A DNA stretch of 64,000 bases, from contig NQMI01000199.1 of assembly GCA_002270565.1 (NCBI GenBank), positions 1 to 64,000 of the forward strand, in the 5' to 3' direction. How positions within the stretch are numbered: position 1 is the first letter of the stretch; each line of letters starts with the position of its first letter. The notes under the pieces were generated by a model that saw only the letters and a program-made list of their open reading frames with translations, did no database searches and was not told the DNA's origin. Positions 1 to 64,000 of the stretch are shown piece by piece. The stretch is from Stenocarpella maydis. Taxonomy: Eukaryota; Ascomycota; Sordariomycetes; Diaporthales; Diaporthaceae. The position numbers and the translations under genes were made by a program.

Positions 1-2035
1 TTTTTTTTAAAAAAAAAAAAGAAAAGAAAGGATCTGCGAGGGTCCCTCCACACGGTCATAAACACTCAAAGACCCAGCCCTAGATAATCAATGCAATGCC
101 GATGACGATAAGTTTGACAAAACGATAGCTACTAAGGAAATAGTGACAGCGTCGTGACGACACATAGCGACGTGGTATCAGCACCATCCTGCATCATGCC
201 TCACCTGTGGGGCCCCCTGCCGATGAGTTGTTGCTGGGCTGTTTGAAGGCTCTGCATGTGATACTTGAAACATGTTTTGCTCAGTCTCTTGTAGCCAGCC
301 AAAGCTAGCCTTGCCGGTGGTCTTCTTTGCTGGCATGTCGACCCACATGCGCACGAAGATCGGCTTTGAAGCAGGTGTCCAGGTCGTCCTCTGTGGCGCT
401 GCCCAAGCGGAGATTGAGAGCTTGTCGTGTCTGCCTGGCCAGCCATAAATAAATAAATAAATAAATAAAGTCTTTCCAGAAATTGAAATCGTCCGCCCAC
501 TTTTATCACTTTGAGAAAAGTTTCTGCCCGGAAGCACGTTCTCTCCGAGGGTTGTCCATGCTGCAGCTGATGTGATGGCAATCCAGGTTGGCGGGGAACG
601 CAGCGCTTGGCCCGGGTATTTTTGCAGTTTTGCGCGGAGTCGGGGCACTCAGCTGATCCCTGCCGGCGCGGCGCTGATCGCGGCACGGACAAGCTTTAAA
701 AAATGAAAAGAAAAGAAAAAAAAAACCACTTTCACATGCCTCGGACATGGGATAGACACGTGCTTTCTCAATTACTGTGCATGCGTACGTACACTAGTGT
801 AGTGCAGTTCGAGCCTGAAGATGGGGCTGGGCAAGCACAAGACCAGACCAGTCATCAGCCGGCTTTTTTTACCCGCGGGATGTCGCGCCTCTGCATCAAC
901 GGGAGCATGACAGGTCTGGGTCCACAGGCGCTCGAGCTGACGCACGCCACGCCATCGCAGACCCGAATGAGACCCGTCGAAGAAGCCACCAAGGGCCAGG
1001 CGAGGCAGGGACCTTTACCCTTTACGTCCGTACACTCCAAGGCGCGCAGTAGCCTCGGACTGGTGCGCTCCGCGAACACCCCATCGTGCACCATCGCAGC
1101 CTAAATAAATGCACGATCTGGAAGGACATGCATGGATGGCCCGGAAGTTTCTAGCCCTCCCAGCACGTCGGACCGGCCGCTGCGGCTTGGGTTCTTTGGT
1201 TCGTGCGCACACCGCCCCCATTGGCCCATCTTTCCCCCCCACGCAAAAAGAGGAGAGAGTGAGAGATAACCACGTCTGAGCAGGGGCCGACAAGGGGCCA
1301 AAGGTCTCGTGGTTAGGCTTCGAGGGCGAATTAAATGGGTGGCTGCAGAAGAAGGGAAAAGGGCAGCAGGAAAAAGAGCTGCATGGCATTGCAGCTGGCG
1401 AGCTCCACCAGCGCGGCCAGTCTGTCAGTATTGGAGCCACGAGAGGAGCCCTGAGGAGCAGGACATGCGACACTGCACATGCAAGGCCGGGCATGACAGC
1501 TAAGGGCACAAACCCACTTCCCTCCTGAGGATCCCAAAAACCACCCCATCCGGCATGGCGCCAATGTCATCATGGAGCCTCTGGCCCAATAGTGTGACTT
1601 CGAGTGCGGGATGACCCGACGAGGGCCATGGCAACGCGAGTTTGTTTGTTGCGGTGAAGGCCCCGCGGTCAGCACCTGGACGACGCCACCACGCCAGGAC
1701 GCCCGCATCCCACTCAAGTGAGTGACTCAAAGGAGTCAGAGATGCAACATGTGGAATGTATAATTGTGCCATTGGGCCCCCCTCGTAGTCGAGGGCCGAT
1801 GCGGACCTTATTTTCTTTTCCGTTTCCTGCATCGCTCGGTCCGGGCGATGATGCTCGTGTCTGCATCCGTATCACGTTCCTGATTTCCGAAAATCCATAT
1901 CACTGCGCTTGCTATCACTAGAAAGGGCAGGAACCTCTTTCTCCCCCCGACCTGGCCTGGCCAACCATCCAAATAAAACCAAAAAAAAAAAAAAAAAAAA
2001 AAAAAAGACCTGAAACCACAGACCCTCCGGCCATC
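1..2035. other. Intergenic stretch, no convincing gene
   Basis: Open frames here overlap on both strands, have no recognisable domain and look like chance. The stretch holds A/T homopolymers at its first bases, an AAAT tetranucleotide run at 445-469 and a 26-nt A run at 1981-2006, which ends 29 bp before the ATG of the next gene and so lies in its probable 5' leader or core promoter. Confidence 0.6.
445..469. repeat. AAAT microsatellite
   Basis: Uninterrupted ATAAATAAAT-type tetranucleotide run of about 25 bp, read directly from the sequence. No gene overlaps it. Confidence 0.9.
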
Positions 2036-2617
2036 ATGTCGAGCTTCATCGCAGTGTGCGTAACCTTCCTGGGCTTGACCCTCATCGTGGTCAACGTCGC
2101 CGTCTTCCTGCAGATGTTGCTCTCCTTCCCCGCCATGTTGAGCAGCAACTCGCAGGCCTACGTCCAGCAGCGGAGGAAGCTGCACCACATCCCGTCATAC
2201 CCCGAGCGCCTGGGTGCAGACCACGCCGTCCTGCCGGATGCCGAGGACGCCGAGGACGACCAGGAGTGGGAGACGACGCGCGGGTGGGCCGACGAGGTAG
2301 AGGGGGCCGAGGGGGAACAGGCCGACGACTGCAGGCTAGAGGTCTGCACAGCGCCACCCAGGACGGTGGTGGCAGCCGCCCCGGCTGCGTCGGCGACGAG
2401 ATCAGACTCGATGACCCGGGGCCGGCCCCTGAGGAGGCAGCGCCCGAGGTACATGGCGAGGACGGTGCTCCGCGTCAAGGACGTGGGCCGCGTGCTCGAC
2501 AGCGACTACGAGAGCGAGTACTCGGAGACGGAGCGGTTAGGGCTTGCGCGGGGGCCCAGGAGCAGGGACCGCGCCGACTGCAGGGGCGGATGGAGAGGTA
2601 TGGATTGGACGCGATGA
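2036..2617 (+). CDS. Small single-pass membrane protein of unknown function
   Basis: A 193-residue open frame that I do not recognise. Residues about 4-32 (FIAVCVTFLGLTLIVVNVAV and following) form one strongly hydrophobic segment directly after the start, so it is either a signal anchor or an uncleaved transmembrane helix. The rest is polar: an acidic stretch rich in D/E at about 67-97 (DAEDAEDDQEWE), an Ala/Pro linker, then a basic R-rich segment and an acidic DSDYESEYSETE patch. This layout suggests a membrane-tethered, largely disordered tail. Third-position GC is high, as in the sure genes nearby. The ATG at 2036 is the first one after a long A tract. An overlapping frame (2056-2670) gives only an Arg/Gly-rich shadow. 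No homologue is known to me; an unrelated chance frame is possible. Confidence 0.45.
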   Translation: MSSFIAVCVTFLGLTLIVVNVAVFLQMLLSFPAMLSSNSQAYVQQRRKLHHIPSYPERLGADHAVLPDAEDAEDDQEWETTRGWADEVEGAEGEQADDCRLEVCTAPPRTVVAAAPAASATRSDSMTRGRPLRRQRPRYMARTVLRVKDVGRVLDSDYESEYSETERLGLARGPRSRDRADCRGGWRGMDWTR

Positions 2618-2921
2618 ATATATGGCACCTGGGAGGGGCCGGCCCATGGCTGGTCCACGAGGGGCTGTGAGAATGGGCGACGGAGAGGAGGATGAAGAGG
2701 AAGCAAGCACCAGGGCCAGGACCGGCTCTTGAGGAGCGGCACGGCGGGTGGGCATGACGACTGTATGAATCTCTCCCGTTTATGGCTGTTGGGATACCAG
2801 AGGGCCAGCGATGTTGCATTTGCATTTGCACTTGTGTGTTATCTAGCATAGCCGGCGAATTGCTACACATGTTTGGACTGCAGCACACTTCTTGTCCTCC
2901 CGGCCAGCCAGCCGGCCGGCC
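2618..2921. other. Intergenic, convergent gene ends
   Basis: About 300 bp between the stop of the membrane-protein gene (+) and the stop of the SET gene (-). It should hold both 3' ends. I see no further gene. Confidence 0.6.
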
Positions 2922-4163
2922 TCAGACCCGCTTCCTCCAGGTAAAATGAGCCTCTGGGCTCCGAGCCAGCTCCCTCATCGCCACGACGTCCCCCGCGTCC
3001 GGCCCAAACTCGACAATGCCCGCCTCGACCGCCAGGGCCGCGTACTTGCTGGCCCTCGCCGCGTCGCCAAACAGGTTGTAGTTCAGCGCCGCGAGCACGT
3101 ACGCCCCGTGCGCCTTGACGTCCAGCCTCTCGAGCTCGTACACCTCGAGCAGCCTCTCCACCATGGCCACCGACGCCCTCGCGCTCCCAAAGTCGCCCAG
3201 CTCCGCCTCCATCTCGTCAATCTCGTCCAGCCGCGCGTCCGACTCGCGCACCGCCGCCTCGCCCATCGTGCAGTGCCGGCACGTGCACGTGAACCCCCAC
3301 GACGACCGGATGTGCGCCTGCCGCGCCGCGAACGCCTCGAACGGGTTCATGTACGCCAGCGTGAGCTCCTCGCCCGCCTCCACGTCGCGCGCCGCGTGCG
3401 TGTGGTGCGCCAGCCGGTCGTCGATGTAGAAGGCCGTGTTGGGCCGGCAGTCGTGGTTGAAGAGGCTGACGTCCGGGAAGTTGGAGAGGTGGTGGCCCGC
3501 CTCGCCGCCGCCGCCGCCTACGTCCATCTGGAACGAGTTGGTCAGCAGGATGTCGCTGACGCGGTGCCCGCCGAACTGGCCCAGCTGCCGCAGGAAGGCC
3601 CGCCGCCGCGGCGCCGGCAGCCTGAGCAGCGCCGCGTCCAGGATGCGGTGCTGCTCCTCCTCGCTCAGGTCGTCGGGCAGCCGGCGGTGCATCACGAAGC
3701 TCGGCTGCCAGGTCATGATCACCTCTCCGCGCCGGATGGTGCGGTTGGCGACGAGCCCGGTCCCCTTGCCCGGCACCTCGGCCGCATAGAAGGGCGGCGG
3801 CCCGCTCCTGGCCGTGGCCATCTCGGGGATCTCTGCTATCCGCCTCGCATTCTCGGCTGTCGTGATCACCGTGATGCCGCCCGCGAACTTCCGGTTGGAG
3901 TAGACGCAGTACTCCCTGACGCAGTGTTTCGGACCCTCCCAGCCCGTCTCATTCGGGCTTGCCGCCGCCTCCGACCCGTGGCTGGCGAGCCTGTCTGCGG
4001 TGGCCTCTGGGTTCTTGGAAGCTGAACCTGAGCGGCACGAAACGTCCTCGTTCGATATCAAGAGCGGGCTCCATGAGCAGAGCCCCCCGAGATCCGCGCC
4101 GGGGTGGCCATCCTTCAAACCATCGACCAACGCCAACAAGGACAGGAGTACGAGAAAGCGCAT
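2922..4163 (-). CDS. SET-domain protein with N-terminal signal peptide
   Basis: A single-exon gene of 413 residues, related to the fungal 'SET domain-containing protein 5' group, putative S-adenosylmethionine-dependent lysine methyltransferases. The start at 4163 gives MRFLVLLSLLALVDG, a good signal peptide or signal anchor; the frame stays open for 63 more codons upstream (to 4352), but that part is basic and low-complexity. The SET-N turn is at about 131-147 (GKGTGLVANRTIRRGE). The cofactor-binding motif is NHDCRPN at 236-242, followed by the GEELTLAY strand at 264-271. A post-SET Cys cluster is at 293-298 (CTCRHC). A Cys-containing segment (HCVREYC, 80-86) lies before the SET domain. The C-terminal 100 residues are helical and resemble the TPR-like tail common in this group. 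Substrate unknown. The secretory signal on a SET protein is unusual but recurrent in filamentous ascomycetes, as I recall. Confidence 0.85.
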   Translation of the reverse strand: MRFLVLLSLLALVDGLKDGHPGADLGGLCSWSPLLISNEDVSCRSGSASKNPEATADRLASHGSEAAASPNETGWEGPKHCVREYCVYSNRKFAGGITVITTAENARRIAEIPEMATARSGPPPFYAAEVPGKGTGLVANRTIRRGEVIMTWQPSFVMHRRLPDDLSEEEQHRILDAALLRLPAPRRRAFLRQLGQFGGHRVSDILLTNSFQMDVGGGGGEAGHHLSNFPDVSLFNHDCRPNTAFYIDDRLAHHTHAARDVEAGEELTLAYMNPFEAFAARQAHIRSSWGFTCTCRHCTMGEAAVRESDARLDEIDEMEAELGDFGSARASVAMVERLLEVYELERLDVKAHGAYVLAALNYNLFGDAARASKYAALAVEAGIVEFGPDAGDVVAMRELARSPEAHFTWRKRV

Positions 4164-4963
4164 GGCATCTGTTAGATTCGACCTCAAACCTTTGAACGCG
4201 ATGCTGAAGACAGGACGGCCTAAAGGAAACAATCTGATTTTTTTTTTTTTGATTTTTTTTATTTTTACAAAGAACCTCGGCCAATTCATGGCGTCGACGC
4301 TTGTCGAACCCGCCAGCTTGGAGGTAAGCCGAGATGTTTCATCGACGACCAAGGTGTTTCAACCCGGCGGTCAGGGCCGTGTCCTCCCGCCAAGGAGGCC
4401 CTAACTCCGGCCTCAGTCTATCTCGAAGGCAGACCCAAGCCCCGGGGTGCCTCATACAGTCCGGCCTCACATCTGCGGCTTGTCTGCATCTTGCCTGCGG
4501 ATTGAGGACTGGACACCGGACAGGATGGCCGTCAGATCGCTGCCGTTTTGGGTCGGCTGTCCGGATGACAACCGCTCGGCAGGCCGGTGGGGCCACCAAG
4601 GGTTTTTCACCAGCACTCGGCTTAGTGTCAGCATACCCTCACATGGCCCTGGCTGATGGTCTCCTCGATCATCTCCAAGCCGTAACGAACGCCGTCTTGA
4701 AATCACCTCCGACAAAGACCCGTACTGTCCCACTGACCTCCACAGCAAAAAATGTGGCGATGTGGGTCAAGTCCCCGGGCTTCACTTGTCCCGGAATCGC
4801 CAAAATGGACGACCAAGGGATCTATATCATTCGGTTTGCACTGGCCTAAAGTGACAAATGCGAACCCAAAGTTGACTCATTTAGTTTTAACGCTACAAGG
4901 AGTATATCCTGGAGGCAAAATGGAACTTGTCAGATCTTCATTATGGCTTCACATAAGCCAAAA
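4164..4963. other. Intergenic, SET gene upstream region
   Basis: Contains the promoter side of the SET gene, with T-rich tracts at about 4238-4270 (A-rich on the coding strand), and then sequence without a convincing gene. A 24-bp copy of the tRNA-Ala 3' end lies at 4799-4822. Confidence 0.55.
4799..4822 (-). repeat. tRNA-Ala 3'-end fragment (duplicate)
   Basis: Twenty-two of 24 bases match 4957-4980, which covers the terminator T-run, the discriminator, the 3' acceptor strand and the start of the T stem of the neighbouring tRNA-Ala. The flank GGCTTCAC is also shared on the far side, at a different spacing. The rest of the tRNA is absent, so this is a fragment and not a gene. Confidence 0.6.
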
Positions 4964-5093
4964 TGGACGACTACGGGATCGAACCGTATACCTCGCGCAT
5001 GAATCGTAAATCCCAGATTTGAGGTATCTGGATCCTCTCAAAGAGGGGATCGATGATGCTAAGCGCGCGCTCTACCATTTGAGCTAGACGCCC
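4964..5093 (-). tRNA. tRNA-Ala (AGC) with a 57-nt intron
   Basis: Folding the minus strand by hand gives exon 1 at 5057-5093 (tRNA positions 1-37), an intron at 5000-5056 at the canonical 37/38 site, and exon 2 at 4964-4999. The anticodon AGC is at 5058-5060. The stems pair: D stem GCTC/GAGC, anticodon stem CGCGC/GCGCG across the intron, and T stem TACGG/CCGTA with loop TTCGATC. The acceptor is GGGCGTC with GTCGTCC, giving the alanine identity pair G3:U70, discriminator A73, and one T6:T67 mismatch. Four T's follow the last base, a Pol III terminator. The intron itself forms a GATCC..CTC/GAG..GGATC hairpin. The internal A box (TAGCTCAAATGG) and B box (GGTTCGATCCC) are present. The mismatch leaves a small chance of a pseudogene. 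Confidence 0.8.
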
Positions 5094-5739
5094 TGTGTTG
5101 GGAGGAGGTCCTTGGGCATCACTCAAGACAGAATGTTGGCCGAAAGCCGCCGTGAATCACCGTAATGCCAGGGCACAACAGACTTGGCTGCTTCGTGGGG
5201 GGCTGGAGACTTCGGAGGCAGATACATGAGCTCGGGCGATCTATGCTGATATTGTGTCTAAAGATCGTTCAGACAGCGGCCAAGCGTGCTTACACCGGCG
5301 AGCCGAGTACCAGCCTGGGTACACCAGGTCTGAAGGGGTCGGTTTTGGGGGCAGCGAGCCGGCAAATTTCAGATGCGCAGGCTCATTGGATACAGGGAAC
5401 TCGAAGCTCGGCAACCCCATCTGGATTACCACGTCGTGACACACCGTCAAGGCATCCCAGATAGACCTTATTATACCTGCCGCGCCCCGGCCGTGCTCTT
5501 CGTACAGCTCGTCGACCGACTTGCTGCAATTCAGCGCCCCGAGTACCCATCTCGCCTTATCCTCGCAGCGGTCATCGGCCCCGCTGCGCCTCTAGATACG
5601 CGAGATGCCCTCCTCGGAAACATCATACGGCATGCCACCCTCCCCCCCCCCTTACCACGGCGGCCGCGATGGCGGGGACCACTTGCTATTCGCCAGGACG
5701 GTCACGTCCAGCCCGCGCGAGTTTCAGCCTCCCGCACCT

Positions 5740-6280
5740 TAATCTTTTATAATTTTAGATGAAATTTATTAATGAATACATCTTTAAGGCATAGTATTAA
5801 TTCAATTTTTACTACTTTAATAAGTCCTACTTTATAATTATATATAAGGGGAATCTTTTTATATAGGAGCATTGCTTCCATGAGGGCCCTGATTAATACC
5901 TCCAAAGTCACCACCTTATAATAGTCAGGGGATTGTCCTATATAATCCTCGGCCTTCAGATCATAATTCCGGCCATATGCCGTCTGATTCTTCAGGTATT
6001 TGTTCCCTGGGCTTGATGGCATACGCTGTGCACATGACGTGACAAGGCTGTAGTCGTTTCCCCGGGAATTTATCTATAATGCGAGTCATTACTCTTGCGT
6101 AGAAACTGATTTACTTCCGTTCTCGCTCGGCTTCAAATAAGCGACGGCGTGGACTCTGATAGTTTATCCTGCTTTTGTATATTTATAATACCGTTTCTCT
6201 CGGGATGAAGCCCGGCCCGTTATTGATGGACGCATCGAGTGATATGAAATTCATACTTCAGAGAGAAAGATATTGTTTCT
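5740..6280. repeat. AT-rich, RIP-like island (possible decayed transposon)
   Basis: Base composition changes abruptly near 5740 from GC-rich to strongly AT-rich with many TpA steps (for example TTATAATTATATATAAG near 5833), then fades after about 6280. In filamentous ascomycetes this pattern is the mark of repeat-induced point mutation acting on duplicated DNA, usually transposons. A 91-codon frame at 5747-6022 (-) inside the island has no domain I recognise. I see no terminal repeats that would define an element, so the call rests on composition only. Confidence 0.4.
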
Positions 6281-6853
6281 ACAGAACCCTGAAATCATGG
6301 CTGGCCTCCATGAGGCACTTGCTTTAACCATCAAACCGTTTCATGTGTCTAATCACTACGTTCTCAGACAAACTTCGTGATCCTCGGGAGTTACATCACC
6401 GAGGATTGTCGCTAACCATGCACTTGACCTTCGCGTTCGCATCCCAGGGTTGGTGTTTTTGGCAGCAGCTGGAGAGACTTGGCAGAGTCGCAAATATCTC
6501 TAGTGCATTGCATAACTATGAAGTGGCCGGGCCGAAGCCTAAGATTATAATGGGCCCAGGAGGGTGCTTTTCAGAGCCTCAATCTCGTAGTTACGGGGGA
6601 GGTGTGTCTATCGGAGTGTCCTTGGAGCAGGGTCAATTGAGAAGGGCTATACTTGTTGTTATGAATTATGCCGTGCAAGCATCGGTTTACCCTTTCGTCT
6701 CTAATTTCGAGTTTCCATCCATTCCCCGTTTGAATGCGCCATAGCGTGCTTAAAGTTATTGCGGTGTGTCTTTGTGCCGACGAGATTACTCCAAGCCAGA
6801 GGCAAATTGATAACATGATGCAGGTCGAATCCACTTTTGCCAAAGGTCGCTCA

Positions 6854-6898
6854 TACGATCTGCTTTACTATGATCTGTTTTGCTATGATCTGCTTTGC
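6854..6898. repeat. Tandem repeat, 3 x 15 bp
   Basis: Three head-to-tail copies of TATGATCTGCTTTGC-like units (6854-6868, 6869-6883, 6884-6898), differing at two to three positions, directly visible. No gene assigned. Confidence 0.8.
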
Positions 6899-7665
6899 GC
6901 AGATCGCCGTGAGCTTCAGAACACAATCTTTCTGTGCCGGGCCAAGGGAAAACTCATCAAAACAAGGAGGCCTGCCAAGTGCAGATCCCTAAATAAAGCA
7001 AAACCAAGCACGCAGTCAAGCTTTAGCCGCTCTCGCTCTTTTCAGAACCACCACCTGGGCAGGCAGGCAGGCAGAGGTTTTGTTTGCCACATGTATTCGG
7101 CCGAGGTGCCGATCTTACACGGTTGACTACTTCTGGGATTTCAGCCGTCCGAGGTTTCAACCCCGACCCCTGGCAGCTTGGCAGTATGCAACCGAGCCCC
7201 CAGCCTAGAATTTGCCCTTCCAGTGGGTGCTACATAGTTTCAGAAGGTTGTGCAGAGCCTCAAAACTGGGCCTGCATCAGGGAGGGCTTGGGACGTTCCC
7301 GGTCGGGCCCTTCCGAACTGGTGATGTCTGCGTGATGGCCTGCTGTACCCGGATGGTAGGCTCGACGATTGGGTGCCGCGTGCCTTCTGACGCCCAGGAG
7401 ATCTCGGTAGTGGTTCTGACGCTCGAATACCATCCGAAACCGATTCCGTATTCCATCTTGGCATTGGGTCGCCCAAGCCATAAAGATGTTCGGGGCCGTC
7501 CTCTTGGGTAGAAGCTTGACCTTCTTGGCTTAGCAGTTCTCAAAATCTTGAATAGTATTACGTGCATAATTCGATACCATTCTTGTGCTGGGCACTCGTT
7601 TTCATCTCTACAATCGCCTGCCACTCTTTACTACTCTACTCCTTGCAAGCCGCAACACATTCATC

Positions 7666-8299
7666 ATGAGGGCTTCCATCGTCAGCGCTTCTCTCTTCGC
7701 CGTCGCGGTCTCCGCCCATGGCAACATCACGTCACCTCCGGCGAGGCAGGCAGGCGCCGCCATGGCGGCTGTATGTGGGCAGGACGCTGTCGATACCATC
7801 AACGCCGACCCTACCATTCCTCTTGAAAGCGTGACGGCCGCATCAACACAATGTAAGTGAACACCAGACTCCTTTCAAAAAAAGAAAAAAGAAGAAAAAG
7901 AAAACATGGGCTGACACATCAAACTTAGGCAACATCGGTCTCTGCAGGGGCGCAGTCTTCGAGGACAATGCGGAGCAGGTCCAGCAGTTCACGCCTGGCC
8001 AGGTCGTCGACATGGAGGCGAGCTTGCCGATCCCGCACGCTGGCCCGATGAATACGAGTATTGTCGACACGACCACAAACACGGTTATAGGCGAGCCTCT
8101 CATCAGCTTCGACGTCTACGCCGACGAGAGCCTCGCCCGGCTGCCGGCCAACAACACCGCCTTCAGCGTCACCATGCCCGCGGACCTCGGTCCGAACCAG
8201 TGCACCGTCGCGGGAGAGTGCGTCCTGCAGTGGTTCTGGTTCGGGACGAACGCGAAACAGACATATGAGTCTTGTGTTGACTTCGTCATGGTTCAGTAG
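7666..8299 (+). CDS. Small secreted chitin-binding type-4 / LPMO-like protein
   Basis: Two exons, 7666-7852 and 7929-8299, join into 185 residues. The 76-bp intron has GTAAGT, a GCTGACAC branch site and TTAG, and the junction restores Cys (CNIGLC). A signal peptide (MRASIVSASLFAVAVSA) ends just before His-Gly, so the mature N-terminus would be His, the hallmark of the copper 'histidine brace' of lytic polysaccharide monooxygenases. A second conserved His lies in LPIPHAGPMNTSIVDT. The C-terminal QTYESCVDF motif and four to five Cys fit the fungal chitin-binding type-4 (LPMO_10-like) group. The likely role is oxidative attack on, or binding to, chitin or another polysaccharide outside the cell. 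I infer activity from the two His and the family; the protein is short and may be a binding protein only. It stands alone, not in a visible cluster. Confidence 0.8.
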
Positions 8300-9983
8300 T
8301 CGGCGCTGCGCCCCGCGCTGTGCACTGTATATTATGGGCATGAAGCCGCCAGTATTGGCCGAGGCGAGGAAAGTGTCCTCCATGAGAGCACCATCGAGTT
8401 ACGATTGAACGGCCGCATTGCGTTTTTCCCGAACGAGAGTCTTAATTCTATTTGCTTAGAATTTACTTAGAATTTAACTACTATTATTACCTCAGGAAGC
8501 AACATAATCAGCCAGTGACAAGAATGGTACATCTGTAATGGAGTTAGAGTCGGGGCATAATGGGCATCTGTATCAAAAGATCAGACATGGATTTCTAAGA
8601 TGCAACAAAAGTGAAATCCGGTCTGATTGGGACTGATATCAAAACACCCTGAACGAAATCGTCATCTGAGCAGACGCGATGAGCTCGGATGCCATTGAAT
8701 TTACTTTCAAACTCTTCTGTTCCGCGCCCCAGAAACGCGGAAACGGCCGGGAGTCGGTGACTGCCCCTATGCATATAAACTTCAACAGTTGTTGGCTCGG
8801 GCGAGCAGGGCTCTATGTTGACTCGACATTAGACGACACTGTTACAACTACCTGTTTCAGCAAGTGTCTGCCGAATGGCCCGCGTTAAAAGCCGGGCTGG
8901 TCATACCGCATGTCATAGGCGTGACTAGATGGTATGCAAATAACTGTGCAGGAATCGGAACTCTGCCGGTATCAGGTGGCCATGTCCTCAAAGCTCTACA
9001 CGCTCCTCTCGACCTGTTCTCGAGTGCTCCAAGCCTTACATGTGTAACGAAATGTCCATCCAAGTCTAAATCTCCTTGACCCTTAGGAGTGGGAGCATTT
9101 CGAGCGGTTATTAAATGAGTACCGCGCTTTACAGCAAAGCAACACTTGCAAGATCCATAAAACATGTACTTCCATTTAAATCAGCGAGATGGAACGTATT
9201 AATATGGCGGTTGCTTCCAGAGCAGAGAAGAGACGTGGAGGCAGGAGAAGTGAACAGCCCCTTGCCTATTCTTCCAAGCGAGATAAATAACTATCGCCCG
9301 AGCCAATCTGGAGATATAACTGCTGAAAAACCTATATATTGGGACATTCGGAAACAGAAACCAATGGGAGATGATGACGAGGATGCATGCACGCACCATT
9401 GTTGTGGTGACGGAGTCGACTTGGTACCCCTTTCGCACAGACAAAGAGAGGTCCAAAGGGAGAGTATTTTATTTTCGGAAAGCACTCATTTAGGAATTCA
9501 AAATTCTCGAGGATCAGGCGCAGGAATTGGCAACGGTCAGGGAGGAGACACAATCAACTTCTTCATCCACTGAAGAATGAAGGCATAGCAAGTTGGTTAC
9601 ACGTAAGAACCACAAGAACAATGTTTAGCTTTGGTTTTAATTTTTATTCGGTCTACACATTCCTTTCCTGCAATCTGTCTTGCTTGCACCCGCACGTGCG
9701 TGCATTTCCATGGGCAGCCACAAAAGAGCACTCCAAAGCGGCCAGGCGCTAGGTTCAAAGGCCCTAATCCGGCGACTTTCAGGTAACACAACTGGGAGGT
9801 TGAACAAAGCATGGACATCCAAGTTCGACGTGGTGGGATGCCAGTAGTCGGTGGGGAAAAAGTCCTAGTCGCAAGAATGAAGTCTTGAAGATTATCTTCC
9901 TCGTCTCATTCGGTTCACACGACCATCTATCATTGCCCAACGATCCACAGCTGAACCATTCAACGCTGGCTCGACAGGTCGCA
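8300..9983. other. Intergenic, no convincing gene
   Basis: AT-richer sequence with short direct repeats such as CTTAGAATTTA at 8455-8478. Frames at 8679-8888 and 9115-9573 have no recognisable domain and poor codon use. The last 100 bp are the leader of the 2EXR gene; the frame is open from an earlier ATG at 9885. Confidence 0.5.
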
Positions 9984-10859
9984 ATGCCGTCGTTCCAGTC
10001 ACTGCCCGCTGAGCTCCGCTTGGATATTTGGGAGCTCGCCATACCGGACGAGCGCGAGCCGGCAGTCCTCCCATGGCACCACGCTCACGACTGCGGGGAT
10101 GGTCCACACGTGATATCACCGCAGCCCAGCATCATGAATGTGTGCCAGGAATCCAGGGTCATTATAGGAAAGAACAAGAAGTTCGTTTTCACCTGGGCAG
10201 AGAACTCCCGGGGAGAGAAATTCGACAACCTCCTCATACGGCCGTACATGCGGCACGATGCCGTCTACATCGCCAAGTCGCAGTTCCAGTGGTTCCGGAG
10301 GCACCAGCTCATGCTCCAGCAGCAAAATCCCGGGCCCGAGGTGCGTGAATATCTAAGGTACAGCATGGTCCTGACCAATGTGAACCACCTGGCTCTCGAC
10401 TCCAGCATCTTCATTGAGAACCCCAAAAAGGTGCGCCTGTGGTTCAAAAAGCTACCGAGGTGTTTCATCCACCTGCGCAAGATCACCATCGTCTTTGGGA
10501 AGCAATGGGAGAGGCCGCCACGGCCGCCGGCAGAGCTGAGGCGAAAGGGAAACAAGGCCAGAAATCGGGAGGAGTACGACGCAGTTTCGAAGGAGTGGGC
10601 ATACAAAGAGATTGAGCCACCGCTGGCCCTCGAGGAGCTCAAAGACTGGTCGTCCAACCAGACGATTTGCCTACGCCACGACGATGCGGCGTCGTCACAC
10701 AGGCTACTCGACCTTTATACGGAGCTAAGATTCCTCCTGGAATCCACCAAGCCTCTTGACGGCGTGCCAGACGAGTCGAGGTGGAAGTTTAACAATTTCA
10801 TCCCCTCCTGGGACATAGAGCTGGCGTTCGCGAAGCTGGTCATCAAGAAGTGGGCATAA
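9984..10859 (+). CDS. 2EXR domain protein
   Basis: A single-exon gene of 291 residues. The N-terminal FQSLPAELRLDIWELAIP (residues 4-21) followed by PSIMNVCQESRVI (about 48-60) is the typical pair of motifs of the 2EXR domain, which is very abundant in filamentous ascomycetes and has no established biochemical function; the first motif resembles an F-box-like helix. The region after it (RHDAVYIAKSQFQWF and VNHLALDSSIFIENP) also follows the family pattern. I chose the ATG at 9984 because the domain begins at once; an in-frame ATG at 9885 would add 33 residues without conserved character. The stop lies 75 bp from the convergent P450 stop. No membrane segment or signal peptide is seen. Confidence 0.8.
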   Translation: MPSFQSLPAELRLDIWELAIPDEREPAVLPWHHAHDCGDGPHVISPQPSIMNVCQESRVIIGKNKKFVFTWAENSRGEKFDNLLIRPYMRHDAVYIAKSQFQWFRRHQLMLQQQNPGPEVREYLRYSMVLTNVNHLALDSSIFIENPKKVRLWFKKLPRCFIHLRKITIVFGKQWERPPRPPAELRRKGNKARNREEYDAVSKEWAYKEIEPPLALEELKDWSSNQTICLRHDDAASSHRLLDLYTELRFLLESTKPLDGVPDESRWKFNNFIPSWDIELAFAKLVIKKWA

Positions 10860-10934
10860 GTCGCAGCCTGGCCAGCGCGTGACTCGGGCACTGAAAGAAG
10901 TTTACTTGCTCCTATTAGGCAACCTCATCCGGAA

Positions 10935-12470
10935 TTATAAAGTAACCTCGCACTTCCCTCCCTTGGGCCCCGTAAACACCCACTGGACCTGCTGCATCGA
11001 GTCGTCCGTGCAGCTCTCCGCCAGCCGCAAGCCCCTGCACTCCCGGAAGAGCAGCGCGCCGGCCAGCCGCAGCTCCATCATCGCGAGATGCTGGCCTATG
11101 CAGGCCCGCGAGCCTATCATGAACGTTGAGAACGCAGCTCTGACCTCTGGCGGCGGGTTCTCGAACCGGGTCTCGTCAAACCTGGAGATGGCGTTGTCAG
11201 CGGAGGAAGCGCCGAGGGGACGCCGGCTGGGGACTTACTCGTTACCGTTGGGGAATATTTCTGGGATACGATGGACTGCGTAGCCCAGTGTGCACACGAC
11301 GGACCCTCCCGGGATATAAATCCCGTCAATTGTGGCTCCGCCCTGAGGACATGTGCGGGCGTTCGCACCGGCGGTGGGGTTGTATAGCCTCAAGTTCTCG
11401 TTGATAACACGGTTCAGCAGCGGCAAGGCCTCGACGTCCTCGTCCGTAAAGTCAGGCCTCAGGCCAGCGACCTCGTCCTCGATCCTCCTCTGCAGGTTGG
11501 GCCGTCTTACAATCGCCCATGTGAGGTACGTCAGCGCCGTGCCGGTCGTCTCCGCGCCACCGATCATGAAAGTCGCAGCCTCAGACCTTACGGCATCGTC
11601 GGTCAGCCCTGAGGCATCTTTGTGGTCGGCCTCTTGGACGATCTTGTAAAAGATATTCCTCCGGTCGCTGTCCTTCTTCCTCATGTTCCCGACGGCTATG
11701 CTCCCCTGGTCGTAGATGGCCTGCTTCGCCGCCGCAACTCGCCTGAGCCAGGCTATCGGTAGCACTCTCGCGAGCATGTCGATAGCCTCGGGCGACACGT
11801 ACTGCCGCAGCAGGATAGTCTGCCCCAGGGTCCTCAGTGCCGCCCAGAATCTCATGTCCGCCTTGTCGAGGCCGTCCAGCATGTTGAACGCCTCCCCGAA
11901 GCTCAGCCGCGAGACGATGTCGCTCGCCATGAACTTCCACCACTTGGCCACGTCGGCCACGCCTCCCACGGTGGCTGCGTCCTCCCTGATCTTCCCCACC
12001 GCCTTTTCCACCAGCCTACGCACCTCGGGCTGCCAGTTCTGCCGGAGCGACTGCGCCGTGAACGCCCGGCTGAACAGCTTCCTCCGGTCGGCGTGGGCCT
12101 TGGTATCGGTCATGTCAAAGAGGGAAGGCTCGGGCCCGATCCGAAAGTTGACGTGGAAGGACCCCTTGGTGAATCCGGTGCCCATCTTATGGACCGTCTG
12201 CAAACCCTCCAGGCTGCCGACGGAGATCTCGTTGGGCGCGATAAGGATCACCGAGCCGTATTGCTGGTGCAGGGGGTGCGCCCACCTGAACTTGTCGGCC
12301 CGCCATCGATGGTAGTTCATGGGTATCGAGGTATACTTGGCCCACCATGGGCCTGGGATGTGGCGACGCGGGTTGGTCAGGCCGGCGAGAATGACACGAA
12401 CCATGGAGAAGAGGATAAATGCTAGGCTGATGACAGCGCTTAGGCTTATCTGAGTATGTAAGTAGGTCAT
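10935..12470 (-). CDS. Cytochrome P450 monooxygenase
   Basis: Two exons on the minus strand, 12470-11239 and 11181-10935, joined over a 57-bp intron (GTAAGT..GCTGAC..CTCCAG), give 492 residues. Residues about 8-30 form the ER membrane anchor, followed by the Pro-rich hinge HIPGPWWAKY. The I-helix oxygen-activation motif is GGAETTGT (about 301-308), the K-helix ExxR is ENLR (about 357-360), and the heme loop is FMIGSRACIG with the ligand Cys438, which the splice brings into frame. The segment before it (FDETRFENPP) takes the place of the usual PERW/F motif, so the 'P-E-R' core reads D-E-T-R. It resembles fungal P450s near the trichothecene/benzoate-hydroxylase types, but the substrate cannot be told. 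No biosynthetic core gene is adjacent, so a catabolic or detoxifying role is as likely as a metabolite pathway. Confidence 0.9.
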
Positions 12471-13861
12471 GCTGTATGTTGACTGACCGTCGATGCTCTA
12501 CTGCGTCCTATACATGTCGCGATGCTGGCAATATGCAGTCCTGAATCACAGGATTGAAGAGTCTCAGTTACCATCCGAGCACAGCAGGCATGTAGTGTGC
12601 CGTGGGGGACGGTAGAGAGACCGTGGCGCCAGACCTATGGCGTATTCTGTCTTGATGGGATGAGACGAAAGAAAGCGGATCAGTAAGAATATACGTGGCA
12701 GGGCTTGTGGAAGTCAAGTTGTGCAACCACACCAGTTGGCAGCTTGGGCAAAACGGTTCGTTCGAGAAGCAGGGCTCTGTAGGAGGGCACCGGAGCTGCA
12801 TGTGCTGGGATGACGACGCCTTAAAAAGAGCTGGCAATGAATGCATGTGCCCCTAGTGGCTGCTCAAGGGAACAAAGACCGCGTCCGTGATGAAGCTAAC
12901 TGACGCCGGCTGGACCTGAGGCCGCAATGTAAAGCCCGGCCTTCTATTCCGTCTGGCAGACTTCTCTGGGAATCTGCCCCATGTAATCAGGACCAACACC
13001 TAGAATCTAAGCGACGGCCGCTTGTTGGTACGTATGCCGGCAGGGGATCTCGGCATGTCAAGATGCAGCCCGGTTCCCACACAAGAGCGAGGGCAAGATG
13101 ACAGAGCTGGATGCCATTGAACCACGAGTAGGACGAGGAGAAGAGGAGACGCCGGCGCTTGCAAAAGTCCCTCTGAGAAGCCCCAGCGACTTCAGGACGC
13201 CCGGCCAATCACTGGTGCATTGCCGAGAGGATCTGACCCACAGCTGAATGAATATTAAGCACGTCAGGCCTCCTTTGGCCACAGGGACCTTTTGATAGCC
13301 CCTCCTTCGTGCACATACTAATGAGCCTCGATGATGCTTGGCCGCACGTGCTAGGGGGCATAGTCGTCTTGGTACCTATGATAATTCATGTGATCGCCAA
13401 TGCTCAAGCTGAAGAGATCGCCAAGACCCAAAACGCCCAATCCAACGCCCCCGGCCCAAATCATCCTTCGGCCTGGATGCTTCCTCACACGCCTACACGT
13501 TTGCACCGCATCTTGCCCAGCAGCGTAAAACGGCCGAGCCAAGTCGGCCGAGTCTGGAGGGACCAGCATGATCCCATTGCAGATCGCAACCGGCATTCCC
13601 TTTCCATGCATGTGATCTTAGACTTATCAATGGCCTTTCGTAACACAATATTCTCATATAATATTCACTGCACGGTTTGCTGGCCACGCTCCGTACCATG
13701 ACATGTCAGAGGGCTTGGACCCCAACGGCACGGGTGCGAATTGTAGAAGCGCCGCTTGCTGGTTGAAGTTGAGACGGGGACTGATTCTACACAGCCCTGG
13801 CTGAAGCAGAGCTCTGAGCCTCCAAGTCAGCCTTATATGCCTTGACAGCCGGACTAATCGA
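12471..13861. other. Intergenic, P450 upstream region
   Basis: No gene recognised. Frames at 12568-12846, 12987-13282 and 13309-13701 are short, overlap on both strands and carry no domain. The promoter of the P450 must lie in the first few hundred bases. Confidence 0.5.
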
Positions 13862-14750
13862 GGTACTGTCTAGGACTGAAATCACTCATGGCTCAGTAGC
13901 CGTCCGGCATTCACCCGCTCCTCCGGCCTCCATCTCAGTAGCTGGCCTAGTAGATCCGCGCACAGCTTCGTCTCAGCCGACAAAATATCTCTGCGGTTGG
14001 CCTCGGGCGCATCGCGAGACATATGCCATGCACCAGCAGCCAGTTTCTCCTGAAGTGAACGCACGCCTTCTTCCACAGACGGATGACAGGTTGCCTTGCC
14101 CTCCTCATCGCCCTGCTCTTCTTGCCTCAGGAATACAGCCCGCCCCAGCTCATCCGGCTCATCCGCATACACCTGCCCCCGGACCAGTTCGGGTCTCAAA
14201 GTGCGTGCAGCCCAGCGCCCAGAACTCGGTGCTGAATCCCCCAAGGCCCGACCGATCCTTCTCCAGGAAAAGCTCTGGTGCCCGGTATGCCCGCGGTATG
14301 CCCAATTTCTCTGGCGGCTCGGTGCATTTGAAAGCCTCACTGAAATTGGTGACAAAGGGTCTGTTGCTGAAATAAATGTTTCTGACTGAGTGCTATGAAA
14401 TGGGGTCGGCCATAAGAATCTTCATCACAACATACTTGGGTGTTGGGGCGGCAAGGTCCAGGCATAGCCAGACATTGGCCAGTCCCCCGCCTCCCAACCT
14501 GTGAATCACACGATAGCGCCCATCATCGAAGACATCGCCTAGCTGTATAGATTGGTGACCTCCAGGCTCGCAGTCCTAGGTAGACTCGCTCCAAGGTAAA
14601 AGGGGCTCCCTCGATGTGAGGACGGTTTGTGTGGTTGTCAGCGGGTCCGGGAGTTGCTTCGTCCAGGTCAGATCCTGTCTCCGCTGGCAGAGAACCAGGC
14701 GCGGAATCGGATAGCTCGGAGTCTACCATGACGGCTTCTGTGGTGCTCAC
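13862..14750 (-). pseudogene. Decayed SRPK-like protein kinase
   Basis: Kinase sequence can be read in pieces on the minus strand. An N-terminal frame starts at 14750 and ends in GAPFTLERV; after a frameshift near 14575 the next frame reads EPGGHQ, LGDVFDDGRYRVIHRLGGGG and LANVWLCLD, then VVMKILMADP with the beta-3 Lys. Around 14372-14401 the whole catalytic-loop region (HRD) is missing. The C-lobe resumes with NFSEAF (a mutated DFG), LGIPRAYRAPELFLEKDRSG and FSTEFWALGCTHFETRTG, shifts frame again, and goes on to DLLGQLLRWRPEERVNAGRLLSHE. A TGA then stands where family members have Trp (HEWF). At least two frameshifts, one stop and one deletion make it inactive. Fungal SRPK-like kinases of this EPGGYHP..LGD type are often multicopy and dispensable. 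Confidence 0.8.
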
Positions 14751-16795
14751 GAGCTAAGTGAAAGGCAGTTGAGAAGTGGGTGAAGCCCTATTGTTGGTAG
14801 TGTTGGATGTGCTTATTTGTATGCGTACCGGGAAACGGGGTACGGCGGTTGGTTGTTCGATTCTCTGTGCTGTAGGAAGAAGGGCTGCTGCGTCGGGCGG
14901 ACGGCGGACGGCGAGATAGGTATTTACAGGAGAAGGCTCTCGGCGATGGTCTGTCATTCAGTCCCCAGCCGGCCACTCGTCATTTCCATGACTTGGAGCT
15001 AGGCTTAGGAAGAAAGGAAGACTTGTCGATAAGGGTGTACATATAATACAGCGGTCCTTAGAGCCTGCCCTGGGCAAACCCGACCACACTAGCACAGGGC
15101 CTGAATTCTGCATGAAATAGCAGCATGTTTCTCTCATGCATTACTAATGTCGGTCCTTCACTGGTATCCCCCATCTATTGCCATGAGCAACGGCGAAGGT
15201 ATGTAAATATTCTAAAATCGGATGTGAACTGCAGGCTATCAGACATGAGATAATCCAACATGTTAATGCATGACTTCACGGACGTAAAAGTCATAAATAT
15301 GCCCAGTGGTTCGGTCTTGAATGCCGCTGGACTTCTCAACCGCCTTAGGAGTGACCGTTTTGGACGTGGCCTCAGTCAAAACGGTATCTTGAAGGGATTC
15401 CCATGTCCCCAGAGGCACAAACATGTTACGTACCCTAATACAGGTGAACAAATATCGCAATAATAAGTTTAAACGACGAAATCTTGGCAAAATCAAGCGT
15501 TCCGAATACTGACGTGACCGGCACATTTCAGAAGCAAAGTGGAAGAGAACTCAGTGGTGATGTAGACCGGCCCCACTGCATTGATAATAGGGCGGATATT
15601 CACAAGAAAGAAGATGGACGATACAAAGGTACATCTAGCCACCAGTGCAAATACATATATTAACTAATTACTCATGTGCTCATTGATTTCTTCCTCAAGA
15701 CTATGGTGTGGCTCGCGCAAGCAGCGAATAATCGCGTTTGTCATACAGAGAGCTCATCTTGCTGCACTTCATATCATTTCTCGCGGTACTAACACTTGTC
15801 CAATTTATATCTGTGCTGCCAGCTGTTTCGCTCAGTAATACTGCGAATTTTGTGCACTGCACATCATTGGGGGCAGTCTATGAGTCTATCTGAGAGCCTC
15901 CCTGCGTTTCTAAACTAATGTGGGTGGGCTTGAGTAGGGGTTGTTCAGGGAAGAGATTGTTTCGCAGACTGGAAGACAAGTGGCTGTCTGTAGGTGGAGG
16001 ATTCTATCATCATGGTAGGAGACTGGATCGGACACGTCGGGACTCGAGAACTTGCCCGTCCTGTCTGCTATTTATGGGTTATAAGAAACGAGATCCAACC
16101 TTCCCGTAATTAAATGCTTTGCTGACTCCTGCAAGCTTTCTGGTCGCCTTACTTTCAATCTGTATTCTTTTTTCTCCTGCACCCTGGCGGCAATTCCGCC
16201 ATGGCTTCATCAACGACATGTGCCTTCACATGTTACTTTCGGATCTTTCTTCAAAATCGTCTTCAGGAGTCGTACTGCATCTCCGCAGTTACGGCTGCCT
16301 TGGCTTTGGGGCCATTGAAGGTTAAACTGTATGCTTGCTCATCACCACGTTATGTATCGTCGCATACTCCCTCTGCATATGCAAAGCATCCGCCCCAGTC
16401 GGTAAGGCATTGGTAAAGGCCGTACTGTCATTGATACGTCACTGTACGGTTTTTTCTGATCACTTGGGCGAATGGTTGTAATTTTGTGCATTTGTTTGTC
16501 ACACCGTAGAATGCCGGTCCAAAGAAATCCCTTGAAGGAAATTAGGTTGATGAATAGGCGCCATAATACAGCCGCTATGTGATCAGAAGCCGCGAGCCAG
16601 GAAGGTAAAGTTTGGAATGACGTCAGGTGATATCACTCGTGCAAGTCATTCGAGTCTAAAGGACAAGATTAGTCCAGGCTTTAATTCAGGCTCATCCGTC
16701 CTGAAGCCGAGCTGAAGAGAGACTTTCATTCATGGTCAACCCCAGGCCGTTAAATTGTTTTTCATGATCGCTCACATATCCGGAATCATGAAATT
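14751..16795. other. Intergenic, no convincing gene
   Basis: About 2 kb of moderately AT-rich sequence with only short frames (15260-15526, 15918-16109, 16119-16416) and no domain. A CRE-type palindrome lies at 16618-16625, 170 bp before the ankyrin-gene start. Confidence 0.5.
16618..16625. promoter_or_regulatory. CRE/ATF-type palindrome TGACGTCA
   Basis: A perfect TGACGTCA, the consensus site of fungal bZIP factors of the CREB/ATF type, 170 bp upstream of the ankyrin-protein ATG. The position is right for a promoter site; function is inferred. Confidence 0.4.
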
Positions 16796-19713
16796 ATGGA
16801 TCATCCTCAGAGTCTACCGACCGTAAACAAAGCATTCGAGGAGCGGAAAAGGGCCCTGAAAAGTATGAGGTCAGCGGACTGGCCCGGACGTATTGAAGAA
16901 GCATGTAAATCGCATGATTATCAAAGACTGTTGGACATGTACCCCGTTCCGGATGGCAAAGCCGGAAGAAACATTCTCCACTTTACCATCTTCGAATTAG
17001 ACGGCGAAATCGAATCTATCCAGGAGAGGTTCAAGCTCCGTATAGTGCAAGCCATGGTAGAAACTGCCCCTGACAGGCAAAGCAAGAGCGAGTTTGTGAA
17101 CAAGCCGGACACCGATGGGGTAACGCCGCTGCAAATGGCAGCAATGGCAGGCCATATACTTATTGCGCACTACTTGATCGAGCAGGGCGTCATTGTGAAC
17201 AGCAGAGACAACGATGACTCGACACCATTGCATTGGGCGGCTGAAAGTCTACGAGTAGATATGGTAAAGCTCCTGCTAGAGCACCTTGAAGGAGAAGACC
17301 GTATGCCTTATGACGACGAGGTCTTCTCACCCGAAGATCGTGCGGCTAGAAGCGGAGGCAAAAATGACCAGCCAGCAGCCGAGCAGATCATAAAAGAGCT
17401 GGGTGGGAGACGGCAAAAAGACCCAAGCAACGGATCTATGGGCACATGTCAGATTGTGGCGCTCAGAAGACTAGAAAGCGGCGACGTCCAATCACGCACT
17501 TTCGAAAAACCAGTCAAAGATGTACTTTACCGCTCTCCCCCAGTACTTCGAATAATGCGGGATCGCCTATTGGCCAGAGGGGATTCCGAACCACCCAAAC
17601 GCTGGCGGTCGTACGCGATCTCTCTGTCACAGAACAATGTAAGTGAACCCACTGTCCGGTCTAACGCAAAAATCGGGTGTTAGGCCAATCTTACACGTTT
17701 GGCACTCACCGATGCATCATCTCCCAGGTAGCTTCAACTTATAATGAGAGCTGCGAAAATCATCTTCGAAGGCCAAGCGGGAGGGGACGGCAAGGCCCTG
17801 CTGGATTGCATCGAGCGCATGGCTGAGCCGGGGAAGCTTCGTAGTCCTGGGTACTACGCGGTAACTCCGGTAAGATTGCTCTTCTCTTACTGACAACCTT
17901 TCAACGTTGCACCGCATCTGGGCCATGCACACTGACGAGTCGTAGCTTCCTATATCAAAAGACCCCAGGACTACTTATAATGAGCGTAGACGCATCAAGC
18001 AGATCAATGGTGCGTTGAAAAACGTATATTTCTAGTGGTAGTCTCTGGCTCTTTATCGAGCATTCTGTTTATTTTGATTGGGAATCTGATTAGGACGTGT
18101 TTCTAGCTTCCAATTCTCGGCGTAGACGATCGGGGTAATCTACGACGCAGAAGACGCCTCCAGCCACGGGTCAGACAGACAGCCTGCCGTCTCCCAAAGT
18201 GGCCAATTACAAGGCTCTGAGGAGAGCCTGGTGGCCAAGGGAGAAATGCGGTGAGCAGAGCAGAGCCCGGACGAATACTGCCACAATTTTCTCAGCCAAG
18301 AGGAACTTGACTATCGAGATACGCATCAAGTTGTGAGCCGTTACTCTCGCCATCATTGTCCAGGTAGTCGAAATCGTTGTTGTGTTTCAATTCTGGATTT
18401 GGGGATTCAGAGGTTGGTGGTCAACCGGCCTTTTTACTCTCTCATCTCCTTGAGGATTGGAATAGAGCCTGACACCATCAGTTATAATGGAGACTCGAGC
18501 ACTACAGATGACCAGTACTAGAACCTTGTACGAAAGATCTTTTCCCGTGCCTCCTCATTTCCAACCAGAGCAACCAATGATGTGACGTTTGGAGCCTTGA
18601 AGGCAATCATGGAGGAGTGTGTCAGATACGAGCCTCGCTTTCCTCGCAGTGGGCACGGTGAGATTCTGGACGGCGCCGGCGCTTTCGCCGAGGAAATAGC
18701 CCGTGAGGTAGGTTGGAGCATTCTCGTCTGTCAAATGTCCGTTTGGCCGGAGAAGACACGACTAACCCATCGCTGCGGGATCTAGTCCTCACTTGTATCG
18801 ATTTACTTCAAAAGCTATCTCGAGAAACTTGGACACATCGACAGACACTACAGGGGTTCAGTCAAGGATGAAACAGGTACTCTCCTGAGACTGGATGATA
18901 CTCTAGAAGAGCTGGCTATGATAAGATGGGTCCACGAGGATCTGATTCTTATTTGCATGGATCGGCTCCACAATCGGTCGGATTTGGATCGCTGGGCTGA
19001 GCGGAAAGAGAGTAAGCTGCGATTCCTTGAAAATGATGCCTCGAGGGTTAGAGAACCGGTAAGTCGTCACTATCCTAGGGTAATAAACCCAGGAGAATAT
19101 ATCGGTTGACAATATAGCTGGTTACGCTGCTCGGTCTCCAGCAGCGTGAAGTCAACACCGAGAGCCTCATCAACTCAAAACTCCAATCCCAGATTCTATT
19201 TGTTTCCACGGCCGCAACCGTCCTATTTGGATTCAGGTGCCGCTCTCTTCCGCTTACCCGACTCGCGAGCTGACCACAAGCAGACGCCGCTATCATGGAG
19301 CTGTGGCCTCATGTCCTACGACATTGAAAATTTCACTCCCGAAGACAGAGTCTGGAGCGAAAGCGCGGCGGTTACAGCATCCAGTGAGCCCACCACAACT
19401 TGCGGCTGAAGAGAACAAATATTACGGGCATTAGCGCTGACTTTTTATTCAAGTCGTCACTGTGGTTGGATTTGCTTGCCTCATGCTTTGTGCTCTGCTG
19501 TTCTGGAGGTGGGCGGAAGAAAGGGAAGAAATTCAGATCCGCGGTGTCGAGGACACTCCCGGCCTAGACTTGATCGCAGCAGTCACAGCAGCTGAGGAAG
19601 GACACATAACCCCAGAGTGGCCCCAGCAGCACCGTCGACAGGCGCCTCGGGGCTTCCGGTTCCGTTTTCATCGAGGTGGTGAGCGCCGGGACCCTGGGGA
19701 ACGCATAGCATGA
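16796..19713 (+). CDS. Ankyrin-repeat protein with CorA-like C-terminal region, multi-exon
   Basis: Exon 1 (16796-17638) encodes two clear ankyrin repeats: DGVTPLQMAAMAGHILIAHYLIEQGV and DDSTPLHWAAESLRVDMVKLLLEHL. Phase-consistent exons follow at 17732-17869, 17946-18023, 18126-18250, 18296 to about 18360, 18522-18707, 18786-19058, 19118-19236 and 19454-19713, each with GT..AG introns. They encode parts typical of the fungal CorA-like/Mg2+-transporter-related family: RDTHQVVSRYSRHHCP, a long helical region (LEELAMIRWVHEDLILICMDRL), LQQREVNTESLINSKLQSQ, a first hydrophobic segment ILFVSTAATVLFGF and a last one VVGFACLMLCALLFWRW. The expected QLWLW-like segment appears one frame off (VVVFQFWIWGF at about 18365), and the exon around 19281-19385 is unclear, so either my splicing is wrong there or the gene has a frameshift. 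Probably a membrane protein; ion transport is unproven for this family. Confidence 0.65.
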
Positions 19714-22332
19714 AGGGAGGAAGAGCGAAAGAGCAGGGAGATTCCGAGAGAGCTCTTTAGAGAGAGACAGGAATGTCGTCTATAGGTGCTTAGTTGTCGT
19801 TATCACGATATCTGTTCTGCTCTGTCTCAAAACCATGCGTAATATACATGTAGCCTTGGTTATTGTCCTGCCAAGCACTTATATGCTGCTTCTCGATTTC
19901 ATCCCTGCTGACAGAAACAGATTAGGAGGAAACTCTACTAGAGGTTAGAGAAGTTAATTATAAATGAAAAAAGCGCATACATGAGGTGTGAGCCAATCTG
20001 GATAAGGCGTGGTACCAACCGCCTTGGGGGAAGAGGTGGCAGGGATCCCAATTCGCACATTGAAGCTACGGAGCACATGATTCCAAGACGGCAGGTAGCT
20101 CTGGCGCAACATGATTTGAATTGTTTCCCCCCTCTCGAATCGTCTGTTACATTCTTCCCGGGGCAGCCAGCAGATGAGACATGAGATTTTCGGTCAGTGG
20201 CGGTGAATGAAAGCAGCGAGATAATGACGGAAAACGTGTCTAGGCAAGACAGGAAACGTCACCCAAGGTACAGCAGAAGTAATGATATCCACTGCTACCT
20301 GATGCGTGCCACGAGTGCGGTGTTGTTGCTACCGACCGCTAACTACCTGCTACCCCGTGACTAACACTAGTCGGCCACTTGTAAGGCTGGGCGGCCAGCC
20401 CAAACCTTGGGACTCGAATGCCGCCTCAGCGACGAGGCAGAGCAATGCACACACCGCCCGCGCTCCCCGGCGACGACCACGTTTCTTCGGGGCTGCCAGC
20501 CCGGTGGGCACACTTACAGTATGTAGCTAGCTGATCGTCGCCCACAAACTAGACCGCTCACGTGCATGGAGAACGCCGGCTCTCCTGTTCTGTCCGCCTC
20601 CGCGGGCCCTTGGTGGTGAGGAGCCGGGGCGAATAGCGACACTCTCGCGCGCAAACACACCTGACTAGTGACAGCTGTGGCGACTGGCACAACGACAAGA
20701 CAAGAAGGATATACATGGTTGGCGCTTACCACTCCCTTACTCGCTGGATGGGGCCCATCATGTGGCCGCTTCGCCCGGCGGGTCAGCAAGCAAGCAAGCA
20801 TACACACACACGGCCGTGTAACGTGGGGTAGTGAGGAGAGCGGCGTGGGGATTTTTTGGTTAGTCCTCCTGTGCTGTGCTGTACTGTATACTGTGTGCTA
20901 TACACAAGCATTCTGATTCCACCCCCTGGCCAATCGTGTCCAGCCCGCCAGCGTCACGACTGGTCGAAGAGGTCGTTGTGCGATATAGTAACCTGGGCGC
21001 GATAGCCGACATGCATGCTACGGGCAATATCACATGTCTGCTGTTCATGATGTAACTAGACCGGACAGGATAGCCTCAGAGTGAGGGAGGAGGAAAAAGA
21101 GTGCAGGACCCCCAGCAAGAAGGGGGCAAAAAACAAAGGTTCCCTCGGATCCGGTCCCAACAAGGCCGAGAGAGACTTTCAGCGTCTTCTCTGACTGGCT
21201 GGCTGGCTGACTGACATTACTAGAACCACAAGTACCAGGAAACCCCACACGTATGAGCTGACTACGTCTGTATCACCCCACGTCTTCTTCTCTCTCCCCA
21301 TCAACCCCCTGGACGGTACAGTAGCGTAATGGTGAGCGGTAAAGTGGCGTAGTGTAGTGGGTGCCGCCCCCAAGATTAAACAACGAGCACCAGCTAACCC
21401 AGGAAGAGCAAAGGTGCAGAGGTGTAAGGCGCAAGGCCAAGGGGCATGGTGACGGGCGGAAGAGGGGGACAGAAAAGGACGCTTGCGAGCAACCCTGATC
21501 CCGGGAGAGAGGACGACTCCTCATTCAACACCACTCTGCCGTTGGACCCTGCGTGGAAGAAGAGGGCGCAGCAGTACAGTACACCCTGAGGCTTGTGACC
21601 CGTGCCGTCTCTCTCATGTCCACTAATGAACTACTACGTACGGAGTACTGCTTATCCCCCCTGCCAAATTATACCCCTCGCTTCCTTAGTGTAATCCCCG
21701 TACAGACATGACGTCTTGATGGATCGGCCCGGGAGCTCAACGGTTTCCCTTTTCTTTCGCAGCCTCACCACGATTTCTTGGCCCCCCCCCCTAATTGACA
21801 TCATAGGTGGTCCATCTCAAGGGTCACTGTTGTTGTCGGGGAGGGAGGAGCTGAGAAGAACACCTAGCCCTACATACTGGGCCTGGATGGATTGGAATGG
21901 GTGTGGCGAAAAAGGGAATGAATCTTTACTTTATTTGTCTATATGCGACGGATAAAGCCCGCCACGTGAGGAGTAGCATCATGCGCCCCTCCCCCATGGG
22001 GCCAACACACGGGAGATGGGGATGGGCAAAAGCAAAAGCAAATACGTAGCGGTTGAGGGAAGTACAGGCCGGCAGCATGTTTCGGGCGAAGCGTGTGTGT
22101 GTCAGTGTGTGTGTGTGTGTGCCTCGGGGCTTTTGTGCTTTGCCCTACTGATGCCGTACGTACATATATAGTACATACAGTATCGATCCACGCCGAGACT
22201 AGTACAAACAATCAGATAATCTACATTGGGGACTTCTTCCAATTGCTCGCCCACGCCCTGTCCCATGCCGAACTCCCGGGTTTCCCTCGCAACTGGGGGA
22301 TAGGAAGTACCTAGGTATATCGGAACGCAGGG

Positions 22333-22340
22333 TGACGTCA
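22333..22340. promoter_or_regulatory. CRE/ATF-type palindrome TGACGTCA
   Basis: Perfect octamer in GGGTGACGTCAGCGG, but no gene start is close, so its function is doubtful. Confidence 0.2.
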
Positions 22341-23511
22341 GCGGCGTCTAGAAGAGAGGAAAGATTTACAATGTCTTTTCCCCATTCTCTTCGTGGCCCC
22401 TTGTGCTACAGGAGTGTGTGCGTCTGTGTCTGTGGTTGGCGCCGCAGGAGAGATTCGGTTCCGGTCTGATGGCCTGCGGCTCCCCCCATTCATGTCGGCG
22501 CCACGTTTCGCCCACCATTGCGCCCCCCCCCCCTGCAGGTGGTGGCTTTTTGTATGTCGCAGTGCCTAGGCCGGGTGGGAGATGGAGGAGGGGAGGGGGC
22601 ATGCGACGGACGGCTTAGCTGCTGGGTATGGATGGGCGGACGGACGGATGGATGGGAGACTATTTGGGTGCACCTGTCACAGCTGCAAGGTGTGACGGGG
22701 AGCACACCGAGGTAGCTTTGCACACCTACAGGTACGGGGTGGGAGGTGCGTGTAGTGATTTCTTTTTAGACCCTGCTACGAAGGTTTGGCATGTGAGCCA
22801 AAAAGAAGAGAGAAAAAAGCACCCCCATCATCCCCCATGCCGGGTCGCCGTAAAGGCCTAGTGTGCAAGATGCTAAGATAGATACATGCAAACCCGATTG
22901 TCAGTCAATTTTTTAAAAGACAAGATGGTGCTTCCTCTTTTGCGAGGACGCCGGTATCAAGACTCCGCTGTGAAGCTAACCTCCACACACAAAAACACCA
23001 TGCTCCTGGATAAGTCGTTATAAAAGGGGGGACAAAAAACAAACAACTATGTAAATGTACAATATGCCGTCACTCGGAGAATAAGACCGGTAAGGGGGTG
23101 AGGGAGGGGGGGGGGAGAAAAGGAGAAAAAAGCAAGATATGCATGACAAAAAAACGCCGACTCCTGTTGGACATGACGTTACCGAGTCCCCAGTCTCTTG
23201 AATGCCCGTGAAAGAACCCCCATGGCTGTATGCAGAAAGTGCAAATGTCCCGTTGACGAGGTTGTTGATGTCCTGAGGTCAGTTGTTGCTCAGGAAGGGG
23301 ATATACAACGGCGGACGAAGATCCTTGGTATTGACGTGGTATGGTAAGAGGAATTTTGATCGGTGCGCCGCCACCAAAGAAAACGGGTATGATGTGTACG
23401 TGTGTGTGTGATGTGTCGAACCCCCAAGATGATGAACCAGACTAAAAAAAGAAAATGGGCGTTGCCATGCCCCCCCCCCTCCTCTGACCAGAAAGCCCCC
23501 CGTGTCGTAGG

Positions 23512-23553
23512 TGTTTTTTTTTTGTGTGTGTGTGTATGTGTGTGTGTGTGTGT
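23512..23553. repeat. T-run plus (GT)n microsatellite
   Basis: A T homopolymer runs directly into GT dinucleotides interrupted once by AT. Another GT run lies at about 22093-22122. Confidence 0.85.
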
Positions 23554-24031
23554 CTTTCTGTCTGCCGTGAGTGTTGAAGGAAAAAAGTTATGAGAGTTTT
23601 CGGTGGATAGCGCCAGGGTAGGTCTTGCATTCCGACGTCTTGTTGACCCGAAAGGGAAGACCAACTCCTTATCCCGTCTTGCCTTCAACGCCATGCTGAC
23701 CGGCCGGCGATCATAACCCTTGAAGATGTCCAATCCCATGCGCGGCTCGAACTGCGGTGTCGAGATGTCCGGTGCCACGAGGGCGTCGTGTAACCGTATC
23801 GCCTGTGGCTTGCCGCCGGCCGGCCCTCAGCAAGAAGCTCAAAATTCTTTGCATGACGTAGGCGAGCAAGACCGGCTGCCTACTGTTGAGGCCCACCAGA
23901 ACATCGCCCCACAGTCTCAATTGCCCCTATTAATTTCCCCCCCTCTCCCGTGAACGGCTGCCATCGCGCGCTCTGTGTCACACTCTGTTGATGCTACTCC
24001 GCCTACACCTCGAGATGAAGGACGAGGATGT

Positions 24032-24905
24032 TCACTTTTTGGCTCTGCTCGATGACGTTGCTGTGATTTTGCTCGTGCTCATGAGGTCACCAATGTATTT
24101 CTGCAGGAATTTGTTGTTGCTGTCAAGCTTGTCGTGTTCCTCCTTGACAGCCTCGATGCGGTTGAATATCATGAGTAGGGATTCTTGGAGAGCTTTTGCG
24201 TGCCTAGTGACGGAGCCTCGCGCGTCAGCAAACATGGGAGCCAGGAAAAAAGACGTGGAGGTGGAGGGCTGCGGGGGATCGATCGATCGCCGGGGGAGGG
24301 GGGGTAGTCTCGTAGTTGGCTCACCTTCGGAGTTCGTCCCGAGCCTCACGTCCCAGCGCCTCGAGGTCTTCACTGGTCCTCCGAGGACTCATTGCGCGCA
24401 CGTCACCGGGCTCTATCATGACATCGGTTGGTTCAACTGCTTCCGCTGATTCTCGAGGGACAATGATAGTACCGCTGCTTTTCCGACTGGGGAGGCGTGG
24501 TCGTACTGGGACGGGGGCGACGATCTGGGGGCTGGACTGGTCGATGGACGAGGCCGAGGAGGAGTCTGAGCGAGCCATCTCGGGCATCTGGTGGGCGTAG
24601 ACTTGCTCTTGCGGTGAGTGGCCTTCCTCCATTGCGAGTTGCGGGAGGGTGTTGTGCCCAAACTGCTGCGGGTTGGCCGTGTCGTCGTTGGCGGCGATGA
24701 TGACGGAGTTGTTGCTGTCCTCGGCGGCGTAATCGTCGACCAGTGTGTTGGGGTTGGTGGTGGTGGTGGTGATAGTGGTGTTGGGTGCCCGAGGTTGTGG
24801 CAGAGAGTCAGAGGTCGGGGGAGAGGGATGGGGGTTAGTTTGTGTCGTGTCGTGAGTCGTGGCCTCGGGTGTCTGGCAAAGACTGGAAGGCGGAGTGGAG
24901 ACCAT
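24032..24905 (-). CDS. SCOC/Slo1-type short coiled-coil protein with long disordered N-terminus
   Basis: Two exons, 24905-24325 and 24203-24032, join over a 121-bp intron (GTGAGC..CTAG) to 250 residues. The last 60 residues read HAKALQESLLMIFNRIEAV, then KEEHDKLDSNNKFLQKYIGD and LMSTSKI. This matches the animal SCOC core pattern (RVDAVKEEN.KL.SEN..L..YIENLMS). SCOC and yeast Slo1 bind Arf-like GTPases (Arl1/Arl3) at the Golgi, and SCOC acts in autophagy regulation; that is family knowledge, not seen here. The first 190 residues are Thr/Asn/Pro/Ser-rich and probably disordered (TTITTTTTNPN, SSSASSIDQSS). The start at 24905 is the first Met of the charged, hydrophilic part; the frame is open to 25352 but that part reads like leader sequence. 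Small conserved genes like this are easily missed by predictors. Confidence 0.8.
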
Positions 24906-25552
24906 TGGTCGAACTAGGAATCGTGCTGAGCGGCGAGTTGGACCATGTGCATCTGCAGCCTCGTGGTGGCTAAGGTGTAGCGTTATGCCGAAATATCGAA
25001 ACGACCGTGACTGGGTTGCAGGATCTTGGATAGATGTTTTGCCACCGTTGGGGGTTTGGCGGAGGAGGAAAAGAGTGAGGAGGGATCCGTCTTTGTTTTG
25101 TGACCAGGGGAGCGAAAGGTACCGCAGAGACAGGTTAGGTGGCGGAGTGAGGGCGGGAGTGCTGGAGGGCTTGAAGCGAGAAGAAAAGAGTCGGGAAAAG
25201 TTGGTCAGGTCAAGCAGGGCCACGACGGCAGCGGCAGGACGGCAACGAAGGGAAGGAATCTTCTGCTGGGAGGAAAAGAGGAGCCCCGGCGAGTGGGGTG
25301 CGAGGGAGAGTAGAAGTGGGTGTATGGATCGTGGGACGGAACAGGCTTGCAAGGCGGTGCGCTACTGGTGCTGCACGCGATATCGAGTGTGAAAGGGGGG
25401 GTTGTATTTGGTGTACCCGGGCAGGTTGACAACTACGTGGTTGGGGAAGAGGCTCAAAAAATGGATCAAGGTAATAGTTATTTTGTCGGTAAGCTAAGTG
25501 GTAATAGTAACAGTAGCAGTAGCAGTAACAAAAAAAAAAGTACACGATGAGG

Positions 25553-25580
25553 TGCGTGCGTGCGTGCGTGCGTGCGTGCG
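25553..25580. repeat. (TGCG)7 microsatellite
   Basis: Seven perfect tetranucleotide units, about 650 bp upstream of the SCOC-like ATG. Confidence 0.95.
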
Positions 25581-26378
25581 TGGGCTTGCAATGTGTCAGT
25601 GTGTACGCAGTACATACAACAATATAAGCCAGCAAAAGAGCTGCGAAGTGACAAAAAGCTGCGAGGGGAGCAGAAGAAGGGGGGCAGCTTGCACAGGCAG
25701 GGTAGAGTGTTCTTCCCGTACCCAATGACAGAGGATCGGGTACCGCAACATGGCAGATACTGTGCCCGGATACTGGGGCCTTGGGACGCACCCTGGACGT
25801 CTCTGACACTTCACAGTCAAGCTCACACTGTTCTCATCGAGGCTGAAGCAGCCCTGCGCCTGCTCTCCCTCTGCCCTTTAGCTCTCCCCTGTGGCTGCTT
25901 CGCCGTTGATCAGGACAGTGCGACTAAGGTCATGTCACCTCAAGAGTAGGACCCTTTTTTCCTCCTTGTTTCCAAGCTTGATTGGAGCATACGTCGGGTC
26001 CCCAGGCCACGGAGAGTACCAAATGTACTCGGTACGGGCGTGCCTGGCGCTGTTACTCCCCCATTCTCATCCCCCTCTCCTGTCCAATTCCCTCCCACTT
26101 CAGCCCCCCCACCTTTTGAAGAGAACGTTCTGCCCAATACCAGCGGCCGGCTGACCGTTTTCGACGGGAAAAAAGACGTCACATCATGACGGGGGCCACA
26201 GGGAGGGCAAACGCAGCTCCCTATTTGCACCACCTACCGTGCGCACGCCAGCGAGAAGGATTGCCAGCCGATCGCTTCTCCTTCCTGCTCCTCGGCTGGT
26301 CACCGCCACAAGCGGTGGATTCCCCCCGACAAGCAGGCAGGCAGGCCTGCCGCGACAAGATTTCGTGCCCTTTCTCAT

Positions 26379-26379
<1 letters not shown>

Positions 26380-26407
<28 letters not shown>
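26380..26407. repeat. (GGCT)7 microsatellite
   Basis: Seven perfect GGCT units, directly counted. Confidence 0.95.
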
Positions 26408-26409
<2 letters not shown>

Positions 26410-26907
26410 ATGACTGATCATCAACGTCTGCTGAGCACCCAGGCTATCGAAGGTGGCCCTGGCAACTTGTCCCCAGTTTGTACCGGTTGAGAGGGGCAAA
26501 GACGTGGATTTGGCGCTGAGAGCGAGATTGACATGTGATGGGGACTACTGCCTGTGTCGAGCCAGTGTGGTTGGATCATCACCAGATGCGTGGACGCGAA
26601 TCGAAAATCCGTGGCCTTGTCGTCTTGTTTTCTCTGGTATCAACGGCTCAACGGTGGGGGGAAGGGCGACAAGCGAGCAGACAGCAGCGACTCTATTGTT
26701 TCGCGAGTGGGCGGCACTGGGTCTGCCCGTTGCCGATCACCTGTGCGAGAGGAAAAAAGAGGAGAGTGACAGCGCCTATTTCGAGGGCTCCTCCTCCCGG
26801 CCTGGCCTGGCAGCCTGGTAATTGGCGAGGGTAATGCCCCGTTGCTTTTGCTGTGGACTACTCCCGATTTTTTTTTCTGGGGAGCAATCAACGATGACAC
26901 GCAAGGT

Positions 26908-26965
26908 AGTCAGTCAGTCAGTCAGTCAGTCAGTCTGTCAGTCTGTCAGTCTGTCTGTCTGTTTG
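26908..26965. repeat. AGTC/TGTC tetranucleotide tract
   Basis: Uniform AGTC units that change by single T substitutions to TGTC, ending in TTTGTCGG. Confidence 0.9.
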
Positions 26966-27424
26966 TCGGTCGGGAGCAAGCCGGGCGTACCAGCTGTTTC
27001 GGACGAAATTGATGGAGCGCCAACCGCTAAGCTGACGATTCTGGAGCCTGCAGTGACCGCCAGGAGTCAGTCAATGCGGCGTCACATTTACACTATTGAC
27101 AATCGGTAGGATGCGGTACCGCGGGTTGAGTGAGGGCGACGATAATGACGATGGGTGTGGCAGAGGGAGCCCAAGGTCAGGATGTTTCAGGTTCGCAGTC
27201 TGCACGTATGGCCTGCCCTGCATGGATGCAAATGGACACGGATAGATACCGCACCCCCGTACCAGCGGCAGGACAAGCACCAGCAAGCACAATCAAGCAA
27301 GCAAGCAAACCCAGCTTGCTGGCTCGTCCCCTCCTTCCTGCGCTGGTCCTGCCCCTGTCCCTGCCCCTCGTCTTTGCCTGTGGCCCTTGCCGTTGCCCTT
27401 GGCCAACCCTGCCCCTTTGCCCAA

Positions 27425-27545
27425 GCCCAGCAAGTGCAACTGCCAGTGCAAGTGCAGGCCCAAATGCAATTCCAAATCCAAATGCAAGTCCAAGTCCAAA
27501 TGCAAGTGCAGGTACGGGTGTAGGTACGGGTGTAGGTGCACGCAA
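27425..27545. repeat. Degenerate hexamer minisatellite
   Basis: Units like AAGTGC, AAATGC, AAGTCC and GGTACGGGTGTA repeat with a 6- or 12-bp period. The period-6 structure keeps all three forward frames open, which explains the chance frames here. Confidence 0.7.
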
Positions 27546-30500
27546 GGCCCGCCTCACCACGAGTATTACAGGGAAAGTCGTGTCATTACTCTCAGGTTAT
27601 ACCTTCCAATTTCTGCAGGGTAGTAGTCTCAGAAGGGAAAGGTGATGGAAGGTAGGGAAGGCAAGAGAAGGCAGGGAACGCACAGAAGGGCCAGGGGGGT
27701 CAGGACCCTGATTCTTGTGTGTTATAGGTACCTAATGTAGTATATTTTGACACTTCAATCTCCTCCCCCCCTCTTTTTCTTGTTTCCCGCCCACTGGTAT
27801 TGTGCCTTGTGTGCCTTCCTTCCTTTTTTTTTCTTCCTCTGAACGGATGGGGAGGGGATGTACCCCCATGCGCCTAGTCCAAATCCTGATGCTCGGGCGG
27901 GTCAGTCACCCGTTTTGGGCCAAGCATCTGCCAACCATAACGTTGTTAGCAGTTCCTGCCAGCTGTGCAGCGTGCAGCTGTGCCAGCCCAGCAGGCGCGT
28001 GATTGCCCTCGGAGCTCAATTTCATTCGACTCGCTAGGCGATCTCAATTTTGGCTCGCCTGCCTGTCCTGCCAGCTGCCTGCTGTCTTTTCATGGATTGG
28101 CACCAAGACCTTGCGACGGGATCCCCTCCCTCACCCATGCGCACCACGCGCATGCCAGACATCCACTCGCACACCACACCACACACATTGCACACCCACT
28201 TCTGCCACTCACCCTTATACCCACAACCCACAACCCTCTCGCACGCCCACTCTCGCACGCACACAAGGATCCTGCCGCCCTTCACCGTCGGGTCCTTGCA
28301 CACGGACCTTATTGGCCATACCTGCATATCGTTATTTTGCCTGGGGATTCCACCACGACGCAGCTTGTTGTGGACTGCAGCACGCGCGTACACGCCAGGA
28401 ACCTGCACGATCCGCAAGCCTCTCGTGCCGAGTATACGAACTCGCACAGTCAGACCACCAGACCATCCGCAAATCACCCAAGCTCCTCGACTAGACCAGA
28501 CAGACTCTGGGGTTTTCGTGGAATGACATTATTTACGGGCTGGACCCAAAAGCACCCCTGACAGGCTGGTGCTGATTAGATACACTACCCAGTAGACACT
28601 GCATGGGGAAACAAGCGTGCCAGCTGCAGAAGCGAGGAGGAGCCACAGCCGATTGCCGCAGTCAGACACGCGGCATCCGAGCCTGACTGATTGGTCTCAT
28701 GGACTTGCCAGGTCTTGACTGATTGACCGATCGCCGCCGGTGACGCCCTCACCGTTGCCCATGCGCACACCAAAAAAAGAAAAAGGACCGGACAGCCCTG
28801 ACAGCCCGACAGCCTGACAACATGACATTACCAGCCCGTGATGTGCTTGCTACACAACGGGTCTCTCCTGTCGAGCCCTCTCATTGGCAGCAACCTCCCA
28901 GGCACTCCTCGCACTCGGGCCCTTGGCTACACCTCTGGTTGGCTGGCTACTTCTCATGTCCCTGGTTGATTGTCGCAGCGCAATTGCACATCCTCACTCG
29001 GAAGAATCAAATCAGATTACCGAGCCCGTCCCTACCCGTCCTTGCCCACCACAGCAATCGCAATCAACGTGCGCAGACGCCGCCAACTCGCACCCCAGAA
29101 ACGCCGGCGATCACCACCTTCCAGTCTTGTTGCATACGACGGCCCTTTGGCTCCAACCCAACGCCCCCTCCCCCAAAGCACCTGTCACGGACTCGCCTTG
29201 CCTTGCGTCCGCCTTGGGCCATGGTCTTGACGGCCAGACGGCATGACTGTCCCATTTAGGCCCTTTTTATTTTATTTAGCAGCGCTATTCATCGGACAAC
29301 CCGCGCTACGCGGGGATGCCCGTTGACAAGCTTCCCTAATCGCTTTCTGCACGACTCCCGGCAAGGGGACCCTGGATGGGGGACATGCAAAAGCTGCGCC
29401 CTACCTACCGCACCCTGGCAATACAGATACACACTCCCTCCGTCTTCTTTGCGAGTCAAGAGGTCAGGAGGTCGTGCAATTAGAGTTTGCCTGCCTAAAC
29501 GCCTCCAACCCAGTCCGGTAGCATGGATGACATCACCCTATTCATGCAGCCGATGACCACTGATGAGGTAGCCACGTGACTGTCTGAAAGCAAGGCGTTG
29601 CTAACGCTATTCCACTCTGGCATTGGGTTTCTGGCTTGCTAATTATATCGGACGGCTTGATCGCAAGGGTAGTGCAAGGCGGACAAAGAAACCGGAACCA
29701 TCACGGACAGGGCTCCTCTTTGCAGGGTGGGACCCGAAGACCCAGAGGTCCGGAGAGTGCTGTCTTTCTGCTTCCGTAGAGAGCATCGTGGGCCTCGGAG
29801 ACCTCGACAAAGACCCCCGCAGTTGGTCATTCCTAGTTATGATCGGCGCTCCGTTTGCTTCAGCTCCGGTGTCAGATGGGGTTTGGTTCTCTCTTCACGG
29901 AGTTGTATCGGCCAAACAAAACTTGCCGACCTCTGCCTCCTTTCCATCGCACTTGGCTTCGCGTCGGAATACCACTGGCCCGCGGAAAACCTAAAAGCTA
30001 ACCTGGATAACCCTACCCTATAGTAGTGCATTCAATAATGCACCTTCATCAGTGGCACGACATGTGCCTAAGGCCCCCCCCTTACCACCACAAAGACCGT
30101 GTCCGGATTAAATGCTACACGAAGTCAACGTTCAGAAGTTGTGCTCCAATATTTTTGGGCAAAGAATGCCGATCGCCAAGTTGTGCAGCTGATGCAAGCC
30201 GGGGACGACATTGAGGCTCCTGTACCTGGCGACCGCGCTTGGTGGTTTAGGTCTGGCAGGAGCGGAACAGCAGTTCTCACACCGACGGTTTCGTTGCTTC
30301 ATCTCTCGCAAATAGACAACGGAGAGACCACGCACTGGATTTTTAACTTCAAAACCCGAGATCCACGGTTACAAAAGCTTTTTTCTACTCACCTTTTGTC
30401 TACGTTACGCACACTCCGTCTCACGGCCTGTCGCGGCTCTAGAGTTATGGGGTTGGCCAAGACTCAAAGAGCTCATGTTATCGCGGCATGCCCGCGATTC

Positions 30501-32443
30501 AAAGAAGCCAGGCACCCAGTCACGACGAGTTCGCCTTGGGGATCGTCGGCTTCAAACTCGCACCGTATATCTAGCACTGTGCCTGGCCCCGTGCCTGTCA
30601 GCACACCTGGGCAGCTGGGCCACCGGGCTGCGGCATGGATCGCCTATTGGCCACTGCTGCCTCAAGCGGGCGGTACTGTGCCACCCTCAATCCTGCCACT
30701 GCCTCCCAGTCTGGCCTCACACAACAAGTCCTGTTCACGTCCCATTTCTCTCTCACATCTGCTGCCCAGGCAAATGCTGCATGACGGCCTAACTCATGCT
30801 AACGGACAGCCTCCGAGCCGAGTGATGACGATCTGGCGGTTCGCTAGTGGGCTACGGCCCGCAGAAAGGCAGGCGCTCCTGCTGCTCGGTCAGTGTGGTC
30901 CGTGAGCACCTCGCCGAGCCTTAGCCACGTTGGCTGGTTGCCGACCATATGGGGCCTCCGGAGCCTTGGTGAAGCGCCTGTAACGGTCAGTGCCGCCGTC
31001 ACAAGGCCAGCGAGCACGGGGCCCTCATCTCGTCGCGCGTTTCGGTGGGGATGATACCCCTTGTAGGGTGCGTCTGCATGAGGCAGTGTTTGGCGAGAGA
31101 CATGACATGAGATTGATGCTTATACTGCTCGTTGCCTTCTGTGGCCAACGCTATTGGGAGACTGACTCTCCTGGCCTTTGATGCGCGTGTCTGAATGGGA
31201 ATAACTAACTAGTCTCGCAGCATGGTCGAACCTGTCACATATTCCCCAGTACTGTGCGTGATTGAAACACTCAACAGTCGCCCTCAACCAGGACTTTTCT
31301 CAAATTTGTGCCCAAAGTGGAACAGGCTTGCATAAAGTGCAGCGGCGGAAAACCCGGGAAAGTTGCGGACCCTTATTAACCCTCCCCAACATAATATCTA
31401 GCACAACCTGTCCACCTGTGCTCTTTAATGCGCGCCTACTATCGGATAGCCGCCCGAAGTTTGACCGATCCGATCACGTCGGATACCGGAACTTCACCTT
31501 GTCCACGTCAAGCTCTCGGGTCTACCCGCGAAGACGGTTCTTACATACGTTGTACCTGACAACTTCCTAGCAGATGCCTTGCATGATTTGCGTCTTGCTC
31601 GCGATGCGAGTGCCTTCTTCTTCTCTCTGGCACAATTGATATCGTGGCCAACGCAGGCAGGCCACAAGGGTACCTGACTGCACATTTGGCGAAGGATGAG
31701 CCGCGGCTGTACGCGAGTAGACATGGCCAGCAAGCATATCATCATGTGAGCATCGCTGCATCATAACGGCGCATGCCCTGAAACATTGACCCAAACCTGC
31801 CCGAGCGACAAAGCAAATCGGCCAAAAACTGTTAAAACCGGCTGAATGACATGCCCGAGGTTTAAACCCAGGGGCCAGGCTACACATGGGTGTGGGTATG
31901 GGTATTGGTGTGGGTGCTCCCTCCGCCGCCATGGACTGCGATAGCTATTTGATTATAGGTTCCTCTCGCGTCTATGTCTGCTAAATAGGCTCGCCGTACG
32001 CTACTCCTCGCATCGACATCGCGTCATAGCTGTCATCTGTCAAAATCAACGGATTTGCGGGGATCCTCCTCCCCCACTGCCCTCAGGAAATGTCACAGCA
32101 ACGACGCCGAGTTCGAGGATGCGAGTCAGCTTGGGCACCGTGCCTTGTCAGGCGAAACTCTTTTTTTGTTTTGTATAATGCCACTACTCCATCTGAGGGG
32201 TCGATCAGCGATTCCAGACAAGAGGAACCGCGCGATTCTTGTCACGGTCGCTCGGTGACGCATTAAGTTCTTCTTGCCAACGTCCCCATTCCGTGGAACC
32301 GCTCGGACTCGTTGCCCGGTGTGCCGATCTCCGAAAATTCACAGCGAAATTTTATCCTGCAAACCTTTTTTTTTTTGGGATGATTCCCGTCGTCGTTGCC
32401 CGGGCCGCGTAGACCCTGTCAAGTGCCGACGGAGATCAAGATC

Positions 32444-32474
32444 TGGGGGGACCCGGGGGGGGGACCCGGGGGGG
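32444..32474. repeat. G-run/ACCC repeat at gap edge
   Basis: G homopolymers separated by ACCC (GGGGGGACCCGGGGG and so on) run straight into the Ns; G-rich repeats of this kind are a common cause of assembly breaks. Confidence 0.8.
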
Positions 32475-32480
32475 NNNNNN
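32475..32480. other. Assembly gap (6 N)
   Basis: Six N bases. The sequence on its two sides is therefore joined by scaffolding or an ambiguous consensus, not by continuous reads. Confidence 1.
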
Positions 32481-35400
32481 CATCATCTGCTCTAGGCGCG
32501 GGACGAAGCCTCGCATGTCCGGCAAACCTTGCTCAGCATTGCAATCGAGCGTTCGCCGTCGCCCCTTCTGGACATGACTTTCTTGCGAGTTGGTGGGGGG
32601 GGGGGGGGACCGGTCTCGCGCCATCTTCAGCCCTCGCCGCAGCACGTTGCCTTGCCGGACTGGGCAAATAAGATCGATCCCGCTGGACTGCAGCCCCGGA
32701 ACGAGGTGTCTTAGCCTCTCGTGCCTGTGAGGCGACGTCCGTCTCGAGGCATGTTCATTGACTAGTGGGTTCAAGGCCGCCGCCCCCTCGAGGTCCCGGC
32801 GCGCAGCTGTCTCTGTTACTTATCGGTGATCCTGCACAGAATTTTTGTGCTGCCAGTCAGGAAGCTTATTTCAGCGGATTTGTCTGTCCTCTCTTGGGAG
32901 CACCCATTGTGGTCTTGGTGGGATTGCTCTAACTGGGTGGTATGGCCGCCCTAAGGTTCATCGTAGGTTTTTGTGCTTTCTTGCCCCCCCCACCCAAAAA
33001 AAAGGAGTAAAAAGACCCGCTCTCATCGTGCGGAGAAAGGTCACCGCCGGGCAGGGCCAGGCCCCAGGCCCGGGCCTCCTTGACACAGTCTGCTCAAGGC
33101 CGTTTTTCTTCTTTCTTGGGGGCACTGGAGCTGATCTGCGACTTGGAACATTCTAGATGTGATTGTAATCCCGTGCACGTCGTAAGCAGGGTTTCCCACT
33201 CCCCTGGGTGACCGGCGCTTTACTGGGAGACAGTGTTGGATATTTTCATAGGCCGTCGGGGCATACATCTGGTTTCTTGGAGATGGTGTCAAATGTTCGT
33301 GTTTGCTTTGCAGAGACGTGCCTCCCCTTTCGTGCTCCTACCTTCTACTCGAGGTGGAGCGCGATCAGATGCTTTCTGCAACTGGAGATATAGTATACAG
33401 GTGGGAGCTATTAGTGGGCATCGTCGTCCCGTCACAGGTCAGCGCAATCACTATGTAGGATCAGTTCCATCCCGCTTTGCCGGTATGAGGAGAGGAGATT
33501 GACTCTGGGAGAAGCTTGTCCCTGTCTCGGGGCGAGGGCGGCAGTGCGAGTGATCCCACTGGGAGCGTGGAGTTGGGGCGCGTTTAATAAATGAGCCCTC
33601 GATTTCACCTGCTGGAACGTACCTAGGTATGTATGATTGTTTAGGCGACGAGGCTGAGCGCGGGTTCCGGCCTCTGGCGTGGTCAGGACGCTCGGTCTCT
33701 CAGCTTCTATCGAGGACATGAGCTAGGCTGCCTCTGATTTTGGATGGCCTTCAAAGGTTACGGTTATTTGGCAGGTGGTTTAAGGAGATCCGGTATTATG
33801 GTGGAAAGTGTGTAGGATACCTCTCACTGATTGCTCAACGGATTTCTGCGTCAGCGAACTCTCTACGAAGAGATTATGCAAAGACGATTTAGTTATTGTA
33901 CCTGGTGGTCTGGCCCTTGCTGGGGGACCAGGCGGCTCTTATTCTCTAAGTGTTCTCCAGTACATATCAACGAAACAAGCACTTCAAAATTCCAAAAGCC
34001 ATACAATGATGAATTTTGACCCGGAAATTCTAGCTACAAATCAAAAGCCACTATATCTGCAGTTATTTTAGAATAACAACAGATGTGGTAGATATCTTAC
34101 AGCTCGTTGCTTGTGTTATCATCAAAATTGCCATCTCATAGTTTCCATTTTCACTCTTCCCCCATCCTGCATCTATGTCCTAATGTGGACCGAATTTGTC
34201 TGTGATGATCTCCTTCCACCACATACAAGGCCGATTGTGGTTCAAGACCGCAGTATCTAAGGGCAGTAGTACTTTTTGCAGTTCACCGGGCAAAAACTGC
34301 AGCATTGAGAGTCAGCTTTCAAAGAACCATGGTAGGAGTTTCATCTAAACATAGCATGGATCGGGCCATAGTGTGGCCATAGCATTTGAGACAAAGGATC
34401 CAGGAGGGAAGTTCTTACTCCAAAGCGGTTCAAAATGACTCCAGAAGAATACAACACATTGTTTATCCACAATTGTATTACGACCTATGCACTTGACGCT
34501 GACAACTTTACTTTACAGAATCGTTTATGAGACCATGATATTGAAAATCACTTCCTCATTCTGTAGAAGAAAAGAGGAATTTCCAACTTGGATTGAGCCG
34601 GGCCACCGAGTTGTGCCACGGCAGCAGCAGGCTGTGTGCCGAAGTTGCGGGGTGGCATGATCCTGCGACTTCAGGTGCGACTTTGTGCATAGCCTTCATG
34701 AAGTGGGCCGTGAAGTGCTCCATCCACAGTCGGAGCCAAAATGTAATCTCGAATACCGAGGGAGCGGCATTTATACAGACAGTTTCGGACGTTGTTGACC
34801 TTCCTACTGCCAAAAGAAAAAAAAAAGTATCCCTGCCGCATTCAATGTTGTTGTCTTCATTCTCTCTGATTCTCTTCTATCATTCAGTCAGGCTAAAGAA
34901 CAGTTCTCAGAAACCCATCAACCTAGTTATTCCACAAGTATCGCGATGAACTCACCAGGATGACGGAAGTTTTCCTCAACCCTGGGCAAGCAGAGCAAAC
35001 TGCGCACTTAGCCCTGCCAGCCACTTGGTAGGATTTTGTGGAGCGGCATGTGGGGGGCACCTCAGTCCCGTAAGGCAACGGATGCCACAGCCTAAACCAC
35101 AAGTGGGTCTTATAACGAGTTTCCGTACAGAGATAAAAGACAGGAGCCTCACAAACAGAGGAAACTGTGAGCTCGGGTTTATGGCTGGGGAACAGAAGCC
35201 GTAAGAGACGGATAAAGCAATAAGGAAGCGTGTGTAGGAAGGACACCATGCCATGTCTTCTCTGCTGAGTCACAGAAACGTCATGTGGATATTGGCGAGT
35301 GGGAGACAAGTCAGGATCTGCACATCGCCGCGGTCGTGGGCCCTGTAAACTATAGTCCTCTGCAAAGTTCTCCACGTGCTGGCCGTTGGGCACCGGGTCA

Positions 35401-36611
35401 GCGGGTGCGGGAAGGCCAGCCAGAGGTGGAGAATGGATTTAGTTAGGCATCTTGCACGTGAGATCCTACTGAGATCTCCCACGTACAGGCCTCCGCACAA
35501 ATGGGGAAGAGCCTCTGATTATTTCCCATAGGATATCAAACCACGCCTCCTGTTGGGCCTAGCTGTTTTCGCTGGTTTCTCTTTCAACCCGGTCACAATT
35601 CCCTTGATAAACAAACGGAGCTGCGGCGGTCACCCATACAGTCGTAAACGCTCAGTATGGACGCAGCTGCATTAGTAGTCTTGTGATTGGAAGCAGGTTC
35701 AGGAGAAGACTAGCACTACATCTATAGTTACCAGCAGAAACTCCTCGTCCTCTCTCACAATACAGCAACTATGAATTAAGGAAGTGAGTGGGACGCTTTG
35801 TGTTTACGGGCCACACATGCATAATCACATTTCCAAGACGCATCAGGCACCTCAACGATTAGCCTCGAAATTATTGAATTAGTTCGAGTCCATTCTAAAC
35901 CTTCCAGACTCGCAGTAGCTGTGGCAGGGCATCCGCGTCTCGGCCTTGTGCATGCTCATCGCCGCGAGATGATCTCCCCACGGGATGTCACCTTCCTTCA
36001 ACCCATCTCGCCCGGGCATCTCTTCTCGCGGCCGATCCACAAGCGTCCCGCCCACAGGGCAGTCTCAGTCTCCTCAGATTGGCCACCACATGCACTTCCT
36101 CTCCAATCGCCGTCTCCATGGACCCTCCATTTTGAGATGCTCAAAGTCTAGTGGTCATAGGCCGAATAAAAACCAAATCTAAAGAGCCCATCGCGTTTTC
36201 ATGTTCTAAAATCCGACTGGAGTATGCTTTCTCTCCGTCCCCTCGGACAGTAAGACTAACGTTATCAAAAGTAGAAAAGACAATGCGAACAACTCCTAGC
36301 CAATGCAATGCGTGCGTGTGTGTCGAATGCTCCCTCAGCTCAGGATGAGGCAAAAAAAAGAGAAAAGAGAAAAAGAAAAAGAAGACAGGAAAAACATTGC
36401 CTCTATGCAGTTGCTCTCGTGTGTACGCCATCGCATGCTCTTCGTCATGAATGATGAAGCCGTGATCATCCAACCATTGAAATACTCCTTTGGTAAAGAA
36501 AAGATGAGCCCCCTCCAGGGAGCAGGATGGTCAGGTAGGAAAGAAGGAGGTAGGAAGGGGACATTTGATCAGATCTCATAAAAGATGTAGGGTGTTTGGG
36601 TTAAAAGATCC
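32481..36611. other. Intergenic, outer part of left arm
   Basis: No gene recognised. From 32955 on it is mirrored at 60344-64000. Frames such as 34593-34949 (+) and 34923-35393 (-) lack domains and splice support. It includes the 3' flank of the GH79 gene. Confidence 0.5.
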
Positions 36612-38501
36612 TTAGAAAAGGAAGTAGCCCGTCATTAGAGAAACAAAGGGTACAAGACATGTCACGAGGACGCCGGTCGACATTGTCGCCAGCGCCGGTG
36701 GTCCTGCAGACTGGGAGTCAGCGCCGGCACTAGAGGAACTGCCACCGCCGCTTGCGGAATTGCTTCTGTCAGGCTTACTCGTAGCCGATGCAGAGGATGA
36801 CTCGGAGGACGACCCCGCGGTGCTCCTGTGGGTGCCGGGACTGCGGGATGCTTGGGCGGCGCAGGCGGTCGCATCGGCCTCGAGGCCCACACCGAGTCGC
36901 GACTCGAGGTTGGCGACAACGGCCTGCGAGTCACGCACGTTGAAGGACAGAGTGCCGTCGTCGCCGACCGTCACCGTCTCGTCCGTGTCATCAACCTGCG
37001 TCTGCGTGCCCACGCTGTCCTGCTCGAAACTGACACCGTTCCATGTTGAGTTGAACTTGGCATCGGCACCCTCGTTGGTCAGGCGCGCCAGATGCACCGT
37101 GATGCCGGCCAGTGACGTTGGCAGCGACACTGACACGGTCACGTTTGCCTTGTCAGACTCTGTCGTGTTTGCCACCTTGCTGTTGAGCACGGCGATGGAC
37201 TGCAGCGAGCCGCTCTGGTAGATGGAGTAGGCCCTGACGTACTCGCTGTAGCCAGAGGGGATGCTGGAAAGTGTGTCCTGGTGGATCTGGGCGGCGCAGG
37301 TGGGGCCGATGATCTGGTTGAAGGCGGCGTGGCCGTAGTAGATGGGGCGGACGTGAGGGGGGCCGCCGTCGTTGTGGCCGGGCTGCCAGGCGCTGGTGAA
37401 GCTGTTGGCGGTCATGTGGAACTGAACACTGGTCATGTTGAGCGAGGCGGCCCAGAGGAGGAAGTTCAGCGTGTACAGTGCGCCACCGAAGGTGTCGCTG
37501 ATGTTGGAAACGCCCAGGGGCCCAACCATGCCCATCTCGCGCAGGGCGTACGGGAAGCCGGTCTCTTCTGCCTGGCCGATCTGGGTGACCCAGTCGGCGA
37601 ACTGGCTCTCGACGTAATCGAAGCTCATGATGAGGTCCATGGTCAGGGCCTGGCCCTGGGTCACGTCGACGAAGTACGAGTAGCAGTGTTGATTCCAGCT
37701 GGTCAGATACTCGACGCCGTTGAAGTTGGAGTCGACGCCAGACCTGTCCATCTGCTCGATCTCAAAGGTGGTACCGCTGGTGTGCGAGGTGCCGCCGGCC
37801 TCGAAGAAGGCGGGGGGCAGGCCAGCGGGCTCGAGGACGCGCTCGTAGACGGCAGCGGCACGCTCATGCCACTCCTCGGAGTAGGCAGAAGACTCCCAGG
37901 TACCGTTACGGAAACCGTTGGTGCTGTAGAGGTCTGGCTCATTGCCGATCTCGAAGGAGACGATGTCCAGGTTGTCGCACCTCTGGATGACCTGGCTGGC
38001 CATGTCGACAATCTTGTCGATGTAGTCGGCGTCATTGTAGGCCAGGTTCAGACCCCAGGTGAAGGGGGTGCCGGTGGGGAATCTGTTTGCAGCCTCGAAG
38101 AAGCGGGGCCCGATGAGCATGTTGTCCCAGGCGATGTTGCCGTCGCCAACCGAGTCGGGGTTTGTGATCTGAGCCCATCCGTCCTGAGACTCATCATAGA
38201 TCATGTAGTCCTGAGTGTTGCCGCCCAGACGGATGTGTGGTGGCTTGCCGGTGTAGTTGCCAAGGTTCTCGAGCAGAGTTATGGAGAGGCGGTTTGGCTC
38301 GTCCCTGCCGGTGTAGGCAAAGAGGTTGGAGGGCTCAATGCCGAAGCCGCCAAACGAGAGGTCGACGGTCTGGGAGATGTCCGAGGGGGCTGACTCTGAG
38401 ACCTCGAAGCTGAGGGGAGAAGCTGACTGGGCCAGGGCTGATGTGGCGAGGCTGGTGGAGGCCAGGGCGCCTGCAAAGGCTCGCGATCTGGGTGAGGCCA
38501 T
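36612..38501 (-). CDS. GPI-anchored GH79-family glycosidase (left-arm copy)
   Basis: An intronless gene of 629 residues. A signal peptide (about 1-25, ending ATSALAQS) leads into a GH79-type (beta/alpha)8 domain; fungal members include beta-glucuronidases and 4-O-methyl-glucuronidases acting on arabinogalactan and similar glycans. The general acid/base is Glu188 in FEIGNEPD, and the nucleophile is Glu322 in LREMGMVGP, both present. RLGGNTQDYM and the FHMTANSFTSAW region also follow the family. The beta-sandwich domain ends near 540. A Ser-rich stretch (SSSESSSASATSK, SGGGSSSSAGAD) and a hydrophobic tail (LVTCLVPFVSLMTGYFLF) follow, the usual layout of a GPI-anchored wall or surface protein. 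It is coded away from the palindrome axis. The exact substrate is not visible. A 370-codon antisense frame over it is a codon-bias shadow. Confidence 0.9.
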   Translation of the reverse strand: MASPRSRAFAGALASTSLATSALAQSASPLSFEVSESAPSDISQTVDLSFGGFGIEPSNLFAYTGRDEPNRLSITLLENLGNYTGKPPHIRLGGNTQDYMIYDESQDGWAQITNPDSVGDGNIAWDNMLIGPRFFEAANRFPTGTPFTWGLNLAYNDADYIDKIVDMASQVIQRCDNLDIVSFEIGNEPDLYSTNGFRNGTWESSAYSEEWHERAAAVYERVLEPAGLPPAFFEAGGTSHTSGTTFEIEQMDRSGVDSNFNGVEYLTSWNQHCYSYFVDVTQGQALTMDLIMSFDYVESQFADWVTQIGQAEETGFPYALREMGMVGPLGVSNISDTFGGALYTLNFLLWAASLNMTSVQFHMTANSFTSAWQPGHNDGGPPHVRPIYYGHAAFNQIIGPTCAAQIHQDTLSSIPSGYSEYVRAYSIYQSGSLQSIAVLNSKVANTTESDKANVTVSVSLPTSLAGITVHLARLTNEGADAKFNSTWNGVSFEQDSVGTQTQVDDTDETVTVGDDGTLSFNVRDSQAVVANLESRLGVGLEADATACAAQASRSPGTHRSTAGSSSESSSASATSKPDRSNSASGGGSSSSAGADSQSAGPPALATMSTGVLVTCLVPFVSLMTGYFLF

Positions 38502-38917
38502 ACTGGAGGTGGCGTGAATGCGACGCTGAACCTCAAACGTAACCTCTTCTTTTTAGTTGACTAATGCAGGAACCCCGAACCGACGACGTGGGTTGGGTTT
38601 ATTTGTGTTTTGGTCTGAGACCTGGTGTTGGAGATGACAGGCAGGCAATCAGGCCTGGGCCAGGAAAGGAGGGCAGGACAAGTGTAGGCGAACAAGGGTG
38701 GGCGAGATATGCCCGACTTTTGAGGAGACTTGACGATGGCACTTGGGCCAACAAAACACCAAGACGACGACGCAATCAAGAGCTTCGCTTGGAGGAAACA
38801 GGTCCCCACTCTAGTGCAGGCGGGAGGACTGACCTGATGGCGGGATTGCCAACGGTGACGGACTGACGGACGAACAGGACGGGCCAGACCGGACCAGACC
38901 AGATGGAGGCAGGGGTA

Positions 38918-38951
38918 GGAGGAGGAGGAGGAGGAGCAGGAGGAGGAGGAG
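38918..38951. repeat. GGA trinucleotide tract upstream of GH79
   Basis: GGA units with one GCA interruption, about 420-450 bp upstream of the GH79 ATG; on the gene strand it is a pyrimidine-rich (TCC)n tract. Mirrored at 58004-58037. Confidence 0.85.
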
Positions 38952-39973
38952 CCCCCAGAAGTAGTCTGGTCTGTACGGGCGCAGGGGTTGTGGACAAGAA
39001 CAAGGTTGATCAAAGAAACCGGGGCATCCAACAAAGGGCCCCCAATTTTGCAAGCAGACAATTAAACAGTAGGGAGGTAGTAATTGGTCTATCTGAGGGC
39101 GGGAGAGCGGGCGGGAGGGGATTGCGAAGGATGGGGCTCAGAAGATAAAAAAAAGGAGGCGCGAGGGAGGAGGAATGGTCAGGCTTGCAAGCACACAACA
39201 GGTGGCTCGAGATCACTCAAGTAGTTGTGGTCTGTCTCTCTCTCTCTTTCTCTCGCCAGTCACCAGTGACGGTGGCCGAATCAAACAAGCCGTCAAGTTG
39301 GCTGGTGACGATGATGTATGTTATGTTGATGCTGCATCTATAAAATTGGAGCCGCGACGGGAGGATCGACGGAGGAGTGGAGAGCGTCTGTATTGTCAGA
39401 TTGTGTGTGTGTGTGTGTGTGCTTGCTGCGCCAACAGTGATCCTTCAGGCCAAGAGTCAATCAAACCCATCAACGCGTCAATCTGTCCCAATATTTTCAA
39501 ACACAGCCAAGGCAGCGGGGTGCTTGACTGACGTTGGAGGGAGCGAAAGATGCCCACTTTACGGGGCTGGGCTGCGTGTAACAAGATTTGTACACCATCA
39601 AGACGGCAAGAAAAAGAAGACGGTAAGGAGGCGGGAGATGGAGAACGGCTGACGGAGTGGCAACTGCCATCTGGAGCATCTCGGTGCCGAGTGCAGTATT
39701 ATTATGAGGGAGAGAAAGGCCAGGGCAGGAAGGAAGGAAGCCAGCCAGCCAGCCAGGCCAGCCTGCCAGCCCGCCAGCCTGCCAACCTGCCATGCCACAG
39801 CAGCTTGGCCATTGAGGCAGACATGACACCGAAACCAGTCCAGTCACGCTTGGGACCTTGGCCAGCATGGGCGGCATTTGCTAACAACGCGTCACCTTTC
39901 CGGGTGAGGTCAGCTCCAGCGCCAGAGACGTGCTTAATAATGGTAGCATCTCCCCCGTTTTAATCTGCGGTGT

Positions 39974-39981
39974 TGACGTCA
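39974..39981. promoter_or_regulatory. CRE/ATF-type palindrome TGACGTCA (left arm)
   Basis: Perfect octamer 1.5 kb upstream of the GH79 start, mirrored at 56974-56981. Distance makes a direct role uncertain. Confidence 0.25.
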
Positions 39982-42352
39982 CCTTTTGGTACCTTTTCAC
40001 GCACTGACTGACGACTAGAACAAAACACAACAACCACAGCCCATGCTGCCCTACAGCTCCGCGTCAACAAACGGCCCTTTGCCAACCCGTCTCTAGTCCC
40101 TGCGCGGATTCCCGTCTCGAGACCAGCATCAACCCTACAGCTTTCCACCGCCACAACCGTCTCTCCCACCGCCCAAACTTGGGCCCGACATGGCCTGACG
40201 TACACTACATGACTGACATACCGCCCCCCGCAGGACTGGCAAAGATCACCGCCATGGAACAGGGGCACGGCCACGGCCACGGCCACGGCCCCGGAAGCCG
40301 GCTGCCCAAGCTCGCCCTGCCAGCCCTGCTCACCAGGCTCACCCAGCCCCCAGCTACTCTACCAGCAAGACGAGACAGGCGCACCGTGGTCACGACAGGA
40401 CTCGATCGCACCGCGACAGAGCTTGCCGGCTGCCGCCCGCCGCAGTCCCAGCCTGCTGGGTAAGCTCCGAAGCTGCGGGCCTGCCTGTACCTGTCATCAT
40501 CGATTGGCTTTCGGCTCCGTCCTTTCTCGGGACGCCGCATATACACCATACTCAGATTGCTCAGCCAAATGCCGTCCCCCTAGCGATATCCAACACGAGC
40601 GGCAGAGACAGCTGTCGCGCCTCATCGTGAGCCCTCCCTCGAGTCCATCCGTCCGTCAATGCTCGGAAGACCGGCCGCGACGCGCGTTTCTTCAACATGC
40701 AGCTGCAGCTGCAGCCCCATGCCAGGCTTGCAGGCTTGCAGCGTCTGGGCACTGGGCCCCAAGAAACCGGACCAAGCACGCAGCCTCGGCTCACAGCTCA
40801 GCTCAAAGAAGAACGTGCCGATGTGCCGTGCGTGGGCCAATTTCCCATGCTGACCATGATGCACAGCCAAATTTCGAGAACAGCAGGAATCATAATCGCC
40901 GATTCGCACGCAGCGCGGCTGATGACACCTGCACCTAACCCTGCCAGCCTACCCACAACCCCTCATGCCATGCATAAAAGCCTTGGAACCTTGGAAATAA
41001 TCCCCGTCGTCTGTGTCCAACAGCTTGGCGCCCTAGCCACGCATGAGCACCCGCATATGCACCTCCGTCCGGGAATAAACGAAACTGAGGGATAAACCAC
41101 CACAACCAGACAGCCACACGGCCAATAACACCTCGCTTCAGCACCGAGACTCACATCAACTACACAGACTATTTGCTTCTGCTTCCGACGATGGAGCAGA
41201 TGACCGGGAACCATCTTTGTCTTTTTCCAAACTTCAATCCTCCACGTGCACAATCTTCGCTTGACAAGTCCCTGTAGATCCCTTCATCGCCCACCCCGGG
41301 TCGCCTTGTGAGGCAATGCCCACAGCGTGACACATTGTTTCCTGGGATATATATGATCCCTAAAAGATCAACGCGACCCGTCCGCCTCCCTGCTGGCATC
41401 AGTCCGGCATTACATTGACGATCTCATCTCCTCGACCGTTGGTCTGGAGCTCGAGAACTGCTCAAAACTGGAGCTGTGCGAGACGGGGAAACACTGGGGG
41501 ATTAATTAACGCAGCCGCCCAAAAACACACCACCCACAAAAGTCCAGACACATACCAATGGTCCTCATTAGGCGCCTCACGCCAGTGCATCCACGGGCGC
41601 CTATCCTGACGTAAACAGCAAGGACCGACGCTGAGGTTTTGGCATGGCTTTTTTTTCTACCATGCCCCATCGTAATCGTTTGTTTTGTGACTGGTGTGCG
41701 TACGCGGTACAGTATGGTTTCGAAACCTCATGCTGGCGCGCCGGTGGCCCCCTAATCGATTCCCTCCCTGTCCCGAGCAAGGGCCCGGCCCCTCCTCTCC
41801 TTTCGCGGGCCTGGCCTTTGCCGATCCCCGCCCACACCAGCAAGAACCGCGCCTGGTCCGACGGCCAGGTTCTGCATTTCGTACGGCGGATTGAAATCGC
41901 GCACGCCCTTTGACATACGTCTAGAATATGACGTCCTGTCTAGGGGAGAGAAACGACCAGCATGATAATGTCCTCTCGCATGGGCAAGTATCCAGGTGAC
42001 CGGAGCGCCAAACACATGTGCTTGGTCATGTCCGGCCCTGGTGCGGCCCTGACCCGGCCTTTCCACAATCCCAGGCTGCCAGTGACAAAATAAATGCTCG
42101 GGGGGTTTCGTCAACACCAACGGTCCATAGCAAGCGACAGGCTACCTACTCAAATGACCCATAGCCTAAACAGTACAGATGACTGAGGAACACTCGCCCG
42201 TCAAAACACTTCTTGCCTCGCTCCGAAATTAGTACAGAAGAAAGGTCTTTTATTCTTGGAGCGATCCGCCTCACAAAGAGTAATTACCACCTCGACCCCG
42301 CGTGCTCAGTGCCTCCCTCGTAATGGCCAGCCCAGGGAGGGTGGGGGGTCCC

Positions 42353-45300
42353 TCACGCCCCCGGCCCCCCGCCGTTATCGAGCGGACTCTCGCCCATACC
42401 GGCGCCATCGGCGGCGGCGGCGATGCTGCTGCTGCCGCCGCCGTTTGCTGACGGCGGGGTCATGTTGAGCGGGAAGAAGCTGAACAGGTCCGTCGTCAGC
42501 ACGTCGTAGTGGAAGTGCGCGAGCGGGTCGAGGCCCTCGCCGCCGCCGAACGCGTCCGCCTCCCCGCCTAGCCCGGCCATGGCGAGCGGCGTGGTGGCAC
42601 CTCCGCCCATGGATGTGTCGCTGCCGGTGGTGGGGCCGCCCAGCGAGCCGGGGAGGTCGCTAAAATAGATGAGCTGGTTGGCGGAGGAGGGCGGGGCGTG
42701 CAGCGAGGGGAACTGGACCATGCCGTGGGAGTGCTGCTGCTGGTATTGCTGCTGCTGCTGGTGGTGCTGGTGATGTTGGTGCTGGTGTTGGTTGTTGTTG
42801 TTGTTGTTGCTGTGCTGGTGCTCCTGCCCGCCGCCCATGAGGGACGACACTGGGGACAACAGGGGCGGGTTGGGGGCGGTCTGGAGCAGCGGGTCCGTGA
42901 AGGCCGGCAGGCCGCTCGTGGTCGCGGCCGTCGTGCCGGCGATCTTCTGCCTGGAGATTGTCTCCTCGACGACTCGGAGGATCTTCCTGAGCGAGTTGCG
43001 CGCGTTGGTGACGGGCTCGTCGTCCATCATGAGGTTGACGCTCGCGATGGCCATCTGGATGAACTCGATGTTGTAGGCGTACTTTGACGGGTGGCGCAGC
43101 ATGTCGAAGAAGAGCACCGCGCAGCTCGACTCGAGGAAGAAGCCGTGGTACCGCGACGTGCGTGCCACCTCGTCCGCCTGGAGCTGCGAGTAGCAGTACA
43201 TGATGCAGTCCTGCGCCGTGTTGGTCGCCTGCCGGCACGCCTGCCGCAGCCACATGGCGCCCGCGGCGTCCTGCGACGGCCTCGACGCCAGCGCGTAGTC
43301 GGCCACCAGGAAGGGCCGGAACGTCAGCAGGATCGTGTGGCAGTACAGGTTGTGCAGCAGCAGCCGTAGCGGGTGGTGCTCGGCCCCCGGCAGCCCTGAT
43401 CCATCGGCGCTGCCGCCGCCCCCTCCGCCGCCGTCCAGCCCGGCCGCCCCGATCCCGTGCTTGCTGGCAAACTCGCGCAGCTGCGCGTGGATGTTCTCGG
43501 CCGCCACGAAGAGCTTCCGCAGCGAGTCGTACCGGTGCGTGTTGTAGATGGTCTTGGAGCACTGCTCGCCAATGTACGCGAGGCGGCTTAGCGTCACGAT
43601 GAAGGGCTGGTTCTCCGGGAACGGCGACGAGATATCCGACATCTTGAGCATGCTCTCCCGCCCCACCATCATCGTGTACCAGCTCTCCAGGAAGTACAGG
43701 CACCACAGCGTGGTCCGGCACTTCTCCGTGTCCTCGGACCGCGTCAGCGAGTTGGCCGCCTCGCGGTGGAGGCCGAGGGCGAAGGCCTTGCGGCACGCGG
43801 TGCCGAGCATGAGGTAGGTCAGGTTCGGCCTGCCCATGCTGGTCTGGTACTCTGCCAACAGCAGCGAGAACTGGATCATCGGCAGGCTGACCGTGTCGTC
43901 GAAGAGGATCGCCTCGTACTTGGCCCTGGCCATTAGCTCCTCTGCGGCGTCGGTATGGGGGGTGGCCAGCGCCCCAAGAGCCAGCACCGCGACGATGAGG
44001 GCTTTGGTTTGGGATGGCTTGGTCTCGTCACTACTGTACAGGTGGAGAAGCATCTTGTCCAGCTCCTCGTTGGTGAAAAACGGGAGTATGTACGCGGACC
44101 TATCTGCTTGTTAGTGACCAGTGCCCGACTTCAAGCAAATTGGGTGGCCAGGTCTTAGAGTTGAGGTGCCACCTTGCCCCAGGTCAAAGGTTGAGGCTGG
44201 GGCGAATGAGAGGCGAAGATCATTGTCTCGAATCACAGCCATTCGCCCGATGCCATCCTGCACAGGTGCCTTTCGGCTCCCATCCACAGTGAGAGGGTCC
44301 TAAACCGACAGAGGCATGTAACATGGCTTCCAACCAAAAAACCAGTGGCGCAGCACAGAAGGAGGTCGCAAAAACTGCACGAAGCAAAGGGAGACACAAG
44401 CTTACCATGCTTTGTATCTCTCCAGGAACAATTTAGCCCTGTCCAGAGGAACTTCACCGAACAGACTATTTGCTGGTCGATGCATCGGAATGGCATCAAA
44501 CCTTGGTGCCGTGCCAAAAAAGAAGCTCCGTTGGAGGAAGAGGTCTAGACCAGGGCCCCCCTCCTGGACCTCACGGTCCTGCTGACCATGGGGTCCGGTG
44601 GATGACAAGATGCCTCGGTGTACTTGTTGCAGGAAGGCAAATTGTGCTACAGGATGCTCACGTGTTAGTTGCTGCCACGCAAAGTATCATGGTGGAGGCG
44701 TCACGTAAGCTGGCACGAGGCAGGAGAGAAATAAACCAAGGACAGTCTGGAGGACAGGTGGGTAGGCGGCAACGCGTCAGAAGCTCGTCTGGGCTCTACG
44801 TGATCTGGACTGCCGGAATAATGCAGGTGACCCGAAAGAGGAGCTGTACTCACAGGCCGGTCCATAAAACAGACGCGCAGTGCCCCCCTGGACAGGCTCG
44901 ATGTCACTCCTCTGAGGCACAGCAGCGATGCTCTGGTAGATGGCCGAGTCGGACGTCGGGCCCTCGCCAGCCTCAGCCACGTCCCTCCGGAACGCGGACT
45001 GCGTATCATGGCCCGCCGGGGGCACCGGGAGAGACGTGGGATTCTCGCTCCCAGCACCACTAGAAGCAGAGGCACCGACAACAGGGCACGCGTCAGAGGC
45101 GGGCGTCGCAGTCGGAGGCGGACCCTCGGCCACATTTACGGTCCCGCCGGCTGCACCGTTGGCGGAAGCGGCGGCGGCGGCGGCGGCAGCAGCATCGGCA
45201 GCCCTCTGCGCATTGCTCTTCCGGATGCGCGTGCGCAGGCGGTACACACAGTCCCCGGGCTTCCTGTCACACCTGTTGCAGGGCGTCTGGCCGTTGCACC

Positions 45301-45511
45301 GAACCTTCCTCCGACGGCACGGCTCGCACGCCTTGGGGTTCTTCTCCATCCTCCTGCCGGCCGCAACCGCAGTTCCGGCGACAACAGGCTTCCGCGCCGC
45401 GACGGCGACGGCAGCAACGGCAGCACCGGCAGCACCGGCAGCCTCCCCGGCCGCGCGCGCCCTGGTCCGGCGTCCGGTGCGGTGCGGCCGCGAGGCGAGG
45501 GACAGCCACAC
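42353..45511 (-). CDS. Zn2Cys6 transcription factor (left-arm copy)
   Basis: Three exons on the minus strand: 45511-44854, 44646-44406 and 44099-42353, with introns of 207 and 306 bp. The phases fit and the joined length is 2646 nt (881 residues). The Zn2Cys6 cluster has spacing C-x2-C-x6-C-x5-C-x2-C-x6-C (residues about 62-88; core ACEPCRRRKVRCNGQ), followed by a basic linker. The middle region (AYILPFFTNEELDKMLLHLY through CRKAFALGLHREA) is the fungal-specific transcription factor domain. The C-terminus has a Q/H/N-rich stretch (about 700-730) and Gly/Ser-rich parts. ATG 45511 is the first in frame; ATG 45349 (residue 55, MEKNPKACEPC) may be the true start because the first 54 residues are Ala/Arg-rich. 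It is divergent from the dehydrogenase, which hints that it may regulate it; this is inference. Confidence 0.85.
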
Positions 45512-46395
45512 CGTGACGGCTCACGCACCAAGGCCTCCTGCAGCCCCCGTCGTGCTGGAAACCACTTTACTTTCTGTCCAGCCGGCGTGGGAGAGGACCT
45601 TGGGGCCCAAGGGAGGCAAGGCGCGGGGATAGGGACGTGCCCACTAATTCCGAGTGCCCTGGGACGTCCTGCGGTGGGGTGACGTTCCGGATCAAGAGGT
45701 CCTCGCCAGCGCCGTTGACATCAGTCTCGAACTGACAACTGAGAGATCGGATCTATGTTTTGCCTTTGTCGACGGTTTTAGAGGTGGCCTTTGGTGGGGA
45801 GAAGGGTGTGGTGACGGGAAGAAGTTGTGTTTTTTCCGATCAAAGTGGGGCTGCCTGTAAATCCGACGCATTTGATGATGTGCAGCCGACTAGTCCCACG
45901 TTGGCCCAGGAGCTATCGGTTATCTCAGGCGCAGACCAGGCGCTAATTCCGCATCACCATGCTCCCTCAATAGAGGTGGCCTGTGCCGAGATAGACTTCA
46001 TCATCAGCCCATCTTCGACTGTAAATCCGCAGGATTGTGGACCATATGCATTGGGATGAATGGCCAAGGGGGATCATCTTCCAATTAAAGGACAGGAGCT
46101 GAAGTATGGTGGTTGGATCCAAGTACCTACACCAAAACAGCACTTGCATTAGCACACAAATACCGGAGCAACACCTCCTAAACAGCGAAAGCCTTTTGAG
46201 CTTATCCCAGACCAGTCATGTTCTTTCCCTAAGCTGCGTGAATGGCTGGAATCCAGGAAGATGCCCATGACTCCAGACAGCTCGCGGTCAATGCCAAGTT
46301 TCTTCGTTCACTCTGGGGCGGTTCTCGTTCTCTCAAAATGTAGGTTGACCGGCCCCTACAACGCATCTGAGACAAAATTTTGCGTGGTTATCTTT

Positions 46396-46436
<41 letters not shown>

Positions 46437-48036
46437 GCGGACCATTGTATATATCTTATTGGTGTGGCTATCGTGATGGTTCAATCACCTGCAACATGTA
46501 GGCACCTTGGATCATGAAAGAATGACCTGCAACGGGTCGTCAGTATGGCCTGCACTCACGTTAAGATATGTACCTGGCACCTTCCGCAGGTAAAAGAAAC
46601 TTCTTTTCAGCGCTTGGAGCTAACCATCAAGTAAATGTGATTTATATTTATGTAGGTAGCTAAATGATCCTCTGCGATGCTAATCATGACTCGCAAGCAC
46701 CGTTTGATACCGATATCTTGAGATGCTGTGGGAAGTAAATGCACATGCATGAGCACATGAAGAGTCTCGGAATAGTCCCTGTCCGGCAGGACGATTATAT
46801 CCCCCCCAGTCGGACCCATTTGATTGGTTTCACACAAGGATACCAGGCTATAGTTAGCGGTGATTTGCTTCCTCAGTGACCATCTCGCATGTAGGATCAT
46901 GTGAGAACCCGCAACTATGTAAAGGTGCATCTCACACCATGCATTTACACTAGAGATCTAATACATCTCGGCAACGGGAGGATCCACAAGTCCACTCGGA
47001 GACAACCTATTTAACCTTAAAACAAGGGTCCTGTTGCCATATAAGATTCTCAGAAGCACTTCATCTGACCTCCACGTCTGGCCGCTCTGCGCCGTCGAAC
47101 TCAGTAATGCCGAGTTCCAAGCTCACCTACGGGTTTCTTCAGCTTGCTACGTTCATTTCACATCTTCGTGGGTTTACCTCTTCTCACTAACAAGTGTCGC
47201 GTCGGACTCACCGCTTATCCCGGCTGCTACAGCAGCCAACCCCCTTTCTGTTGCTCCGCCAGTCCACGTAACACGGTAGGTGCTCAGAATTTTCTTCGCT
47301 AGTACGCTAATGCCGAAGGGCGACAGCGCGTCGAGCCCAACAGCCTCGTGGGCCGTGCCGAACAAATTTCTACACATAGAAGACGTCACCATGCGGGTAC
47401 CGGGTGGGTATTCTTTAAGCGGCGATAAAATTGTGAGCACATAATGTCCGAAACCAGGGCCCCCTGAAATGTCACCGCAGTGCCGGCAGACGGCCCTGCG
47501 TTGGTTCCAACGCTGACCCCTGCGAGCCAGTACGGCCGAGATTCTTCTGCCATGTTCGGTGGCACCCTCGGGATCTGAGCCTCTTCCCACAAAAATGGGT
47601 CTTTACGTCGTGATGCCCACAGCGGCAAGACAGCAGGAGATGCCTTCATGTAGGGAATATCCTTAGACTGTCCCCGAGTGGCCCACAAAGGCGAGAAGAT
47701 ACCGAGCATGCCGGGCCCACGACGACGAGAGAACTGTGACGGGACTAAAGACAAAACCCGCTAACGAGAAAACTTGGTCAGCTAAGCGATAACCCCCAAG
47801 GCTCTACTTTTGTGCCGGTGTATGCACCGGCATGACGATGTTGCGCATCGCTGCTGGGGCACACGCCGGTGGGTGCAAATTCTCTCAGACATGGGGGCCG
47901 AGAGCCTGGACCATAAGCCACTCTCTGTGGTCGATAAAACACAGCAGCAGACGCGGACCTGTCCTGCCACATCAGACCTCGCAACTCTCCTGACATTCCC
48001 ACATACCCCCTCTCGAGCTCACACCAACCTCACAAG
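45512..48036. other. Divergent intergenic region, TF / dehydrogenase (left arm)
   Basis: 2.5 kb between the two divergent starts. AT-richer than the genes, with a 38-nt T run at 46398-46435. Short frames (46607-46930, 47174-47590, 47386-47754) have no domain. It should contain both promoters. Confidence 0.55.
46398..46435. repeat. 38-nt T homopolymer (left arm)
   Basis: An uninterrupted T run of 38, matched by an A run of exactly 38 at 50520-50557. Confidence 0.95.
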
Positions 48037-48477
48037 ATGGCGGCAGCAGACTACAAGTTCGAGGGCTGGGCGGCCCAGGACCCCAGCGCCGTCGAGGGCA
48101 AGATGGTCTGGCAGGAGATCACGCCCAAGGCGTGGGAGGAGAGCGACGTCGACATCCAGGTCACGCACTGCGGCATGTGCGGCACCGACCTGCACTTCCT
48201 GCGCAACGGCTGGGGCAACACGACGTACCCGCTGACGGTGGGCCACGAGATCGTGGGCAAGGTGGTGCGCGTGGGCAACAAGGTCACCCACCTCCGCGAG
48301 GGCGACCGCGTGGGCGTGGGCGCGCAGGGCGACAGCTGCCTGGGGCGGTTCGGGGCGTGCCGCGAGTGCGAGGATGGCGAGGAGAACTACTGCGACCGCA
48401 TGGTCAACAGCTACGGCACGCCGCACTTCAACGGCGACATCGGGCAGGGCGGGTATGCGACGCACCACCGCGTGCCC
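48037..48477 (+). pseudogene. Zinc alcohol dehydrogenase, 5' part cut at the palindrome axis (left)
   Basis: The first 147 codons of a medium-chain, zinc-dependent alcohol dehydrogenase of the Adh6/cinnamyl-alcohol type (NADPH-dependent reduction of aldehydes in this family). Present: Cys45 in THCGMCGTDLH and His70-Glu71 in GHEIVGKV (catalytic zinc side); Cys101, Cys108, Cys111 and Cys119 (structural zinc); and the QGGYATHHRVP strand. Family members have about 350-360 residues, so the NADP-binding Rossmann half is missing. Past the axis the frame continues in reverse-complement sequence to 48936, giving a 299-residue chimera that is not a real protein; the next five residues (GHAVV) still fit the family. 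The start has AAG ATG GCG, a normal context. If the palindrome is an artefact, the intact gene lies elsewhere in the assembly. Confidence 0.85.
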
Positions 48478-48492
48478 GGGCACGCGGTGGTG
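48463..48492. repeat. Axis of the giant palindrome
   Basis: The symmetry centre lies in CGTGCCCGGGCACG, between 48477 and 48478. The 15 bases on each side encode HHRVP and GHAVV on the + strand; the second set still fits the dehydrogenase family, so this 30-bp stretch may be palindromic in the intact gene too. Confidence 0.8.
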
Positions 48493-48918
48493 CGTCGCAT
48501 ACCCGCCCTGCCCGATGTCGCCGTTGAAGTGCGGCGTGCCGTAGCTGTTGACCATGCGGTCGCAGTAGTTCTCCTCGCCATCCTCGCACTCGCGGCACGC
48601 CCCGAACCGCCCCAGGCAGCTGTCGCCCTGCGCGCCCACGCCCACGCGGTCGCCCTCGCGGAGGTGGGTGACCTTGTTGCCCACGCGCACCACCTTGCCC
48701 ACGATCTCGTGGCCCACCGTCAGCGGGTACGTCGTGTTGCCCCAGCCGTTGCGCAGGAAGTGCAGGTCGGTGCCGCACATGCCGCAGTGCGTGACCTGGA
48801 TGTCGACGTCGCTCTCCTCCCACGCCTTGGGCGTGATCTCCTGCCAGACCATCTTGCCCTCGACGGCGCTGGGGTCCTGGGCCGCCCAGCCCTCGAACTT
48901 GTAGTCTGCTGCCGCCAT
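48478..48918 (-). pseudogene. Zinc alcohol dehydrogenase, 5' part cut at the palindrome axis (right)
   Basis: Exact mirror of the left fragment; the two halves meet head to head at the axis with no base between them. The frame on this strand runs on to 48019 through the other arm and gives the same 299-residue chimera. Neither copy can make a full enzyme. Confidence 0.85.
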
Positions 48919-50518
48919 CTTGTGAGGTTGGTGTGAGCTCGAGAGGGGGTATGTGGGAATGTCAGGAGAGTTGCGAGGTCTGATGTGGCAGGACAGGTCC
49001 GCGTCTGCTGCTGTGTTTTATCGACCACAGAGAGTGGCTTATGGTCCAGGCTCTCGGCCCCCATGTCTGAGAGAATTTGCACCCACCGGCGTGTGCCCCA
49101 GCAGCGATGCGCAACATCGTCATGCCGGTGCATACACCGGCACAAAAGTAGAGCCTTGGGGGTTATCGCTTAGCTGACCAAGTTTTCTCGTTAGCGGGTT
49201 TTGTCTTTAGTCCCGTCACAGTTCTCTCGTCGTCGTGGGCCCGGCATGCTCGGTATCTTCTCGCCTTTGTGGGCCACTCGGGGACAGTCTAAGGATATTC
49301 CCTACATGAAGGCATCTCCTGCTGTCTTGCCGCTGTGGGCATCACGACGTAAAGACCCATTTTTGTGGGAAGAGGCTCAGATCCCGAGGGTGCCACCGAA
49401 CATGGCAGAAGAATCTCGGCCGTACTGGCTCGCAGGGGTCAGCGTTGGAACCAACGCAGGGCCGTCTGCCGGCACTGCGGTGACATTTCAGGGGGCCCTG
49501 GTTTCGGACATTATGTGCTCACAATTTTATCGCCGCTTAAAGAATACCCACCCGGTACCCGCATGGTGACGTCTTCTATGTGTAGAAATTTGTTCGGCAC
49601 GGCCCACGAGGCTGTTGGGCTCGACGCGCTGTCGCCCTTCGGCATTAGCGTACTAGCGAAGAAAATTCTGAGCACCTACCGTGTTACGTGGACTGGCGGA
49701 GCAACAGAAAGGGGGTTGGCTGCTGTAGCAGCCGGGATAAGCGGTGAGTCCGACGCGACACTTGTTAGTGAGAAGAGGTAAACCCACGAAGATGTGAAAT
49801 GAACGTAGCAAGCTGAAGAAACCCGTAGGTGAGCTTGGAACTCGGCATTACTGAGTTCGACGGCGCAGAGCGGCCAGACGTGGAGGTCAGATGAAGTGCT
49901 TCTGAGAATCTTATATGGCAACAGGACCCTTGTTTTAAGGTTAAATAGGTTGTCTCCGAGTGGACTTGTGGATCCTCCCGTTGCCGAGATGTATTAGATC
50001 TCTAGTGTAAATGCATGGTGTGAGATGCACCTTTACATAGTTGCGGGTTCTCACATGATCCTACATGCGAGATGGTCACTGAGGAAGCAAATCACCGCTA
50101 ACTATAGCCTGGTATCCTTGTGTGAAACCAATCAAATGGGTCCGACTGGGGGGGATATAATCGTCCTGCCGGACAGGGACTATTCCGAGACTCTTCATGT
50201 GCTCATGCATGTGCATTTACTTCCCACAGCATCTCAAGATATCGGTATCAAACGGTGCTTGCGAGTCATGATTAGCATCGCAGAGGATCATTTAGCTACC
50301 TACATAAATATAAATCACATTTACTTGATGGTTAGCTCCAAGCGCTGAAAAGAAGTTTCTTTTACCTGCGGAAGGTGCCAGGTACATATCTTAACGTGAG
50401 TGCAGGCCATACTGACGACCCGTTGCAGGTCATTCTTTCATGATCCAAGGTGCCTACATGTTGCAGGTGATTGAACCATCACGATAGCCACACCAATAAG
50501 ATATATACAATGGTCCGC

Positions 50519-50559
<41 letters not shown>

Positions 50560-51443
50560 AAAGATAACCACGCAAAATTTTGTCTCAGATGCGTTGTAGG
50601 GGCCGGTCAACCTACATTTTGAGAGAACGAGAACCGCCCCAGAGTGAACGAAGAAACTTGGCATTGACCGCGAGCTGTCTGGAGTCATGGGCATCTTCCT
50701 GGATTCCAGCCATTCACGCAGCTTAGGGAAAGAACATGACTGGTCTGGGATAAGCTCAAAAGGCTTTCGCTGTTTAGGAGGTGTTGCTCCGGTATTTGTG
50801 TGCTAATGCAAGTGCTGTTTTGGTGTAGGTACTTGGATCCAACCACCATACTTCAGCTCCTGTCCTTTAATTGGAAGATGATCCCCCTTGGCCATTCATC
50901 CCAATGCATATGGTCCACAATCCTGCGGATTTACAGTCGAAGATGGGCTGATGATGAAGTCTATCTCGGCACAGGCCACCTCTATTGAGGGAGCATGGTG
51001 ATGCGGAATTAGCGCCTGGTCTGCGCCTGAGATAACCGATAGCTCCTGGGCCAACGTGGGACTAGTCGGCTGCACATCATCAAATGCGTCGGATTTACAG
51101 GCAGCCCCACTTTGATCGGAAAAAACACAACTTCTTCCCGTCACCACACCCTTCTCCCCACCAAAGGCCACCTCTAAAACCGTCGACAAAGGCAAAACAT
51201 AGATCCGATCTCTCAGTTGTCAGTTCGAGACTGATGTCAACGGCGCTGGCGAGGACCTCTTGATCCGGAACGTCACCCCACCGCAGGACGTCCCAGGGCA
51301 CTCGGAATTAGTGGGCACGTCCCTATCCCCGCGCCTTGCCTCCCTTGGGCCCCAAGGTCCTCTCCCACGCCGGCTGGACAGAAAGTAAAGTGGTTTCCAG
51401 CACGACGGGGGCTGCAGGAGGCCTTGGTGCGTGAGCCGTCACG
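48919..51443. other. Divergent intergenic region, mirror copy (right arm)
   Basis: Mirror of 45512-48036. No gene; contains the 38-nt A run. Confidence 0.55.
50520..50557. repeat. 38-nt A homopolymer (right arm)
   Basis: The mirror of 46398-46435, same length. Confidence 0.95.
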
Positions 51444-54400
51444 GTGTGGCTGTCCCTCGCCTCGCGGCCGCACCGCACCGGACGCCGGACCAGGGCGCGC
51501 GCGGCCGGGGAGGCTGCCGGTGCTGCCGGTGCTGCCGTTGCTGCCGTCGCCGTCGCGGCGCGGAAGCCTGTTGTCGCCGGAACTGCGGTTGCGGCCGGCA
51601 GGAGGATGGAGAAGAACCCCAAGGCGTGCGAGCCGTGCCGTCGGAGGAAGGTTCGGTGCAACGGCCAGACGCCCTGCAACAGGTGTGACAGGAAGCCCGG
51701 GGACTGTGTGTACCGCCTGCGCACGCGCATCCGGAAGAGCAATGCGCAGAGGGCTGCCGATGCTGCTGCCGCCGCCGCCGCCGCCGCTTCCGCCAACGGT
51801 GCAGCCGGCGGGACCGTAAATGTGGCCGAGGGTCCGCCTCCGACTGCGACGCCCGCCTCTGACGCGTGCCCTGTTGTCGGTGCCTCTGCTTCTAGTGGTG
51901 CTGGGAGCGAGAATCCCACGTCTCTCCCGGTGCCCCCGGCGGGCCATGATACGCAGTCCGCGTTCCGGAGGGACGTGGCTGAGGCTGGCGAGGGCCCGAC
52001 GTCCGACTCGGCCATCTACCAGAGCATCGCTGCTGTGCCTCAGAGGAGTGACATCGAGCCTGTCCAGGGGGGCACTGCGCGTCTGTTTTATGGACCGGCC
52101 TGTGAGTACAGCTCCTCTTTCGGGTCACCTGCATTATTCCGGCAGTCCAGATCACGTAGAGCCCAGACGAGCTTCTGACGCGTTGCCGCCTACCCACCTG
52201 TCCTCCAGACTGTCCTTGGTTTATTTCTCTCCTGCCTCGTGCCAGCTTACGTGACGCCTCCACCATGATACTTTGCGTGGCAGCAACTAACACGTGAGCA
52301 TCCTGTAGCACAATTTGCCTTCCTGCAACAAGTACACCGAGGCATCTTGTCATCCACCGGACCCCATGGTCAGCAGGACCGTGAGGTCCAGGAGGGGGGC
52401 CCTGGTCTAGACCTCTTCCTCCAACGGAGCTTCTTTTTTGGCACGGCACCAAGGTTTGATGCCATTCCGATGCATCGACCAGCAAATAGTCTGTTCGGTG
52501 AAGTTCCTCTGGACAGGGCTAAATTGTTCCTGGAGAGATACAAAGCATGGTAAGCTTGTGTCTCCCTTTGCTTCGTGCAGTTTTTGCGACCTCCTTCTGT
52601 GCTGCGCCACTGGTTTTTTGGTTGGAAGCCATGTTACATGCCTCTGTCGGTTTAGGACCCTCTCACTGTGGATGGGAGCCGAAAGGCACCTGTGCAGGAT
52701 GGCATCGGGCGAATGGCTGTGATTCGAGACAATGATCTTCGCCTCTCATTCGCCCCAGCCTCAACCTTTGACCTGGGGCAAGGTGGCACCTCAACTCTAA
52801 GACCTGGCCACCCAATTTGCTTGAAGTCGGGCACTGGTCACTAACAAGCAGATAGGTCCGCGTACATACTCCCGTTTTTCACCAACGAGGAGCTGGACAA
52901 GATGCTTCTCCACCTGTACAGTAGTGACGAGACCAAGCCATCCCAAACCAAAGCCCTCATCGTCGCGGTGCTGGCTCTTGGGGCGCTGGCCACCCCCCAT
53001 ACCGACGCCGCAGAGGAGCTAATGGCCAGGGCCAAGTACGAGGCGATCCTCTTCGACGACACGGTCAGCCTGCCGATGATCCAGTTCTCGCTGCTGTTGG
53101 CAGAGTACCAGACCAGCATGGGCAGGCCGAACCTGACCTACCTCATGCTCGGCACCGCGTGCCGCAAGGCCTTCGCCCTCGGCCTCCACCGCGAGGCGGC
53201 CAACTCGCTGACGCGGTCCGAGGACACGGAGAAGTGCCGGACCACGCTGTGGTGCCTGTACTTCCTGGAGAGCTGGTACACGATGATGGTGGGGCGGGAG
53301 AGCATGCTCAAGATGTCGGATATCTCGTCGCCGTTCCCGGAGAACCAGCCCTTCATCGTGACGCTAAGCCGCCTCGCGTACATTGGCGAGCAGTGCTCCA
53401 AGACCATCTACAACACGCACCGGTACGACTCGCTGCGGAAGCTCTTCGTGGCGGCCGAGAACATCCACGCGCAGCTGCGCGAGTTTGCCAGCAAGCACGG
53501 GATCGGGGCGGCCGGGCTGGACGGCGGCGGAGGGGGCGGCGGCAGCGCCGATGGATCAGGGCTGCCGGGGGCCGAGCACCACCCGCTACGGCTGCTGCTG
53601 CACAACCTGTACTGCCACACGATCCTGCTGACGTTCCGGCCCTTCCTGGTGGCCGACTACGCGCTGGCGTCGAGGCCGTCGCAGGACGCCGCGGGCGCCA
53701 TGTGGCTGCGGCAGGCGTGCCGGCAGGCGACCAACACGGCGCAGGACTGCATCATGTACTGCTACTCGCAGCTCCAGGCGGACGAGGTGGCACGCACGTC
53801 GCGGTACCACGGCTTCTTCCTCGAGTCGAGCTGCGCGGTGCTCTTCTTCGACATGCTGCGCCACCCGTCAAAGTACGCCTACAACATCGAGTTCATCCAG
53901 ATGGCCATCGCGAGCGTCAACCTCATGATGGACGACGAGCCCGTCACCAACGCGCGCAACTCGCTCAGGAAGATCCTCCGAGTCGTCGAGGAGACAATCT
54001 CCAGGCAGAAGATCGCCGGCACGACGGCCGCGACCACGAGCGGCCTGCCGGCCTTCACGGACCCGCTGCTCCAGACCGCCCCCAACCCGCCCCTGTTGTC
54101 CCCAGTGTCGTCCCTCATGGGCGGCGGGCAGGAGCACCAGCACAGCAACAACAACAACAACAACCAACACCAGCACCAACATCACCAGCACCACCAGCAG
54201 CAGCAGCAATACCAGCAGCAGCACTCCCACGGCATGGTCCAGTTCCCCTCGCTGCACGCCCCGCCCTCCTCCGCCAACCAGCTCATCTATTTTAGCGACC
54301 TCCCCGGCTCGCTGGGCGGCCCCACCACCGGCAGCGACACATCCATGGGCGGAGGTGCCACCACGCCGCTCGCCATGGCCGGGCTAGGCGGGGAGGCGGA

Positions 54401-54602
54401 CGCGTTCGGCGGCGGCGAGGGCCTCGACCCGCTCGCGCACTTCCACTACGACGTGCTGACGACGGACCTGTTCAGCTTCTTCCCGCTCAACATGACCCCG
54501 CCGTCAGCAAACGGCGGCGGCAGCAGCAGCATCGTCGCCGCCGCCGATGGCGCCGGTATGGGCGAGAGTCCGCTCGATAACGGCGGGGGGCCGGGGGCGT
54601 GA
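51444..54602 (+). CDS. Zn2Cys6 transcription factor (right-arm copy)
   Basis: Mirror gene, exons 51444-52101, 52309-52549 and 52856-54602. Junctions: GCC T|GTGAGT..GTAG|CA gives Ser; GCA TG|GTAAGC..ATAG|G gives Trp (KAWSAYILPFF). The product equals the left copy except for one Ala to Val change in the SSSI-(A/V)-AAADG segment near the C-terminus (base 54535 T against C on the gene strand of the left arm). This change is in a low-complexity tail and is unlikely to matter. The alternative start is 51606. Confidence 0.85.
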
Positions 54603-57600
54603 GGGACCCCCCACCCTCCCTGGGCTGGCCATTACGAGGGAGGCACTGAGCACGCGGGGTCGAGGTGGTAATTACTCTTTGTGAGGCGGATCGCTCCAAG
54701 AATAAAAGACCTTTCTTCTGTACTAATTTCGGAGCGAGGCAAGAAGTGTTTTGACGGGCGAGTGTTCCTCAGTCATCTGTACTGTTTAGGCTATGGGTCA
54801 TTTGAGTAGGTAGCCTGTCGCTTGCTATGGACCGTTGGTGTTGACGAAACCCCCCGAGCATTTATTTTGTCACTGGCAGCCTGGGATTGTGGAAAGGCCG
54901 GGTCAGGGCCGCACCAGGGCCGGACATGACCAAGCACATGTGTTTGGCGCTCCGGTCACCTGGATACTTGCCCATGCGAGAGGACATTATCATGCTGGTC
55001 GTTTCTCTCCCCTAGACAGGACGTCATATTCTAGACGTATGTCAAAGGGCGTGCGCGATTTCAATCCGCCGTACGAAATGCAGAACCTGGCCGTCGGACC
55101 AGGCGCGGTTCTTGCTGGTGTGGGCGGGGATCGGCAAAGGCCAGGCCCGCGAAAGGAGAGGAGGGGCCGGGCCCTTGCTCGGGACAGGGAGGGAATCGAT
55201 TAGGGGGCCACCGGCGCGCCAGCATGAGGTTTCGAAACCATACTGTACCGCGTACGCACACCAGTCACAAAACAAACGATTACGATGGGGCATGGTAGAA
55301 AAAAAAGCCATGCCAAAACCTCAGCGTCGGTCCTTGCTGTTTACGTCAGGATAGGCGCCCGTGGATGCACTGGCGTGAGGCGCCTAATGAGGACCATTGG
55401 TATGTGTCTGGACTTTTGTGGGTGGTGTGTTTTTGGGCGGCTGCGTTAATTAATCCCCCAGTGTTTCCCCGTCTCGCACAGCTCCAGTTTTGAGCAGTTC
55501 TCGAGCTCCAGACCAACGGTCGAGGAGATGAGATCGTCAATGTAATGCCGGACTGATGCCAGCAGGGAGGCGGACGGGTCGCGTTGATCTTTTAGGGATC
55601 ATATATATCCCAGGAAACAATGTGTCACGCTGTGGGCATTGCCTCACAAGGCGACCCGGGGTGGGCGATGAAGGGATCTACAGGGACTTGTCAAGCGAAG
55701 ATTGTGCACGTGGAGGATTGAAGTTTGGAAAAAGACAAAGATGGTTCCCGGTCATCTGCTCCATCGTCGGAAGCAGAAGCAAATAGTCTGTGTAGTTGAT
55801 GTGAGTCTCGGTGCTGAAGCGAGGTGTTATTGGCCGTGTGGCTGTCTGGTTGTGGTGGTTTATCCCTCAGTTTCGTTTATTCCCGGACGGAGGTGCATAT
55901 GCGGGTGCTCATGCGTGGCTAGGGCGCCAAGCTGTTGGACACAGACGACGGGGATTATTTCCAAGGTTCCAAGGCTTTTATGCATGGCATGAGGGGTTGT
56001 GGGTAGGCTGGCAGGGTTAGGTGCAGGTGTCATCAGCCGCGCTGCGTGCGAATCGGCGATTATGATTCCTGCTGTTCTCGAAATTTGGCTGTGCATCATG
56101 GTCAGCATGGGAAATTGGCCCACGCACGGCACATCGGCACGTTCTTCTTTGAGCTGAGCTGTGAGCCGAGGCTGCGTGCTTGGTCCGGTTTCTTGGGGCC
56201 CAGTGCCCAGACGCTGCAAGCCTGCAAGCCTGGCATGGGGCTGCAGCTGCAGCTGCATGTTGAAGAAACGCGCGTCGCGGCCGGTCTTCCGAGCATTGAC
56301 GGACGGATGGACTCGAGGGAGGGCTCACGATGAGGCGCGACAGCTGTCTCTGCCGCTCGTGTTGGATATCGCTAGGGGGACGGCATTTGGCTGAGCAATC
56401 TGAGTATGGTGTATATGCGGCGTCCCGAGAAAGGACGGAGCCGAAAGCCAATCGATGATGACAGGTACAGGCAGGCCCGCAGCTTCGGAGCTTACCCAGC
56501 AGGCTGGGACTGCGGCGGGCGGCAGCCGGCAAGCTCTGTCGCGGTGCGATCGAGTCCTGTCGTGACCACGGTGCGCCTGTCTCGTCTTGCTGGTAGAGTA
56601 GCTGGGGGCTGGGTGAGCCTGGTGAGCAGGGCTGGCAGGGCGAGCTTGGGCAGCCGGCTTCCGGGGCCGTGGCCGTGGCCGTGGCCGTGCCCCTGTTCCA
56701 TGGCGGTGATCTTTGCCAGTCCTGCGGGGGGCGGTATGTCAGTCATGTAGTGTACGTCAGGCCATGTCGGGCCCAAGTTTGGGCGGTGGGAGAGACGGTT
56801 GTGGCGGTGGAAAGCTGTAGGGTTGATGCTGGTCTCGAGACGGGAATCCGCGCAGGGACTAGAGACGGGTTGGCAAAGGGCCGTTTGTTGACGCGGAGCT
56901 GTAGGGCAGCATGGGCTGTGGTTGTTGTGTTTTGTTCTAGTCGTCAGTCAGTGCGTGAAAAGGTACCAAAAGGTGACGTCAACACCGCAGATTAAAACGG
57001 GGGAGATGCTACCATTATTAAGCACGTCTCTGGCGCTGGAGCTGACCTCACCCGGAAAGGTGACGCGTTGTTAGCAAATGCCGCCCATGCTGGCCAAGGT
57101 CCCAAGCGTGACTGGACTGGTTTCGGTGTCATGTCTGCCTCAATGGCCAAGCTGCTGTGGCATGGCAGGTTGGCAGGCTGGCGGGCTGGCAGGCTGGCCT
57201 GGCTGGCTGGCTGGCTTCCTTCCTTCCTGCCCTGGCCTTTCTCTCCCTCATAATAATACTGCACTCGGCACCGAGATGCTCCAGATGGCAGTTGCCACTC
57301 CGTCAGCCGTTCTCCATCTCCCGCCTCCTTACCGTCTTCTTTTTCTTGCCGTCTTGATGGTGTACAAATCTTGTTACACGCAGCCCAGCCCCGTAAAGTG
57401 GGCATCTTTCGCTCCCTCCAACGTCAGTCAAGCACCCCGCTGCCTTGGCTGTGTTTGAAAATATTGGGACAGATTGACGCGTTGATGGGTTTGATTGACT
57501 CTTGGCCTGAAGGATCACTGTTGGCGCAGCAAGCACACACACACACACACACAATCTGACAATACAGACGCTCTCCACTCCTCCGTCGATCCTCCCGTCG

Positions 57601-58453
57601 CGGCTCCAATTTTATAGATGCAGCATCAACATAACATACATCATCGTCACCAGCCAACTTGACGGCTTGTTTGATTCGGCCACCGTCACTGGTGACTGGC
57701 GAGAGAAAGAGAGAGAGAGACAGACCACAACTACTTGAGTGATCTCGAGCCACCTGTTGTGTGCTTGCAAGCCTGACCATTCCTCCTCCCTCGCGCCTCC
57801 TTTTTTTTATCTTCTGAGCCCCATCCTTCGCAATCCCCTCCCGCCCGCTCTCCCGCCCTCAGATAGACCAATTACTACCTCCCTACTGTTTAATTGTCTG
57901 CTTGCAAAATTGGGGGCCCTTTGTTGGATGCCCCGGTTTCTTTGATCAACCTTGTTCTTGTCCACAACCCCTGCGCCCGTACAGACCAGACTACTTCTGG
58001 GGGCTCCTCCTCCTCCTGCTCCTCCTCCTCCTCCTCCTACCCCTGCCTCCATCTGGTCTGGTCCGGTCTGGCCCGTCCTGTTCGTCCGTCAGTCCGTCAC
58101 CGTTGGCAATCCCGCCATCAGGTCAGTCCTCCCGCCTGCACTAGAGTGGGGACCTGTTTCCTCCAAGCGAAGCTCTTGATTGCGTCGTCGTCTTGGTGTT
58201 TTGTTGGCCCAAGTGCCATCGTCAAGTCTCCTCAAAAGTCGGGCATATCTCGCCCACCCTTGTTCGCCTACACTTGTCCTGCCCTCCTTTCCTGGCCCAG
58301 GCCTGATTGCCTGCCTGTCATCTCCAACACCAGGTCTCAGACCAAAACACAAATAAACCCAACCCACGTCGTCGGTTCGGGGTTCCTGCATTAGTCAACT
58401 AAAAAGAAGAGGTTACGTTTGAGGTTCAGCGTCGCATTCACGCCACCTCCAGT
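54603..58453. other. Intergenic between transcription factor and GH79, mirror copy (right arm)
   Basis: Mirror of 38502-42352, with the same GGCCGT/GGCCAC, GGCT, CA and CT tracts and the CCT tract before the GH79 start. No gene recognised. Confidence 0.55.
56974..56981. promoter_or_regulatory. CRE/ATF-type palindrome TGACGTCA (right arm)
   Basis: Mirror of 39974-39981. Confidence 0.25.
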
Positions 58454-60343
58454 ATGGCCTCACCCAGATCGCGAGCCTTTGCAGGCGCCCTGGCCTCCAC
58501 CAGCCTCGCCACATCAGCCCTGGCCCAGTCAGCTTCTCCCCTCAGCTTCGAGGTCTCAGAGTCAGCCCCCTCGGACATCTCCCAGACCGTCGACCTCTCG
58601 TTTGGCGGCTTCGGCATTGAGCCCTCCAACCTCTTTGCCTACACCGGCAGGGACGAGCCAAACCGCCTCTCCATAACTCTGCTCGAGAACCTTGGCAACT
58701 ACACCGGCAAGCCACCACACATCCGTCTGGGCGGCAACACTCAGGACTACATGATCTATGATGAGTCTCAGGACGGATGGGCTCAGATCACAAACCCCGA
58801 CTCGGTTGGCGACGGCAACATCGCCTGGGACAACATGCTCATCGGGCCCCGCTTCTTCGAGGCTGCAAACAGATTCCCCACCGGCACCCCCTTCACCTGG
58901 GGTCTGAACCTGGCCTACAATGACGCCGACTACATCGACAAGATTGTCGACATGGCCAGCCAGGTCATCCAGAGGTGCGACAACCTGGACATCGTCTCCT
59001 TCGAGATCGGCAATGAGCCAGACCTCTACAGCACCAACGGTTTCCGTAACGGTACCTGGGAGTCTTCTGCCTACTCCGAGGAGTGGCATGAGCGTGCCGC
59101 TGCCGTCTACGAGCGCGTCCTCGAGCCCGCTGGCCTGCCCCCCGCCTTCTTCGAGGCCGGCGGCACCTCGCACACCAGCGGTACCACCTTTGAGATCGAG
59201 CAGATGGACAGGTCTGGCGTCGACTCCAACTTCAACGGCGTCGAGTATCTGACCAGCTGGAATCAACACTGCTACTCGTACTTCGTCGACGTGACCCAGG
59301 GCCAGGCCCTGACCATGGACCTCATCATGAGCTTCGATTACGTCGAGAGCCAGTTCGCCGACTGGGTCACCCAGATCGGCCAGGCAGAAGAGACCGGCTT
59401 CCCGTACGCCCTGCGCGAGATGGGCATGGTTGGGCCCCTGGGCGTTTCCAACATCAGCGACACCTTCGGTGGCGCACTGTACACGCTGAACTTCCTCCTC
59501 TGGGCCGCCTCGCTCAACATGACCAGTGTTCAGTTCCACATGACCGCCAACAGCTTCACCAGCGCCTGGCAGCCCGGCCACAACGACGGCGGCCCCCCTC
59601 ACGTCCGCCCCATCTACTACGGCCACGCCGCCTTCAACCAGATCATCGGCCCCACCTGCGCCGCCCAGATCCACCAGGACACACTTTCCAGCATCCCCTC
59701 TGGCTACAGCGAGTACGTCAGGGCCTACTCCATCTACCAGAGCGGCTCGCTGCAGTCCATCGCCGTGCTCAACAGCAAGGTGGCAAACACGACAGAGTCT
59801 GACAAGGCAAACGTGACCGTGTCAGTGTCGCTGCCAACGTCACTGGCCGGCATCACGGTGCATCTGGCGCGCCTGACCAACGAGGGTGCCGATGCCAAGT
59901 TCAACTCAACATGGAACGGTGTCAGTTTCGAGCAGGACAGCGTGGGCACGCAGACGCAGGTTGATGACACGGACGAGACGGTGACGGTCGGCGACGACGG
60001 CACTCTGTCCTTCAACGTGCGTGACTCGCAGGCCGTTGTCGCCAACCTCGAGTCGCGACTCGGTGTGGGCCTCGAGGCCGATGCGACCGCCTGCGCCGCC
60101 CAAGCATCCCGCAGTCCCGGCACCCACAGGAGCACCGCGGGGTCGTCCTCCGAGTCATCCTCTGCATCGGCTACGAGTAAGCCTGACAGAAGCAATTCCG
60201 CAAGCGGCGGTGGCAGTTCCTCTAGTGCCGGCGCTGACTCCCAGTCTGCAGGACCACCGGCGCTGGCGACAATGTCGACCGGCGTCCTCGTGACATGTCT
60301 TGTACCCTTTGTTTCTCTAATGACGGGCTACTTCCTTTTCTAA
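58454..60343 (+). CDS. GPI-anchored GH79-family glycosidase (right-arm copy)
   Basis: The mirror copy of the gene at 36612-38501, with an identical 629-residue product. All motifs (signal peptide, GNEPD with Glu188, REMG with Glu322, Ser-rich linker, GPI tail) are intact, so both copies would work if the duplication is real. The upstream 450 bp, also identical, hold a pyrimidine-rich (CCT)n tract at about 58004-58037, a common feature of highly expressed fungal promoters. If the palindrome is an artefact this entry is the same gene as the left one. Confidence 0.85.
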   Translation: MASPRSRAFAGALASTSLATSALAQSASPLSFEVSESAPSDISQTVDLSFGGFGIEPSNLFAYTGRDEPNRLSITLLENLGNYTGKPPHIRLGGNTQDYMIYDESQDGWAQITNPDSVGDGNIAWDNMLIGPRFFEAANRFPTGTPFTWGLNLAYNDADYIDKIVDMASQVIQRCDNLDIVSFEIGNEPDLYSTNGFRNGTWESSAYSEEWHERAAAVYERVLEPAGLPPAFFEAGGTSHTSGTTFEIEQMDRSGVDSNFNGVEYLTSWNQHCYSYFVDVTQGQALTMDLIMSFDYVESQFADWVTQIGQAEETGFPYALREMGMVGPLGVSNISDTFGGALYTLNFLLWAASLNMTSVQFHMTANSFTSAWQPGHNDGGPPHVRPIYYGHAAFNQIIGPTCAAQIHQDTLSSIPSGYSEYVRAYSIYQSGSLQSIAVLNSKVANTTESDKANVTVSVSLPTSLAGITVHLARLTNEGADAKFNSTWNGVSFEQDSVGTQTQVDDTDETVTVGDDGTLSFNVRDSQAVVANLESRLGVGLEADATACAAQASRSPGTHRSTAGSSSESSSASATSKPDRSNSASGGGSSSSAGADSQSAGPPALATMSTGVLVTCLVPFVSLMTGYFLF

Positions 60344-63300
60344 GGATCTTTTAACCCAAACACCCTACATCTTTTATGAGATCTGATCAAATGTCCCCTT
60401 CCTACCTCCTTCTTTCCTACCTGACCATCCTGCTCCCTGGAGGGGGCTCATCTTTTCTTTACCAAAGGAGTATTTCAATGGTTGGATGATCACGGCTTCA
60501 TCATTCATGACGAAGAGCATGCGATGGCGTACACACGAGAGCAACTGCATAGAGGCAATGTTTTTCCTGTCTTCTTTTTCTTTTTCTCTTTTCTCTTTTT
60601 TTTGCCTCATCCTGAGCTGAGGGAGCATTCGACACACACGCACGCATTGCATTGGCTAGGAGTTGTTCGCATTGTCTTTTCTACTTTTGATAACGTTAGT
60701 CTTACTGTCCGAGGGGACGGAGAGAAAGCATACTCCAGTCGGATTTTAGAACATGAAAACGCGATGGGCTCTTTAGATTTGGTTTTTATTCGGCCTATGA
60801 CCACTAGACTTTGAGCATCTCAAAATGGAGGGTCCATGGAGACGGCGATTGGAGAGGAAGTGCATGTGGTGGCCAATCTGAGGAGACTGAGACTGCCCTG
60901 TGGGCGGGACGCTTGTGGATCGGCCGCGAGAAGAGATGCCCGGGCGAGATGGGTTGAAGGAAGGTGACATCCCGTGGGGAGATCATCTCGCGGCGATGAG
61001 CATGCACAAGGCCGAGACGCGGATGCCCTGCCACAGCTACTGCGAGTCTGGAAGGTTTAGAATGGACTCGAACTAATTCAATAATTTCGAGGCTAATCGT
61101 TGAGGTGCCTGATGCGTCTTGGAAATGTGATTATGCATGTGTGGCCCGTAAACACAAAGCGTCCCACTCACTTCCTTAATTCATAGTTGCTGTATTGTGA
61201 GAGAGGACGAGGAGTTTCTGCTGGTAACTATAGATGTAGTGCTAGTCTTCTCCTGAACCTGCTTCCAATCACAAGACTACTAATGCAGCTGCGTCCATAC
61301 TGAGCGTTTACGACTGTATGGGTGACCGCCGCAGCTCCGTTTGTTTATCAAGGGAATTGTGACCGGGTTGAAAGAGAAACCAGCGAAAACAGCTAGGCCC
61401 AACAGGAGGCGTGGTTTGATATCCTATGGGAAATAATCAGAGGCTCTTCCCCATTTGTGCGGAGGCCTGTACGTGGGAGATCTCAGTAGGATCTCACGTG
61501 CAAGATGCCTAACTAAATCCATTCTCCACCTCTGGCTGGCCTTCCCGCACCCGCTGACCCGGTGCCCAACGGCCAGCACGTGGAGAACTTTGCAGAGGAC
61601 TATAGTTTACAGGGCCCACGACCGCGGCGATGTGCAGATCCTGACTTGTCTCCCACTCGCCAATATCCACATGACGTTTCTGTGACTCAGCAGAGAAGAC
61701 ATGGCATGGTGTCCTTCCTACACACGCTTCCTTATTGCTTTATCCGTCTCTTACGGCTTCTGTTCCCCAGCCATAAACCCGAGCTCACAGTTTCCTCTGT
61801 TTGTGAGGCTCCTGTCTTTTATCTCTGTACGGAAACTCGTTATAAGACCCACTTGTGGTTTAGGCTGTGGCATCCGTTGCCTTACGGGACTGAGGTGCCC
61901 CCCACATGCCGCTCCACAAAATCCTACCAAGTGGCTGGCAGGGCTAAGTGCGCAGTTTGCTCTGCTTGCCCAGGGTTGAGGAAAACTTCCGTCATCCTGG
62001 TGAGTTCATCGCGATACTTGTGGAATAACTAGGTTGATGGGTTTCTGAGAACTGTTCTTTAGCCTGACTGAATGATAGAAGAGAATCAGAGAGAATGAAG
62101 ACAACAACATTGAATGCGGCAGGGATACTTTTTTTTTTCTTTTGGCAGTAGGAAGGTCAACAACGTCCGAAACTGTCTGTATAAATGCCGCTCCCTCGGT
62201 ATTCGAGATTACATTTTGGCTCCGACTGTGGATGGAGCACTTCACGGCCCACTTCATGAAGGCTATGCACAAAGTCGCACCTGAAGTCGCAGGATCATGC
62301 CACCCCGCAACTTCGGCACACAGCCTGCTGCTGCCGTGGCACAACTCGGTGGCCCGGCTCAATCCAAGTTGGAAATTCCTCTTTTCTTCTACAGAATGAG
62401 GAAGTGATTTTCAATATCATGGTCTCATAAACGATTCTGTAAAGTAAAGTTGTCAGCGTCAAGTGCATAGGTCGTAATACAATTGTGGATAAACAATGTG
62501 TTGTATTCTTCTGGAGTCATTTTGAACCGCTTTGGAGTAAGAACTTCCCTCCTGGATCCTTTGTCTCAAATGCTATGGCCACACTATGGCCCGATCCATG
62601 CTATGTTTAGATGAAACTCCTACCATGGTTCTTTGAAAGCTGACTCTCAATGCTGCAGTTTTTGCCCGGTGAACTGCAAAAAGTACTACTGCCCTTAGAT
62701 ACTGCGGTCTTGAACCACAATCGGCCTTGTATGTGGTGGAAGGAGATCATCACAGACAAATTCGGTCCACATTAGGACATAGATGCAGGATGGGGGAAGA
62801 GTGAAAATGGAAACTATGAGATGGCAATTTTGATGATAACACAAGCAACGAGCTGTAAGATATCTACCACATCTGTTGTTATTCTAAAATAACTGCAGAT
62901 ATAGTGGCTTTTGATTTGTAGCTAGAATTTCCGGGTCAAAATTCATCATTGTATGGCTTTTGGAATTTTGAAGTGCTTGTTTCGTTGATATGTACTGGAG
63001 AACACTTAGAGAATAAGAGCCGCCTGGTCCCCCAGCAAGGGCCAGACCACCAGGTACAATAACTAAATCGTCTTTGCATAATCTCTTCGTAGAGAGTTCG
63101 CTGACGCAGAAATCCGTTGAGCAATCAGTGAGAGGTATCCTACACACTTTCCACCATAATACCGGATCTCCTTAAACCACCTGCCAAATAACCGTAACCT
63201 TTGAAGGCCATCCAAAATCAGAGGCAGCCTAGCTCATGTCCTCGATAGAAGCTGAGAGACCGAGCGTCCTGACCACGCCAGAGGCCGGAACCCGCGCTCA

Positions 63301-64000
63301 GCCTCGTCGCCTAAACAATCATACATACCTAGGTACGTTCCAGCAGGTGAAATCGAGGGCTCATTTATTAAACGCGCCCCAACTCCACGCTCCCAGTGGG
63401 ATCACTCGCACTGCCGCCCTCGCCCCGAGACAGGGACAAGCTTCTCCCAGAGTCAATCTCCTCTCCTCATACCGGCAAAGCGGGATGGAACTGATCCTAC
63501 ATAGTGATTGCGCTGACCTGTGACGGGACGACGATGCCCACTAATAGCTCCCACCTGTATACTATATCTCCAGTTGCAGAAAGCATCTGATCGCGCTCCA
63601 CCTCGAGTAGAAGGTAGGAGCACGAAGGGGAGGCACGTCTCTGCAAAGCAAACACGAACATTTGACACCATCTCCAAGAAACCAGATGTATGCCCCGACG
63701 GCCTATGAAAATATCCAACACTGTCTCCCAGTAAAGCGCCGGTCACCCAGGGGAGTGGGAAACCCTGCTTACGACGTGCACGGGATTACAATCACATCTA
63801 GAATGTTCCAAGTCGCAGATCAGCTCCAGTGCCCCCAAGAAAGAAGAAAAACGGCCTTGAGCAGACTGTGTCAAGGAGGCCCGGGCCTGGGGCCTGGCCC
63901 TGCCCGGCGGTGACCTTTCTCCGCACGATGAGAGCGGGTCTTTTTTACTTCTTTTTTTTGGGTGGGGGGGGCAAGAAAGCACAAAAACCTACGATGAACC
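60344..64000. other. Intergenic, outer part of right arm
   Basis: Mirror of 32955-36611; no gene recognised. It holds three of the four arm-to-arm differences, all beyond 63,620. Confidence 0.5.

Follow-up and report, generated by a model that had tools for sequence, protein, structure and literature searches.

Contig C110 folds back on itself over its last 32 kb, which raises the question of whether this symmetry exists in the chromosome or was made when the assembly (312 contigs, 53,543,916 bases in total) was built. The window, i.e. the whole stretch of 64,000 bases analysed here, comprises bases 1-64000 of the contig, which ends at 64,482. Comparison of the window with itself returned a single inverted match, 32955-64000 against the same interval, at 99.974% identity, with the axis at 48477|48478 and 0 mismatches over the 2,000 bases next to it on each side. 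Position 32955 is merely the mirror image of the last base of the window and not the true start of the palindrome. On the whole contig the symmetric part begins at 32481, immediately behind six N, and extends to base 64473; the features that define it are as follows.

32445..32480, no strand: G-rich tract followed by six N (32475-32480), the outer limit of the left arm
32481..48477, plus strand: left palindrome arm, 15,997 bases, from the self-comparison
48478..64000 and on to the contig end at 64,482, minus strand: right palindrome arm, 16,005 bases, the left-arm sequence reversed

The two arms give 15,998 aligned columns with 99.969% identity and 5 differences, and a homopolymer of 38 bases is equally long in the two (46398-46435 and 50520-50557). 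The first-pass annotation, which was made from the letters of the window, had described a spacerless and near-perfect palindrome of at least 31 kb with an identity of about 99.97% or higher; both statements agree with the self-comparison, the length having been slightly understated, since the palindrome measures ~32,000 bases with the contig end included. As a chance level, we tested 48,320 axes in the leftmost 48.4 kb of the window and found perfect palindromes of ≥12 bp centred at 14 of these, the longest being 16 bp, and the symmetry of C110 is thus far beyond chance.

The symmetric part, bounded by the N gap and the end of the contig, corresponds to one whole contig piece followed by its reverse complement. 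Both arms reach the same G-rich tract; the right arm exceeds the left by 9 bases and has no flank of its own, as C110 stops 9 bases past the symmetric end. The N run at 32475-32480 is the only one in the window. On the left side the sequence reads GGG NNNNNN CATCATC, while the last bases of the right arm, when reversed, read GGG ACGGAC CATCATC. The six N probably represent six bases that remain visible in the right arm. Elsewhere in the assembly, single-N gaps, which are left by some scaffolders, are present on C234, C232 and C230 (L046, L048 and L050), and the contigs C236 (L025) and C231 (L049) start with 1,319 N and 3,079 N, respectively, possibly sequence that was withheld.

Each arm carries the genes listed below, as predicted from open reading frames (ORFs) and domain matches.

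36612..38501, minus strand: glycoside hydrolase gene with a GH79 C-terminal domain, mirrored at 58454-60343
42353-44053, minus strand: ORF with a fungal transcription factor domain
44777-45511, minus strand: zinc cluster ORF
51444-54602: mirror of the transcription factor and zinc cluster ORFs
48037..48477, plus strand: N-terminal half of a zinc alcohol dehydrogenase gene (ADH_N, E 2e-23), cut at the axis
48478-48918, opposite strand: mirrored N-terminal half of the dehydrogenase gene

The transcription factor and zinc cluster ORFs (42353..45511) are possibly parts of one gene. Position 34296-34447 holds a dispersed repeat of ~150 bp (also seen in L036-L039), with at least 40 matches in the genome at 81-91% identity, a count that is a lower bound since 39 of 181 candidates were scored; five aligned copies have sharp ends in common. 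Scans of the window with Rfam and for tRNA genes gave no match, including for this repeat.

The axis cuts the dehydrogenase gene near residue 151. Using P0162 (358 aa), the closest full-length homologue found, the half on C110 is 83% identical to residues 2-151, and a reading frame on another contig, C7, is 86% identical to residues 223-358, i.e. the C-terminal half. A search of the genome with P0162 gave 32 matches, of which both C110 arms (84%, residues 2-154) and C7 (82%, residues 206-358, a match that begins with some unrelated residues) were the only ones above 80% identity; next came a 59% paralogue on C281 and the others were weaker. By homology, the halves on C110 and C7 fit one gene split between two contigs, and C110 and C7 are most likely true chromosomal neighbours that would be joined via this gene. 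No contig of the assembly carries this dehydrogenase gene intact. The middle ~70 codons (~210 bp, presuming that there is no intron) were not found in the assembly, where a noisy, frame-shifted copy could escape the search. Reads that cross the axis into normal dehydrogenase sequence had been proposed in the first-pass annotation as the sign that would speak against a real palindrome; in the assembly, the C-terminal half of the gene is indeed present, on C7, but the ~210 bp between the two pieces were not recovered.

A chromosome end was also considered. An inversion at a chromosome end, as suggested earlier, is not supported: the axis lies inside a gene that continues elsewhere, and the list of tandem repeats in the window holds no TTAGGG-type array (the count of TTAGGGTTAGGG on the plus strand is 0). 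With the axis within a gene whose other half is on C7, a telomere or hairpin chromosome end at this position is rejected.

The sequence at the axis itself was compared with homologous dehydrogenases.

48463..48492, no strand: axis region, probable native short inverted repeat, codons HHRVP|GHAVV

The 15 bases past the axis encode G-H-A-V-V and the next codon R, and ten homologues have G/A/S-H-F-V/A-V-R/K/Q at the same positions without gaps. These six residues score on average 17.5 (BLOSUM62) against the homologues, compared with a mean of -5.9 (s.d. 4.9) for 133 control positions in the same gene half, one of which is higher (19.2). Because the residues past the axis fit the homologues, the dehydrogenase gene itself probably bears a short inverted repeat here, the native DNA being absent from the assembly; the repeat is probably imperfect, as ten of ten homologues have F where C110 has A. 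In the genome, the central 24 bases of the axis were found only at the axis itself (≤2 mismatches allowed), and a 161-base query across it gave two matches, both of which are the C110 axis.

An inverted repeat of this kind bears on a second explanation, a real inverted duplication by fold-back, present in the strain that was sequenced or in a part of its nuclei (breakage-fusion or ODIRA type). Breakage or fork stalling close to the dehydrogenase gene would be followed by the folding of a hairpin at the short inverted repeat, from which replication would produce a spacerless palindrome. Apart from the probable position of the axis on a native repeat, this is in keeping with inverted junctions in yeast, which according to the sections of PMC10766183 used here form at pre-existing interrupted repeats of 2-14 bp. 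Moreover, both arms halt at the same G-rich tract, and a real palindrome could exceed the assembled length. The short inverted repeat, however, can seed a snap-back molecule, a self-overlap of a contig end or a real fold-back alike, and does not discriminate between these.

A second doubtful join lies on C7. Near 62319-62327 (L014, L031) the C-terminal half of an FAD monooxygenase gene, identified by its FAD_binding_3 and Phe_hydrox_dim domains, is attached to the dehydrogenase half in head-to-head orientation, and the GAGCAC at the join is readable as part of either gene. Homologues of this monooxygenase half, among the best 120 of 761 matches, include Diaporthe ilicicola (83%), D. amygdali (81%) and three Cytospora records (70-75%), and others among these 120 listed matches reach 86%. 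Judged from these homologues, the fungus is probably a member or a close relative of Diaporthe, in the Diaporthales. The N-terminal half of the monooxygenase lies at the end of contig C247, where the identity to P0059 is 83% for residues 1-76 and 84% for residues 76-367. The last 1,420 bases of C247 (L030, 2357-3776) align colinearly to C7:62253-63837, and of the 1,686 columns 1,201 are identical, 118 are mismatched and 367 contain gaps; the first columns align poorly since C7 is still dehydrogenase sequence there. The C247 tail is error-rich and AC-rich, as if a long read had remained uncorrected at the end of the contig. C247 continues straight through the monooxygenase gene, at odds with the join on C7, and judged from these alignments C7 is probably chimeric at the dehydrogenase/monooxygenase join, the conflict depending on one error-rich contig end. 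As C110 folds back and C7 appears chimeric on either side of the ~210 bp stretch, the assembly appears to have failed at this single spot, with both contig ends there misjoined. Had a reciprocal inversion taken place between the dehydrogenase gene and the monooxygenase gene, their N-terminal halves should be joined to each other; this is rejected, as C247 runs into the monooxygenase C-terminal half and C110 folds back.

The five differences between the arms, taken from the arm alignment, are given with their left-arm positions (left arm/right arm; no strand).

32612: G/-
33005: G/A
33009: -/A
33328: T/-
42420: G/A

All five lie within or beside homopolymers or short repeats. Four fall within the outermost 850 bases, for which the binomial P is 4e-5, or 6e-4 when 33005 and 33009 are counted as one event, the 850-base limit having been chosen post hoc. 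The differences would look more like consensus errors near a contig end than like mutations spread over two arms. The one at 42420/54535 alters a single residue (A/V) in the transcription factor ORF and could be a consensus error or an allele. A third explanation is that two slightly different versions of the 16-kb contig, from two haplotypes or from merged assemblies, were joined head to head via a shared palindromic end; the five differences, including this amino acid change, speak for it and would then be real alleles or differences between assemblies. That would still be a joining artefact. Given that the differences sit at the outer end and at homopolymers or short repeats, as consensus errors do, and that there is no further sign of two haplotypes, we regard such a join of two versions as very improbable indeed.

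Taken together, it is highly likely that the palindrome is an assembly artefact, made when a 16-kb piece and its reverse complement were connected within a gene; most likely, the palindrome is absent from the chromosome and no cell carries it. C110 holds a 16-kb piece, from the G-rich tract to the middle of the alcohol dehydrogenase gene, followed by the same piece reversed. In our proposal, the gene would continue in the chromosome through the ~210 unassembled bases into C7, from ~62,320 downwards. The true link between C110 and C7 would have been lost at this weak spot; presumably, the end of C110 was then connected to its own reverse complement at the gene's short inverted repeat, and the end of C7 to the unrelated monooxygenase gene. 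As to the source of the fold-back, we favour a read or library molecule of the fold-back (snap-back) type that closed a hole in the coverage; the second choice would be a contig end that overlapped its own reverse complement.

Several lines of evidence speak for this artefact. The arms are within 9 bases of each other in length and run from the N gap to the contig end; the sequence expected past the axis appears to be present elsewhere in the assembly, on C7; C7 is itself probably chimeric at the same spot, contradicted by C247; and the arm differences lie at homopolymers or short repeats, four of the five in the outer 850 bases. Fold-back reads are, in the text cited of PMC12870357, an artefact on record for long-read sequencing. 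Against it, both arms have a clean consensus, the middle of the dehydrogenase gene was not recovered, the conflict between C7 and C247 depends on one error-rich contig end, short inverted repeats may seed real fold-backs as well (PMC10766183, sections as above), and two arms that end at one hard tract would suit a longer real palindrome too. A real fold-back has in turn to account for the other half of the dehydrogenase gene, retained on C7 with at least the flanking bases fetched, for the second, chimeric join ~210 bp away that the C247 end contradicts, for a right arm without its own flank where the contig stops, and for arm differences that cluster at the outer end. Hence a real fold-back duplication in the strain or in some nuclei seems to us quite improbable, and the same low weight is given to the specific form in which a spacerless palindrome of at least 32 kb, hairpin-capped at the inverted repeat of the dehydrogenase gene, coexists with nuclei that have the intact locus.

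The first-pass annotation had likewise leaned towards an artefact, a wrong contig join being one of the options named, or a very recent event. The lean is upheld on other grounds, namely the other gene half on C7, the probable chimera there and the structure of a piece plus its reverse complement, but not on the identity of the arms from which it was argued: near-identity says little about age where the same reads served to build or polish both copies, and that argument is weak because such copies are near-identical whatever the age of the event.

We also searched for similar structures and for further copies. No comparable palindrome was present in seven small contigs, four of which were covered whole and three with 10,000 of their 11,379-13,241 bases; the longest inverted match there was 542 bp (97%), in an AT-rich contig. 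Among 29 loci screened, inverted matches >1 kb were restricted to the five C110 loci that span the axis, followed by one of 285 bp (L028). Since the small contigs hold no similar palindrome, the artefact may be a single event; seven contigs and 29 loci are far too small a sample for a rate of palindromes. Used as a DNA query against the genome, the arm gave 40 matches, all to the ~150 bp dispersed repeat, and the 10 kb left of the gap gave 13 short matches at a TG-repeat region. Both long queries missed C110 itself and are unusable as proof that there is no other copy; for this reason the absence of other copies is argued from the 161-base axis query and the P0162 search.

The C110 case is mostly a warning on the assembly. 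A 16-kb stretch with a GH79-type glycoside hydrolase gene, the transcription factor ORFs and half a dehydrogenase gene is duplicated in it, and because it is present twice, gene counts and structural-variant calls based on the assembly would be wrong here. The case also offers a test that can be done without reads: where the axis of a palindrome cuts a gene, the other half of that gene is sought elsewhere in the same assembly.

Our literature search identified no case of self-joined contigs, by which we do not claim that such cases are absent from print. Related artefacts are known at the level of reads. According to the passages of the sources drawn on here, fold-back reads in long-read data entangle assembly graphs (PMC12870357). 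Whole-genome amplification commonly yields palindromic reads, and an assembly had fewer inverted duplications once these reads were split (PMC6218980). Base calls from nanopore data are reportedly of low quality within inverted duplications (PMC7229812). Going by those passages, the fold-back artefacts of nanopore and PacBio reads, with missed adapters and amplification palindromes (PMC12870357, PMC6218980), resemble C110 in the spacerless join of a sequence to its own reverse complement with a central breakpoint; in contrast to these, C110 is a consensus contig rather than a read, and the gene probably has a short inverted repeat at the position of the axis. ODIRA and related inverted duplications in yeast, as described in the sections used of PMC10766183, share with C110 an inverted junction at a (here probable) pre-existing short inverted repeat, whereas the yeast junctions lie at interrupted repeats (2-14 bp) and have read support, while C110 is known from the assembly alone and the far side of its gene is retained.
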